The notes beneath the pieces were generated by a model. The model was not told where the DNA came from and ran no database searches. It was given only the letters and a program-made list of their open reading frames with translations. 64,000 nt of DNA from Marchantia polymorpha subsp. ruderalis (lineage: Eukaryota; Streptophyta; Marchantiopsida; Marchantiales; Marchantiaceae): the NCBI GenBank assembly GCA_037833965.1, contig AP031354.1, positions 30,978,001-31,042,000 on the forward strand, in the 5' to 3' direction. Positions 1-64,000 of the stretch are shown piece after piece. The number at the start of each line of letters is the position of its first letter. Within the stretch, counting starts at the first letter, position 1. A program made the translations under genes and the position numbers.

Positions 1-364
1 CATGGATTCAGTTTCTATGTCTTTCTTTCTTGATATCTTCTGTAATCATTTCTTCACAATTTCAATTTTCTTTTATTTTTGTATTTTTCTGTCACTGTTT
101 CTCTACATTTTCGTAATTATAATTATTTTGAGGCAATCATTTCTTTACATTTTACTGATTGAATATTTTCTGAAATTTTCTCTTTAGATTTTGCTCTTTT
201 TGTCTTGTTTTCATGGAATTATTCTTTTAAGTAATGCTTGTTTCTTTCTGAATATGTGATGATTTATTTCTTATTTTCTGAATTATCTCATGATAATTAA
301 GAAAATAAGATAACAAAACCCCCCGGGACCCTTCTGTCGACGTGATGTCCATCACGTCCGGACT
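1..364 (+). repeat. 5S-module leader, truncated before the 5S core
   Basis: AT-rich leader found upstream of most 5S-like cores in the window. It ends with the 9-bp palindrome GACGTGATG-tc-CATCACGTC (about 339-358) that normally lies about 12 bp before the 5S-like core. Here the sequence switches at about 365 to glyoxalase intron DNA, so the 5S core is absent. Confidence 0.85.
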
Positions 365-370
365 GCAAAG

Positions 371-1516
371 CTTGTAGTCTGAACCACATCAAATCGTGTA
401 TATATACAACTGCAAACACATTAGAAAATTCAAGGTCAGCCTAAAATCCCAGTTTGCAACTACTATATGCTCACCTGCTTTCTCAAGTGTTTGTCGAAGA
501 CCTTCAACATTCTTGCAGTTAAAGCATGCATGTCTGTCGAAACCACCATGCCCAGGCCGACCGTGAACTGGATCAGGGTTGGGAACCTCCATGATATGAA
601 TACCCTCAGCTCCCAAAAGTAACCAAGCTCCTCTATACGGAAGCTCTGGTCTATCTGGACTAGTCATCAAACCTATTGGAATGAATAAAAGATGGTTAGC
701 TATTTGATGAAAGCGGTTCGTTACTCACAGATTGCTGGAATGCATCCTTCGCTGTATTTCATTTCCTCCTATGTCTAAGACTGACATAACTGTCAAATTA
801 AATGATACACATACCCAAAAGTCCACAGTAAAAATCCAACGATTTTTCCAGGTTCTCGCAACGAAAGGTGACATGATTCAGCCCTTTGAACTGGACTGCA
901 ATACCCAAACGCACGTAGAATCACTTCGCAGCCATCCATGCACTAGTTGATTGAATAAGAAGAATGACATTGTTTCATGAATAGTATTCATATTGATGAA
1001 TCAAATATATCTGCAAGTTTTTCCATCGATCGAGTTTGGCACCAATCTCTTTCCCTTGATAATATGGAACAAATGAATGAAAACAGACATGATTGTATGT
1101 GACTACAATAAAATTTACTTACAATTGGTCGACTGTGACAATCTACGAATGAAAATTTGCTGAAAATTTATCTATAAATGCTGAAAATGATGACAAACTT
1201 CACAGGTGTGGAATAGAAACGTACATGAAGGAGAAACCGTGAGAGATTTCGAGTGAACATCTGCAGGCTCTTTTGAAGATTTTGTATCTTTGAAGGTTGG
1301 AGGTGCTTCCACTTCAGTATTTTCCATCGGCAAATTCATGAAGTCTACACTGTTGTCGCGTTGAAATTTCTCCTCGGGTAGAGACACACCATGAACTGCC
1401 CCACGGGAGCCCAGGTCATGCTCAGTGGACACAGATCCTTCTTCCGCTCTTCCTTCGTCCTTCAACATGTCCAATTCTTCAAGTTGATGGTTCTCCGCTA
1501 CTATGGCAGTTTTCAT
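371..1516 (-). pseudogene. Glyoxalase I-like (VOC) gene, 3'-truncated copy
   Basis: Minus-strand host-gene copy missing its last exon. Inferred exons: A 1225-1516 (starts ATG, MKTAIVAENH), B 815-895 (LNHVTFRCENLEKSLDFYCG), C 729-768, D 475-659 (PELPYRGAWLLLG, IHIMEVPNPDP, GFDRHACF). The donor after exon D (GTGAGC) is intact, but homology stops at about 371 where a 5S-module leader has been joined into the intron. The exon with the DPDG..LEF motif is therefore absent, and the fourth metal-ligand Glu expected of glyoxalase I folds is lost. The open frames of exons A-D are undamaged, so the loss is a recombination event, not gradual decay. Confidence 0.8.
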
Positions 1517-2207
1517 GAGTTTTTATGTGCCAGTGGAATGAGGTATGAGGTAGCTGATCCCTGCCCCTGCCCCTGGGTCTGGGCGAACGCAGGCTTCCAG
1601 GCCTTCCTCACTTCCTCCCTTCTTCCCTGCCTCCCGCTTGCACGCCTGCTCAGGTCTTCCCTCCCTCCCTCCCGAGCCCCCTCCTGGCATTTCGCCCCTC
1701 TTCCTTACGACCGAAATCGAAACACGCCCACTCCGCCTCTCGCTTTTCTCTCCTGCGCCCCTCCTCCCTGCTCCCGGATCGGACCCTCGTCACAAACGAC
1801 AGCAAAGAGACAGTGGCAGACGGCGCTTGTAACTCAGGTGACTACTGGAACAGAATGGACGACTGGACCCTGATGCGGCTGAACTGCACCTCACCCCATA
1901 TATATAGGTCGTCTGTGCTACGTCCTCCGAATGAGGTAGCTGATCCCTGCCCTGCCCCTGGGTCTGGGCGAGCGCAGGCTTCCAGGCCTTTACTCACTTC
2001 CTCCCTTCTTCCCTGCCTCCCGCTTGCACATCTTCCTTCCCTAACTCCAGCTCCCCCCCCCCTCCTCGTCACTAAAGGCTCAACACTTTTGGGGGAACGC
2101 GAGGGAGCTGATCCCTGCCCCTGCCCCCCGCTGCCTCCCGCGCATCGCTCACTTCCTGCCTCCCACTTGCATGCCTGGCTCAGGTCTTCCCTCCCTGCCT
2201 CCCGCTC
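1517..2207. repeat. CT-rich triplicated repeat, right arm of the inverted-repeat block (U1)
   Basis: GC/CT-rich stretch with three direct copies of a motif starting gctgatccctgccc (about 1550, 1940 and 2107), each followed by 'cttccctgcctcccgc'-type sequence. The outermost copy ends at 2207 with gcctcccgctc, the inverse of gagcgggaggc at the left side of the block in the other units. In U1 the left arm is missing. A TATA-like run lies at 1898-1906. Confidence 0.75.
1898..1906 (-). promoter_or_regulatory. TATA-like element upstream of the glyoxalase gene
   Basis: Read on the minus strand the sequence is cctatatatatggggtg, about 380 bp upstream of the ATG of exon A. It is the only TATA-like run between the gene and the next repeat. 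It recurs in every unit at 11808, 23826, 35851, 47864 and 59913. The promoter assignment is inferred from position and composition only; the long distance would require a long or spliced 5' leader. Confidence 0.35.
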
Positions 2208-2975
2208 AATGATGTGAAAACAATAATGTGAAAACAAACAGAACACAATTCATTTCATTTAAGTTCATTGACGATGTCTTCATTCAGTGGCCAGTCACGG
2301 TCCCTCGATTCTTGACTGACTGGTGACTAACCCCACGGTTTATTCCGTCCGTCGTCAATCACAGTCCCTCGATTCTTGACTGACTGTGAGTCGTCAGTCC
2401 AGTTCATATCCTTCGTCACGATATGAACTCCACTTGACGACTGACTGCAGACCGTCCCCCGGACGTTTCAAGATTCCTGCCGGGCGCAAGGAGGCATCAT
2501 TCGGACGCCTCTAGATTCCTGTCGGGCGCGAGATGACGCTCGTTTCACGGTGTCTGGAACCCAGCCGGGCGCAAGGGGAATTTATCGGACTCGTCCAGAT
2601 TCCTGTGGGGCGCGAGGGGGCATCCCTCGGACGCCTCTAGACACCTGTCGGGCGCGAGGGAACGCGCGTTTCACGAAGTCTCCACCCTCACTGACTGCAG
2701 ACCGTCCTCGGGACGTTTCAAGATTCCTGCCGGGCACAAATGGGCATCCCTCGGACGCGTCTATAAGCAATCAGGTTAGAAATTATTATTTATTATGCAC
2801 TTTTTTTCTTTTTTAAAAATGATACTCAAGCAATAAATTTGCATCTTTTTGAATAGACTTGGCTATAGAATCCTGCAAGAATTGAGCCCAAGATAATCTA
2901 GAGGTATACACATTTGATAACTCGATTCTTCACTGACCGTCAGTCGTTAGTCGAGTTCATATCCTTCCTCAGTGA
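2208..2975. repeat. TCAGTC palindromic tract, 42-bp minisatellite and AT-rich repeat R (U1)
   Basis: Three parts. 2270-2455 is rich in 'gactgactg' and holds a nested palindrome (2389-2442): AGTCGTCA/TGACGACT outside and AGTTCATATC/GATATGAACT inside, with a 9-nt loop. 2455-2768 is a GC-rich minisatellite with a 42-bp period and core GGGCGC(A/G)AGGG. 2769-2923 is AT-rich repeat R, which starts aatcaggttagaaattatt and recurs diverged near 7190, 7604 and 8513. No gene is visible. Confidence 0.85.
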
Positions 2976-3452
2976 CTCTAATCGATAGAAGTGTGGCCTT
3001 GGGTATTTATTTTCAATATGTTAACTTAGTTATTCCTTCATGGATTCAGTTTCTATGTCTTTCTTTCTTGATATCTTCTGTAATCCTTTCTTCACAATTT
3101 CAATTTTCTTTTATTTTTGTATTTTTATGTCACTGTTTCTCTACATTTTCGTAATTATATTTATTTTGAGGCAATTATTTCTTTACATTTTACTGATTGA
3201 ATATTCTCTGAAATTTTCTCTTTAGATTTTACTTTTTTAATTTTATTTTTCATGGAATTATTCTTTTTAGTAATGCTTGTTTCTTTCTGAATATGTGATG
3301 ATTTATTTATTATTTTCTGAATTATCTCATGATAATAAAGAAAATAAGATAACAAAACCCAGATCCGATAAGACCGCTGCGGTGAAGCGCCCTTGGCACG
3401 GAAGAGGTCTGGGATGGGTGACCTCCACTCCGTGGAACTTCCGCAGATCATA
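2976..3452 (+). repeat. 5S-like module (leader deleted next to core)
   Basis: AT-rich leader 2976-3357 followed by a 5S rRNA-like core 3358-3452. The core keeps gatccgataagacc, gcggtgaagcgcccttgg (A-box region) and gggatgggtgacctcc (C-box region), matching the internal Pol III promoter of plant 5S genes. In this copy the palindrome that normally separates leader from core is deleted. The short T-run downstream is only five Ts. Confidence 0.75.
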
Positions 3453-3534
3453 AACATGAAAAAGTTCCTAAACTCCTTTTTGTTCTAATTTTTAATTTTT
3501 GGTTTGATTTTTAATTAGGGGGGTCAATTCTATG

Positions 3535-3913
3535 AACGCGACCGTGGCCCCTCGGACCCTCGTACATACGAGGTACGAGATCAGGAGTACGAGGTACGGA
3601 GGATATGCGACCGTGGCCCCTCGGACCCTCGTACATACGAGGTACGAGATCAGCAGTACGAGATACGGAGGATATGCGAGCGTGGCCCCTCGGACCCTCG
3701 TACATACGAGTTACGAGGTCAGCAGTACGAGGTACGGAGGATATGCGACCGTGGCCCCTCGGACCCTCGAACATACGAGGTACGAGGTCAGCAGTACGAG
3801 GTACGGAGGATATGCGACCGTGGCCCCTCGGACCCTCGTCCATACGAGATACGATGTCAGCAGTACGAGGTACGGAGGATATGCGGACCTGGGCCCCTCG
3901 GACTATACGAGGT
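3535..3913. repeat. 69-bp minisatellite array (5 repeats plus a part)
   Basis: Tandem repeats of 69 bp containing gtggcccctcggaccctcg and the palindrome CCTCGTA-ca-TACGAGG. The period is a multiple of three and no stops occur in several frames, so the long open frames on both strands are by-products. The last repeat is cut to 'gggcccctcggactatacg'. A substitution 'tcgaaca' for 'tcgtaca' marks the fourth repeat. Confidence 0.95.
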
Positions 3914-4466
3914 AAAAATCTGGCGCTGCCCCTGGCGCATTCCTGGGAGTTCGGCAGTCCCTATGTTCGGAAACGAGGGAGGAAAGGAGGAAAGGAGGAA
4001 ACAAATTGAACCCGGCCGGGCGAAATGGGGATCTCCCGGACGCGCCCGGGTTCCTGGGGGGCGCCAGGGGACGCGCGTCTCGCGGTGTCTTGAACCCGGG
4101 CGGGCGCAATGGGGGTCTCTCGGATGCGTGTAGAATCTTGTCGGGCGCAAGGGGGATCTCCCAGACGCGTCTCAATTTCCTTTCGCCAAGGGCTGGTCTA
4201 TCAGAAGTGTACCAGGGCCCAAGGCCCAAGTTCGTACCTGTACCAGGGCACCCTCTTTTTGCTGGTTTTGGGGCGTAAGGCCGTCCACTAACTGCCTTCC
4301 TGGAGAACTCTATATATTTCAGAATAGTTCAACGCTTTGGATCATGCCTCAGAGGAAGAGCCTTGGTTATGCTTTGACCAGAGCTTCAACTCCAATGATT
4401 GCATACCCTTGAATCGGCCTTGGAAGAGTGGGCTTATGCCGAGCACACAGCCCTACTGTGCGTAGT
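3914..4466. repeat. GC-rich segment with 42-bp minisatellite and unidentified tail (U1)
   Basis: 3914-4007 is a linker with a 'ggaggaaa' repeat. 4008-4183 has four to five 42-bp-type repeats (cccggccgggcg, gggcgccagggg, gggcgggcgc, gggcgcaaggg). 4184-4466 is an unidentified, non-repetitive tail. Segments of this kind follow every long 69-bp array. Confidence 0.8.
4328..4465 (+). CDS. Unidentified 45-codon exon-like open stretch
   Basis: Following a plausible acceptor (ttcagaatag) the frame reads FNALDHASEEEPWLCFDQSF and on through NDCIPLNRPWKSG to ...STQPYCA and a stop. The composition (Trp, Cys, acidic cluster) looks like real protein, unlike the minisatellite frames. Homologous stretches in the other units (for example 14130-14268 and 16480-16618) are interrupted after HASE, so U1 holds the most intact version. 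I do not recognise the family. It may be a captured exon of a host gene; there is no start codon of its own. Confidence 0.35.
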   Translation, partial: FNALDHASEEEPWLCFDQSFNSNDCIPLNRPWKSGLMPSTQPYCA

Positions 4467-4993
4467 CTCTAATCGATGGAAGTGTGGCCTTGGGTATTTA
4501 TTTTCAATATGTTAACTTAGTTATTTCCTCATGGATTCAGTTTCTATGTCTTTCTTTCTTGATATCTTCTGTAATCCTTTCTTCACAATTTCAATTTTCT
4601 TTTATTTTTGTATTTTTCTGTCACTGTTTCTCTACATTTTCGTAATTATAATTATTTTGAGGCAATCATTTCTTTACATTTTACTGATTGAATATATTCT
4701 GAAATTTTCTCTTTAGATTTTGCTCTTTTTGTCTAGTTTTCATGGAATTATTTTTTTAAGTAATGCTTGTTTCTTTCTGAAAATGTGATGATTTATTTCT
4801 TATTTTCTGAATTATCTCATGATAATTAAGAAAATAAGATAACAAAACCCCCCGGGACCCTTCTGTCGACGTGATGTCCATCACGTCCGGACTGGTGTAA
4901 CCCAGATCCGATAAGACCGCTGCGGTGAAGCGCCCTTGGCACGGGAGAGGTCTGGGATGGGTAACATCCAGTCCGTGGAACTTCCGCAGATCA
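4467..4993 (+). repeat. 5S-like module before the exon-like piece (U1)
   Basis: Leader 4467-4900 with palindrome GACGTGATG-tc-CATCACGTC, core 4901-4993. This subtype reads 'gggatgggtaacatcc' in the C-box region instead of gtgacctcc. It is followed within 40 bp by an 8-T run (about 5024-5033), a possible Pol III terminator, and by the unidentified piece 4994-5280 instead of a 69-bp array. Confidence 0.75.
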
Positions 4994-5280
4994 TAAACAT
5001 GAAAAAGTTCCCAAACTCCTTTTCGTTTTTTTTTATAAAGTGAGAAGATTTTACAGCGAGCGAAAGAAGGGAGTTTGTTAGTCGCAGAGTTTGTCACATT
5101 TTTTAGATTCGATCTTTCGAGTAGGAGAAAGCATGGAAAAAATATGTGTGAAACTGGAAAAAAGCCAGAACTCCCAACTGATAAAACTATATGTAATCTC
5201 GTCAGATCTAATGTTGTCAAGGACGAAAACATTGATGTGAAAACAAACAGAACACAATTCATTTCATTTTAGCTCATTGA
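4994..5280 (+). other. Unidentified exon-like piece (MCETGKKPEL...)
   Basis: After a T-rich stretch and an acceptor-like cattttttag, two overlapping frames are open. One starts at ATG 5144 (MCETGKKPELPTDKTICNLV, 42 residues to the stop at 5270-5272). The other reads SIFRVGESMEKICVKLEKSQ then NSQLIKLYVISSDL, charged and helix-like. Either could be a captured exon; neither is recognised. Its last 45 bp (aaacaaacagaacacaattc onward) also occur without the rest after the glyoxalase block at about 2225-2275, so the 3' border is a repeat junction. Confidence 0.35.
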
Positions 5281-6760
5281 CGATGTCTTCATTCAGTGGC
5301 CAGTCACGGTCCCTCGATTCTTGACTGACTGGCGACTGACCCCACGGTTTATTCCGTCAGTTGTCAAGATTCTTCACTGAGTGCTGACTGACCCCACGGT
5401 TTATTCCGTCCGTCGTCAATCACTGTCCCTCGATTCTTGACTGACTGTGAGTCGTCAGTCCAGTTCATATCCTTCGTCAGGATATGGACTCCACTTGACG
5501 ACTGACTGCAGACCGTCCCCCGGACGTTTCAAGATTCCTACCGGGCGCGAGGGGGCATCCCTCGGACGCCTCTAGATTCCTGTCGGGCGCGAGGAGACGC
5601 TCGTTTCACGGTGTCTGGAACCCGGCCGGGCGCAAGGGGGATTTATCGGACTCGTCCAGATTCCTGTGGGGCGCAAGGGGGCATCCCTCGGACGCCTCTA
5701 GATACCAGTCGGGCGCGAGGGAACGCGCGTTTCACAGAGTCTCCACCCTCGCTGACTCCAGACTGGCCACCGGACGCCTCTAGATTCCTGCCGGGCGCAA
5801 GGGGGATTTATCGGACTCGTCCAGATTCCTGTGGGGCGCAAGGGGCATCCCTCGGACGCCTCTAGATACCCGTCGGGCGCGAGGGAACGCGCGTTCTCAC
5901 GGTGTCGCCACCCTCACTGACTGCAGACCGTCCCCGGGACGTTTCAAGATTCCTGCCGGGCGCGAAGGGCAATCCCTCGGACGCTTCTTGATTCCTGTCG
6001 GCCTCGAGGAGACGCGCGTTTCACTCTGTCTGGAACCCGGCCGGGCGCAAGGGAGATATCTCGGACGCGTCTAGATTCCTGTGGGGCGCGAGGGGCCATC
6101 CCTCGGACGCATCTATATTCCTGTCGGGCGCGAGGGGACGCGCGTTTCACGGTGTCTGGGACCCGGCCGGGCGCAAGGGGGATTTCTCGGACTAGTCTAG
6201 ATTCCTGTGGGGCGCAAGGGGGCATCCCTCGGACGCCTCTAGATACCAGTCGGGCGCGAGGGAACGCGCGTTTCACAGAGTCTCCACCCTCGCTGACTCC
6301 AGACTGGCCCCCGGACGCCTCTAGATTCCTGCCGGGCGACGCGCGTTAAAGGGCGCGAGGGAACAAGCGTTCTCACGGTGTGGCCACCCTCACTGACTGC
6401 AGACCGGGATTTACCGGGATTTTTGGCGCAAGGGGGATTTCTCGGACGCGTCTAGATTCCTGTGGGGCGCGAGGGGCCATCCCTCGGACGCATCTATATT
6501 CCTGTCGGGCGCGAGGGGACGCGCGTTTCACGGTGTCTGGGACCCGGCCGGGCGCAAGGGGGATTTCTCGGACTAGTCTAGATTCCTGTGGGGCACGAGG
6601 GGGCATCCCTCGGACGCGTCTATATTCCTGTCGGGCGCGAGGGGATCTCTCGGACGGCCTCTACATTCCTGTCAGGCGCGAAGGGGCATCCCTCGGACGC
6701 GTCTAGATTCTCCAAAAAATAAGGGAAAATGACTCTGACTCGGACTACCTTAGGAGCTTT
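5281..6760. repeat. TCAGTC palindromic tract and long 42-bp minisatellite (U1)
   Basis: 5281-5512 holds TCAGTC repeats and a second nested palindrome (5450-5503) with one changed base in the inner stem (GATATGGACT), which still pairs as G-U in RNA. 5512-6712 is about 28 repeats of 42 bp in at least three types: gattcctg..ggcgcgagggg, acctgtcgggcgcgaggg..acgcgcg, and acccggccgggcgcaaggg. They often alternate as a 126-bp higher-order unit. U1 has local rearrangements near 6336 and 6416 and is about 140 bp longer than U2-U5. No gene is visible. Confidence 0.85.
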
Positions 6761-7073
6761 ATGATTTGCGGAAGTTCCACGGAGTGTGATCACCCATCCC
6801 AGACCTATTCCGTTCCAAGGGCGCTTAACCGCGGGGTTCTGATGGGATCTGGCATACCAGCCGTGATGCGATCGGAATCACGTCCATGAAAGAGTCCCCT
6901 GAGATTTTGTTATCTTGTCCTGTGATGGTTATTCGTTCGAGAGATAAAACAATCAAAAGTAAAATAAAAGCAAAAAATGAATAAAAGCAAAAAAATAAAA
7001 GTTTAAAAAACAATGAGATAGGTATATAAACGAATTCCATAAAAGATTACCAAGGAGATAACAGATAAATACG
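6761..7073 (-). repeat. Best-preserved 5S rRNA-like copy, minus strand (U1)
   Basis: The core 6761-6880 is 120 bp, the canonical 5S length. On the minus strand it reads ggctggtatgccagatccca then tcagaaccccgcggttaagc, gcccttgg and gggatgggtgatcac. This follows plant 5S rRNA (ccatcagaactccg-gttaagcg-gcttggg-aggatgggtgacc) more closely than the plus-strand cores. The AT-rich stretch to about 7073 is a diverged leader of the same kind (gataacaaaatctc). It is a 5S pseudogene or 5S-derived repeat; the 3' stem expected to close with the 5' end is poor. Confidence 0.65.
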
Positions 7074-7362
7074 ACTCTGACTCGGAAGTATGATCTGAAC
7101 CGTTGATCTCTGAACCAATGTTAGGATTTCTTTCTGAATTATTAGTAATCCTGGATAGAAATAGTTCCCTTTAGAATTTGGCAATCAGATCAGAAATTTT
7201 TATTTATGATGTTTTAATTCTTTTTTCTTAGAAACTGATATTCCTGCAATAAACTTGCATGAAAATCTCTTTGAATAAACTTCGTTATGGAATTCTGCAA
7301 GAATGGAGCCCAAGATAATTTGAAGTTATAAAATTTGAACCTAGAAGAACAATTGAGAGCGA
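7074..7362. repeat. AT-rich spacer with repeat copies (U1)
   Basis: Contains one of three copies of a gatctgaaccgttgatct motif (also near 8340 and 8435) and a diverged copy of repeat R (about 7190-7345, ending gagcccaagataat). No coding frame stands out. Confidence 0.6.
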
Positions 7363-7428
7363 CACGTGTTCAGTATTCTCTCATTAATGGCACGGGTATT
7401 GTAATCTCAGGTCTTACGCGTATAAATA
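7363..7428 (+). promoter_or_regulatory. G-box/TATA promoter-like element 1
   Basis: A perfect G-box inside the symmetrical ACACGTGT (CACGTG at 7363-7368) lies 53 bp upstream of a perfect TATAAATA (7421-7428), followed by a CT-rich leader (ccttccctctcg). This is the layout of a plant Pol II promoter. An ATG follows 59 bp after the TATA. Spacing and sequence repeat almost exactly in element 2. Confidence 0.55.
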
Positions 7429-7486
7429 CTGCAGCTGCACCTTCCCTCTCGTCCCTTCGGGGACATCTGAGTCACTGAGGGAAGAC

Positions 7487-7579
7487 ATGGACTTCAGTGA
7501 CGACTGGCGAAAGACATCTTTCCTGGATGCCGATCCTTCGGGGATCTCCCGGACGGCCTCCATAAACGATTACGGATAG
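7487..7579 (+). CDS. 30-codon ORF behind promoter 1
   Basis: Reads MDFSDDWRKTSFLDADPSGI and ends ...SINDYG. It is the first ATG after the TATAAATA box. The first 17 residues look like a natural, acidic N-terminus; from the DPSGISRT part the DNA merges into the 42-bp minisatellite motif (cggggatctcccggacgg). It is probably the captured start of a plant gene cut by a repeat. The other units have MDLSDDWRK at 19510, 31534, 43559 and 55574. Family not recognised. Confidence 0.35.
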   Translation: MDFSDDWRKTSFLDADPSGISRTASINDYG

Positions 7580-7776
7580 AAACAGTAACATTTAGAAATT
7601 ATAAATCAGGTTAGAAATTATTGTTTATTATTTCTTATTTTCTATTTTGAAAATGATATTCATGCAATAAATCTGCATCTTTTTTAATAGACTTGGCTAT
7701 ACAAATTCTGCAAGAATTGAGCCCAAGATAATCTGGAGTTAAAAACATTTGAAACTAGAAAAACATTTGAGAGCGC

Positions 7777-7912
7777 CACGTGTTCCGTATTCTCGCATTA
7801 AAGGCATGAGTGTTGTAATCTCAGGTCTTACGCGTATAAATACTGCAGCTGCACCTCCCCTCTCGTCTCTTCGGGGACATCCGATCAGCGGCCGTTGGTA
7901 GCCGCTGATCGG
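7777..7912 (+). promoter_or_regulatory. G-box/TATA promoter-like element 2 with a 12-bp hairpin
   Basis: Direct repeat of element 1: CACGTG at 7777-7782, TATAAATA at 7835-7842 and the same leader (gcagctgcacctcccctctc). After the shared sequence a perfect inverted repeat follows, CCGATCAGCGGC (7881-7892), 8-nt loop, GCCGCTGATCGG (7901-7912). It would form a stable 12-bp stem in RNA or DNA near the start of the transcript. There is no ATG in the leader comparable to that of element 1. Confidence 0.5.
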
Positions 7913-7924
7913 CCGGGCGCAAGG

Positions 7925-8725
7925 GGAAGGTGAGTGGCGCGTCCCCTTGCGCCCTTGGCAGGAACTTGCAAATCGGCACAAAATTGAAAGCAGGAATTGA
8001 AGAAGAGAGGATGAGGGGAAGGCGAGCAGCAGCAGCAGGGCCAGAGAAAGGGGGAGAGAGAGAGAGAGGGCGGAGACAGAGAGAACAAGCGAGAGCGAGA
8101 GCGCGCAGTGGAGAACGGCTTTGGGGCTTTAGGTTTAGGGTAGCAGGAGCGCAGCAGCGGCAGCAGCAGGAGGCATACCAGCCCTGACGTGATCGAATCA
8201 TGGCGCATTTTGTTATCTTTTCCTATGATAATCACTCGCATGAGAGATGAAGGAATAAGAAATGAAATAAAAAAATAAAACCAATGAATCAAATGGATAA
8301 AAAAAAACTTGAATAAAAAGACAAAACTAAAGACTCTGAAGAATGATCTGAACAGTTGATCTTTGAGCCAATGTGGAGATTATTTTTTTTAATTATAAAT
8401 GATCATGGATAGATAAATATGACTCTGAAGTATGATCTGAACCGTTGATCTTTGTATCAATGTTGGGATTTCTCTTCGATTCTAAATAATCATGGATAGA
8501 AACAGAAACATTTAGAATTAAGCAATCAGGTTAGAAATTATTATTTATTATGCACTTTTTTTTTCTATTTTAAAAATGGTACTCATGCAGTAAATTTGCA
8601 TCTTTTTGAATAGACTTGGCTATAGAATCCTGCAAGAATTGAGCCCAAGATAATCTGGAGTTATACACATTTGATAACTCGATTCTTGACTGACCGTCAG
8701 TCGAGATCATATCCTTCCTCAGTGA
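7925..8725 (-). repeat. Diverged SIN3-leader copy, 5S stub and AT spacer (U1)
   Basis: 7925-8150 aligns with the SIN3-like leader at 9740-10030 (shared tggcgcgtccc, caggaacttg, cacaaaattga, gagagcgcgcagtg and a ggtttaggg motif), so it is an older duplicate of that promoter/leader. 8173-8200 is the first 28 bp of a minus-strand 5S-like copy (ggctggtatgcc type) with its AT-rich leader to about 8330. 8330-8725 is AT-rich spacer with two gatctgaac.gttgatct repeats and a copy of repeat R (about 8513-8688). No coding potential seen. Confidence 0.6.
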
Positions 8726-9242
8726 CTCTAATCGATAGAAGTGTGGCCTTAGGTATTTATTTTAATATGTTAACTTAGTTATTTCTTCATGGATTCAGTT
8801 TCTATGTCTTTCTTTCTTTATATCTTCTGTAATCATTTCTTCACGATTTCGATTAATTTTTATTATTTTTTTATGTCACTGTTTCTCTACATTTTCGTAA
8901 TTTTATTTATTTTAATGCAATCATTTCTTTACATTTGACTGATTGAATAATTTCTGAAATTTTCTCTTTAGATTTTACTTTTTTATTTTTCATGGAATTG
9001 TTTTTTTTATGTGCTTGTTTCTTTCTGAATATGTGATTATATATTTATTATTTTCTTAATTATCTCATGATAATTAAGAAAATAAGATAACAAAACCCCC
9101 CGGGTGCCTTTCATCGACGTGATGTCCATCACGTCCGGACTGGTGTAACCCAGATCCGATAAGACCGCTGCGGTTAAGCGCCCTTGGCACGGAAGAGGTC
9201 TGGGATGGGTGACCTCCACTCCGTGGAACTTCCGCAGATCAT
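8726..9242 (+). repeat. 5S-like module with strong T-run (U1)
   Basis: Leader 8726-9148, palindrome at about 9115-9137, core 9149-9242 (gcggttaagcgcccttgg, gatgggtgacctccactccg). A run of 12 Ts follows at about 9276-9287, within 50 bp of the core, which is where a Pol III terminator would be. Confidence 0.75.
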
Positions 9243-9332
9243 AAACATAAAAAAGTTCCTAAACTCCTTTTCGTTTTTTTTTTTTTAATTTTTTTTAATT
9301 TTTTTTTAAATTTTATAAGAGGGATCGATTCT

Positions 9333-9444
9333 ATGAATGCGACCATGGCCCCTCGGACCCTCGTACATACGAGGTACGATGTCAGCAGTACGAGGTACGG
9401 AGGATATGCGACCGTGGCCCCTCGGACCCTCGTACATACGAGGT
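9333..9444. repeat. Short 69-bp array joined to SIN3 fragment (U1)
   Basis: 1.6 repeats. The array stops within the palindrome at tacgaggtaaaattc, where SIN3-like coding DNA begins on the opposite strand. Confidence 0.9.
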
Positions 9445-10030
9445 AAAATTCAAATTCAATATTCAAAATCTCCAGAAACGCCTTGTACACGTGCTCCTCA
9501 GCTGAAAATCGTGTCTTGACTTTGTTGAAAAAGTTGATGGTCTGATCAGAGGCCGAAGAACCTTCCTCCCTTGAACGCTTCATCCTCCTTCGCCCTTCAG
9601 AAACACAGCTCACTTCTATGAACACAGCTGGAACTCAGCACGAAATTGAAACAAGATTTTTTGAAACGATTCGATTGAGGAGGGAGAGCGTCTTACCTCC
9701 CCTTGCGCCCGCACAGGATCGAGACGAGCGTCAGGAGGACAGGTGGCGCGTCCCTTCGCGCTATGGACCAGATGACACTACCCAAGACTCTCAAAGGCAG
9801 CAGGAACTTGGACAGCACAAAATTGAATGCAGGAACTTGGATTTTAGCAAATTGGAAGGTGAACGCGTCTTACCTTCCCCTCGCGCCCGCCGTGCCAAGA
9901 AAAACCGCTATGCTGTTGCGCTTCTGGCTGGTTGACGAGCGGAAACACGAAAGGCTGGAACGAGACGAGAGGAGGAGCGAGTGCGAGACGAGCGAGAGCG
10001 CGCAGTGCCGAGCGGTTTAGGGTTTAGGTA
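9445..10030 (-). pseudogene. SIN3-like gene: promoter, leader and first coding exon only (U1)
   Basis: Minus strand. Coding begins at ATG 9581-9583: MKRSREEGSSASDQTINFFN then KVKTRFSAEEHVYKAFLEIL, 40 residues to 9464. The NFFNKVKTRF..EEHVYKAFLEIL part matches the first two helices of a paired amphipathic helix (PAH) domain of SIN3 co-repressors, and MKRSRE resembles plant SIN3-like N-termini. Upstream lie an acceptor (gagttccag, exon edge 9627), two leader donors (gtaagacgc at about 9696 and 9873) and a telo-box (10016-10028). SIN3 proteins are over 1000 residues; this copy ends in the first PAH, where a 69-bp array begins. Read-through would add the array frame. Confidence 0.65.
10016..10028 (-). 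promoter_or_regulatory. Telo-box at the SIN3-like promoter
   Basis: tttagggtttagg on the plus strand, that is cctaaaccctaaa in the direction of the SIN3-like leader. Telo-boxes near start sites are common in plant housekeeping and growth genes. Two repeats are too few for a telomere remnant. The same site recurs at 22034, 34059, 46076 and 58098. Confidence 0.5.
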
Positions 10031-10035
10031 TAGGG

Positions 10036-11418
10036 TCACTCAGAAAAGACATGAATTCCACCCCTAAAACCCCCAGGGAGAGCGGGAGGCAGGGAGGGAA
10101 GACCTGAGCCAGGCGTGCAAGCCTCCGCTCGCCCAGACCCAGGGGTCAGAGGACTAATTTCAATAAACTCCAATCCATTGCCATCAGGATCGCAACAGAA
10201 TATTGAGGGCACCATGCAGTGCTGGTACGGTATCCCTTCAAAAGAGAAATGAGGGTGTACGTTATAGCAAAGCTTGTAGTCTGAACCACATCAAATCGTG
10301 TTTATATACAACTGCAAACACATTAGAAAATTCAAGGTCAGCCTAAAATCCCAGTTTGCAACTACTATATGCTCACCTGCTTTCTCAAGTGTTTGTCGAA
10401 GACCTTCAACATTCTTGCAGTTAAAGCATGCATGTCTGTCGAAACCACCATGCCCAGGCCGACCGTGAACTGGATCAGGGTTGGGAACCTCCATGATATG
10501 AATACCCTCAGCTCCCAAAAGTAACCAAGCTCCTCTATACGGAAGCTCTGGTCTATCTGGACTAGTCATCAAACCTATTGGAATGAATAAAAGATGGTTA
10601 GCTATTTGATGAAAGCGGTTCGTTACTCACAGATTGCTGGAATGCATCCTTCGCTGTATTTCATTTCCTCCTATGTCTAAGACTGACATAACTGTCAAAT
10701 TAAACGGTACACATACCCAAAAGTCCACAGTAAAAATCCAGCGATTTCTCCAGGTTCTCGCAACGAAAGGCGACATGATTCAGCCCTTTGAACTGGACTG
10801 CAATACCCAAACGCACGTAGAATCACTTCGCAGCCATCCATGCACTAGTTGATTGAATAAGAAGAATGACATTGTTTCATGAATAGTATTCATATTGATG
10901 AATCAAATATATCTGCAAGTTTTTCCATCGATCGAGTTTGGCACCAATTTCTTTCCCTTGATAATATGGAACAAATGAATGAAAACAGACATGATTGTAT
11001 GTGACTACAATAAAATTTACTTACAATTGGTCGACTGTGACAATCTACGAATGAAAATTTGCTGAAAATTTATCTATAAATGCTGAAAATGATGACAAAC
11101 TTCACAGGTGTGGAATAGAAACGTACATGAAGGAGAAACCGTGAGAGATTTCGAGTGAACATCTGCAGGCTCTTTTGAAGATTTTGTATCTTTGAAGGTT
11201 GGAGGTGCTTCCTCTTCAGTATTTTCCATCGGCAAATTCATGAAGTCTACACTGTTGTCGCGTTGAAATTTCTCCTCGGGTAGAGACACACCATGAACTG
11301 CCCCACGGGAGCCCAGGTCATGCTCAGTGGACACAGATCCTTCTTCCGCTCTTCCTTCGTCCTTCAACATGTCCAATTCTTCAAGTTGATGGTTCTCCGC
11401 TGCTATGGCAGTTTTCAT
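10036..11418 (-). CDS. Glyoxalase I-like (VOC superfamily) gene, five exons, U2
   Basis: Model: A 11127-11418, B 10717-10797, C 10631-10670, D 10377-10561, E 10036-10235; all introns are GT-AG, phases agree, 265 residues. The protein resembles plant plastid-type lactoylglutathione lyase/glyoxalase I family proteins (PYRGAWLWVG, MELPNPDP, GGRDRHAC in relatives). Visible motifs: LNHVTFRC (His105), GIHIMEVPNPDP (Glu162), GFDRHACF (His181), CCDPDGNGLEF (Glu222). These fit the H/E/H/E metal tetrad of glyoxalase I. The first 97 residues are hydrophilic, acidic and unlike a transit peptide. ATG 11416-11418 was chosen because an in-frame stop lies just upstream. After EISPL the frame runs on for 37 residues into an inverted repeat, so the natural C-terminus is probably replaced. 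Catalytic function is unproven; an MG-detoxifying or other VOC role is possible. Confidence 0.75.
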
Positions 11419-12120
11419 GAGTTTTTATGTGCCAGTGGAATGAGGTATGAGGTAGCTGATCCCTGCCCCTGCCCCTGGGTCTGGGCGAACGCAGGCTTCC
11501 AGGCCTTCCTCACTTCCTCCCTTCTTCCCTGCCTCCCGCTTGCACGCCTGCTCAGGTCTTCCCTCCCTCCCTCCCTCCCTCCCGAGCCCCCTCCTGGCAT
11601 TTCGCCCCTCTTCCTTACGACCGAAATCGAAACACGCCCACTCCGCCTCTCGCTTTTCTCTCCTGCGCCCCTCCTCCCTGCTCCCGGATCGGACCCTCCT
11701 CACAAACGACAGCAAAGAGACAGTGGCAGACGGCGCTTGTAACTCAGGTGACTACTGGAACAGAATGGACGACTGGACCCTGATGCGGCTGAACTGCACC
11801 TCACCCCATATATATAGGTCGTCTGTGCTACGTCCTCCGAATGAGGTAGCTGATCCCTGCCCTGCCCCTGGGTCTGGGCGAGCGCAGGCTTCCAGGCCTT
11901 TACTCACTTCCTCCCTTCTTCCCTGCCTCACGCTTGCATGTCTTCCTTCCCTAACTCCCGCTCCCCCCCCCCCCCTCCTCGTCACTAAAGGCTCAACACT
12001 TTTGGGGGAACGCGAGGGAGCTGATCCCTGCCCCTGCCCCCCGCTGCCTCCCGCGCATCGCTCACTTCCTGCCTCCCGCTTGCATGCCTGGCTCAGGTCT
12101 TCCCTCCCTGCCTCCCGCTC
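10080..12120. mobile_element. Inverted-repeat-bounded block carrying the glyoxalase gene (U2)
   Basis: The left arm starts at 10080 with gagcgggaggcagggaggga and continues agacctgagccaggcgtgc. The right arm ends at 12120 with the inverse (gcctggctcaggtcttccct, ccctgcctcccgctc); about 43 bp match with one difference. Two further inner copies of the right arm lie at about 11450-11585 (with a 37-bp insertion) and 11840-11960. The gene fills the interior and a TATA-like run is at 11808-11816. This looks like gene capture between terminal inverted repeats (Pack-type non-autonomous element) or a fold-back repeat. No transposase and no clear target-site duplication is visible. Confidence 0.5.
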
Positions 12121-12888
12121 AATGATGTGAAAATAATAATGTGAAAACAAACAGAACACAATTCATTTCATTTAAGTTCATTGACGATGTCTTCATTCAG
12201 TGGCCAGTCACGGTCCCTCGATTCTTGACTGACTGGTGACTAACCCCACGGTTTATTCCGTCCGTCGTCAATCACAGTCCCTCGATTCTTGACTGACTGT
12301 GAGTCGTCAGTCCAGTTCATATCCTTCGTCACGATATGAACTCCACTTGACGACTGACTGCAGACCGTCCCCCGGACGTTTCAAGATTCCTGCCGGGCGC
12401 AAGGAGGCATCATTCGGACGCCTCTAGATTCCTGTCGGGCGCGAGGAGACGCTCGTTTCACGGTGTCTGGAACCCAGCCGGGCACAAGGGGAATTTACCG
12501 GACTCGTCCAGATTCCTGTGGGGCGCGAGGGGGCATCCCTCGGACGCCTCTAGACACCTGTCGGGCGCGAGGGAACGCGCGTTTCACGGTGTCTCCACCC
12601 TCACTGACTGCAGACCGTCCCCGGGACGTTTCAAGATTCCTGCCGGGCGCAAAGGGGCATCCCTCGGACGCGTCTATAAGCAATCAGGTTAGAAATTATT
12701 ATTTATTATGCACTTTTTTTCTATTTTAAAAATGATACTCAAGCAAAAAATTTGCATCTTTTTGAATAGACTTGGCTATAGAATCCTGCAAGAATTGAGC
12801 CCAAGATAATCTGGAGTTATACACATTTGATAACTCGATTCTTGACTGACCGTCAGTCGTTAGTCGAGTTCATATCCTTCCTCAGTGA
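12121..12888. repeat. TCAGTC tract, 42-bp minisatellite and repeat R (U2)
   Basis: Same order as in U1: nested palindrome 12302-12355, minisatellite about 12360-12680, AT-rich repeat R 12682-12838. Nothing else is seen. Confidence 0.85.
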
Positions 12889-13391
12889 CTCTAATCGATA
12901 GAAGTGTGGCCTTGGGTATTTATTTTCAATATGTTAACTTAGTTATTCCTTCATGGATTCAGTTTCTATGTCTTTCTTTCTTAATATCTTCTGTTATCAT
13001 TTCTTCACGATTTCGATTAATTTTTATTATTTTTTCATGTCTCTGTTTCTCTACATTTTCGTATTTATATTTATTTTAATGCAATCATTTCTTTACATTT
13101 GACTGATTGAATATTTTCTGAACTTTTTCTCTTTAGATTTTGCTTTTTTATTTTTCATGGAATTGTTTTTTAATGTGCATGTTTCTTTCGGAAAATGTGA
13201 TTATATATTTATTATTTTCTGAATTATCTCATGATAATTAAGAAAATAAGATAACAAAACCCCCCGGGAGCCTTTCATCGACGTGATGTCCATCACGTCC
13301 GGACTCTGATAAGACCGCTGCGGTCAAGCGCCCTTGGCACGGAAGAGGTCTGGGATGGGTGACCTGCACTCCGTGGAACTTCCGCAGATTA
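12889..13391 (+). repeat. 5S-like module 1 (U2)
   Basis: Core 13306-13391. This subtype has lost the first part of the core: the palindrome is followed by ggactctgataagacc instead of ggactggtgtaacccagatc. The T-run downstream is interrupted. Confidence 0.75.
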
Positions 13392-13472
13392 TAAACATGA
13401 AAAAGTTCCTAAACTCCTCTTCGTTTTTTTTTTTCTTTAATTTTTTTTTATTTTTTAAGAGGGGTCGATTCT

Positions 13473-13717
13473 ATGAATGCGACCATGGCCCCTCGGACCC
13501 TCGTACATACGAGGAACGATGTCAACAGTACGAGGTACGGGGGATATGCGATCGTGGCCCCTCGGACCCTCGTACATACGAGGTACGAGGTCAGCAGTAC
13601 GAGGTACGGAGGATATGCGACCGTGGCCCCTCGGACCCTCGTCCATACGAGGAACGATGTCAGCAGTACGAGGTACGGAGGATATGCGGACCTGGGCCCC
13701 TCGGACTATACGAGGTA
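13473..13717. repeat. 69-bp array 1 (U2), 3 repeats plus a part
   Basis: The first repeats carry 'gaggaacgatgtcaac' and 'acgggggat' variants that mark this array position in U2-U6. Confidence 0.95.
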
Positions 13718-14269
13718 AAAATCTGGCGCTGCCCCTGGCGCATTCCTGGGAGTTCGGCAGTCCCTTTGTTCGGAAGTGAGGGAGGAAAGGAGGAAAGGAG
13801 GAAACAAATTGAACCCGGCCGGGCGAAATGGAAATCTCCCGGACGCGCCCGGGTTCCTGGGGGGCGCCAGGGGACGCGCGTCTCGCGGTGTCTTGAACCC
13901 GGGCGGGCGCAATGGGGGTCTCTCGGATGCGTGTAGAATCTTGTCGGGCGCAAGGGGGATCTCCCGGACGCGTCTCGATTTCCTTTCGCCAAGGACTGGT
14001 CTATCAGAAGTGTGCCAGGGCCCAAGGCCCAAGTTCGTACCTGTACCAGGGCACCCTCTTCTTGCTGGTTTTGGGGCGCAAGGCCGTCCACTAACTGCCT
14101 TGCTGGAGAACTCTATCTATTTCAGAATAGTTCAACGCTTTGGATCATGCCTCAGAGTAAGAGCCTTGGTTATGTTATGACCAGAGCTTCAACTCCAATG
14201 ATTGCATACCCTTGAATCGGCCTTGGAAGAGTTGGCTTATGCCGAGCACACAGCCCTACTGTGCGTAGT
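13718..14269. repeat. GC-rich segment 1 with unidentified tail (U2)
   Basis: 42-bp-type repeats at about 13810-13985, then the unidentified tail. The 45-codon frame described in U1 is interrupted here after HASE. Confidence 0.8.
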
Positions 14270-14745
14270 CTCTAATCGATGGAAGTGTGGCCTTGGGTAT
14301 TTATTTTCAATATGTTAACTTAGTTATTTCCTCATGGATTCAGTTTCTATGTCTTTCTTTCTTTATATCTTCTGTAATCCTTTCTTCACAATTTCAATTT
14401 TCTTTTATTTTTGTATTTTTTGGTCACTGTTTCTCTACATTTTCGTAATTATATTTATTTTGAGGCAATCATTTCTTTAAATTTTACTGATTGAATATTT
14501 TCTGAAATTTTCTCTTTAGATTTTACTTTTTTAATTTTATTTTTCATGGAATTATGTTTTTTAGTAATGCTTGTTTCTTTCTGAATATGTGATGATTTAT
14601 TTATTATTTTCTGAATTATCTCATGATAATAAAGAAAATAAGATAACAAAACCCAGATCCGATAAGACTGCTGCGGTGAAGCGCCCTTGGCACTTAAGAG
14701 GTCTGGGATGGGTGACCTCCACTCCGTGGAACTTCCGCAGATCAT
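14270..14745 (+). repeat. 5S-like module 2 (U2)
   Basis: Core 14652-14745. The palindrome next to the core is deleted, as in the U1 copy at 3358. A 14-T run follows at about 14779-14792. Confidence 0.75.
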
Positions 14746-14825
14746 AAACATAAAAAAGTTCCTAAACTCCTTTTCGTTTTTTTTTTTTTTAATTTTTTTA
14801 AAATTTTATAAGAGGGGTCGATTCT

Positions 14826-15006
14826 ATGAATGCGACCGTGGCCCCTCGGACCCTCGTACATACGAGGTACGATGTCAACAGTATGAGGTACGGAGGATGT
14901 GCGACCGTGGCCCCTTGGACCCTCGTACATACGAGGTACGATGTCAGCAGTACGAGGTACGGAGGATATGCGACCGTGGCCCCTCGGACCCTCGTACATA
15001 CGAGGT
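14826..15006. repeat. 69-bp array 2 (U2), 2.6 repeats
   Basis: Ends at tacgaggtaaaattc against the SIN3 fragment, with the same border as the short array at the unit end. Confidence 0.95.
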
Positions 15007-15198
15007 AAAATTCAAATTCAATATTCAAAATCTTCAGAAACGCCTTGTACACGTGCTCCTCCGCTGAAAATCGTGTCTTGACTTTGTTGATAAAGTTGAT
15101 GGTCTGATCAGAGGCCGAAGAACCTTCCTCCCTTGAACGCTTCATCCTCCTTCGCCCTTCAGAAACACAGCTCACTTCTATGAACACAGCTGGAACTC
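15007..15198 (-). pseudogene. SIN3-like first exon fragment without promoter (U2, copy a)
   Basis: Coding part 15026-15145 (MKRSREEGSS..., NFINKVKTRF, FLKIL). It differs from copy b by F-to-I and E-to-K changes in the PAH helices. It is cut at 15198 in the intron just beyond the exon's acceptor (gctgagttccag lost after 'ctgag'), where an AT-rich 5S leader begins, so it has no leader or promoter. Confidence 0.65.
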
Positions 15199-15406
15199 AG
15201 ATGATTTATTTATTATTTTCTGAATATTCTCATGATAATTAAGAAAATAAGATAACAAAACCCCCTGGGACCCTTTCGTCGACGTGATGTCCATCACGTC
15301 CGGACTGGTGTAACCCAGATCCGATAAGACCGCTGCGGTGAAGCGCCCTTGGCACGGAAGAGGTCTGGGATGGGTGACCTCCACTCCGTGGAACTTCCGC
15401 AGATCA
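15199..15406 (+). repeat. 5S-like module 3, leader truncated (U2)
   Basis: Only about 115 bp of leader remain; core 15314-15406. Downstream T-runs are short (ctttttgttctaattttt). Confidence 0.75.
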
Positions 15407-15486
15407 TAAACATGAAAAAGTTCCTTAACTCCTTTTTGTTCTAATTTTTAATTTTTGGTTTGATTTTTAATTAGGAGGGTCAATTC

Positions 15487-16006
15487 TATGAACGCGACCG
15501 TGGCCCCTCGGACCCTCGAACATACGAGGTACGAGGTCAGCAGTACGAGGTACGGAGGATATGCGACCGTGGCCCCTCGGACCCTCGTCCATACGAGGAA
15601 CGATGTCAGCAGTACGAGGTAGGGAGGATATGCGACCGTGGCCCCTCGGACCCTCGTAGATACGAGGTACGAGGTCAGCAGTACGAGGTACGGAGGATAT
15701 GCGACCGTGGCCCCTCGGACCCTCGTACATACGAGGTACGAGGTCAGCAGTACGAGGTACGGAGGATATGCGACCGTGGCCCCTCGGACCCTCGTACATA
15801 CGAGGTACTAGGTCAGCAGTACGAGGTACGGAGGATATGCGACCGTGGCCCCTCGGACCCTCGTACATACGAGGTACGAGGTGAGCAGTACGAGGTACGG
15901 AGGATATGCGACCGTGGCCCCTCGGACCCTCGTCCATACGAGGAACGATGTCAGCAGTACGAGGTACGGAGGATATGCGGACCTTGGCCCCTCGGACTAT
16001 ACGAGG
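15487..16006. repeat. 69-bp array 3 (U2), 7 repeats plus a part
   Basis: The longest array of the unit. It creates an apparent frame of 324 codons on the minus strand and open frames on the plus strand, all explained by the 69-bp period. Confidence 0.95.
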
Positions 16007-16619
16007 TAAAAATCTGGCGCTGCCCCTGGCGCATTCCTGGGAGTTCGGCAGTCCCTTTGTTCGGAAGCGAGGGAGGAAAGGAGGAAAGGAGGAAACAAAT
16101 GTACCCGAGTGTGCGCCTCGCCAAGTAGGAGCGTTGGGAGCGCGAGTCTCGCGGTGCATTGAACCCGGCCGGGCGAAATGGAAATCTCCCGGACGCGCCC
16201 GGGTTCCTGGGGGGCGCCAGGGGACGCGCGTCTCGCGGTGTCTTGAACCCGGGCGGGCGCGATGGGGGTCTCTCGGATGCGTGTAGAATCTTGTCGGGCG
16301 CAAGGGGGATCTCCCGGACGCGTCTCGATTTCCTTTCGCCAAGGACTGGTCTATCAGAAGTGTGCCAGGGCCCAAGGCCCAAGTTCGTACCTGTACCAGG
16401 GCACCCTCTTCTTGCTGGTTTTGGGGCGCAAGGCCGTACACTACCTGCCTTCCTGGAGAACTCTTTATATTTCAGAATAGTTCAACGCTTTGGATCATGC
16501 CTCAGAGTAAGAGCCTTGGTTATGTTATGACCAGAGCTTCAACTCCAATGATTGCATACCCTTGAATCGGCCTTGGAAGAGTTGGCTTATGCCGAGCACA
16601 CAGCCCTACTGTGCGTAGT
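16007..16619. repeat. GC-rich segment 2 with unidentified tail (U2)
   Basis: Like segment 1, but with about 60 extra bp (acccgagtgtgcgcctcgcc onward) before the 42-bp-type repeats. Confidence 0.8.
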
Positions 16620-17146
16620 CTCTAATCGATGGAAGTGTGGCCTTGGGTATTTATTTTCAATATGTTAACTTAGTTATTTCCTCATGGATTCAGTTTCTAT
16701 GTCTTTCTTTCTTTATATCTTCTGTAATCATTTCTTCACAATTTTGATTCTCTTTTATTTTTGTAATTTTTATGTCACTGTTTCTGTACATTTCGTAATT
16801 ATATTTATTTTGAGGCAATCATTTCTTTACATTTTACTGATTGAATATTCTCTGAAATTTTCTCTTTAATTTTTGCTCTTTTTGTTTAGTTTTCATGGAA
16901 TTATTCTTTTTAGTAATGCTTGTTTCTTTCTGAATATGTGATGATTTATTTATTATTTTCTGAATTATCTCATGATAATTAAGAAAATAAGATAACAAAA
17001 CCCCCCGGGACCCTTCTGTCGACGTGATGTCCATCACGTCCGGACTGGTGTAACCCAGATCCGATAAGACCGCTGCGGTGAAGCGCCCTTGGCACGGAAG
17101 AGGTCTGGGATGGGTAACATCCAGTCCGTGGAACTTCCGCAGATCA
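16620..17146 (+). repeat. 5S-like module 4 (U2)
   Basis: Core 17054-17146 of the 'ggtaacatcc' subtype, followed by a 9-T run and then the MCETG piece. Confidence 0.75.
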
Positions 17147-17434
17147 TAAACATGAAAAAGTGCCTAAAGTCCTTTTCGTTTTTTTTTTATAAAGTGAGAA
17201 GATTTTACAGCGAGCGAAAAAAGGGAGTTTGTTAGTCGCAGAGTTTGTCACATTTTTTAGATTCGATCTTTCGAGTAGGAGGAGGCGTGGAAAAAATATG
17301 TGTGAAACTGGAAAAAAGCCAGAACTCCCAACTGATAAAACTATATGTAATCTCGTCAGATCTAATGTTGTCAAGGACGAAAACATTGATGGGAAAACAA
17401 ACAGAACACAATTCATTTCATTTTAGCTCATTGA
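17147..17434 (+). other. Unidentified exon-like piece MCETG (U2)
   Basis: ATG 17298, stop at 17424-17426. The alternative frame reads VEKICVKLEKSQNSQLIKLY and stays open past 17434 in U2 and U3, because GATGGGAAAA replaces GATGTGAAAA. Confidence 0.35.
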
Positions 17435-18783
17435 CGATGTCTTCATTCAGTGGCCAGTCACGGTCCCTCGATTCTTGACTGACTGGCGACTGACCCCACG
17501 GTTTATTCCGTCAGTTGTCAAGATTCTTCACTGAGTGCTGACTGACCCCACGGTTTATTCCGTCCGTCGTCAATCACTGTCCCTCGATTCTTGACTGACT
17601 GTGAGTCGTCAGTCCAGTTCATATCCTTCGTCAGGATATGGACTCCACTTGACGACTGACTGCAGACCGTCCCCCGGACGTTTCAAGATTCCTACCGGGC
17701 GCGAGGGGGCATCCCTCGGACGCCTCTAGATTCCTGTCGGGCGCGAGGAGACGCTCGTTTCACGGTGTCTGGAACCCGGCCGGGCGCAAGGGGGACTTAT
17801 CGGACTCGTCCAGATTCCTGTGGGGCGCAGGGGGCATCCCTCGGACGCCTCTAGATACCAGTCGGGCGCGAGGGAACGCGCGTTTCACGGAGTCTCCACC
17901 CTCGCTGACTCCAGACTGGCCCCCGGACGCCTCTAGATTCCTGCCGGGCGCAAGGGGGATTTATCGGACTCGTCCAGATTCCTGTGGGGCGCAAGGGGGC
18001 ATCCCTCGGACGCCTCTAGATACCTGTCGGGCGCGAGGGGACGCGCGTTTCACGGTGTCTGGGACCCGGCCGGGCGCAAGGGGGATTTATCGGACTCGTC
18101 CAGATTCCTGTGGGGCGCGAGGGGGCATCCCTCGGACGCCTCTAGATACCTGTCGGGCGCGAGGGAACGCGCGTTTCACGGAGTCTCCACCCTCACTGAC
18201 TCCAGACTGGCCCCCGGACGCCTCTAGATTCCTGCCGGGCGCGAGGGGGCATCCCTCGGACGCCTCTAGACACCTGTCGGGCGCGAGGGAACGCGCGTTC
18301 TCACGGTGTCGCCACCCTCACTGACTGCAGACAGTCCCCGGGACGTTTCAAGATTCCTGCCGGGCGCGAAGGGCAATCCCTCGGACGCTTCTAGATTCCT
18401 GTCGGCCTCGAGGAGACGCGCGTTTCACTCTGTCTGGAACCCGGCCGGGCGCAAGGGAGATATCTCGGACGCGTCTAGATTCCTGTGGGGCGCGAGGGGC
18501 CATCCCTCGGACGCATCTATATTCCTGTCGGGCGCGAGGGGACGCGCGTTTCACGGTGTCTGGGAACCGGCCGGGCGCAAGGAGGATTTCCCGGACTAGT
18601 CTAGATTCCTGTGGGGCGCGAGGGGGCATCCCTCGGACGCGTCTATATTCCTGTCGGGCGCGAGGGGATCTCTCGGACGGCCTCTACATTCCTGTCGGGT
18701 GCGAAGGGGCATCCCTCGGACGCGTCTAGATTCTCCAAAAAATAAGGAAAAATGACTCTGACTCGGACTACCTTAGGAGCTTT
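17435..18783. repeat. TCAGTC tract and long 42-bp minisatellite (U2)
   Basis: Nested palindrome 17604-17657, minisatellite about 17670-18732 (about 25 repeats with 126-bp higher-order order in 17760-18190). Confidence 0.85.
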
Positions 18784-19096
18784 ATGATTTGCGGAAGTTC
18801 CACGGAGTGTGGTCACCCATCCCAGACCTATTCCGTTCCAAGGGCGCTTAACCGCGGGGTTCTGATGGGATCTGGCATACCAGCCGTGATGCGATCGGAA
18901 TCACGTCCATGAAAGAGTCCCCTGAGATTTTGTTATCTTGTCCTGTGATAAATATTCGTTTGAGAGATAAAACAATCAAAAGTAAAATAAAAGCAAAAAA
19001 TGAATAAAAGCAAAAAAATAAAAGTTAAAAAAACAATGAGATAGATATATAAACGAATTCCATAAAAGATTTCCAAGGAGATAACAGATAAATACG
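18784..19096 (-). repeat. Best-preserved 5S-like copy, minus strand (U2)
   Basis: Core 18784-18903, 120 bp. The C-box region reads gggatgggtgaccaca here (gtgatcaca in U1). Confidence 0.65.
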
Positions 19097-19947
19097 ACTC
19101 TGACTCGGAAGTATGATCTGAACCGTTGATCTCTGAACCAATGTTAGGATTTCTTTCTGAATTATTAGTAATCCTGGATAGAAAAAGTTCACTTTAGAAT
19201 TTGGCAATCAGATCAGAAATTTTTATTTGTGATGTTTTAATTCTTTTTTCTTAGAAACTGATATTCCTGCAATAAACTTGCATGAAAATCTCTTTGAATA
19301 AACTTCGTTATGGAATTCTGCGAGAATGGAGCCCAAGATAATTTGAAGTTATAAAATTTGAACCTAGAAAAACAATTGAGAGCGACACGTGTTCAGTATT
19401 CTCTCATTAATGGCACGGGTATTGTAATCTCAGGTCTTACGCGTATAAATACTGCAGCTGCACCTTCCCTCTCGTCCCTTCGGGGACATCTGAGTCACTG
19501 AGGGAAGACATGGACTTGAGTGACGACTGGCGAAAGACATCTTTCCTCGATGCTGATCCTTCGGGGATCTCCCGGACGGCCTCCATAAACGATTACGGAT
19601 AGAAACAGTAACATTTAGAAATTATAAATCAGGTTAGAAATTATTGTTTATTTTTTCTTATTTTCTATTTGGAAAATGATATTCATGCAATAAATCTGCA
19701 TCTTTTTTAATAGACTTGGCTATACAAATTCTGCAAGAATTGAGCCCAAGATAATCTGGAGTTAAAAACATTTGAAACTAGAAAAACATTTGAGAGCGCC
19801 ACGTGTTCCGTATTCTCGCATTAAAGGCATGAGTGTTGTAATCTCAGGTCTTACGCGTATAAATACTGCAGCTGCACCTCCCCTCTCGTCTCTTCGGGGA
19901 CATCCGATCAGCGGCCGTTGGTAGCCGCTGATCGGCCGGGCGCAAGG
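19097..19947 (+). promoter_or_regulatory. Twin G-box/TATA promoter block (U2)
   Basis: Element 1: CACGTG 19386-19391, TATAAATA 19444-19451, 30-codon ORF 19510-19602 (MDLSDDWRK...). Element 2: CACGTG 19800-19805, TATAAATA 19858-19865, hairpin 19904-19935. Repeat R copies lie in between. Confidence 0.5.
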
Positions 19948-20748
19948 GGAAGGTGAGTGGCGCGTCCCCTTGCGCCCTTGGCAGGAACTTGCAAATCGGC
20001 ACAAAAATGAAAGCAGGAATTGAAGAAGAGAGGATGAGGGGAAGGCGAGCAGCAGCAGCAGGGCCAGAGAAAGGGGGAGAGAGAGAGAGAGGGCGGAGAC
20101 AGAGAGAACAAGCGAGAGCGAGAGCGCGCAGTGGAGAACGGCTTTGGGGCTTTAGGTTTAGGGTAGCAGGAGCACAGCAGCGGCAGCAGCAGGAGGCATA
20201 CCAGCCCTGACGTGATCGAATCATGGCGCATTTTGTTATCTTTTCCTATGATAATCACTCGCATGAGAGATGAAGGAATAAGAAATGAAATAAAAAAATA
20301 AAACCAATGAATCAAATGGATAAAAAAAAACTTGAATAAAAAGACAAAACTAAAGACTCTGAAGAATGATCTGAACAGTTGATCTTTGAGCCAATGTGGA
20401 GATTATTTTTTTTAATTATAAATGATCATGGATAGATAAATATGACTCTGAAGTATGATCTGAACCGTTGATCTTTGTATCAATGTTGGGATTTCTCTTC
20501 GATTCTAAATAATCATGGATAGAAACAGAAACATTTAGAATTAAGCAATCAGGTTAGAAATTATTATTTATTATGCACTTTTTTTTTCTATTTTAAAAAT
20601 GGTACTCATGCAGTAAATTTGCATCTTTTTGAATAGACGTGGCTATAGAATCCTGCAAGAATTGAGCCCAAGATAATCTGGAGTTATACACATTTGATAA
20701 CTCGATTCTTGACTGACCGTCAGTCGAGATCATATCCTTCCTCAGTGA
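19948..20748 (-). repeat. Diverged SIN3-leader copy, 5S stub and AT spacer (U2)
   Basis: The 5S stub is at 20196-20223. The rest is as in U1. Confidence 0.6.
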
Positions 20749-21263
20749 CTCTAATCGATAGAAGTGTGGCCTTAGGTATTTATTTTAATATGTTAACTTA
20801 GTTATTTCTTCATGGATTCAGTTTCTATGTCTTTCTTTCTTTATATCTTCTGTAATCATTTCTTCACGATTTCGATTAATTTTTATTATTTTTTATGTCA
20901 CTGTTTCTCTACATTTTCGTAATTTTATTTATTTTAATGCAATCATTTCTTTAAATTTGACTGATTGAATAATTTCTGAAATTTTCTCTTTAGATTTTAC
21001 TTTTTTATTTTTCATGGAATTGTTTTTTAATGTGCTTGTTTCTTTCTGAATATGTGATTATATATTTATTATTTTCTTAATTATCTCATGATAATTAAGA
21101 AAATAAGATAACAAAACCCCCCGGGTGCCTTTCATCGACGTGATGTCCATCACGTCCGGACTGGTGTAACCCAGATCCGATAAGACCGCTGCGGTTAAGC
21201 GCCCTTGGCACGGAAGAGGTCTGGGATGGGTGACCTCCACTCCGTGGAACTTCCGCAGATCAT
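20749..21263 (+). repeat. 5S-like module 5 (U2)
   Basis: Core 21170-21263, with a 12-T run about 30 bp downstream. Confidence 0.75.
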
Positions 21264-21350
21264 AAACATAAAAAAGTTCCTAAACTCCTTTTCGTTTTTT
21301 TTTTTTAATTTTTTTAATTTTTTTTAAATTTTATAAGAGGGATCGATTCT

Positions 21351-21462
21351 ATGAATGCGACCATGGCCCCTCGGACCCTCGTACATACGAGGTACGATGT
21401 CAGCAGTACGAGGTACGGAGGATATGCGACCGTGGCCCCTCGGACCCTCGTACATACGAGGT
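21351..21462. repeat. 69-bp array 4 (U2), 1.6 repeats
   Basis: Borders the SIN3 fragment as in U1. Confidence 0.9.
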
Positions 21463-22048
21463 AAAATTCAAATTCAATATTCAAAATCTCCAGAAACGCC
21501 TTGTACACGTGCTCCTCCGCTGAAAATCGTGTCTTGACTTTGTTGAAAAAGTTGATGGTCTGATCAGAGGCCGAAGAACCTTCCTCCCTTGAACGCTTCA
21601 TCCTCCTTCGCCCTTCAGAAACACAGCTCACTTCTATGAACACAGCTGGAACTCAGCACGAAATTGAAACAAGATTTTTTGAAACGATTCGATTGAGGAG
21701 GGAGAGCGTCTTACCTCCCCTTGCGCCCGCACAGGATCGAGACGAGCGTCAGGAGGACAGGTGGCGCGTCCCTTCGCGCTATGGACCAGATGACACTACC
21801 CAAGACTCTCAAAGGCAGCAGGAACTTGGACAGCACAAAATTGAATGCAGGAACTTGGATTTTAGCAAATTGGAAGGTGAACGCGTCTTACCTTCCCCTC
21901 GCGCCCGCCGTGCCAAGAAAAACCGCTATGCTGTTGCGCTTCTGGCTGGTTGACGAGCGGAAACACGAAAGGCTGGAACGAGACGAGAGGAGGAGCGAGT
22001 GCGAGACGAGCGAGAGCGCGCAGTGCCGAGCGGTTTAGGGTTTAGGTA
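21463..22048 (-). pseudogene. SIN3-like promoter, leader and first exon (U2, copy b)
   Basis: Coding part 21482-21601 with NFFNKVKTRF and FLEIL; telo-box 22034-22046; leader donors and acceptor as in U1. The glyoxalase 3' end of U3 starts 6 bp beyond, so both lie head-to-tail on the minus strand. Confidence 0.65.
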
Positions 22049-22053
22049 TAGGG

Positions 22054-23436
22054 TCACTCAGAAAAGACATGAATTCCACCCCTAAAACCCCCAGGGAGAG
22101 CGGGAGGCAGGGAGGGAAGACCTGAGCCAGGCGTGCAAGCCTCCGCTCGCCCAGACCCAGGGGTCAGAGGACTAATTTCAATAAACTCCAATCCATTGCC
22201 ATCAGGATCGCAACAGAATATTGAGGGCACCATGCAGTGCTGGTACGGTATCCCTTCAAAAGAGAAATGAGGGTGTACGTTATAGCAAAGCTTGTAGTCT
22301 GAACCACATCAAATCGTGTTTATATACAACTGCAAACACATTAGAAAATTCAAGGTCAGCCTAAAATCCCAGTTTGCAACTACTATATGCTCACCTGCTT
22401 TCTCAAGTGTTTGTCGAAGACCTTCAACATTCTTGCAGTTAAAGCATGCATGTCTGTCGAAACCACCATGCCCAGGCCGACCGTGAACTGGATCAGGGTT
22501 GGGAACCTCCATGATATGAATACCCTCAGCTCCCAAAAGTAACCAAGCTCCTCTATACGGAAGCTCTGGTCTATCTGGACTAGTCATCAAACCTATTGGA
22601 ATGAATAAAAGATGGTTAGCTATTTGATGAAAGCGGTTCGTTACTCACAGATTGCTGGAATGCATCCTTCGCTGTATTTCATTTCCTCCTATGTCTAAGA
22701 CTGACATAACTGTCAAATTAAACGGTACACATACCCAAAAGTCCACAGTAAAAATCCAGCGATTTCTCCAGGTTCTCGCAACGAAAGGCGACATGATTCA
22801 GCCCTTTGAACTGGACTGCAATACCCAAACGCACGTAGAATCACTTCGCAGCCATCCATGCACTAGTTGATTGAATAAGAAGAATGACATTGTTTCATGA
22901 ATAGTATTCATATTGATGAATCAAATATATCTGCAAGTTTTTCCATCGATCGAGTTTGGCACCAATTTCTTTCCCTTGATAATATGGAACAAATGAATGA
23001 AAACAGACATGATTGTATGTGACTACAATAAAATTTACTTACAATTGGTCGACTGTGACAATCTACGAATGAAAATTTGCTGAAAATTTATCTATAAATG
23101 CTGAAAATGATGACAAACTTCACAGGTGTGGAATAGAAACGTACATGAAGGAGAAACCGTGAGAGATTTCGAGTGAACATCTGCAGGCTCTTTTGAAGAT
23201 TTTGTATCTTTGAAGGTTGGAGGTGCTTCCTCTTCAGTATTTTCCATCGGCAAATTCATGAAGTCTACACTGTTGTCGCGTTGAAATTTCTCCTCGGGTA
23301 GAGACACACCATGAACTGCCCCACGGGAGCCCAGGTCATGCTCAGTGGACACAGATCCTTCTTCCGCTCTTCCTTCGTCCTTCAACATGTCCAATTCTTC
23401 AAGTTGATGGTTCTCCGCTGCTATGGCAGTTTTCAT
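22054..23436 (-). CDS. Glyoxalase I-like gene, five exons, U3
   Basis: Exons A 23145-23436, B 22735-22815, C 22649-22688, D 22395-22579, E 22054-22253. No coding difference from U2 noticed; all splice sites and the four predicted metal ligands are kept. Confidence 0.75.
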
Positions 23437-24136
23437 GAGTTTTTATGTGCCAGTGGAATGAGGTATGAGGTAGCTGATCCCTGCCCCTGCCCCTGGGTCT
23501 GGGCGAACGCAGGCTTCCAGGCCTTCCTCACTTCCTCCCTTCTTCCCTGCCTCCCGCTTGCACGCCTGCTCAGGTCTTCCCTCCCTCCCTCCCTCCCTCC
23601 CGAGCCCCCTCCTGGCATTTCGCCCCTCTTCCTTACGACCGAAATCGAAACACGCCCACTCCGCCTCTCGCTTTTCTCTCCTGCGCCCCTCCTCCCTGCT
23701 CCCGGATCGGACCCTCCTCACAAACGACAGCAAAGAGACAGTGGCAGACGGCGCTTGTAACTCAGGTGACTACTGGAACAGAATGGACGACTGGACCCTG
23801 ATGCGGCTGAACTGCACCTCACCCCATATATATAGGTCGTCTGTGCTACGTCCTCCGAATGAGGTAGCTGATCCCTGCCCTGCCCCTGGGTCTGGGCGAG
23901 CGCAGGCTTCCAGGCCTTTACTCACTTCCTCCCTTCTTCCCTGCCTCACGCTTGCATGTCTTCCTTCCCTAACTCCCGCTCCCCCCCCCCCTCCTCGTCA
24001 CTAAAGGCTCAACACTTTTGGGGGAACGCGAGGGAGCTGATCCCTGCCCCTGCCCCCCGCTGCCTCCCGCGCATCGCTCACTTCCTGCCTCCCGCTTGCA
24101 TGCCTGGCTCAGGTCTTCCCTCCCTGCCTCCCGCTC
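22098..24136. mobile_element. Inverted-repeat-bounded glyoxalase block (U3)
   Basis: Arms gagcgggaggc (22098) and gcctcccgctc (to 24136). The poly-C tract near 23982 is shorter than in U2. Confidence 0.5.
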
Positions 24137-24903
24137 AATGATGTGAAAATAATAATGTGAAAACAAACAGAACACAATTCATTTCATTTAAGTTCATTGA
24201 CGATGTCTTCATTCAGTGGCCAGTCACGGTCCCTCGATTCTTGACTGACTGGTGACTAACCCCACGGTTTATTCCGTCCGTCGTCAATCACAGTCCCTCG
24301 ATTCTTGACTGACTGTGAGTCGTCAGTCCAGTTCATATCCTTCGTCACGATATGAACTCCACTTGACGACTGACTGCAGACCGTCCCCCGGACGTTTCAA
24401 GATTCCTGCCGGGCGCAAGGAGGCATCATTCGGACGCCTCTAGATTCCTGTCGGGCGCGAGGAGACGCTCGTTTCACGGTGTCTGGAACCCAGCCGGGCA
24501 CAAGGGGAATTTACCGGACTCGTCCAGATTCCTGTGGGGCGCGAGGGGGCATCCCTCGGACGCCTCTAGACACCTGTCGGGCGCGAGGGAACGCGCGTTT
24601 CACGGTGTCTCCACCCTCACTGACTGCAGACCGTCCCCGGGACGTTTCAAGATTCCTGCCGGGCGCAAAGGGGCATCCCTCGGACGCGTCTATAAGCAAT
24701 CAGGTTAGAAATTATTATTTATTATGCACTTTTTTTCTATTTTAAAAATGATACTCAAGCAAAAAATTTGCATCTTTTTGAATAGACTTGGCTATAGAAT
24801 CCTGCAAGAATTGAGCCCAAGATAATCTGGAGTTATACACATTTGATAACTCGATTCTTGACTGACCGTCAGTCGTTAGTCGAGTTCATATCCTTCCTCA
24901 GTG
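24137..24903. repeat. TCAGTC tract, 42-bp minisatellite and repeat R (U3)
   Basis: Nested palindrome 24318-24371; repeat R 24698-24854. Confidence 0.85.
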
Positions 24904-25406
24904 ACTCTAATCGATAGAAGTGTGGCCTTGGGTATTTATTTTCAATATGTTAACTTAGTTATTCCTTCATGGATTCAGTTTCTATGTCTTTCTTTCTTAA
25001 TATCTTCTGTTATCATTTCTTCACGATTTCGATTAATTTTTATTATTTTTTCATGTCTCTGTTTCTCTACATTTTCGTATTTATATTTATTTTAATGCAA
25101 TCATTTCTTTACATTTGACTGATTGAATATTTTCTGAAATTTTCTCTTTAGATTTTGCTTTTTTATTTTTCATGGAATTGTTTTTTAATGTGCATGTTTC
25201 TTTCGGAAAATGTGATTATATATTTATTATTTTCTGAATTATCTCATGATAATTAAGAAAATAAGATAACAAAACCCCCCGGGAGCCTTTCATCGACGTG
25301 ATGTCCATCACGTCCGGACTCTGATAAGACCGCTGCGGTCAAGCGCCCTTGGCACGGAAGAGGTCTGGGATGGGTGACCTGCACTCCGTGGAACTTCCGC
25401 AGATCA
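24904..25406 (+). repeat. 5S-like module 1 (U3)
   Basis: Core 25321-25406, shortened subtype. Confidence 0.75.
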
Positions 25407-25487
25407 TAAACATGAAAAAGTTCCTAAACTCCTCTTCGTTTTTTTTTTTCTTTAATTTTTTTTTATTTTTTAAGAGGGGTCGATTCT

Positions 25488-25732
25488 ATGAATGCGACCA
25501 TGGCCCCTCGGACCCTCGTACATACGAGGAACGATGTCAACAGTACGAGGTACGGGGGATATGCGATCGTGGCCCCTCGGACCCTCGTACATACGAGGTA
25601 CGAGGTCAGCAGTACGAGGTACGGAGGATATGCGACCGTGGCCCCTCGGACCCTCGTCCATACGAGGAACGATGTCAGCAGTACGAGGTACGGAGGATAT
25701 GCGGACCTGGGCCCCTCGGACTATACGAGGTA
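25488..25732. repeat. 69-bp array 1 (U3), 3 repeats plus a part
   Basis: Same repeat order and variants as U2 array 1. Confidence 0.95.
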
Positions 25733-26284
25733 AAAATCTGGCGCTGCCCCTGGCGCATTCCTGGGAGTTCGGCAGTCCCTTTGTTCGGAAGTGAGGGAGG
25801 AAAGGAGGAAAGGAGGAAACAAATTGAACCCGGCCGGGCGAAATGGAAATCTCCCGGACGCGCCCGGGTTCCTGGGGGGCGCCAGGGGACGCGCGTCTCG
25901 CGGTGTCTTGAACCCGGGCGGGCGCAATGGGGGTCTCTCGGATGCGTGTAGAATCTTGTCGGGCGCAAGGGGGATCTCCCGGACGCGTCTCGATTTCCTT
26001 TCGCCAAGGACTGGTCTATCAGAAGTGTGCCAGGGCCCAAGGCCCAAGTTCGTACCTGTACCAGGGCACCCTCTTCTTGCTGGTTTTGGGGCGCAAGGCC
26101 GTCCACTAACTGCCTTGCTGGAGAACTCTATCTATTTCAGAATAGTTCAACGCTTTGGATCATGCCTCAGAGTAAGAGCCTTGGTTATGTTATGACCAGA
26201 GCTTCAACTCCAATGATTGCATACCCTTGAATCGGCCTTGGAAGAGTTGGCTTATGCCGAGCACACAGCCCTACTGTGCGTAGT
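25733..26284. repeat. GC-rich segment 1 with unidentified tail (U3)
   Basis: 42-bp-type repeats about 25825-26000, then the unidentified tail. Confidence 0.8.
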
Positions 26285-26760
26285 CTCTAATCGATGGAAG
26301 TGTGGCCTTGGGTATTTATTTTCAATATGTTAACTTAGTTATTTCCTCATGGATTCAGTTTCTATGTCTTTCTTTCTTTATATCTTCTGTAATCCTTTCT
26401 TCACAATTTCAATTTTCTTTTATTTTTGTATTTTTTGGTCACTGTTTCTCTACATTTTCGTAATTATATTTATTTTGAGGCAATCATTTCTTTAAATTTT
26501 ACTGATTGAATATTTTCTGAAATTTTCTCTTTAGATTTTACTTTTTTAATTTTATTTTTCATGGAATTATGTTTTTTAGTAATGCTTGTTTCTTTCTGAA
26601 TATGTGATGATTTATTTATTATTTTCTGAATTATCTCATGATAATAAAGAAAATAAGATAACAAAACCCAGATCCGATAAGACTGCTGCGGTGAAGCGCC
26701 CTTGGCACTTAAGAGGTCTGGGATGGGTGACCTCCACTCCGTGGAACTTCCGCAGATCAT
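26285..26760 (+). repeat. 5S-like module 2 (U3)
   Basis: Core 26667-26760. The T/A tract behind it is 9 bp longer than in U2. Confidence 0.75.
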
Positions 26761-26849
26761 AAACATAAAAAAGTTCCTAAACTCCTTTTCGTTTTTTTTT
26801 TTTTTAATTTTTTTAATTTTTTTAAAATTTTATAAGAGGGGTCGATTCT

Positions 26850-27030
26850 ATGAATGCGACCGTGGCCCCTCGGACCCTCGTACATACGAGGTACGATGTC
26901 AACAGTATGAGGTACGGAGGATGTGCGACCGTGGCCCCTTGGACCCTCGTACATACGAGGTACGATGTCAGCAGTACGAGGTACGGAGGATATGCGACCG
27001 TGGCCCCTCGGACCCTCGTACATACGAGGT
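26850..27030. repeat. 69-bp array 2 (U3), 2.6 repeats
   Basis: Ends against SIN3 copy a. Confidence 0.95.
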
Positions 27031-27222
27031 AAAATTCAAATTCAATATTCAAAATCTTCAGAAACGCCTTGTACACGTGCTCCTCCGCTGAAAATCGTGT
27101 CTTGACTTTGTTGATATAGTTGATGGTCTGATCAGAGGCCGAAGAACCTTCCTCCCTTGAACGCTTCATCCTCCTTCGCCCTTCAGAAACACAGCTCACT
27201 TCTATGAACACAGCTGGAACTC
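27031..27222 (-). pseudogene. SIN3-like first exon fragment (U3, copy a)
   Basis: Coding part 27050-27169, with one private change in the first PAH helix (TINYINK). No leader or promoter. Confidence 0.65.
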
Positions 27223-27430
27223 AGATGATTTATTTATTATTTTCTGAATATTCTCATGATAATTAAGAAAATAAGATAACAAAACCCCCTGGGACCCTTT
27301 CGTCGACGTGATGTCCATCACGTCCGGACTGGTGTAACCCAGATCCGATAAGACCGCTGCGGTGAAGCGCCCTTGGCACGGAAGAGGTCTGGGATGGGTG
27401 ACCTCCACTCCGTGGAACTTCCGCAGATCA
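27223..27430 (+). repeat. 5S-like module 3, leader truncated (U3)
   Basis: Core 27338-27430. Confidence 0.75.
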
Positions 27431-27510
27431 TAAACATGAAAAAGTTCCTTAACTCCTTTTTGTTCTAATTTTTAATTTTTGGTTTGATTTTTAATTAGGA
27501 GGGTCAATTC

Positions 27511-28030
27511 TATGAACGCGACCGTGGCCCCTCGGACCCTCGAACATACGAGGTACGAGGTCAGCAGTACGAGGTACGGAGGATATGCGACCGTGGCCCC
27601 TCGGACCCTCGTCCATACGAGGAACGATGTCAGCAGTACGAGGTAGGGAGGATATGCGACCGTGGCCCCTCGGACCCTCGTAGATACGAGGTACGAGGTC
27701 AGCAGTACGAGGTACGGAGGATATGCGACCGTGGCCCCTCGGACCCTCGTACATACGAGGTACGAGGTCAGCAGTACGAGGTACGGAGGATATGCGACCG
27801 TGGCCCCTCGGACCCTCGTACATACGAGGTACTAGGTCAGCAGTACGAGGTACGGAGGATATGCGACCGTGGCCCCTCGGACCCTCGTACATACGAGGTA
27901 CGAGGTCAGCAGTACGAGGTACGGAGGATATGCGACCGTGGCCCCTCGGACCCTCGTCCATACGAGGAACGATGTCAGCAGTACGAGGTACGGAGGATAT
28001 GCGGACCTTGGCCCCTCGGACTATACGAGG
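27511..28030. repeat. 69-bp array 3 (U3), 7 repeats plus a part
   Basis: Shares the 'tactaggtc' repeat with U2 but lacks the U2 'ggtgagcag' change. Confidence 0.95.
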
Positions 28031-28643
28031 TAAAAATCTGGCGCTGCCCCTGGCGCATTCCTGGGAGTTCGGCAGTCCCTTTGTTCGGAAGCGAGGGAGG
28101 AAAGGAGGAAAGGAGGAAACAAATGTACCCGAGTGTGCGCCTCGCCAAGTAGGAGCGTTGGGAGCGCGAGTCTCGCGGTGCATTGAACCCGGCCGGGCGA
28201 AATGGAAATCTCCCGGACGCGCCCGGGTTCCTGGGGGGCGCCAGGGGACGCGCGTCTCGCGGTGTCTTGAACCCGGGCGGGCGCGATGGGGGTCTCTCGG
28301 ATGCGTGTAGAATCTTGTCGGGCGCAAGGGGGATCTCCCGGACGCGTCTCGATTTCCTTTCGCCAAGGACTGGTCTATCAGAAGTGTGCCAGGGCCCAAG
28401 GCCCAAGTTCGTACCTGTACCAGGGCACCCTCTTCTTGCTGGTTTTGGGGCGCAAGGCCGTACACTACCTGCCTTCCTGGAGAACTCTTTATATTTCAGA
28501 ATAGTTCAACGCTTTGGATCATGCCTCAGAGTAAGAGCCTTGGTTATGTTATGACCAGAGCTTCAACTCCAATGATTGCATACCCTTGAATCGGCCTTGG
28601 AAGAGTTGGCTTATGCCGAGCACACAGCCCTACTGTGCGTAGT
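28031..28643. repeat. GC-rich segment 2 with unidentified tail (U3)
   Basis: 42-bp-type repeats about 28174-28359, with the 60-bp insertion before them. Confidence 0.8.
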
Positions 28644-29170
28644 CTCTAATCGATGGAAGTGTGGCCTTGGGTATTTATTTTCAATATGTTAACTTAGTTA
28701 TTTCCTCATGGATTCAGTTTCTATGTCTTTCTTTCTTTATATCTTCTGTAATCATTTCTTCACAATTTTGATTCTCTTTTATTTTTGTAATTTTTATGTC
28801 ACTGTTTCTGTACATTTCGTAATTATATTTATTTTGAGGCAATCATTTCTTTACATTTTACTGATTGAATATTCTCTGAAATTTTCTCTTTAATTTTTGC
28901 TCTTTTTGTTTAGTTTTCATGGAATTATTCTTTTTAGTAATGCTTGTTTCTTTCTGAATATGTGATGATTTATTTATTATTTTCTGAATTATCTCATGAT
29001 AATTAAGAAAATAAGATAACAAAACCCCCCGGGACCCTTCTGTCGACGTGATGTCCATCACGTCCGGACTGGTGTAACCCAGATCCGATAAGACCGCTGC
29101 GGTGAAGCGCCCTTGGCACGGAAGAGGTCTGGGATGGGTAACATCCAGTCCGTGGAACTTCCGCAGATCA
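28644..29170 (+). repeat. 5S-like module 4 (U3)
   Basis: Core 29078-29170, 'ggtaacatcc' subtype. Confidence 0.75.
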
Positions 29171-29458
29171 TAAACATGAAAAAGTGCCTAAAGTCCTTTT
29201 CGTTTTTTTTTTATAAAGTGAGAAGATTTTACAGCGAGCGAAAAAAGGGAGTTTGTTAGTCGCAGAGTTTGTCACATTTTTTAGATTCGATCTTTCGAGT
29301 AGGAGGAGGCGTGGAAAAAATATGTGTGAAACTGGAAAAAAGCCAGAACTCCCAACTGATAAAACTATATGTAATCTCGTCAGATCTAATGTTGTCAAGG
29401 ACGAAAACATTGATGGGAAAACAAACAGAACACAATTCATTTCATTTTAGCTCATTGA
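29171..29458 (+). other. Unidentified exon-like piece MCETG (U3)
   Basis: ATG 29322, stop at 29448-29450. Confidence 0.35.
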
Positions 29459-30807
29459 CGATGTCTTCATTCAGTGGCCAGTCACGGTCCCTCGATTCTT
29501 GACTGACTGGCGACTGACCCCACGGTTTATTCCGTCAGTTGTCAAGATTCTTCACTGAGTGCTGACTGACCCCACGGTTTATTCCGTCCGTCGTCAATCA
29601 CTGTCCCTCGATTCTTGACTGACTGTGAGTCGTCAGTCCAGTTCATATCCTTCGTCAGGATATGGACTCCACTTGACGACTGACTGCAGACCGTCCCCCG
29701 GACGTTTCAAGATTCCTACCGGGCGCGAGGGGGCATCCCTCGGACGCCTCTAGATTCCTGTCGGGCGCGAGGAGACGCTCGTTTCACGGTGTCTGGAACC
29801 CGGCCGGGCGCAAGGGGGACTTATCGGACTCGTCCAGATTCCTGTGGGGCGCAGGGGGCATCCCTCGGACGCCTCTAGATACCAGTCGGGCGCGAGGGAA
29901 CGCGCGTTTCACGGAGTCTCCACCCTCGCTGACTCCAGACTGGCCCCCGGACGCCTCTAGATTCCTGCCGGGCGCAAGGGGGATTTATCGGACTCGTCCA
30001 GATTCCTGTGGGGCGCAAGGGGGCATCCCTCGGACGCCTCTAGATACCTGTCGGGCGCGAGGGGACGCGCGTTTCACGGTGTCTGGGACCCGGCCGGGCG
30101 CAAGGGGGATTTATCGGACTCGTCCAGATTCCTGTGGGGCGCGAGGGGGCATCCCTCGGACGCCTCTAGATACCTGTCGGGCGCGAGGGAACGCGCGTTT
30201 CACGGAGTCTCCACCCTCACTGACTCCAGACTGGCCCCCGGACGCCTCTAGATTCCTGCCGGGCGCGAGGGGGCATCCCTCGGACGCCTCTAGACACCTG
30301 TCGGGCGCGAGGGAACGCGCGTTCTCACGGTGTCGCCACCCTCACTGACTGCAGACAGTCCCCGGGACGTTTCAAGATTCCTGCCGGGCGCGAAGGGCAA
30401 TCCCTCGGACGCTTCTAGATTCCTGTCGGCCTCGAGGAGACGCGCGTTTCACTCTGTCTGGAACCCGGCCGGGCGCAAGGGAGATATCTCGGACGCGTCT
30501 AGATTCCTGTGGGGCGCGAGGGGCCATCCCTCGGACGCATCTATATTCCTGTCGGGCGCGAGGGGACGCGCGTTTCACGGTGTCTGGGAACCGGCCGGGC
30601 GCAAGGAGGATTTCCCGGACTAGTCTAGATTCCTGTGGGGCGCGAGGGGGCATCCCTCGGACGCGTCTATATTCCTGTCGGGCGCGAGGGGATCTCTCGG
30701 ACGGCCTCTACATTCCTGTCGGGTGCGAAGGGGCATCCCTCGGACGCGTCTAGATTCTCCAAAAAATAAGGAAAAATGACTCTGACTCGGACTACCTTAG
30801 GAGCTTT
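29459..30807. repeat. TCAGTC tract and long 42-bp minisatellite (U3)
   Basis: Nested palindrome 29628-29681; minisatellite about 29694-30756. Confidence 0.85.
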
Positions 30808-31120
30808 ATGATTTGCGGAAGTTCCACGGAGTGTGGTCACCCATCCCAGACCTATTCCGTTCCAAGGGCGCTTAACCGCGGGGTTCTGATGGGATCTGGC
30901 ATACCAGCCGTGATGCGATCGGAATCACGTCCATGAAAGAGTCCCCTGAGATTTTGTTATCTTGTCCTGTGATAAATATTCGTTTGAGAGATAAAACAAT
31001 CAAAAGTAAAATAAAAGCAAAAAATGAATAAAAGCAAAAAAATAAAAGTTAAAAAAACAATGAGATAGATATATAAACGAATTCCATAAAAGATTTCCAA
31101 GGAGATAACAGATAAATACG
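30808..31120 (-). repeat. Best-preserved 5S-like copy, minus strand (U3)
   Basis: Core 30808-30927. Confidence 0.65.
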
Positions 31121-31971
31121 ACTCTGACTCGGAAGTATGATCTGAACCGTTGATCTCTGAACCAATGTTAGGATTTCTTTCTGAATTATTAGTAATCCTG
31201 GATAGAAAAAGTTCACTTTAGAATTTGGCAATCAGATCAGAAATTTTTATTTGTGATGTTTTAATTCTTTTTTCTTAGAAACTGATATTCCTGCAATAAA
31301 CTTGCATGAAAATCTCTTTGAATAAACTTCGTTATGGAATTCTGCGAGAATGGAGCCCAAGATAATTTGAAGTTATAAAATTTGAACCTAGAAAAACAAT
31401 TGAGAGCGACACGTGTTCAGTATTCTCTCATTAATGGCACGGGTATTGTAATCTCAGGTCTTACGCGTATAAATACTGCAGCTGCACCTTCCCTCTCGTC
31501 CCTTCGGGGACATCTGAGTCACTGAGGGAAGACATGGACTTGAGTGACGACTGGCGAAAGACATCTTTCCTCGATGCTGATCCTTCGGGGATCTCCCGGA
31601 CGGCCTCCATAAACGATTACGGATAGAAACAGTAACATTTAGAAATTATAAATCAGGTTAGAAATTATTGTTTATTTTTTCTTATTTTCTATTTGGAAAA
31701 TGATATTCATGCAATAAATCTGCATCTTTTTTAATAGACTTGGCTATACAAATTCTGCAAGAATTGAGCCCAAGATAATCTGGAGTTAAAAACATTTGAA
31801 ACTAGAAAAACATTTGAGAGCGCCACGTGTTCCGTATTCTCGCATTAAAGGCATGAGTGTTGTAATCTCAGGTCTTACGCGTATAAATACTGCAGCTGCA
31901 CCTCCCCTCTCGTCTCTTCGGGGACATCCGATCAGCGGCCGTTGGTAGCCGCTGATCGGCCGGGCGCAAGG
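31121..31971 (+). promoter_or_regulatory. Twin G-box/TATA promoter block (U3)
   Basis: Element 1 31410-31475 with ORF 31534-31626; element 2 31824-31889; hairpin 31928-31959. Confidence 0.5.
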
Positions 31972-32772
31972 GGAAGGTGAGTGGCGCGTCCCCTTGCGCC
32001 CTTGGCAGGAACTTGCAAATCGGCACAAAAATGAAAGCAGGAATTGAAGAAGAGAGGATGAGGGGAAGGCGAGCAGCAGCAGCAGGGCCAGAGAAAGGGG
32101 GAGAGAGAGAGAGAGGGCGGAGACAGAGAGAACAAGCGAGAGCGAGAGCGCGCAGTGGAGAACGGCTTTGGGGCTTTAGGTTTAGGGTAGCAGGAGCACA
32201 GCAGCGGCAGCAGCAGGAGGCATACCAGCCCTGACGTGATCGAATCATGGCGCATTTTGTTATCTTTTCCTATGATAATCACTCGCATGAGAGATGAAGG
32301 AATAAGAAATGAAATAAAAAAATAAAACCAATGAATCAAATGGATAAAAAAAAACTTGAATAAAAAGACAAAACTAAAGACTCTGAAGAATGATCTGAAC
32401 AGTTGATCTTTGAGCCAATGTGGAGATTATTTTTTTTAATTATAAATGATCATGGATAGATAAATATGACTCTGAAGTATGATCTGAACCGTTGATCTTT
32501 GTATCAATGTTGGGATTTCTCTTCGATTCTAAATAATCATGGATAGAAACAGAAACATTTAGAATTAAGCAATCAGGTTAGAAATTATTATTTATTATGC
32601 ACTTTTTTTTTCTATTTTAAAAATGGTACTCATGCAGTAAATTTGCATCTTTTTGAATAGACGTGGCTATAGAATCCTGCAAGAATTGAGCCCAAGATAA
32701 TCTGGAGTTATACACATTTGATAACTCGATTCTTGACTGACCGTCAGTCGAGATCATATCCTTCCTCAGTGA
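31972..32772 (-). repeat. Diverged SIN3-leader copy, 5S stub and AT spacer (U3)
   Basis: 5S stub 32220-32247. Confidence 0.6.
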
Positions 32773-33287
32773 CTCTAATCGATAGAAGTGTGGCCTTAGG
32801 TATTTATTTTAATATGTTAACTTAGTTATTTCTTCATGGATTCAGTTTCTATGTCTTTCTTTCTTTATATCTTCTGTAATCATTTCTTCACGATTTCGAT
32901 TAATTTTTATTATTTTTTATGTCACTGTTTCTCTACATTTTCGTAATTTTATTTATTTTAATGCAATCATTTCTTTAAATTTGACTGATTGAATAATTTC
33001 TGAAATTTTCTCTTTAGATTTTACTTTTTTATTTTTCATGGAATTGTTTTTTAATGTGCTTGTTTCTTTCTGAATATGTGATTATATATTTATTATTTTC
33101 TTAATTATCTCATGATAATTAAGAAAATAAGATAACAAAACCCCCCGGGTGCCTTTCATCGACGTGATGTCCATCACGTCCGGACTGGTGTAACCCAGAT
33201 CCGATAAGACCGCTGCGGTTAAGCGCCCTTGGCACGGAAGAGGTCTGGGATGGGTGACCTCCACTCCGTGGAACTTCCGCAGATCAT
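32773..33287 (+). repeat. 5S-like module 5 (U3)
   Basis: Core 33194-33287, 12-T run downstream. Confidence 0.75.
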
Positions 33288-33375
33288 AAACATAAAAAAG
33301 TTCCTAAACTCCTTTTCGTTTTTTTTTTTTTAATTTTTTTAATTTTTTTAAAATTCTATAAGAGGGATCGATTCT

Positions 33376-33487
33376 ATGAATGCGACCATGGCCCCTCGGA
33401 CCCTCGTACATACGAGGTACGATGTCAGCAGTACGAGGTACGGAGGATATGCGACCGTGGCCCCTCGGACCCTCGTACATACGAGGT
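33376..33487. repeat. 69-bp array 4 (U3), 1.6 repeats
   Basis: Borders SIN3 copy b. Confidence 0.9.
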
Positions 33488-34073
33488 AAAATTCAAATTC
33501 AATATTCAAAATCTCCAGAAACGCCTTGTACACGTGCTCGTCCGCTGAAAATCGTGTCTTGACTTTGTTGAAAAAGTTGATGGTCTGATCAGAGGCCGAA
33601 GAACCTTCCTCCCTTGAACGCTTCATCCTCCTTCGCCCTTCAGAAACACAGCTCACTTCTATGAACACAGCTGGAACTCAGCACGAAATTGAAACAAGAT
33701 TTTTTGAAACGATTCGATTGAGGAGGGAGAGCGTCTTACCTCCCCTTGCGCCCGCACAGGATCGAGGCGAGCGTCAGGAGGACAGGTGGCGCGTCCCTTC
33801 GCGCTATGGACCAGATGACACTACCCAAGACTCTCAAAGGCAGCAGGAACTTGGACAGCACAAAATTGAATGCAGGAACTTGGATTTTAGCAAATTGGAA
33901 GGTGAACGCGTCTTACCTTCCCCTCGCGCCCGCCGTGCCAAGAAAAACCGCTATGCTGTTGCGCTTCTGGCTGGTTGACGAGCGGAAACACGAAAGGCTG
34001 GAACGAGACGAGAGGAGGAGCGAGTGCGAGACGAGCGAGAGCGCGCAGTGCCGAGCGGTTTAGGGTTTAGGTA
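33488..34073 (-). pseudogene. SIN3-like promoter, leader and first exon (U3, copy b)
   Basis: Coding part 33507-33626. Carries SADEHVYK (E to D), shared with U4 copy b. Telo-box at 34059. Confidence 0.65.
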
Positions 34074-34078
34074 TAGGG

Positions 34079-35461
34079 TCACTCAGAAAAGACATGAATT
34101 CCACCCCTAAAACCCCCAGGGAGAGCGGGAGGCAGGGAGGGAAGACCTGAGCCAGGCGTGCAAGCCTCCGCTCGCCCAGACCCAGGGGTCAGAGGACTAA
34201 TTTCAATAAACTCCAATCCATTGCCATCAGGATCGCAACAGAATATTGAGGGCACCATGCAGTGCTGGTACGGTATCCCTTCAAAAGAGAAATGAGGGTG
34301 TACGTTATAGCAAAGCTTGTAGTCTGAACCACATCAAATCGTGTTTATATACAACTGCAAACACATTAGAAAATTCAAGGTCAGCCTAAAATCCCAGTTT
34401 GCAACTACTATATGCTCACCTGCTTTCTCAAGTGTTTGTCGAAGACCTTCAACATTCTTGCAGTTAAAGCATGCATGTCTGTCGAAACCACCATGCCCAG
34501 GCCGACCGTGAACTGGATCAGGGTTGGGAACCTCCATGATATGAATACCCTCAGCTCCCAAAAGTAACCAAGCTCCTCTATACGGAAGCTCTGGTCTATC
34601 TGGACTAGTCATCAAACCTATTGGAATGAATAAAAGATGGTTAGCTATTTGATGAAAGCGGTTCGTTACTCACAGATTGCTGGAATGCATCCTTCGCTGT
34701 ATTTCATTTCCTCCTATGTCTAAGACTGACATAACTGTCAAATTAAACGGTACACATACCCAAAAGTCCACAGTAAAAATCCAGCGATTTCTCCAGGTTC
34801 TCGCAACGAAAGGCGACATGATTCAGCCCTTTGAACTGGACTGCAATACCCAAACGCACGTAGAATCACTTCGCAGCCATCCATGCACTAGTTGATTGAA
34901 TAAGAAGAATGACATTGTTTCATGAATAGTATTCATATTGATGAATCAAATATATCTGCAAGTTTTTCCATCGATCGAGTTTGGCACCAATTTCTTTCCC
35001 TTGATAATATGGAACAAATGAATGAAAACAGACATGATTGTATGTGACTACAATAAAATTTACTTACAATTGGTCGACTGTGACAATCTACGAATGAAAA
35101 TTTGCTGAAAATTTATCTATAAATGCTGAAAATGATGACAAACTTCACAGGTGTGGAATAGAAACGTACATGAAGGAGAAACCGTGAGAGATTTCGAGTG
35201 AACATCTGCAGGCTCTTTTGAAGATTTTGTATCTTTGAAGGTTGGAGGTGCTTCCTCTTCAGTATTTTCCATCGGCAAATTCATGAAGTCTACACTGTTG
35301 TCGCGTTGAAATTTCTCCTCGGGTAGAGACACACCATGAACTGCCCCACGGGAGCCCAGGTCATGCTCAGTGGACACAGATCCTTCTTCCGCTCTTCCTT
35401 CGTCCTTCAACATGTCCAATTCTTCAAGTTGATGGTTCTCCGCTGCTATGGCAGTTTTCAT
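34079..35461 (-). CDS. Glyoxalase I-like gene, five exons, U4
   Basis: Exons A 35170-35461, B 34760-34840, C 34674-34713, D 34420-34604, E 34079-34278. Intact by the same criteria as U2. Confidence 0.75.
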
Positions 35462-36161
35462 GAGTTTTTATGTGCCAGTGGAATGAGGTATGAGGTAGCT
35501 GATCCCTGCCCCTGCCCCTGGGTCTGGGCGAACGCAGGCTTCCAGGCCTTCCTCACTTCCTCCCTTCTTCCCTGCCTCCCGCTTGCACGCCTGCTCAGGT
35601 CTTCCCTCCCTCCCTCCCTCCCTCCCGAGCCCCCTCCTGGCATTTCGCCCCTCTTCCTTACGACCGAAATCGAAACACGCCCACTCCGCCTCTCGCTTTT
35701 CTCTCCTGCGCCCCTCCTCCCTGCTCCCGGATCGGACCCTCCTCACAAACGACAGCAAAGAGACAGTGGCAGACGGCGCTTGTAACTCAGGTGACTACTG
35801 GAACAGAATGGACGACTGGACCCTGATGCGGCTGAACTGCACCTCACCCCATATATATAGGTCGTCTGTGCTACGTCCTCCGAATGAGGTAGCTGATCCC
35901 TGCCCTGCCCCTGGGTCTGGGCGAGCGCAGGCTTCCAGGCCTTTACTCACTTCCTCCCTTCTTCCCTGCCTCACGCTTGCATGTCTTCCTTCCCTAACTC
36001 CCGCTCCCCCCCCCCCTCCTCGTCACTAAAGGCTCAACACTTTTGGGGGAACGCGAGGGAGCTGATCCCTGCCCCTGCCCCCCGCTGCCTCCCGCGCATC
36101 GCTCACTTCCTGCCTCCCGCTTGCATGCCTGGCTCAGGTCTTCCCTCCCTGCCTCCCGCTC
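34123..36161. mobile_element. Inverted-repeat-bounded glyoxalase block (U4)
   Basis: Arms begin at 34123 and end at 36161; TATA-like run 35851-35859. Confidence 0.5.
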
Positions 36162-36928
36162 AATGATGTGAAAATAATAATGTGAAAACAAACAGAACAC
36201 AATTCATTTCATTTAAGTTCATTGACGATGTCTTCATTCAGTGGCCAGTCACGGTCCCACGATTCTTGACTGACTGGTGACTAACCCCACGGTTTATTCC
36301 GTCCGTCGTCAATCACAGTCCCTCGATTCTTGACTGACTGTGAGTCGTCAGTCCAGTTCATATCCTTCGTCACGATATGAACTCCACTTGACGACTGACT
36401 GCAGACCGTCCCCCGGACGTTTCAAGATTCCTGCCGGGCGCAAGGAGGCATCATTCGGACGCCTCTAGATTCCTGTCGGGCGCGAGGAGACGCTCGTTTC
36501 ACGGTGTCTGGAACCCAGCCGGGCACAAGGGGAATTTACCGGACTCGTCCAGATTCCTGTGGGGCGCGAGGGGGCATCCCTCGGACGCCTCTAGACACCT
36601 GTCGGGCGCGAGGGAACGCGCGTTTCACGGTGTCTCCACCCTCACTGACTGCAGACCGTCCCCGGGACGTTTCAAGATTCCTGCCGGGCGCAAAGGGGCA
36701 TCCCTCGGACGCGTCTATAAGCAATCAGGTTAGAAATTATTATTTATTATGCACTTTTTTTCTATTTTAAAAATGATACTCAAGCAAAAAATTTGCATCT
36801 TTTTGAATAGACTTGGCTATAGAATCCTGCAAGAATTGAGCCCAAGATAATCTGGAGTTATACACATTTGATAACTCGATTCTTGACTGACCGTCAGTCG
36901 TTAGTCGAGTTCATATCCTTCCTCAGTG
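36162..36928. repeat. TCAGTC tract, 42-bp minisatellite and repeat R (U4)
   Basis: Nested palindrome 36343-36396; repeat R 36723-36879. Confidence 0.85.
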
Positions 36929-37431
36929 ACTCTAATCGATAGAAGTGTGGCCTTGGGTATTTATTTTCAATATGTTAACTTAGTTATTCCTTCATGGATT
37001 CAGTTTCTATGTCTTTCTTTCTTAATATCTTCTGTTATCATTTCTTCACGATTTCGATTAATTTTTATTATTTTTTCATGTCTCTGTTTCTCTACATTTT
37101 CGTATTTATATTTATTTTAATGCAATCATTTCTTTACATTTGACTGATTGAATATTTTCTGAAATTTTCTCTTTAGATTTTGCTTTTTTATTTTTCATGG
37201 AATTGTTTTTTAATGTGCATGTTTCTTTCGGAAAATGTGATTATATATTTATTATTTTCTGAATTATCTCATGATAATTAAGAAAATAAGATAACAAAAC
37301 CCCCCGGGAGCCTTTCATCGACGTGATGTCCATCACGTCCGGACTCTGATAAGACCGCTGCGGTCAAGCGCCCTTGGCACGGAAGAGGTCTGGGATGGGT
37401 GACCTGCACTCCGTGGAACTTCCGCAGATCA
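36929..37431 (+). repeat. 5S-like module 1 (U4)
   Basis: Core 37346-37431, shortened subtype. Confidence 0.75.
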
Positions 37432-37512
37432 TAAACATGAAAAAGTTCCTAAACTCCTCTTCGTTTTTTTTTTTCTTTAATTTTTTTTTATTTTTTAAGA
37501 GGGGTCGATTCT

Positions 37513-37757
37513 ATGAATGCGACCATGGCCCCTCGGACCCTCGTACATACGAGGAACGATGTCAACAGTACGAGGTACGGGGGATATGCGATCGTGGCCC
37601 CTCGGACCCTCGTACATACGAGGTACGAGGTCAGCAGTACGAGGTACGGAGGATATGCGACCGTGGCCCCTCGGACCCTCGTCCATACGAGGAACGATGT
37701 CAGCAGTACGAGGTACGGAGGATATGCGGACCTGGGCCCCTCGGACTATACGAGGTA
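37513..37757. repeat. 69-bp array 1 (U4), 3 repeats plus a part
   Basis: As in U2. Confidence 0.95.
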
Positions 37758-38309
37758 AAAATCTGGCGCTGCCCCTGGCGCATTCCTGGGAGTTCGGCAG
37801 TCCCTTTGTTCGGAAGTGAGGGAGGAAAGGAGGAAAGGAGGAAACAAATTGAACCCGGCCGGGCGAAATGGAAATCTCCCGGACGCGCCCGGGTTCCTGG
37901 GGGGCGCCAGGGGACGCGCGTCTCGCGGTGTCTTGAACCCGGGCGGGCGCGATGGGGGTCTCTCGGATGCGTGTAGAATCTTGTCGGGCGCAAGGGGGAT
38001 CTCCCGGACGCGTCTCGATTTCCTTTCGCCAAGGACTGGTCTATCAGAAGTGTGCCAGGGCCCAAGGCCCAAGAAAGTACCTGTACCAGGGCACCCTCTT
38101 CTTGCTGGTTTTGGGGCGCAAGGCCGTCCACTAACTGCCTTGCTGGAGAACTCTATCTATTTCAGAATAGTTCAACGCTTTGGTTCATGCCTCAGAGTAA
38201 GAGCCTTGGTTATGTTATGACCAGAGCTTCAACTCCAATGATTGCATACCCTTGAATCGGCCTTGGAAGAGTTGGCTTATGCCGAGCACACAGCCCTACT
38301 GTGCGTAGT
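37758..38309. repeat. GC-rich segment 1 with unidentified tail (U4)
   Basis: Carries the 'cccaagaaagtacc' variant near 38069-38082, also found in segment 2 of this unit. Confidence 0.8.
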
Positions 38310-38785
38310 CTCTAATCGATGGAAGTGTGGCCTTGGGTATTTATTTTCAATATGTTAACTTAGTTATTTCCTCATGGATTCAGTTTCTATGTCTTTCTTT
38401 CTTTATATCTTCTGTAATCCTTTCTTCACAATTTCAATTTTCTTTTATTTTTGTATTTTTTGGTCACTGTTTCTCTACATTTTCGTAATTATATTTATTT
38501 TGAGGCAATCATTTCTTTAAATTTTACTGATTGAATATTTTCTGAAATTTTCTCTTTAGATTTTACTTTTTTAATTTTATTTTTCATGGAATTATGTTTT
38601 TTAGTAATGCTTGTTTCTTTCTGAATATGTGATGATTTATTTATTATTTTCTGAATTATCTCATGATAATAAAGAAAATAAGATAACAAAACCCAGATCC
38701 GATAAGACTGCTGCGGTGAAGCGCCCTTGGCACTTAAGAGGTCTGGGATGGGTGACCTCCACTCCGTGGAACTTCCGCATATCAT
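38310..38785 (+). repeat. 5S-like module 2 (U4)
   Basis: Core 38692-38785, ending ccgcatatcat (g to t), shared with U5. Confidence 0.75.
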
Positions 38786-38874
38786 AAACATAAAAAAGTT
38801 CCTAAACTCCTTTTCGTTTTTTTTTTTTTTAATTTTTTTAATTTTTTTAAAATTTTATAAGAGGGGTCGATTCT

Positions 38875-39055
38875 ATGAATGCGACCGTGGCCCCTCGGAC
38901 CCTCGTACATACGAGGTACGATGTCAACAGTATGAGGTACGGAGGATGTGCGACCGTGGCCCCTTGGACCCTCGTACATACGAGGTACGATGTCAGCAGT
39001 ACGAGGTACGGAGGATATGCGACCGTGGCCCCTCGGACCCTCGTACATACGAGGT
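38875..39055. repeat. 69-bp array 2 (U4), 2.6 repeats
   Basis: As in U3. Confidence 0.95.
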
Positions 39056-39247
39056 AAAATTCAAATTCAATATTCAAAATCTTCAGAAATGCCTTGTACA
39101 CGTGCTCCTCCGCTGAAAATCGTGTCTTGACTTTGTTGATAAAGTTGATGGTCTGATCAGAGGCCGAAGAACCTTCCTCCCTTGAACGCTTCATCCTCCT
39201 TCGCCCTTCAGAAACACAGCTCACTTCTATGAACACAGCTGGAACTC
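39056..39247 (-). pseudogene. SIN3-like first exon fragment (U4, copy a)
   Basis: Coding part 39075-39194. Confidence 0.65.
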
Positions 39248-39455
39248 AGATGATTTATTTATTATTTTCTGAATATTCTCATGATAATTAAGAAAATAAG
39301 ATAACAAAACCCCCTGGGACCCTTTCGTCGACGTGATGTCCATCACGTCCGGACTGGTGTAACCCAGATCCGATAAGACCGCTGCGGTGAAGCGCCCTTG
39401 GCACGGAAGAGGTCTGGGATGGGTGACCTCCACTCCGTGGAACTTCCGCAGATCA
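39248..39455 (+). repeat. 5S-like module 3, leader truncated (U4)
   Basis: Core 39363-39455. Confidence 0.75.
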
Positions 39456-39535
39456 TAAACATGAAAAAGTTCCTAAACTCCTTTTTGTTCTAATTTTTAA
39501 TTTTTGGTTTGATTTTTAATTAGGAGGGTCAATTC

Positions 39536-40055
39536 TATGAACGCGACCGTGGCCCCTCGGACCCTCGAACATACGAGGTACGAGGTCAGCAGTACGAGGT
39601 ACGGAGGATATGCGACCGTGGCCCCTCGGACCCTCGTCCATACGAGGAACGATGTCAGCAGTACGAGGTACGGAGGATATGCGACCGTGGCCCCTCGGAC
39701 CCTCGTACATACGAGGTACGAGGTCAGCAGTACGAGGTACGGAGGATATGCGACCGTGGCCCCTCGGACCCTCGTACATACGAGGTACGAGGTCAGCAGT
39801 ACGAGGTACGGAGGATATGCGACCGTGGCCCCTCGGACCCTCGTACATACGAGGTACGAGGTCAGCAGTACGAGGTACGGAGGATATGCGACCGTGGCCC
39901 CTCGGACCCTCGTACATACGAGGTACGAGGTCAGCAGTACGAGGTACGGAGGATATGCGACCGTGGCCCCTCGGACCCTCGTCCATACGAGGAACGATGT
40001 CAGCAGTACGAGGTACGGAGGATATGCGGACCTTGGCCCCTCGGACTATACGAGG
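39536..40055. repeat. 69-bp array 3 (U4), 7 repeats plus a part
   Basis: More homogeneous than in U2/U3: four consecutive repeats are identical and the 'tagatac', 'tactagg' and 'tagggagg' variants are absent. Confidence 0.95.
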
Positions 40056-40668
40056 TAAAAATCTGGCGCTGCCCCTGGCGCATTCCTGGGAGTTCGGCAG
40101 TCCCTTTGTTCGGAAGCGAGGGAGGAAAGGAGGAAAGGAGGAAACAAATGTACCCGAGTGTGCGCCTCGCCAAGTAGGAGCGTTGGGAGCGCGAGTCTCG
40201 CGGTGCATTGAACCCGGCCGGGCGAAATGGAAATCTCCCGGACGCGCCCGGGTTCCTGGGGGGCGCCAGGGGACGCGCGTCTCGCGGTGTCTTGAACCCG
40301 GGCGGGCGCGATGGGGGTCTCTCGGATGCGTGTAGAATCTTGTCGGGCGCAAGGGGGATCTCCCGGACGCGTCTCGATTTCCTTTCGCCAAGGACTGGTC
40401 TATCAGAAGTGTGCCAGGGCCCAAGGCCCAAGAAAGTACCTGTACCAGGGCACCCTCTTCTTGCTGGTTTTGGGGCGCAAGGCCGTCCACTACCTGCCTT
40501 GCTGGAGAACTCTTTATATTTCAGAATAGTTCAACGCTTTGGATCATGCCTCAGAGTAAGAGCCTTGGTTATGTTATGACCAGAGCTTCAACTCCAATGA
40601 TTGCATACCCTTGAATCGGCCTTGGAAGAGTTGGCTTATGCCGAGCACACAGCCCTACTGTGCGTAGT
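40056..40668. repeat. GC-rich segment 2 with unidentified tail (U4)
   Basis: Carries the 'aaag' variant near 40432. Confidence 0.8.
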
Positions 40669-41195
40669 CTCTAATCGATGGAAGTGTGGCCTTGGGTATT
40701 TATTTTCAATATGTTAACTTAGTTATTTCCTCATGGATTCAGTTTCTATGTCTTTCTTTCTTTATATCTTCTGTAATCATTTCTTCACAATTTTGATTCT
40801 CTTTTATTTTTTTAATTTTTATGTCACTGTTTCTGTACATTTCGTAAATATATTTATTTTGAGGCAATCATTTCTTTACATTTTACTGATTGAATATTCT
40901 CTGAAATTTTCTCTTTAATTTTTGCTCTTTTTGTTTAGTTTTCATGGAATTATTCTTTTTAGTAATGCTTGTTTCTTTCTGAATATGTGATGATTTATTT
41001 ATTATTTTCTGAATTATCTCATGATAATTAAGAAAATAAGATAACAAAACCCCCCGGGACCCTTCTGTCGACGTGATGTCCATCACGTCCGGACTGGTGT
41101 AACCCAGATCCGATAAGACCGCTGCGGTGAAGCGCCCTTGGCACGGAAGAGGTCTGGGATGGGTAACATCCAGTCCGTGGAACTTCCGCAGATCA
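40669..41195 (+). repeat. 5S-like module 4 (U4)
   Basis: Core 41103-41195, 'ggtaacatcc' subtype. Confidence 0.75.
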
Positions 41196-41483
41196 TAAAC
41201 ATGAAAAAGTGCCTAAAGTCCTTTTCGTTTTTTTTTTATAAAGTGAGAAGATTTTACAGCGAGCGAAAAAAGGGAGTTTGTTAGTCGCAGAGTTTGTCAC
41301 ATTTTTTAGATTCGATCTTTCGAGTAGGAGGAGGCGTGGAAAAAATATGTGTGAAACTGGAAAAAAGCCAGAACTCCCAACTGATAAAACTATATGTAAT
41401 CTCGTCAGATCTAATGTTGTCAAGGACGAAAACATTGATGTGAAAACAAACAGAACACAATTCATTTCATTTTAGCTCATTGA
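41196..41483 (+). other. Unidentified exon-like piece MCETG (U4)
   Basis: ATG 41347, stop at 41473-41475. Has GATGTGAAAA as in U1. Confidence 0.35.
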
Positions 41484-42832
41484 CGATGTCTTCATTCAGT
41501 GGCCAGTCACGGTCCCTCGATTCTTGACTGACTGGCGACTGACCCCACGGTTTATTCCGTCAGTTGTCAAGATTCTTCACTGAGTGCTGACTGACCCCAC
41601 GGTTTATTCCGTCCGTCGTCAATCACTGTCCCTCGATTCTTGACTGACTGTGAGTCGTCAGTCCAGTTCATATCCTTCGTCAGGATATGGACTCCACTTG
41701 ACGACTGACTGCAGACCGTCCCCCGGACGTTTCAAGATTCCTACCGGGCGCGAGGGGGCATCCCTCGGACGCCTCTAGATTCCTGTCGGGCGCGAGGAGA
41801 CGCTCGTTTCACGGTGTCTGGAACCCGGCCGGGCGCAAGGGGGACTTATCGGACTCGTCCAGATTCCTGTGGGGCGCAGGGGGCATCCCTCGGACGCCTC
41901 TAGATACCAGTCGGGCGCGAGGGAACGCGCGTTTCACGGAGTCTCCACCCTCGCTGACTCCAGACTGGCCCCCGGACGCCTCTAGATTCCTGCCGGGCGC
42001 AAGGGGGATTTATCGGACTCGTCCAGATTCCTGTGGGGCGCAAGGGGGCATCCCTCGGACGCCTCTAGATACCTGTCGGGCGCGAGGGGACGCGCGTTTC
42101 ACGGTGTCTGGGACCCGGCCGGGCGCAAGGGGGATTTATCGGACTCGTCCAGATTCCTGTGGGGCGCGAGGGGGCATCCCTCGGACGCCTCTAGATACCT
42201 GTCGGGCGCGAGGGAACGCGCGTTTCACGGAGTCTCCACCCTCATTGACTCCAGACTGGCCCCCGGACGCCTCTAGATTCCTGCCGGGCGCGAGGGGGCA
42301 TCCCTCGGACGCCTCTAGACACCTGTCGGGCGCGAGGGAACGCGCGTTCTCACGGTGTCGCCACCCTCACTGACTGCAGACAGTCCCCGGGACGTTTCAA
42401 GATTCCTGCCGGGCGCGAAGGGCAATCCCTCGGACGCTTCTAGATTCCTGTCGGCCTCGAGGAGACGCGCGTTTCACTCTGTCTGGAACCCGGCCGGGCG
42501 CAAGGGAGATATCTCGGACGCGTCTAGATTCCTGTGGGGCGCGAGGGGCCATCCCTCGGACGCATCTATATTCCTGTCGGGCGCGAGGGGACGCGCGTTT
42601 CACGGTGTCTGGGAACCGGCCGGGCGCAAGGAGGATTTCCCGGACTAGTCTAGATTCCTGTGGGGCGCGAGGGGGCATCCCTCGGACGCGTCTATATTCC
42701 TGTCGGGCGCGAGGGGATCTCTCGGACGGCCTCTACATTCCTGTCGGGTGCGAAGGGGCATCCCTCGGACGCGTCTAGATTCTCCAAAAAATAAGGAAAA
42801 ATGACTCTGACTCGGACTACCTTAGGAGCTTT
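41484..42832. repeat. TCAGTC tract and long 42-bp minisatellite (U4)
   Basis: Nested palindrome 41653-41706; minisatellite about 41719-42781. Confidence 0.85.
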
Positions 42833-43145
42833 ATGATTTGCGGAAGTTCCACGGAGTGTGGTCACCCATCCCAGACCTATTCCGTTCCAAGGGCGCTTAA
42901 CCGCGGGGTTCTGATGGGATCTGGCATACCAGCCGTGATGCGATCGGAATCACGTCCATGAAAGAGTCCCCTGAGATTTTGTTATCTTGTCCTGTGATAA
43001 ATATTCGTTTGAGAGATAAAACAATCAAAAGTAAAATAAAAGCAAAAAATGAATAAAAGCAAAAAAATAAAAGTTAAAAAAACAATGAGATAGATATATA
43101 AACGAATTCCATAAAAGATTTCCAAGGAGATAACAGATAAATACG
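42833..43145 (-). repeat. Best-preserved 5S-like copy, minus strand (U4)
   Basis: Core 42833-42952. Confidence 0.65.
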
Positions 43146-43996
43146 ACTCTGACTCGGAAGTATGATCTGAACCGTTGATCTCTGAACCAATGTTAGGATT
43201 TCTTTCTGAATTATTAGTAATCCTGGATAGAAAAAGTTCACTTTAGAATTTGGCAATCAGATCAGAAATTTTTATTTGTGATGTTTTAATTCTTTTTTCT
43301 TAGAAACTGATATTCCTGCAATAAACTTGCATGAAAATCTCTTTGAATAAACTTCGTTATGGAATTCTGCGAGAATGGAGCCCAAGATAATTTGAAGTTA
43401 TAAAATTTGAACCTAGAAAAACAATTGAGAGCGACACGTGTTCAGTATTCTCTCATTAATGGCACGGGTATTGTAATCTCAGGTCTTACGCGTATAAATA
43501 CTGCAGCTGCACCTTCCCTCTCGTCCCTTCGGGGACATCTGAGTCACTGAGGGAAGACATGGACTTGAGTGACGACTGGCGAAAGACATCTTTCCTCGAT
43601 GCTGATCCTTCGGGGATCTCCCGGACGGCCTCCATAAACGATTACGGATAGAAACAGTAACATTTAGAAATTATAAATCAGGTTAGAAATTATTGTTTAT
43701 TTTTTCTTATTTTCTATTTGGAAAATGATATTCATGCAATAAATCTGCATCTTTTTTAATAGACTTGGCTATACAAATTCTGCAAGAATTGAGCCCAAGA
43801 TAATCTGGAGTTAAAAACATTTGAAACTAGAAAAACATTTGAGAGCGCCACGTGTTCCGTATTCTCGCATTAAAGGCATGAGTGTTGTAATCTCAGGTCT
43901 TACGCGTATAAATACTGCAGCTGCACCTCCCCTCTCGTCTCTTCGGGGACATCCGATCAGCGGCCGTTGGTAGCCGCTGATCGGCCGGGCGCAAGG
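43146..43996 (+). promoter_or_regulatory. Twin G-box/TATA promoter block (U4)
   Basis: Element 1 43435-43500 with ORF 43559-43651; element 2 43849-43914; hairpin 43953-43984. Confidence 0.5.
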
Positions 43997-44797
43997 GGAA
44001 GGTGAGTGGCGCGTCCCCTTGCGCCCTTGGCAGGAACTTGCAAATCGGCACAAAAATGAAAGCAGGAATTGAAGAAGAGAGGATGAGGGGAAGGCGAGCA
44101 GCAGCAGCAGGGCCAGAGAAAGGGGGAGAGAGAGAGAGAGGGCGGAGACAGAGAGAACAAGCGAGAGCGAGAGCGCGCAGTGGAGAACGGCTTTGGGGCT
44201 TTAGGTTTAGGGTAGCAGGAGCACAGCAGCGGCAGCAGCAGGAGGCATACCAGCCCTGACGTGATCGAATCATGGCGCATTTTGTTATCTTTTCCTATGA
44301 TAATCACTCGCATGAGAGATGAAGGAATAAGAAATGAAATAAAAAAATAAAACCAATGAATCAAATGGATAAAAAAAAACTTGAATAAAAAGACAAAACT
44401 AAAGACTCTGAAGAATGATCTGAACAGTTGATCTTTGAGCCAATGTGGAGATTATTTTTTTTAATTATAAATGATCATGGATAGATAAATATGACTCTGA
44501 AGTATGATCTGAACCGTTGATCTTTGTATCAATGTTGGGATTTCTCTTCGATTCTAAATAATCATGGATAGAAACAGAAACATTTAGAATTAAGCAATCA
44601 GGTTAGAAATTATTATTTATTATGCACTTTTTTTTTCTATTTTAAAAATGGTACTCATGCAGTAAATTTGCATCTTTTTGAATAGACGTGGCTATAGAAT
44701 CCTGCAAGAATTGAGCCCAAGATAATCTGGAGTTATACACATTTGATAACTCGATTCTTGACTGACCGTCAGTCGAGATCATATCCTTCCTCAGTGA
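43997..44797 (-). repeat. Diverged SIN3-leader copy, 5S stub and AT spacer (U4)
   Basis: 5S stub 44245-44272. Confidence 0.6.
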
Positions 44798-45312
44798 CTC
44801 TAATCGATAGAAGTGTGGCCTTAGGTATTTATTTTAATATGTTAACTTAGTTATTTCTTCATGGATTCAGTTTCTATGTCTTTCTTTCTTTATATCTTCT
44901 GTAATCATTTCTTCACGATTTCGATTAATTTTTATTATTTTTTATGTCACTGTTTCTCTACATTTTCGTAATTTTATTTATTTTAATGCAATCATTTCTT
45001 TAAATTTGACTGATTGAATAATTTCTGAAATTTTCTCTTTAGATTTTACTTTTTTATTTTTCATGGAATTGTTTTTTAATGTGCTTGTTTCTTTCTGAAT
45101 ATGTGATTATATATTTATTATTTTCTTAATTATCTCATGATAATTAAGAAAATAAGATAACAAAACCCCCCGGGTGCCTTTCATCGACGTGATGTCCATC
45201 ACGTCCGGACTGGTGTAACCCAGATCCGATAAGACCGCTGCGGTTAAGCGCCCTTGGCACGGAAGAGGTCTGGGATGGGTGACCTCCACTCCGTGGAACT
45301 TCCGCAGATCAT
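44798..45312 (+). repeat. 5S-like module 5 (U4)
   Basis: Core 45219-45312, 12-T run downstream. Confidence 0.75.
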
Positions 45313-45400
45313 AAACATAAAAAAGTTCCTAAACTCCTTTTCGTTTTTTTTTTTTTAATTTTTTTAATTTTTTTAAAATTCTATAAGAGGGATCGATTCT

Positions 45401-45504
45401 ATGAATGCGACCATGGCCCCTCGTACATACGAGGTACGATGTCAGCAGTACGAGGTACGGAGGATATGCGACCGTGGCCCCTCGGACCCTCGTACATACG
45501 AGGT
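45401..45504. repeat. 69-bp array 4 (U4), shortened
   Basis: An 8-bp deletion (cggaccct) follows 'ggcccct' in the first repeat, between the two cct motifs. This shifts the minus-strand read-through frame from the SIN3 exon relative to the other units. Confidence 0.9.
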
Positions 45505-46090
45505 AAAATTCAAATTCAATATTCAAAATCTCCAGAAACGCCTTGTACACGTGCTCGTCCGCTGAAAATCGTGTCTTGACTTTGTTGAAAAAGTTGATGG
45601 TCTGATCAGAGGCCGAAGAACCTTCCTCCCTTGAACGCTTCATCCTCCTTCGCCCTTCAGAAACACAGCTCACTTCTATGAACACAGCTGGAACTCAGCA
45701 CGAAATTGAAACAAGATTTTTTGAAACGATTCGATTGAGGAGGGAGAGCGTCTTACCTCCCCTTGCGCCCGCACAGGATCGAGGCGAGCGTCAGGAGGAC
45801 AGGTGGCGCGTCCCTTCGCGCTATGGACCAGATGACACTACCCAAGACTCTCAAAGGCAGCAGGAACTTGGACAGCACAAAATTGAATGCAGGAACTTGG
45901 ATTTTAGCAAATTGGAAGGTGAACGCGTCTTACCTTCCCCTCGCGCCCGCCGTGCCAAGAAAAACCGCTATGCTGTTGCGCTTCTGGCTGGTTGACGAGC
46001 GGAAACACGAAAGGCTGGAACGAGACGAGAGGAGGAGCGAGTGCGAGACGAGCGAGAGCGCGCAGTGCCGAGCGGTTTAGGGTTTAGGTA
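45505..46090 (-). pseudogene. SIN3-like promoter, leader and first exon (U4, copy b)
   Basis: Coding part 45524-45643 with SADEHVYK; telo-box at 46076. Confidence 0.65.
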
Positions 46091-46095
46091 TAGGG

Positions 46096-47478
46096 TCACT
46101 CAGAAAAGACATGAATTCCACCCCTAAAACCCCCAGGGAGAGCGGGAGGCAGGGAGGGAAGACCTGAGCCAGGCGTGCAAGCCTCCGCTCGCCCAGACCC
46201 AGGGGTCAGAGGACTAATTTCAATAAACTCCAATCCATTGCCATCAGGATCGCAACAGAATATTGAGGGCACCATGCAGTGCTGGTACGGTATCCCTTCA
46301 AAAGAGAAATGAGGGTGTACGTTATAGCAAAGCTTGTAGTCTGAACCACATCAAATCGTGTTTATATACAACTGCAAACACATTAGAAAATTCAAGGTCA
46401 GCCTAAAATCCCAGTTTGCAACTACTATATGCTCACCTGCTTTCTCAAGTGTTTGTCGAAGACCTTCAACATTCTTGCAGTTAAAGCATGCATGTCTGTC
46501 GAAACCACCATGCCCAGGCCGACCGTGAACTGGATCAGGGTTGGGAACCTCCATGATATGAATACCCTCAGCTCCCAAAAGTAACCAAGCTCCTCTATAC
46601 GGAAGCTCTGGTCTATCTGGACTAGTCATCAAACCTATTGGAATGAATAAAAGATGGTTAGCTATTTGATGAAAGCGGTTCGTTACTCACAGATTGCTGG
46701 AATGCATCCTTCGCTGTATTTCATTTCCTCCTATGTCTAAGACTGACATAACTGTCAAATTAAACGGTACACATACCCAAAAGTCCACAGTAAAAATCCA
46801 GCGATTTCTCCAGGTTCTCGCAACGAAAGGCGACATGATTCAGCCCTTTGAACTGGACTGCAATACCCAAACGCACGTAGAATCACTTCGCAGCCATCCA
46901 TGCACTAGTTGATTGAATAAGAAGAATGACATTGTTTCATGAATAGTATTCATATTGATGAATCAAATATATCTGCAAGTTTTTCCATCGATCGAGTTTG
47001 GCACCAATTTCTTTCCCTTGATAATATGGAACAAATGAATGAAAACAGACATGATTGTATGTGACTACAATAAAATTTACTTACAATTGGTCGATTGTGA
47101 CAATCTACGAATGAAAATTTGCTGAAAATTTATCTATAAATGCTGAAAATGATGACAAACTTCACAGGTGTGGAATAGAAACGTACATGAAGGAGAAACC
47201 GTGAGAGATTTCGAGTGAACATCTGCAGGCTCTTTTGAAGATTTTGTATCTTTGAAGGTTGGAGGTGCTTCCTCTTCAGTATTTTCCATCGGCAAATTCA
47301 TGAAGTCTACACTGTTGTCGCGTTGAAATTTCTCCTCGGGTAGAGACACACCATGAACTGCCCCACGGGAGCCCAGGTCATGCTCAGTGGACACAGATCC
47401 TTCTTCCGCTCTTCCTTCGTCCTTCAACATGTCCAATTCTTCAAGTTGATGGTTCTCCGCTGCTATGGCAGTTTTCAT
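46096..47478 (-). CDS. Glyoxalase I-like gene, five exons, U5
   Basis: Exons A 47187-47478, B 46777-46857, C 46691-46730, D 46437-46621, E 46096-46295. One intronic substitution (ggtcgattg near 47092); coding parts intact. Confidence 0.75.
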
Positions 47479-48176
47479 GAGTTTTTATGTGCCAGTGGAA
47501 TGAGGTATGAGGTAGCTGATCCCTGCCCCTGCCCCTGGGTCTGGGCGAACGCAGGCTTCCAGGCCTTCCTCACTTCCTCCCTTCTTCCCTGCCTCCCGCT
47601 TGCACGCCTGCTCAGGTCTTCCCTCCCTCCCTCCCTCCCGAGCCCCCTCCTGGCATTTCGCCCCTCTTCCTTACGACCGAAATCGAAACACGCCCACTCC
47701 GCCTCTCGCTTTTCTCTCCTGCGCCCCTCCTCCCTGCTCCCGGATCGGACCCTCCTCACAAACGACAGCAAAGAGACAGTGGCAGACGGCGCTTGTAACT
47801 CAGGTGACTACTGGAACAGAATGGACGACTGGACCCTGATGCGGCTGAACTGCACCTCACCCCATATATATAGGTCGTCTGTGCTACGTCCTCCGAATGA
47901 GGTAGCTGATCCCTGCCCTGCCCCTGGGTCTGGGCGAGCGCAGGCTTCCAGGCCTTTACTCACTTCCTCCCTTCTTCCCTGCCTCACGCTTGCATGTCTT
48001 CCTTCCCTAACTCCCGCTCCCCCCCCCCCCCTCCTCGTCACTAAAGGCTCAACACTTTTGGGGGAACGCGAGGGAGCTGATCCCTGCCCCTGCCCCCCGC
48101 TGCCTCCCGCGCATCGCTCACTTCCTGCCTCCCGCTTGCATGCCTGGCTCAGGTCTTCCCTCCCTGCCTCCCGCTC
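46140..48176. mobile_element. Inverted-repeat-bounded glyoxalase block (U5)
   Basis: Arms from 46140 and to 48176. One CCCT fewer than U2-U4 near 47630 and a longer poly-C near 48020. Confidence 0.5.
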
Positions 48177-48943
48177 AATGATGTGAAAATAATAATGTGA
48201 AAACAAACAGAACACAATTCATTTCATTTAAGTTCATTGACGATGTCTTCATTCAGTGGCCAGTCACGGTCCCTCGATTCTTGACTGACTGGTGACTAAC
48301 CCCACGGTTTATTCCGTCCGTCGTCAATCACAGTCCCTCGATTCTTGACTGACTGTGAGTCGTCAGTCCAGTTCATATCCTTCGTCACGATATGAACTCC
48401 ACTTGACGACTGACTGCAGACCGTCCCCCGGACGTTTCAAGATTCCTGCCGGGCGCAAGGAGGCATCATTCGGACGCCTCTAGATTCCTGTCGGGCGCGA
48501 GGAGACGCTCGTTTCACGGTGTCTGGAACCCAGCCGGGCACAAGGGGAATTTACCGGACTCGTCCAGATTCCTGTGGGGCGCGAGGGGGCATCCCTCGGA
48601 CGCCTCTAGACACCTGTCGGGCGCGAGGGAACGCGCGTTTCACGGTGTCTCCACCCTCACTGACTGCAGACCGTCCCCGGGACGTTTCAAGATTCCTGCC
48701 GGGCGCAAAGGGGCATCCCTCGGACGCGTCTATAAGCAATCAGGTTAGAAATTATTATTTATTATGCACTTTTTTTCTATTTTAAAAATGATACTCAAGC
48801 AAAAAATTTGCATCTTTTTGAATAGACTTGGCTATAGAATCCTGCAAGAATTGAGCCCAAGATAATCTGGAGTTATACACATTTGATAACTCGATTCTTG
48901 ACTGACCGTCAGTCGTTAGTCGAGTTCATATCCTTCCTCAGTG
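48177..48943. repeat. TCAGTC tract, 42-bp minisatellite and repeat R (U5)
   Basis: Nested palindrome 48358-48411; repeat R 48738-48894. Confidence 0.85.
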
Positions 48944-49446
48944 ACTCTAATCGATAGAAGTGTGGCCTTGGGTATTTATTTTCAATATGTTAACTTAGTT
49001 ATTCCTTCATGGATTCAGTTTCTATGTCTTTCTTTCTTAATATCTTCTGTTATCATTTCTTCACGATTTCGATTAATTTTTATTATTTTTTCATGTCTCT
49101 GTTTCTCTACATTTTCGTATTTATATTTATTTTAATGCAATCATTTCTTTACATTTGACTGATTGAATATTTTCTGAAATTTTCTCTTTAGATTTTGCTT
49201 TTTTATTTTTCATGGAATTGTTTTTTAATGTGCATGTTTCTTTCGGAAAATGTGATTATATATTTATTATTTTCTGAATTATCTCATGATAATTAAGAAA
49301 ATAAGATAACAAAACCCCCCGGGAGCCTTTCATCGACGTGATGTCCATCACGTCCGGACTCTGATAAGACCGCTGCGGTCAAGCGCCCTTGGCACGGAAG
49401 AGGTCTGGGATGGGTGACCTGCACTCCGTGGAACTTCCGCAGATCA
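48944..49446 (+). repeat. 5S-like module 1 (U5)
   Basis: Core 49361-49446, shortened subtype. Confidence 0.75.
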
Positions 49447-49527
49447 TAAACATGAAAAAGTTCCTAAACTCCTCTTCGTTTTTTTTTTTCTTTAATTTTT
49501 TTTTATTTTTTAAGAGGGGTCGATTCT

Positions 49528-49772
49528 ATGAATGCGACCATGGCCCCTCGGACCCTCGTACATACGAGGAACGATGTCAACAGTACGAGGTACGGGGGAT
49601 ATGCGATCGTGGCCCCTCGGACCCTCGTACATACGAGGTACGAGGTCAGCAGTACGAGGTACGGAGGATATGCGACCGTGGCCCCTCGGACCCTCGTCCA
49701 TACGAGGAACGATGTCAGCAGTACGAGGTACGGAGGATATGCGGACCTGGGCCCCTCGGACTATACGAGGTA
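49528..49772. repeat. 69-bp array 1 (U5), 3 repeats plus a part
   Basis: As in U2. Confidence 0.95.
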
Positions 49773-50324
49773 AAAATCTGGCGCTGCCCCTGGCGCATTC
49801 CTGGGAGTTCGGCAGTCCCTTTGTTCGGAAGTGAGGGAGGAAAGGAGGAAAGGAGGAAACAAATTGAACCCGGCCGGGCGAAATGGAAATCTCCCGGACG
49901 CGCCCGGGTTCCTGGGGGGCGCCAGGGGACGCGCGTCTCGCGGTGTCTTGAACCCGGGCGGGCGCAATGGGGGTCTCTCGGATGCGTGTAGAATCTTGTC
50001 GGGCGCAAGGGGGATCTCCCGGACGCGTCTCGATTTCCTTTCGCCAAGGACTGGTCTATCAGAAGTGTGCCAGGGCCCAAGGCCCAAGAAAGTACCTGTA
50101 CCAGGGCACCCTCTTCTTGCTGGTTTTGGGGCGCAAGGCCGTCCACTAACTGCCTTGCTGGAGAACTCTATCTATTTCAGAATAGTTCAACGCTTTGGTT
50201 CATGCCTCAGAGTAAGAGCCTTGGTTATGTTATGACCAGAGCTTCAACTCCAATGATTGCATACCCTTGAATCGGCCTTGGAAGAGTTGGCTTATGCCGA
50301 GCACACAGCCCTACTGTGCGTAGT
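49773..50324. repeat. GC-rich segment 1 with unidentified tail (U5)
   Basis: Carries the 'aaag' variant near 50087. Confidence 0.8.
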
Positions 50325-50800
50325 CTCTAATCGATGGAAGTGTGGCCTTGGGTATTTATTTTCAATATGTTAACTTAGTTATTTCCTCATGGATTCAGTT
50401 TCTATGTCTTTCTTTCTTTATATCTTCTGTAATCCTTTCTTCACAATTTCAATTTTCTTTTATTTTTGTATTTTTTGGTCACTGTTTCTCTACATTTTCG
50501 TAATTATATTTATTTTGAGGCAATCATTTCTTTAAATTTTACTGATTGAATATTTTCTGAAATTTTCTCTTTAGATTTTACTTTTTTAATTTTATTTTTC
50601 ATGGAATTATGTTTTTTAGTAATGCTTGTTTCTTTCTGAATATGTGATGATTTATTTATTATTTTCTGAATTATCTCATGATAATAAAGAAAATAAGATA
50701 ACAAAACCCAGATCCGATAAGACTGCTGCGGTGAAGCGCCCTTGGCACTTAAGAGGTCTGGGATGGGTGACCTCCACTCCGTGGAACTTCCGCATATCAT
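50325..50800 (+). repeat. 5S-like module 2 (U5)
   Basis: Core 50707-50800, with the ccgcatatcat change shared with U4. Confidence 0.75.
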
Positions 50801-50889
50801 AAACATAAAAAAGTTCCTAAACTCCTTTTCGTTTTTTTTTTTTTTAATTTTTTTAATTTTTTTAAAATTTTATAAGAGGGGTCGATTCT

Positions 50890-51070
50890 ATGAATGCGAC
50901 CGTGGCCCCTCGGACCCTCGTACATACGAGGTACGATGTCAACAGTATGAGGTACGGAGGATGTGCGACCGTGGCCCCTTGGACCCTCGTACATACGAGG
51001 TACGATGTCAGCAGTACGAGGTACGGAGGATATGCGACCGTGGCCCCTCGGACCCTCGTACATACGAGGT
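50890..51070. repeat. 69-bp array 2 (U5), 2.6 repeats
   Basis: As in U3. Confidence 0.95.
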
Positions 51071-51262
51071 AAAATTCAAATTCAATATTCAAAATCTTCA
51101 GAAATGCCTTGTACACGTGCTCCTCCGCTGAAAATCGTGTCTTGACTTTGTTGATAAAGTTGATGGTCTGATCAGAGGCCGAAGAACCTTCCTCCCTTGA
51201 ACGCTTCATCCTCCTTCGCCCTTCAGAAACACAGCTCACTTCTATGAACACAGCTGGAACTC
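51071..51262 (-). pseudogene. SIN3-like first exon fragment (U5, copy a)
   Basis: Coding part 51090-51209. Confidence 0.65.
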
Positions 51263-51470
51263 AGATGATTTATTTATTATTTTCTGAATATTCTCATGAT
51301 AATTAAGAAAATATGATAACAAAACCCCCTGGGACCCTTTCGTCGACGTGATGTCCATCACGTCCGGACTGGTGTAACCCAGATCCGATAAGACCGCTGC
51401 GGTGAAGCGCCCTTGGCACGGAAGAGGTCTGGGATGGGTGACCTCCACTCCGTGGAACTTCCGCAGATCA
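51263..51470 (+). repeat. 5S-like module 3, leader truncated (U5)
   Basis: Core 51378-51470. Confidence 0.75.
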
Positions 51471-51550
51471 TAAACATGAAAAAGTTCCTAAACTCCTTTT
51501 TGTTCTAATTTTTAATTTTTGGTTTGATTTTTAATTAGGAGGGTCAATTC

Positions 51551-52070
51551 TATGAACGCGACCGTGGCCCCTCGGACCCTCGAACATACGAGGTACGAGG
51601 TCAGCAGTACGAGGTACGGAGGATATGCGACCGTGGCCCCTCGGACCCTCGTCCATACGAGGAACGATGTCAGCAGTACGAGGTACGGAGGATATGCGAC
51701 CGTGGCCCCTCGGACCCTCGTACATACGAGGTACGAGGTCAGCAGTACGAGGTACGGAGGATATGCGACCGTGGCCCCTCGGACCCTCGTACATACGAGG
51801 TACGAGGTCAGCAGTACGAGGTACGGAGGATATGCGACCGTGGCCCCTCGGACCCTCGTACATACGAGGTACGAGGTCAGCAGTACGAGGTACGGAGGAT
51901 ATGCGACCGTGGCCCCTCGGACCCTCGTACATACGAGGTACGAGGTCAGCAGTACGAGGTACGGAGGATATGCGACCGTGGCCCCTCGGACCCTCGTCCA
52001 TACGAGGAACGATGTCAGCAGTACGAGGTACGGAGGATATGCGGACCTTGGCCCCTCGGACTATACGAGG
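51551..52070. repeat. 69-bp array 3 (U5), 7 repeats plus a part
   Basis: Same homogeneous composition as U4. Confidence 0.95.
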
Positions 52071-52683
52071 TAAAAATCTGGCGCTGCCCCTGGCGCATTC
52101 CTGGGAGTTCGGCAGTCCCTTTGTTCGGAAGCGAGGGAGGAAAGGAGGAAAGGAGGAAACAAATGTACCCGAGTGTGCGCCTCGCCAAGTAGGAGCGTTG
52201 GGAGCGCGAGTCTCGCGGTGCATTGAACCCGGCCGGGCGAAATGGAAATCTCCCGGACGCGCCCGGGTTCCTGGGGGGCGCCAGGGGACGCGCGTCTCGC
52301 GGTGTCTTGAACCCGGGCGGGCGCGATGGGGGTCTCTCGGATGCGTGTAGAATCTTGTCGGGCGCAAGGGGGATCTCCCGGACGCGTCTCGATTTCCTTT
52401 CGCCAAGGACTGGTCTATCAGAAGTGTGCCAGGGCCCAAGGCCCAAGTTCGTACCTGTACCAGGGCACCCTCTTCTTGCTGGTTTTGGGGCGCAAGGCCG
52501 TCCACTACCTGCCTTGCTGGAGAACTCTTTATATTTCAGAATAGTTCAACGCTTTGGATCATGCCTCAGAGTAAGAGCCTTGGTTATGTTATGACCAGAG
52601 CTTCAACTCCAATGATTGCATACCCTTGAATCGGCCTTGGAAGAGTTGGCTTATGCCGAGCACACAGCCCTACTGTGCGTAGT
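52071..52683. repeat. GC-rich segment 2 with unidentified tail (U5)
   Basis: Has the 'ttcg' version, unlike segment 1 of the same unit. Confidence 0.8.
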
Positions 52684-53210
52684 CTCTAATCGATGGAAGT
52701 GTGGCCTTGGGTATTTATTTTCAATATGTTAACTTAGTTATTTCCTCATGGATTCAGTTTCTATGTCTTTCTTTCTTTATATCTTCTGTAATCCTTTCTT
52801 CACAATTTCAATTTTCTTTTATTTTTTTAATTTTTATGTCACTGTTTCTGTACATTTCGTAAATATATTTATTTTGAGGCAATCATTTCTTTACATTTTA
52901 CTGATTGAATATTCTCTGAAATTTTCTCTTTAATTTTTGCTCTTTTTGTTTAGTTTTCATGGAATTATTCTTTTTAGTAATGCTTGTTTCTTTCTGAATA
53001 TGTGATGATTTATTTATTATTTTCTGAATTATCTCATGATAATTAAGAAAATAAGATAACAAAACCCCCCGGGACCCTTCTGTCGACGTGATGTCCATCA
53101 CGTCCGGACTGGTGTAACCCAGATCCGATAAGACCGCTGCGGTGAAGCGCCCTTGGCACGGAAGAGGTCTGGGATGGGTAACATCCAGTCCGTGGAACTT
53201 CCGCAGATCA
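52684..53210 (+). repeat. 5S-like module 4 (U5)
   Basis: Core 53118-53210. The leader shows a patch (ctttcttcacaatttcaatt, about 52796) matching module 2 leaders instead of the U2-U4 module 4 leaders. Confidence 0.75.
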
Positions 53211-53498
53211 TAAACATGAAAAAGTGCCTAAAGTCCTTTTCGTTTTTTTTTTATAAAGTGAGAAGATTTTACAGCGAGCGAAAAAAGGGAGTTTGTTAGT
53301 CGCAGAGTTTGTCACATTTTTTAGATTCGATCTTTCGAGTAGGAGGAGGCGTGGAAAAAATATGTGTGAAACTGGAAAAAAGCCAGAACTCCCAACTGAT
53401 AAAACTATATGTAATCTCGTCAGATCTAATGTTGTCAAGGACGAAAACATTGATGTGAAAACAAACAGAACACAATTCATTTCATTTTAGCTCATTGA
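53211..53498 (+). other. Unidentified exon-like piece MCETG (U5)
   Basis: ATG 53362, stop at 53488-53490. Confidence 0.35.
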
Positions 53499-54847
53499 CG
53501 ATGTCTTCATTCAGTGGCCAGTCACGGTCCCTCGATTCTTGACTGACTGGCGACTGACCCCACGGTTTATTCCGTCAGTTGTCAAGATTCTTCACTGAGT
53601 GCTGACTGACCCCACGGTTTATTCCGTCCGTCGTCAATCACTGTCCCTCGATTCTTGACTGACTGTGAGTCGTCAGTCCAGTTCATATCCTTCGTCAGGA
53701 TATGGACTCCACTTGACGACTGACTGCAGACCGTCCCCCGGACGTTTCAAGATTCCTACCGGGCGCGAGGGGGCATCCCTCGGACGCCTCTAGATTCCTG
53801 TCGGGCGCGAGGAGACGCTCGTTTCACGGTGTCTGGAACCCGGCCGGGCGCAAGGGGGACTTATCGGACTCGTCCAGATTCCTGTGGGGCGCAGGGGGCA
53901 TCCCTCGGACGCCTCTAGATACCAGTCGGGCGCGAGGGAACGCGCGTTTCACGGAGTCTCCACCCTCGCTGACTCCAGACTGGCCCCCGGACGCCTCTAG
54001 ATTCCTGCCGGGCGCAAGGGGGATTTATCGGACTCGTCCAGATTCCTGTGGGGCGCAAGGGGGCATCCCTCGGACGCCTCTAGATACCTGTCGGGCGCGA
54101 GGGGACGCGCGTTTCACGGTGTCTGGGACCCGGCCGGGCGCAAGGGGGATTTATCGGACTCGTCCAGATTCCTGTGGGGCGCGAGGGGGCATCCCTCGGA
54201 CGCCTCTAGATACCTGTCGGGCGCGAGGGAACGCGCGTTTCACGGAGTCTCCACCCTCACTGACTCCAGACTGGCCCCCGGACGCCTCTAGATTCCTGCC
54301 GGGCGCGAGGGGGCATCCCTCGGACGCCTCTAGACACCTGTCGGGCGCGAGGGAACGCGCGTTCTCACGGTGTCGCCACCCTCACTGACTGCAGACAGTC
54401 CCCGGGACGTTTCAAGATTCCTGCCGGGCGCGAAGGGCAATCCCTCGGACGCTTCTAGATTCCTGTCGGCCTCGAGGAGACGCGCGTTTCACTCTGTCTG
54501 GAACCCGGCCGGGCGCAAGGGAGATATCTCGGACGCGTCTAGATTCCTGTGGGGCGCGAGGGGCCATCCCTCGGACGCATCTATATTCCTGTCGGGCGCG
54601 AGGGGACGCGCGTTTCACGGTGTCTGGGAACCGGCCGGGCGCAAGGAGGATTTCCCGGACTAGTCTAGATTCCTGTGGGGCGCGAGGGGGCATCCCTCGG
54701 ACGCGTCTATATTCCTGTCGGGCGCGAGGGGATCTCTCGGACGGCCTCTACATTCCTGTCGGGTGCGAAGGGGCATCCCTCGGACGCGTCTAGATTCTCC
54801 AAAAAATAAGGAAAAATGACTCTGACTCGGACTACCTTAGGAGCTTT
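53499..54847. repeat. TCAGTC tract and long 42-bp minisatellite (U5)
   Basis: Nested palindrome 53668-53721; minisatellite about 53734-54796. Confidence 0.85.
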
Positions 54848-55160
54848 ATGATTTGCGGAAGTTCCACGGAGTGTGGTCACCCATCCCAGACCTATTCCGT
54901 TCCAAGGGCGCTTAACCGCGGGGTTCTGATGGGATCTGGCATACCAGCCGTGATGCGATCGGAATCACGTCCATGAAAGAGTCCCCTGAGATTTTGTTAT
55001 CTTGTCCTGTGATAAATATTCGTTTGAGAGATAAAACAATCAAAAGTAAAATAAAAGCAAAAAATGAATAAAAGCAAAAAAATAAAAGTTAAAAAAACAA
55101 TGAGATAGATATATAAACGAATTCCATAAAAGATTTCCAAGGAGATAACAGATAAATACG
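54848..55160 (-). repeat. Best-preserved 5S-like copy, minus strand (U5)
   Basis: Core 54848-54967. Confidence 0.65.
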
Positions 55161-56011
55161 ACTCTGACTCGGAAGTATGATCAGAACCGTTGATCTCTGA
55201 ACCAATGTTAGGATTTCTTTCTGAATTATTAGTAATCCTGGATAGAAAAAGTTCACTTTAGAATTTGGCAATCAGATCAGAAATTTTTATTTGTGATGTT
55301 TTAATTCTTTTTTCTTAGAAACTGATATTCCTGCAATAAACTTGCATGAAAATCTCTTTGAATAAACTTCGTTATGGAATTCTGCGAGAATGGAGCCCAA
55401 GATAATTTGAAGTTATAAAATTTGAACCTAGAAAAACAATTGAGAGCGACACGTGTTCAGTATTCTCTCATTAATGGCACGGGTATTGTAATCTCAGGTC
55501 TTACGCGTATAAATACTGCAGCTGCACCTTCCCTCTCGTCCCTTCGGGGACATCTGAGTCACTGAGGGAAGACATGGACTTGAGTGACGACTGGCGAAAG
55601 ACATCTTTCCTCGATGCTGATCCTTCGGGGATCTCCCGGACGGCCTCCATAAACGATTACGGATAGAAACAGTAACATTTAGAAATTATAAATCAGGTTA
55701 GAAATTATTGTTTATTTTTTCTTATTTTCTATTTGGAAAATGATATTCATGCAATAAATCTGCATCTTTTTTAATAGACTTGGCTATACAAATTCTGCAA
55801 GAATTGAGCCCAAGATAATCTGGAGTTAAAAACATTTGAAACTAGAAAAACATTTGAGAGCGCCACGTGTTCCGTATTCTCGCATTAAAGGCATGAGTGT
55901 TGTAATCTCAGGTCTTACGCGTATAAATACTGCAGCTGCACCTCCCCTCTCGTCTCTTCGGGGACATCCGATCAGCGGCCGTTGGTAGCCGCTGATCGGC
56001 CGGGCGCAAGG
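55161..56011 (+). promoter_or_regulatory. Twin G-box/TATA promoter block (U5)
   Basis: Element 1 55450-55515 with ORF 55574-55666; element 2 55864-55929; hairpin 55968-55999. Confidence 0.5.
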
Positions 56012-56812
56012 GGAAGGTGAGTGGCGCGTCCCCTTGCGCCCTTGGCAGGAACTTGCAAATCGGCACAAAAATGAAAGCAGGAATTGAAGAAGAGAGGATG
56101 AGGGGAAGGCGAGCAGCAGCAGCAGGGCCAGAGAAAGGGGGAGAGAGAGAGAGAGGGCGGAGACAGAGAGAACAAGCGAGAGCGAGAGCGCGCAGTGGAG
56201 AACGGCTTTGGGGCTTTAGGTTTAGGGTAGCAGGAGCACAGCAGCGGCAGCAGCAGGAGGCATACCAGCCCTGACGTGATCGAATCATGGCGCATTTTGT
56301 TATCTTTTCCTATGATAATCACTCGCATGAGAGATGAAGGAATAAGAAATGAAATAAAAAAATAAAACCAATGAATCAAATGGATAAAAAAAAACTTGAA
56401 TAAAAAGACAAAACTAAAGACTCTGAAGAATGATCTGAACAGTTGATCTTTGAGCCAATGTGGAGATTATTTTTTTTAATTATAAATGATCATGGATAGA
56501 TAAATATGACTCTGAAGTATGATCTGAACCGTTGATCTTTGTATCAATGTTGGGATTTCTCTTCGATTCTAAATAATCATGGATAGAAACAGAAACATTT
56601 AGAATTAAGCAATCAGGTTAGAAATTATTATTTATTATGCACTTTTTTTTTCTATTTTAAAAATGGTACTCATGCAGTAAATTTGCATCTTTTTGAATAG
56701 ACTTGGCTATAGAATCCTGCAAGAATTGAGCCCAAGATAATCTGGAGTTATACACATTTGATAACTCGATTCTTGACTGACCGTCAGTCGAGATCATATC
56801 CTTCCTCAGTGA
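56012..56812 (-). repeat. Diverged SIN3-leader copy, 5S stub and AT spacer (U5)
   Basis: 5S stub 56260-56287. Confidence 0.6.
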
Positions 56813-57328
56813 CTCTAATCGATAGAAGTGTGGCCTTAGGTATTTATTTTAATATGTTAACTTAGTTATTTCTTCATGGATTCAGTTTCTATGTCTTTCT
56901 TTCTTTATATCTTCTGTAATCATTTCTTCACGATTTCGATTAATTTTTATTATTTTTTTATGTCACTGTTTCTCTAAATTTTCGTAATTTTATTTATTTT
57001 AATGCAATCATTTCTTTACATTTGACTGATTGAATAATTTCTGAAATTTTCTCTTTAGATTTTACTTTTTTATTTTTCATGGAATTGTTTTTTAATGTGC
57101 TTGTTTCTTTCTGAATATGTGATTATATATTTATTATTTTCTTAATTATCTCATGATAATTAAGAAAATAAGATAACAAAACCCCCCGGGTGCCTTTCAT
57201 CGACGTGATGTCCATCACGTCCGGACTGGTGTAACCCAGATCCGATAAGACCGCTGCGGTTAAGCGCCCTTGGCACGGAAGAGGTCTGGGATGGGTGACC
57301 TCCACTCCGTGGAACTTCCGCAGATCAT
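56813..57328 (+). repeat. 5S-like module 5 (U5)
   Basis: Core 57235-57328, T-run downstream interrupted by tattatta. Confidence 0.75.
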
Positions 57329-57415
57329 AAACATAAAAAAGTTCCTAAACTCCTTTTCGTTTTTTTTTTTTTATTATTATTTTTTTTTTAAAATTTTATA
57401 AGAGGGATGGATTCT

Positions 57416-57527
57416 ATGAATGCGACCGTGGCCCCTCGGACCCTCGTACATACGAGGTACGATGTCAACAGTATGAGGTACGGAGGATGTGCGACCGTGG
57501 CCCCTCGGACCCTCGTACATACGAGGT
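57416..57527. repeat. 69-bp array 4 (U5), 1.6 repeats
   Basis: Carries 'gtcaacagtatgagg' and 'ggatgtgcg', the markers of array 2, not of array 4 in U1-U4. This suggests exchange between array positions. Confidence 0.9.
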
Positions 57528-58112
57528 AAAATTCAAATTCAATATTCAAAATCTCCAGAAACGCCTTGTACACGTGCTCCTCCGCTGAAAATCGTGTCTT
57601 GACTTTGTTGATAAAGTTGATGGTCTGATCAGAGGCCGAAGAACCTTCCTCCCTTGAACGCTTCATCCTCCTTCGCCCTTCAGAAACACAGCTCACTTCT
57701 ATGAACACAGCTGGAACTCAGCACGAAATTGAAACAAGATTTTTGAAACGAGTCGATTGAGGAGGGAGAGCGTCTTACCTCCCCTTGCGCCCGCACAGGA
57801 TCGAGACGAGCGTCAGGAGGACAGGTGGCGCGTCCCTTCGCGCTATGGACCAGATGACACTACCCAAGACTTTCAAAGGCAGCAGGAACTTGGACAGCAC
57901 AAAATTGAATGCAGGAACTTGGATTTTAGCAAATTGGAAGGTGAACGCGTCTTACCTTCCCCTCGCGCCCGCCGTGCCAAGAAAAACCGCTATGCTGTTG
58001 CGCTTCTGGCTGGTTGACGAGCGGAAACACGAAAGGCTGGAACGAGACGAGAGGAGGAGCGAGTGCGAGACGAGCGAGAGCGCGCAGTGCCGAGCGGTTT
58101 AGGGTTTAGGTA
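57528..58112 (-). pseudogene. SIN3-like promoter, leader and first exon (U5, copy b)
   Basis: Coding part 57547-57666. Has NFINK as in copies a but FLEIL as in copies b, a mosaic. Telo-box at 58098. Confidence 0.65.
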
Positions 58113-58117
58113 TAGGG

Positions 58118-59500
58118 TCACTCAGAAAAGACATGAATTCCACCCCTAAAACCCCCAGGGAGAGCGGGAGGCAGGGAGGGAAGACCTGAGCCAGGCGTGC
58201 AAGCCTCCGCTCGCCCAGACCCAGGGGTCAGAGGACTAATTTCAATAAACTCCAATCCATTGCCATCAGGATCGCAACAGAATATTGAGGGCACCATGCA
58301 GTGCTGGTACGGTATCCCTTCAAAAGAGAAATGAGGGTGTACGTTATAGCAAAGCTTGTAGTCTGAACCACATCAAATCGTGTTTATATACAACTGCAAA
58401 CACATTAGAAAATTCAAGGTCAGCCTAAAATCCCAGTTTGCAACTACTATATGCTCACCTGCTTTCTCAAGTGTTTGTCGAAGACCTTCAACATTCTTGC
58501 AGTTAAAGCATGCATGTCTGTCGAAACCATCATGCCCAGGCCGACCGTGAACTGGATCAGGGTTGGGAACCTCCATGATATGAATACCCTCAGCTCCCAA
58601 AAGTAACCAAGCTCCTCTATACGGAAGCTCTGGTCTATCTGGACTAGTCATCAAACCTATTGGAATGAATAAAAGATGGTTAGCTATTTGATGAAAGCGG
58701 TTCGTTACTCACAGATTGCTGGAATGCATCCTTCGCTGTATTTCATTTCCTCCTATGTCTAAGACTGACATAACTGTCAAATTAAACGGTACACATACCC
58801 AAAAGTCCACAGTAAAAATCCAGCGATTTCTCCAGGTTCTCGCAACGAAAGGCGACATGATTCAGCCCTTTGAACTGGACTGCAATACCCAAACGCACGT
58901 AGAATCACTTCGCAGCCATCCATGCACTAGTTGATTGAATAAGAAGAATGACATTGTTTCATGAATAGTATTCATATTGATGAATCAAATATATCTGCAA
59001 GTTTTTCCATCGATCGAGTTTGGCACCAATTTCTTTCCCTTGATAATATGGAACAAATGAATGAAAACAGACATGATTGTATGTGACTACAATAAAATTT
59101 ACTTACAATTGGTCGACTGTGACAATCTACGAATGAAAATTTGCTGAAAATTTATCTATAAATGCTGAAAATGATGACAAACTTCACAGGTGTGGAATAG
59201 AAACGTACATGAAGGAGAAACCGTGAGAGATTTCGAGTGAACATCTGCAGGCTCTTTTGAAGATTTTGTATCTTTGAAGGTTGGAGGTGCTTCCTCTTCA
59301 GTATTTTCCATCGGCAAATTCATGAAGTCTACACTGTTGTCGCGTTGAAATTTCTCCTCGGGTAGAGACACACCATGAACTGCCCCACGGGAGCCCAGGT
59401 CATGCTCAGTGGACACAGATCCTTCTTCCGCTCTTCCTTCGTCCTTCAACATGTCCAATTCTTCAAGTTGATGGTTCTCCGCTGCTATGGCAGTTTTCAT
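58118..59500 (-). CDS. Glyoxalase I-like gene, five exons, U6
   Basis: Exons A 59209-59500, B 58799-58879, C 58713-58752, D 58459-58643, E 58118-58317. One amino-acid change, Gly176 to Asp in GRPGHGGFDRH, five residues before the predicted metal ligand His181; otherwise intact. Confidence 0.75.
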
Positions 59501-60222
59501 GAGTTTTTATGTGCCAGTGGAATGAGGTATGAGGTAGCTGATCCCTGCCCCTGCCCCTGGGTCTGGGCGAACGCAGGCTTCCAGGCCTTCCTCATTTCCT
59601 CCCTTCTTCCCTGCCTCCCGCTTGCACGCCTGCTCAGTTCTTCCCTCCCTCCCTCCCTCCCGAGCCCCCTCCTGGCATTTCGCCCCTCTTCCTTACGACC
59701 GAAATCGAAACACGCCCACTCCGCCTCTCGCTTTTCTCTCCTGCGCCCCTCCTCCCTGCTCCCGGATCGGACCCTCCTCACAAACGACAGCAAAGAGACA
59801 CTCCTCACAAACGACAGCAAAGAGACAGTGGCAGACGGCGCTTGTAACTCAGGTGACTACTGGAACAGAATGGACGACTGGACCCTGATGCGGCTGAACT
59901 GCACCTCACCCCATATATATAGGTCGTCTGTGCTACGTCCTCCGAATGAGGTAGCTGATCCCTGCCCTGCCCCTGGGTCTGGGCGAGCGCAGGCTTCCAG
60001 GCCTTTACTCACTTCCTCCCTTCTTCCCTGCCTCCCGCTTGCATGTCTTCCTTCCCTAACTCCCGCTCCCCCCCCCCTCCTCGTCACTAAAGGCTCAACA
60101 CTTTTGGGGGAACGCGAGGGAGCTGATCCCAGCCCCTGCCCCCCGCTGCCTTCCGCGCATCGCTCACTTCCTGCCTCCCGCTTGCATGCCTGGCTCAGGT
60201 CTTCCCTCCCTGCCTCCCGCTC
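58162..60222. mobile_element. Inverted-repeat-bounded glyoxalase block (U6)
   Basis: Arms from 58162 and to 60222. Contains the private 27-bp duplication at 59774-59827. Confidence 0.5.
59774..59827. repeat. 27-bp tandem duplication private to U6
   Basis: ctcctcacaaacgacagcaa plus agagaca occurs twice in a row; U2-U5 have it once. It lies between the glyoxalase ATG and the TATA-like run. Confidence 0.95.
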
Positions 60223-60990
60223 AATCATGTGAAAATAATAATGTGAAAACAAACAGAACACAATTCATTTCATTTAAGTTCATTGACGATGTCTTCATTC
60301 AGTGGCCAGTCACGGTCCCTCGATTCTTGACTGACTGGTGACTAACCCCACGGTTTATTCCGTCCGTCGTCAATCACAGTCCCTCGATTCTTGACTGACT
60401 GTGAGTCGTCAGTCCAGTTCATATCCTTCGTCACGATATGAACTCCACTTGACGACTGACTGCAGACCGTCCCCCGGACGTTTCAAGATTCGTGCCGGGC
60501 GCAAGGAGGCATCATTCGGACGCCTCTAGATTCCTGTCGGGCGCGAGGAGACGCTCGTTTCACGGTGTCTGGAACCCAGCCGGGCGCAAGGGGAATTTAT
60601 CGGACTCGTCCAGATTCCTGTGGGGCGCGAGGGGGCATCCCTCGGACGCCTCTAGACACCTGTCGGGCGCGAGGGAACGCGCGTTTCACGGTGTCTCCAC
60701 CCTCACTGACTGCAGACCGTCCCCGGGACGTTTCAAGATTCCTGCCGGGCGCAAAGGGGCATCCCTCGGACGCGTCTATAAGCAATCAGGTTAGAAATTA
60801 TTATTTATTATGCACTTTTTTTCTATTTTAAAAATGATACTCAAGCAAAAAATTTGCATCTTTTTGAATAGACTTGGCTATAGAATCCTGCAAGAATTGA
60901 GCCCAAGATAATCTGGAGTTATACACATTTGATAACTCGATTCTTGACTGACCGTCAGACGTTAGTCGAGTTCATATCCTTCCTCAGTGA
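60223..60990. repeat. TCAGTC tract, 42-bp minisatellite and repeat R (U6)
   Basis: Nested palindrome 60404-60457; repeat R 60784-60940. Confidence 0.85.
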
Positions 60991-61506
60991 CTCTAATCGA
61001 TAGAAGTGTGGCCTTGGGTATTTATTTTCAATATGTTAACTTAGTTATTCCTTCATGGATTCAGTTTCTATGTCTTTCTTTCTTAATATCTTCTGTTATC
61101 ATTTCTTCACGATTTCGATTAATTTTTATTATTTTTTCATGTCTCTGTTTCTCTACATTTTCGTAATTATATTTATTTTAATGCAATCATTTCTTTACAT
61201 TTGACTGATTGAATATTTTCTGAAATTTTCTCTTTAGATTTTGCTTTTTTATTTTTCATGGAATTGTTTTTTAATGTGCATGTTTCTTTCGGAAAATGTG
61301 ATTATATATTTATTATTTTCTGAATTATCTCATGATAATTTAGAAAATAAGATAACAAAACCCCCCGGGAGCCTTTCATCGACGTGATGTCCATCACGTC
61401 CGGACTGGTGTAACCCAGATCCGATAAGACCGCTGCGGTCAAGCGCCCTTGGCACGGAAGAGGTCTGGGATGGGTGACCTGCACTCCGTGGAACTTCCGC
61501 AGATCA
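60991..61506 (+). repeat. 5S-like module 1 (U6), full-length core
   Basis: Core 61414-61506. Unlike module 1 of U2-U5 the core start (ggtgtaacccagatcc) is present, so the shortened form is derived. Confidence 0.75.
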
Positions 61507-61587
61507 TAAACATGAAAAAGTTCCTAAACTCCTTTTCGTTTTTTTTTTCTTTAATTTTTTTTTATTTTTCAAGAGGGGTCGATTCTA

Positions 61588-61832
61588 TGAATGCGACCAT
61601 GGCCCCTCGGACCCTCGTACATACGAGGAACGATGTCAACAGTACGAGGTACGGGGGATATGCGATCGTGGCCCCTCGGACCCTCGTACATACGAGGTAC
61701 GATGTCAGCAGTACGAGGTACGGAGGATATGCGACCGTGGCCCCTTGGACCCTCGTCCATACGAGGAACGATGTCAGCAGTACGAGGTACGGAGGATATG
61801 CGGACCTGGGCCCCTCGGACTATACGAGGTAA
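61588..61832. repeat. 69-bp array 1 (U6), 3 repeats plus a part
   Basis: One repeat carries 'ccccttgg' in place of 'cccctcgg'. Confidence 0.95.
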
Positions 61833-62383
61833 AAATCTGGCGCTGCCCCTGGCGCATTCCTGGGAGTTCGGCAGTCCCTTTGTTCGGAAGCGAGGGAGGA
61901 AAGGAGGAAAGGAGGAAACAAATTGAACCCGGCCGGGCGAAATGGGGATCTCCCGGACGCGCCCGGGTTCCTGGGGGGCGCCAGGGGACACGCGTCTCGC
62001 GGTGTCTTGAACCCGGGCGGGCGCAATGGGGGTCTCTCGGATGCGTGTAGAATCTTGTCGGGCGCAAGGGGGATCTCCCGGACGCGTCTCGATTTCCTTT
62101 CGCCAAGGACTGGTCTATCAGAAGTGTGCCAGGTCCCAAGGCCCAAGTTCGTTCCTGTACCAGGGCACCCTCTTCTTGCTGGTTTTGGGGCGCAAGGCCG
62201 TCCACTAACTGCCTTCCTGGAGAACTCTATATATTTCAGAATATTTCAACGCTTTGGATCATGCCTAAGAGTAAGAGCATTGGTTATGTTATGACCAGAG
62301 CTTCAACTCCAATGATTGCATACCCTTGAATCGGCCTTGGAAGAGTTGGCTTATGCCGAGCACACAGCCCTACTGTGCGTAGT
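61833..62383. repeat. GC-rich segment 1 with unidentified tail (U6)
   Basis: 42-bp-type repeats about 61924-62099; the tail has private substitutions (catgcctaagagtaag). Confidence 0.8.
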
Positions 62384-62571
62384 CTCTAATCGATGGAAGT
62401 GTGGCCTTGGGTATTTATTTTCAATATGTTAACTTAGTTATTTCCTCATGGATTCAGTTTCTATGTCTTTCTTTCTTTATATCTTCTGTAAGACCGCTGC
62501 GGTGAAGCGCCCTTGGCACGGAAGAGGTCTGGGATGGGTGACCTCCACTCCGTGGAACTTCCGCAGATCAT
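62384..62571 (+). repeat. 5S-like module with internal deletion (U6)
   Basis: Leader 62384-62488 is joined directly to core position 'agaccgctgcgg' at about 62489; the core continues to 62571. The A-box and C-box regions are kept but the core start is lost. Confidence 0.8.
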
Positions 62572-62651
62572 AAACATGAAAAAGTTCCTAAACTCCTTTT
62601 TGTTCTAATTTTTAATTTTTGGTTTGATTTTTAATTAGGAGGGTCAATTCT

Positions 62652-63375
62652 ATGAACGCGACCGTGGCCCCTCGGACCCTCGAACATACGAGGTACGAGG
62701 TCAGCAGTACGAGGTACGGAGGATATGCGACCGTGGCCCCTCGGAGCCTCCTCCATACGAGGAACGATGTCAGCAGTACGAGGTAGGGAGGATATGCGAC
62801 CGTGGCCCCTCGGACCCTCGTAGATACGAGGTACGAGGTCAGCAGTACGAGGTACGGAGGATATGCGACCGTGGCCCCTTGGACCCTGGTACATACGAGG
62901 TACGAGGTCAGCAGTACGAGGTTCGGAGGATATGCGACCGTGGCCCCTCGGACCCTCGTACATACGAGGTACGAGGTAGCAGTACGAGGTAGGGAGGATA
63001 TGCGACCGTGGCCCCTCGGACCCTCGTAGATACGAGGTACGAGGTCAGCAGTACGAGGTACGGAGGATATGCGACCGTGGCCCCTTGGACCCTGGTACAT
63101 ACGAGGTACGAGGTCAGCAGTACGAGGTACGGAGGATATGCGACCGTGGCCCCTCGGACCCTCGTACATACGAGGTACGAGGTAGCAGTACGAGGTTCGG
63201 AGGATATGCGACCGTGGCCCCTCGGACCCTCGTACATACGAGGTACGAGGTCAGCAGTACGAGGTACGGAGGATATGCGACCGTGGCCCCTCGGACCCTC
63301 GTCCATACGAGGAACGATGTCAGCAGTACGAGGTACGGAGGATATGCGGACCTGGGCCCCTCGGACTATACGAGG
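62652..63375. repeat. Expanded 69-bp array (U6), 10 repeats plus a part
   Basis: Contains a three-repeat block duplicated with a 206-bp shift (about 62799-63004 and 63005-63210), each copy with the same markers: tagatac, ccttggaccctggtac, and a 1-bp deletion in 'gaggtagcag'. Confidence 0.95.
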
Positions 63376-63987
63376 TAAAAATCTGGCGCTGCCCCTGGCG
63401 CATTCCTGGGAGTTCGGCAGTCCCTTTGTTCGGAAGCGAGGGAGGAAAGGAGGAAAGGAGGAAACAAATGTACCCGAGTGTGCGCCTCGCCAAGTAGGAG
63501 CGTTGGGAGCGCGAGTCTCGCGGTGCATTGAACCCGGCCGGGCGAAATGGGGATCTCCCGGACGCGCCCGGGTTCCTGGGGGGTGCCAGGGGACGCGCGT
63601 CTCGCGGTGTCTTGAACCCGGGCGGGCGCAATGGGGATCTCTCGGATGCGTGTAGAATCTTGTCGGGCGCAAGGGGGATCTCCTGGACGCGTCTCGATTT
63701 CCTTCCGCCAAGGACTGGTCTATCAGAAGTGTGCCAGGGCCCAAGGCCCAAGTTCGTACCTGTACCAGGGCACCCTCTTCTTGCTGGTTTTGGGGTGCAA
63801 GGCCGTCCACTACCTGCCTTGCTGGAGAACTCTTTATATTTCAGAATTGTTCAACGCTTTGGATCATGCCTCAGAGTAAGAGCATTGGTTATGTTATGAC
63901 CAGAGCTTCAACTCCAATGATTGCATACCCTTGAATCGGCCTTGGAAGAGTTGGCTTATGCCGAGCACACAGCCCTACTGTGCGTAG
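63376..63987. repeat. GC-rich segment 2 with unidentified tail (U6)
   Basis: In this copy the tail frame reads ...TLYISELFNALDHASE with no stop before FNALD, showing that the open frame extends upstream of the 45 codons seen in U1. It is closed after HASE. Confidence 0.75.
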
Positions 63988-64000
63988 TCTGTAATCGATG
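63988..64000 (+). repeat. Start of another 5S-module leader, cut by the window
   Basis: Only tgtaatcgatg-type sequence is present, the first bases of the AT-rich leader. Confidence 0.6.

Follow-up and report, generated by a model that had tools for sequence, protein, structure and literature searches.

Organization of the array

The window, that is the whole 64-kb stretch of DNA that was analysed, consists throughout of head-to-tail repeats with a period of about 12.02 kb (in self-BLAST, 6425-50432 aligns with 18448-62491 at 99.5%). The preliminary description had counted at least six units; the head-to-tail periodicity was borne out, however the array actually comprises four full periods (U2-U5, 12,015-12,025 bp), a partial U6, a rearranged short U1 and a 364-bp tail, U0. 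U3 was taken as the canonical reference unit, with an arbitrarily chosen border that lies inside a minisatellite.

1-364, unstranded: U0 tail, 28707-29070 in U3 terms (jumping alignment to U3)
1-6424, unstranded: U0 tail with rearranged mosaic U1 (jumping alignment against U3 with pieces at 93-99% identity; BLAST)
6425-18447, unstranded: U2, 12,023 bp
18448-30471, unstranded: U3, 12,024 bp
30472-42496, unstranded: U4, 12,025 bp
42497-54511, unstranded: U5, 12,015 bp
54512-64000, unstranded: U6, incomplete, continuing past the window end

The array exists as such, and its ends presumably lie close to those of the window. With head-to-tail units longer than 1 kb and a homogenised interior, as in concerted evolution, it has two properties of a macrosatellite or tandem segmental array. 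Each full unit carries a gene of the VOC/glyoxalase superfamily, two truncated SIN3 first exons, twin G-box/TATA blocks, two minisatellite families and six 5S-like Pol III promoter modules, with a further truncated module examined in U3 only. The features of U3 are as follows.

18779-18902, minus strand: 5S-like module m1 (highest-scoring of the modules against 5S at 32.6 bits, under the cut-off)
19176-19493, plus strand: G-box/TATA block 1 (CACGTG at 19386, TATAAATA at 19444)
19597-19907, plus strand: G-box/TATA block 2 (CACGTG at 19800, TATAAATA at 19858; 81% identical to block 1)
20190-20230, minus strand: truncated 5S-like module m2 (no better than shuffles against 5S)
21105-21266, plus strand: 5S-like module p1 (internal-repeat map, 5S comparison, core search, box comparison)
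21470-22050, minus strand: SIN3 5' end (positions; PDB SIN3 match, E=5e-8)
22054-23436, minus strand: VOC/glyoxalase-superfamily gene (spliced ORF, GT-AG introns, Pfam PF00903)
22098-24136, unstranded: inverted repeats flanking the VOC gene (43-nt arms, 98%, at 22098-22140 and 24094-24136)
25263-25410, plus strand: 5S-like module p2 (evidence as for p1)
25492-25721 and 26854-27031, strand not given: smaller arrays of the 69-bp minisatellite
26668-26763, plus strand: 5S-like module p3, without its 5' part (internal-repeat map, 5S comparison, core search)
27032-27224, minus strand: second, shorter SIN3 piece (26924-27224 is 98.3% identical to 21356-21656)
27273-27434, plus strand: 5S-like module p4 (evidence as for p1)
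27518-28021, plus strand: largest array of the 69-bp minisatellite, 7.3 copies
29013-29174, plus strand: 5S-like module p5 (evidence as for p1)
29694-30757, plus strand: 42/126-bp minisatellite, GC-rich, with some 25 copies of 42 bp, spanning the chosen unit border

The two minisatellite families, with repeats of 69 bp and of 42/126 bp, and the twin G-box blocks had been proposed earlier, and both claims hold, the pair of CACGTG and TATAAATA blocks occurring in 5/5 units that contain the region.

Gene content of the unit

The VOC gene of U3 has exons at 23436-23145, 22815-22735, 22592-22395 and 22253-22054 (with the stop) and a predicted product of 256 aa, which scores 43.8 bits against PF00903 (gathering cut-off 20.6). 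A five-exon gene had been described for every unit; the gene is there, however our model has four coding exons, with an extra 5'UTR exon possible, and it is not whole in every unit, U1 being truncated and without exon 4. It is intact in all five units that have all exons, out of six that reach the gene, and the coding sequence is identical in U2, U3, U4 and U5, with a single change, G167D, in U6. By eye, a TATA-like sequence lies upstream on the minus strand.

The protein is collinear with intronless bacterial relatives that are at most 50% identical over their length (261 confirmed, 80 kept, four aligned) and that we take to be ordinary family members. Alignment with the four shows that the VOC core is retained and that their S-R-S-G-R stretch is replaced by one two residues shorter. 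H8, H75 and E116 presumably coincide with metal-binding positions of E. coli GloA; at what we take to be the fourth such position, the protein and the four bacterial relatives have H. We also presume a resemblance to plant proteins. The stretch 21000-24800 had no match among 72,556 plasmid records.

When U2-U6 are compared, 2 of the 1383 columns of the gene stretch vary, the introns being just as quiet. Between U1 and U3, exons differ at 5/571 and introns at 3/471 positions, with three of the five exon changes replacing residues; as exons are as variable as introns, the gene shows no sign of selection. In the C-terminal tail, about 22 codons coincide with a repeat that flanks the gene, and nucleotides 91-156 of exon 4 sit in the region of the left inverted-repeat arm. 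Pack-type (gene-capturing) DNA transposons have terminal inverted repeats around a host gene, and the 43-nt inverted repeat (98%) is a mere candidate for such a terminal position. Weaker inverted pairs also surround the gene, and by eye no target-site duplication adjoins the arms at the two borders 22098 and 24136.

The SIN3 5' end comprises a telomere-like box at 22034, a presumed 5'UTR, an ATG at 21601 and the putative first half of a PAH domain, followed by the 69-bp minisatellite. The putative half domain matches PDB SIN3 chains (best E=5.4e-8); a Pfam search of the piece gave no match. Since the reading frame enters the minisatellite, this is not a full-length gene. First-exon pieces, as had been suggested, occur twice per full unit and once in U6 (nine copies of an ATG-bearing 23-mer). 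The CACGTG at 21506 and 27074 falls inside the SIN3 coding piece and was therefore not counted as a promoter element.

A Pfam scan covered 19 ORFs out of 61 listed for a single unit, plus the spliced gene; the VOC gene gave the sole match above cut-off, and no retrotransposon or transposase coding was found. Sub-cut-off matches to KNOX1, Thump_like, DUF2933, LSM_int_assoc, OB_ChsH2_C, DUF5824, Pkinase_C, Gla, DUF6617, EOS1 and DUF2098 were set aside, as were those of two other VOC models on the VOC gene. ARAGORN, run with the bacterial code, found no tRNA genes.

5S-like modules

A search for 5S-like cores gave 30 in the window at three mismatches or fewer, against 0.00 expected from shuffles: six each in U2-U5, four in U6 and two in U1. 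The core presumably resembles Arabidopsis 5S. No match in the window reached the gathering score of Rfam RF00001, and in U3 a covariance-model search found one module at 32.6 bits (cut-off 38), the others being absent at E up to 1; true 5S rRNA genes were accordingly rejected. The earlier count of up to seven 5S-like copies thus stands as six per full unit plus the truncated seventh in U3, though they are not recognisable as 5S genes.

When the minus-strand module is compared with four plus-strand modules, the A box (15-16/16), C box (11-13/13) and IE (12/14) are kept and the flanks are not (22-32 of 55-80 positions). In 6/6 modules, the C box and the start of an oligo-T run are 66-72 bases apart. 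The published Cassandra C-box pattern, as given in the available part of PMC7215508, matched 24 times against 0.05 expected, and 5S-type A, IE and C boxes, a trait of Cassandra TRIM elements, are all present, the A box by eye one mismatch from the pattern published there. Cassandra elements also have two LTRs and a target-site duplication; a direct duplication (73-75%) with undefined ends, which holds m1 and m2, is at most a candidate for the LTR pair. The primer-binding site TGGTATCAGAGC, in the form given in the same portion of PMC7215508, had 0 matches at two mismatches or fewer, with 3.75 expected by chance, and Cassandra membership was rejected on this ground.

Divergence and rearrangement

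Near-identity of U2-U5 had been noted at the outset and is confirmed, all six pairs being 99.48-99.90% identical with 12-62 substitutions per 12 kb as against 1-7 indel events; U6 is at 98.5-98.8%. Repeated blocks of at least about 300 bp inside one unit are 81-98% identical, pairs within the 42/126-bp minisatellite excluded. Private variants gather at the outer ends of a homogenised middle: 27/34 of those of U2 lie within its first 1.5 kb on the left, and only 14/107 of those of U6 within its first 5 kb, the bulk being toward the right. These substitution counts and outer-end variants support the earlier suggestion of recent amplification or homogenisation. U4 and U5 share 10 variants and U2 and U3 share 4; three are common to U2 and U6, which simple duplication order does not yield.

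In U3 terms, U1 runs 22285-24966, 26347-26664, 27336-27729, 25568-26535, 28895-30018, 30270 over the unit border to 18523, and 30047-30382. U6 has lost about 0.96 kb at 62488/62489, a junction that links U3 positions 26389 and 27349, and has an expanded 69-bp array (62658-63366). Jumping alignment gave 11 joints in U0/U1 and U6, classed against the internal-repeat map of U3 and the minisatellite arrays. Eight connect members of a single repeat family: five lie in minisatellites, two in the AT-rich leaders of 5S modules and one where a 5S core starts. The other three do not join like repeats. That all joints fall within 5S-like blocks was ruled out by this finer mapping, as a 5S core contains or borders an end of 4/11 and the other 7/11 lie outside. 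Periodicity, a hierarchy of identities, edge-biased divergence and joints between same-family repeats are directly observed.

Comparison with known systems

The human macrosatellite D4Z4 carries a gene. Repeats of the Marchantia Y chromosome contain multicopy genes, and the likeness to the present array is that genes are amplified inside plant repeats. That no plant macrosatellite of such content had been described is compatible with the literature searched by content, where nothing was recognised as the 12-kb unit, although plants do have tandem arrays that carry genes, among them Kochia EPSPS (PMC6808082) and Marchantia glutamine synthetase (PMC13078153). As far as the available portions of these articles describe them, they too are head-to-tail repeats of a gene-carrying segment; however, the reported repeat lengths are in the tens of kb, whereas the 12-kb unit is mostly repeat DNA and is not known to confer a trait. 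D4Z4 and DXZ4, in the accessible text of PMC8122249, likewise have kilobase-scale head-to-tail units, in contrast to which the present unit is a plant-type composite of gene pieces and 5S-like modules, with about six units seen. Cassandra elements and their tandem arrays, as excerpted from PMC7215508 and PMC10853983, share repeated 5S-derived Pol III promoter boxes, but their array units are several hundred bp, and here the primer-binding site was not found and an LTR-internal-LTR layout is not demonstrated. Wheat long tandem repeats (1.2-2.7 kb) are also long-unit plant repeats, though shorter than 12 kb, and the available part of PMC6567227 does not mention a gene.

Origin of the array

The array looks like the product of a recent tandem duplication of the ordinary kind, although its 12-kb unit is unusually mixed in content. 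We consider it probable that a plant nuclear segment, a patchwork of host and repeat sequence, was multiplied by unequal exchange and carried the gene along as a passenger. A plant origin has indirect support, from the likeness of the 5S core to Arabidopsis 5S and the presumed likeness of the gene to plant proteins. An ancestral locus with many internal repeats, both minisatellites and 5S-like promoter blocks including their AT-rich leaders, would have picked up host gene pieces, the intron-bearing VOC gene and the SIN3 5' end; misaligned exchange between internal repeats may have built the composite, which would then have been multiplied and homogenised by unequal crossing-over and gene conversion, the outer units escaping homogenisation and decaying into mosaics. 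Unequal crossing-over, the process we infer, has also been proposed for the Kochia EPSPS repeats in the available part of PMC6808082. In favour of this explanation are the higher identity between U2-U5 than between repeated blocks inside one unit, the variants shared by U4 and U5 and by U2 and U3, the private variants at the edges, the eight joints within repeat families, the excess of substitutions over indel events, the similar divergence of exons and introns between U1 and U3, and the loss of exon 4 from U1. The variants shared by U2 and U6 and the three joints between unlike repeats count against this explanation.

The VOC gene would most likely be a passenger, possibly still transcribed, although its intactness in all five all-exon units and its retained core count against this and make function possible; selection could also give the low variation of the gene stretch in U2-U6. 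Retention of the array because extra copies of the enzyme help, for instance in aldehyde detoxification under stress, has in its favour the complete open frame in 5/6 units reaching the gene, with one residue change among five, the TATA-like sequence and, as a precedent, the tandem EPSPS copies of Kochia (PMC6808082, in the portion available). We regard it as unlikely, given the missing exon-intron contrast between U1 and U3, the replaced and shortened S-R-S-G-R stretch, the repeat-matching C-terminal codons and the truncated U1 copy. A drive by live Pol III units of Cassandra/TRIMp3 type, through transcription-linked breaks at the modules, is very improbable: boxes kept amid unkept flanks, regularly placed oligo-T runs and the four joints at 5S cores speak for it, but seven joints lie elsewhere, five of them in minisatellites, the primer-binding site was not found, a single U3 module is 5S-like by covariance model and then under cut-off, and homology suffices for repeat recombination without transcription. 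Near-identical units could also arise from wrong expansion of a single or double locus in assembly; this is hardly credible in view of the substitutions between units, their partly nested sharing and the edge-biased decay, and unit-specific deletion and minisatellite lengths would be unexpected had an assembler copied one unit.

Under the preferred explanation of amplification by unequal exchange, the array shows how gene scraps, 5S-derived promoters and minisatellites, patched together, turn into a long-unit repeat that is homogenised yet decays at its edges. That 5S-derived Pol III blocks, their AT-rich leaders and minisatellites acted as the recombination seeds that built and expanded it is an improbable proposition; since only 4/11 joints lie in or at a 5S core, this reading and the 5S-driven alternative were weighted lower. 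If it were true, Cassandra-like promoters without a retroelement would be part of a tandem-duplication engine carrying a metabolic gene. The array offers a testable case of whether Pol III promoter remnants help to seed tandem duplication in plants.

Organization of the array

On comparing the window against itself, the main offset was found to be 12,015-12,025 bases, and 18448-62491 matches 6425-50432 at 99.5%. Placing the unit cuts at 6425, 18448, 30472, 42497 and 54512 gives the following successive head-to-tail units.

Units of the tandem array
U2, 6425..18447, 12,023 bp, complete unit
U3, 18448..30471, 12,024 bp, complete unit
U4, 30472..42496, 12,025 bp, complete unit
U5, 42497..54511, 12,015 bp, complete unit
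U6, from 54512, partial sixth unit

Pairwise identity amongst U2-U5 is 99.48-99.90%, in keeping with the near-identity proposed in the preliminary description, and U6 is 98.5-98.8% identical to these units. The head-to-tail period of about 12.02 kb also holds; the proposed count of at least six units has to be qualified, as four are complete, U6 is partial and U1 is rearranged. The first 6.4 kb of the window is shorter than one full unit, the remnant of an earlier unit (U0, 1-364) directly abuts the last intron of the VOC gene, and U1 is assembled, mosaic-like, from parts of the canonical unit (U3), to which the single pieces show 93-99% identity. The poorest-matching of these pieces (93%), at 6120-6424 on the U1/U2 border, is GC-rich and includes a stretch without a BLAST match (6339-6424).

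Contents of the unit

The VOC/glyoxalase-superfamily gene lies on the minus strand, and its spliced model has four coding exons and three GT-AG introns. The product of 256 residues, which resembles plant glyoxalase-like proteins, matches Pfam PF00903 at residues 102-214 (43.8 bits against a cut-off of 20.6). Intronless bacterial proteins align with its core end to end at 47-50% identity, and this collinearity supports the exon borders. H8, H75 and E116, numbered by the alignment with bacterial relatives, are retained; the protein lacks the S-R-S-G-R stretch present in the four aligned relatives, and its loop is shorter by two residues. The final 38 residues fall outside the aligned part. About 22 of their codons, at nucleotides 91-156 of exon 4, match a GC-rich repeat that has an inverted copy upstream of the gene. 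Gammaproteobacterial VOC proteins from Sedimenticola, Ca. Thiodiazotropha and two MAGs (L001-L004; 47-50% identity) share DFYCGLLGL with the window protein, DFYCGLLG being itself one of the six scan patterns. G167D, in the U6 copy (58459-58656), is the sole residue change amongst complete copies.

The best pair of inverted arms (22098-22140 and 24094-24136), which enclose the gene together with the region upstream of it, are 43 nt long and 98% identical, and by eye no target-site duplication was seen adjoining them. Together with the gene, this inverted repeat is a possible candidate for a gene-capture element, though one without target-site duplication.

Each complete unit holds two SIN3 pieces (21470..22050 and 27032..27224 in U3, minus strand), which include a start codon followed by half of a PAH domain, the first half. 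The SIN3 piece matched SIN3 chains in PDB (E=5e-8) and gave no match in a Pfam search; its frame runs on into the 69-bp minisatellite. The longer piece is preceded by a telomere-like box, an element often present in promoters of plants. This TTTAGGGTTTA box, at 22034-22044 ahead of the SIN3 piece, occurs in 5/5 units with that region. Twin CACGTG/TATAAATA blocks, spaced 414 bp apart, are likewise found in all five units having the relevant region. They lie between the copies of a direct duplication (19080-20700, minus strand, 73-75%) comprising a 5S module, an AT-rich stretch and a further block, a duplication that may be what is left of an LTR-type element. Both minisatellite families described earlier, of 69 bp and 42/126 bp, were found. 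The 69-bp minisatellite of U6 (62658-63366) amounts to 10.3 copies, in which a higher-order pattern of 206/275 bp is seen, and that of U2-U5 to 7.3 copies.

The A, IE and C boxes of 5S type are present in six modules per complete unit, a seventh being truncated (U3), and oligo-T runs follow all six full modules. At up to 3 mismatches, 30 5S-like cores were detected in the window as against none in shuffles. In a comparison with one plant 5S sequence, that of Arabidopsis, six of the seven U3 modules outscore every one of 200 shuffles, the exception being the truncated module. The resemblance of the 5S core to this plant sequence, together with that of the VOC product to plant glyoxalase-like proteins, suggests a plant origin. 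The Rfam 5S model, run on U3, detected only the minus-strand module, with a score under the cut-off. The boxes are almost the same in the minus-strand and four plus-strand modules, whereas the flanks are not alignable; since upstream flanks are common amongst the plus-strand modules (e.g. 57/60), this contrast depends on a single old split. Cassandra and related elements are described as keeping their promoter boxes in variable surroundings (PMC10886601, PMC10853983), and the modules of the array resemble them in this. Despite 24 matches to the published Cassandra C-box pattern, the Cassandra primer-binding site is absent from the window, and membership is therefore not claimed.

Homogenization and rearrangement

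Within the unit, repeated blocks with a length of at least about 300 bp are 81-98% alike, not counting pairs that fall in the 42/126-bp minisatellite, and the U2-U5 units are at least 99.5% alike. The older internal duplications are thus less alike than the units, which makes the 12-kb unit a higher-order repeat built from them. Private substitutions are spread very unevenly: over 9435 gap-free columns, 27 of the 34 in U2 fall within its first 1.5 kb, and only 14 of 107 in U6 within its first 5 kb. Of these 107, 53 adjoin the U6 deletion, where misalignment could inflate the count; without those columns, U6 has 14 in 4985 to the left versus 40 in 3701 to the right. The interior of the array is homogenized and both outer ends have diverged, from which we infer a small array, mostly covered by the window, both ends of which are still repeat DNA.

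Jumping alignment gave 11 joints (8 in U0/U1 and 3 in U6), unchanged at two penalties. When classed against the within-unit repeat and minisatellite maps, eight connect like with like (five in minisatellite, two in AT-rich 5S leader and one at matching points of two 5S cores), one is a 14-base duplication within a 5S core, and two bring together unlike sequences, of which one is a 5S core. As eight of 11 joints connect like repeats, unequal exchange between internal repeats is a well-supported explanation. A special role of 5S cores, involved in four of 11 joints by raw count, is not supported.

Between U1 and U3, the exons of the VOC gene show five differences in 571 bases, three of them residue-replacing, and the introns three in 471; across U2-U6 the whole gene, introns included, has two variant columns in 1383. 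Exons and introns are not separable in divergence, so the identity is accounted for by homogenization, and a passenger role of the gene is possible. The counts are small enough for weak constraint to be compatible with them too.

Relation to known arrays

Gene-bearing tandem arrays are reported in plants, for Kochia EPSPS (PMC6808082) and for Marchantia (PMC13078153); in barley, tandem repeats of kilobase size have been proposed to induce duplication (PMC12573847), and macrosatellites form a standard class (PMC8122249). Amongst the matches listed in a full-text literature search, whose coverage leaves out most subscription papers, the content of this unit was not recognized. The array is of a type already known, and the composition of its unit is unusual.
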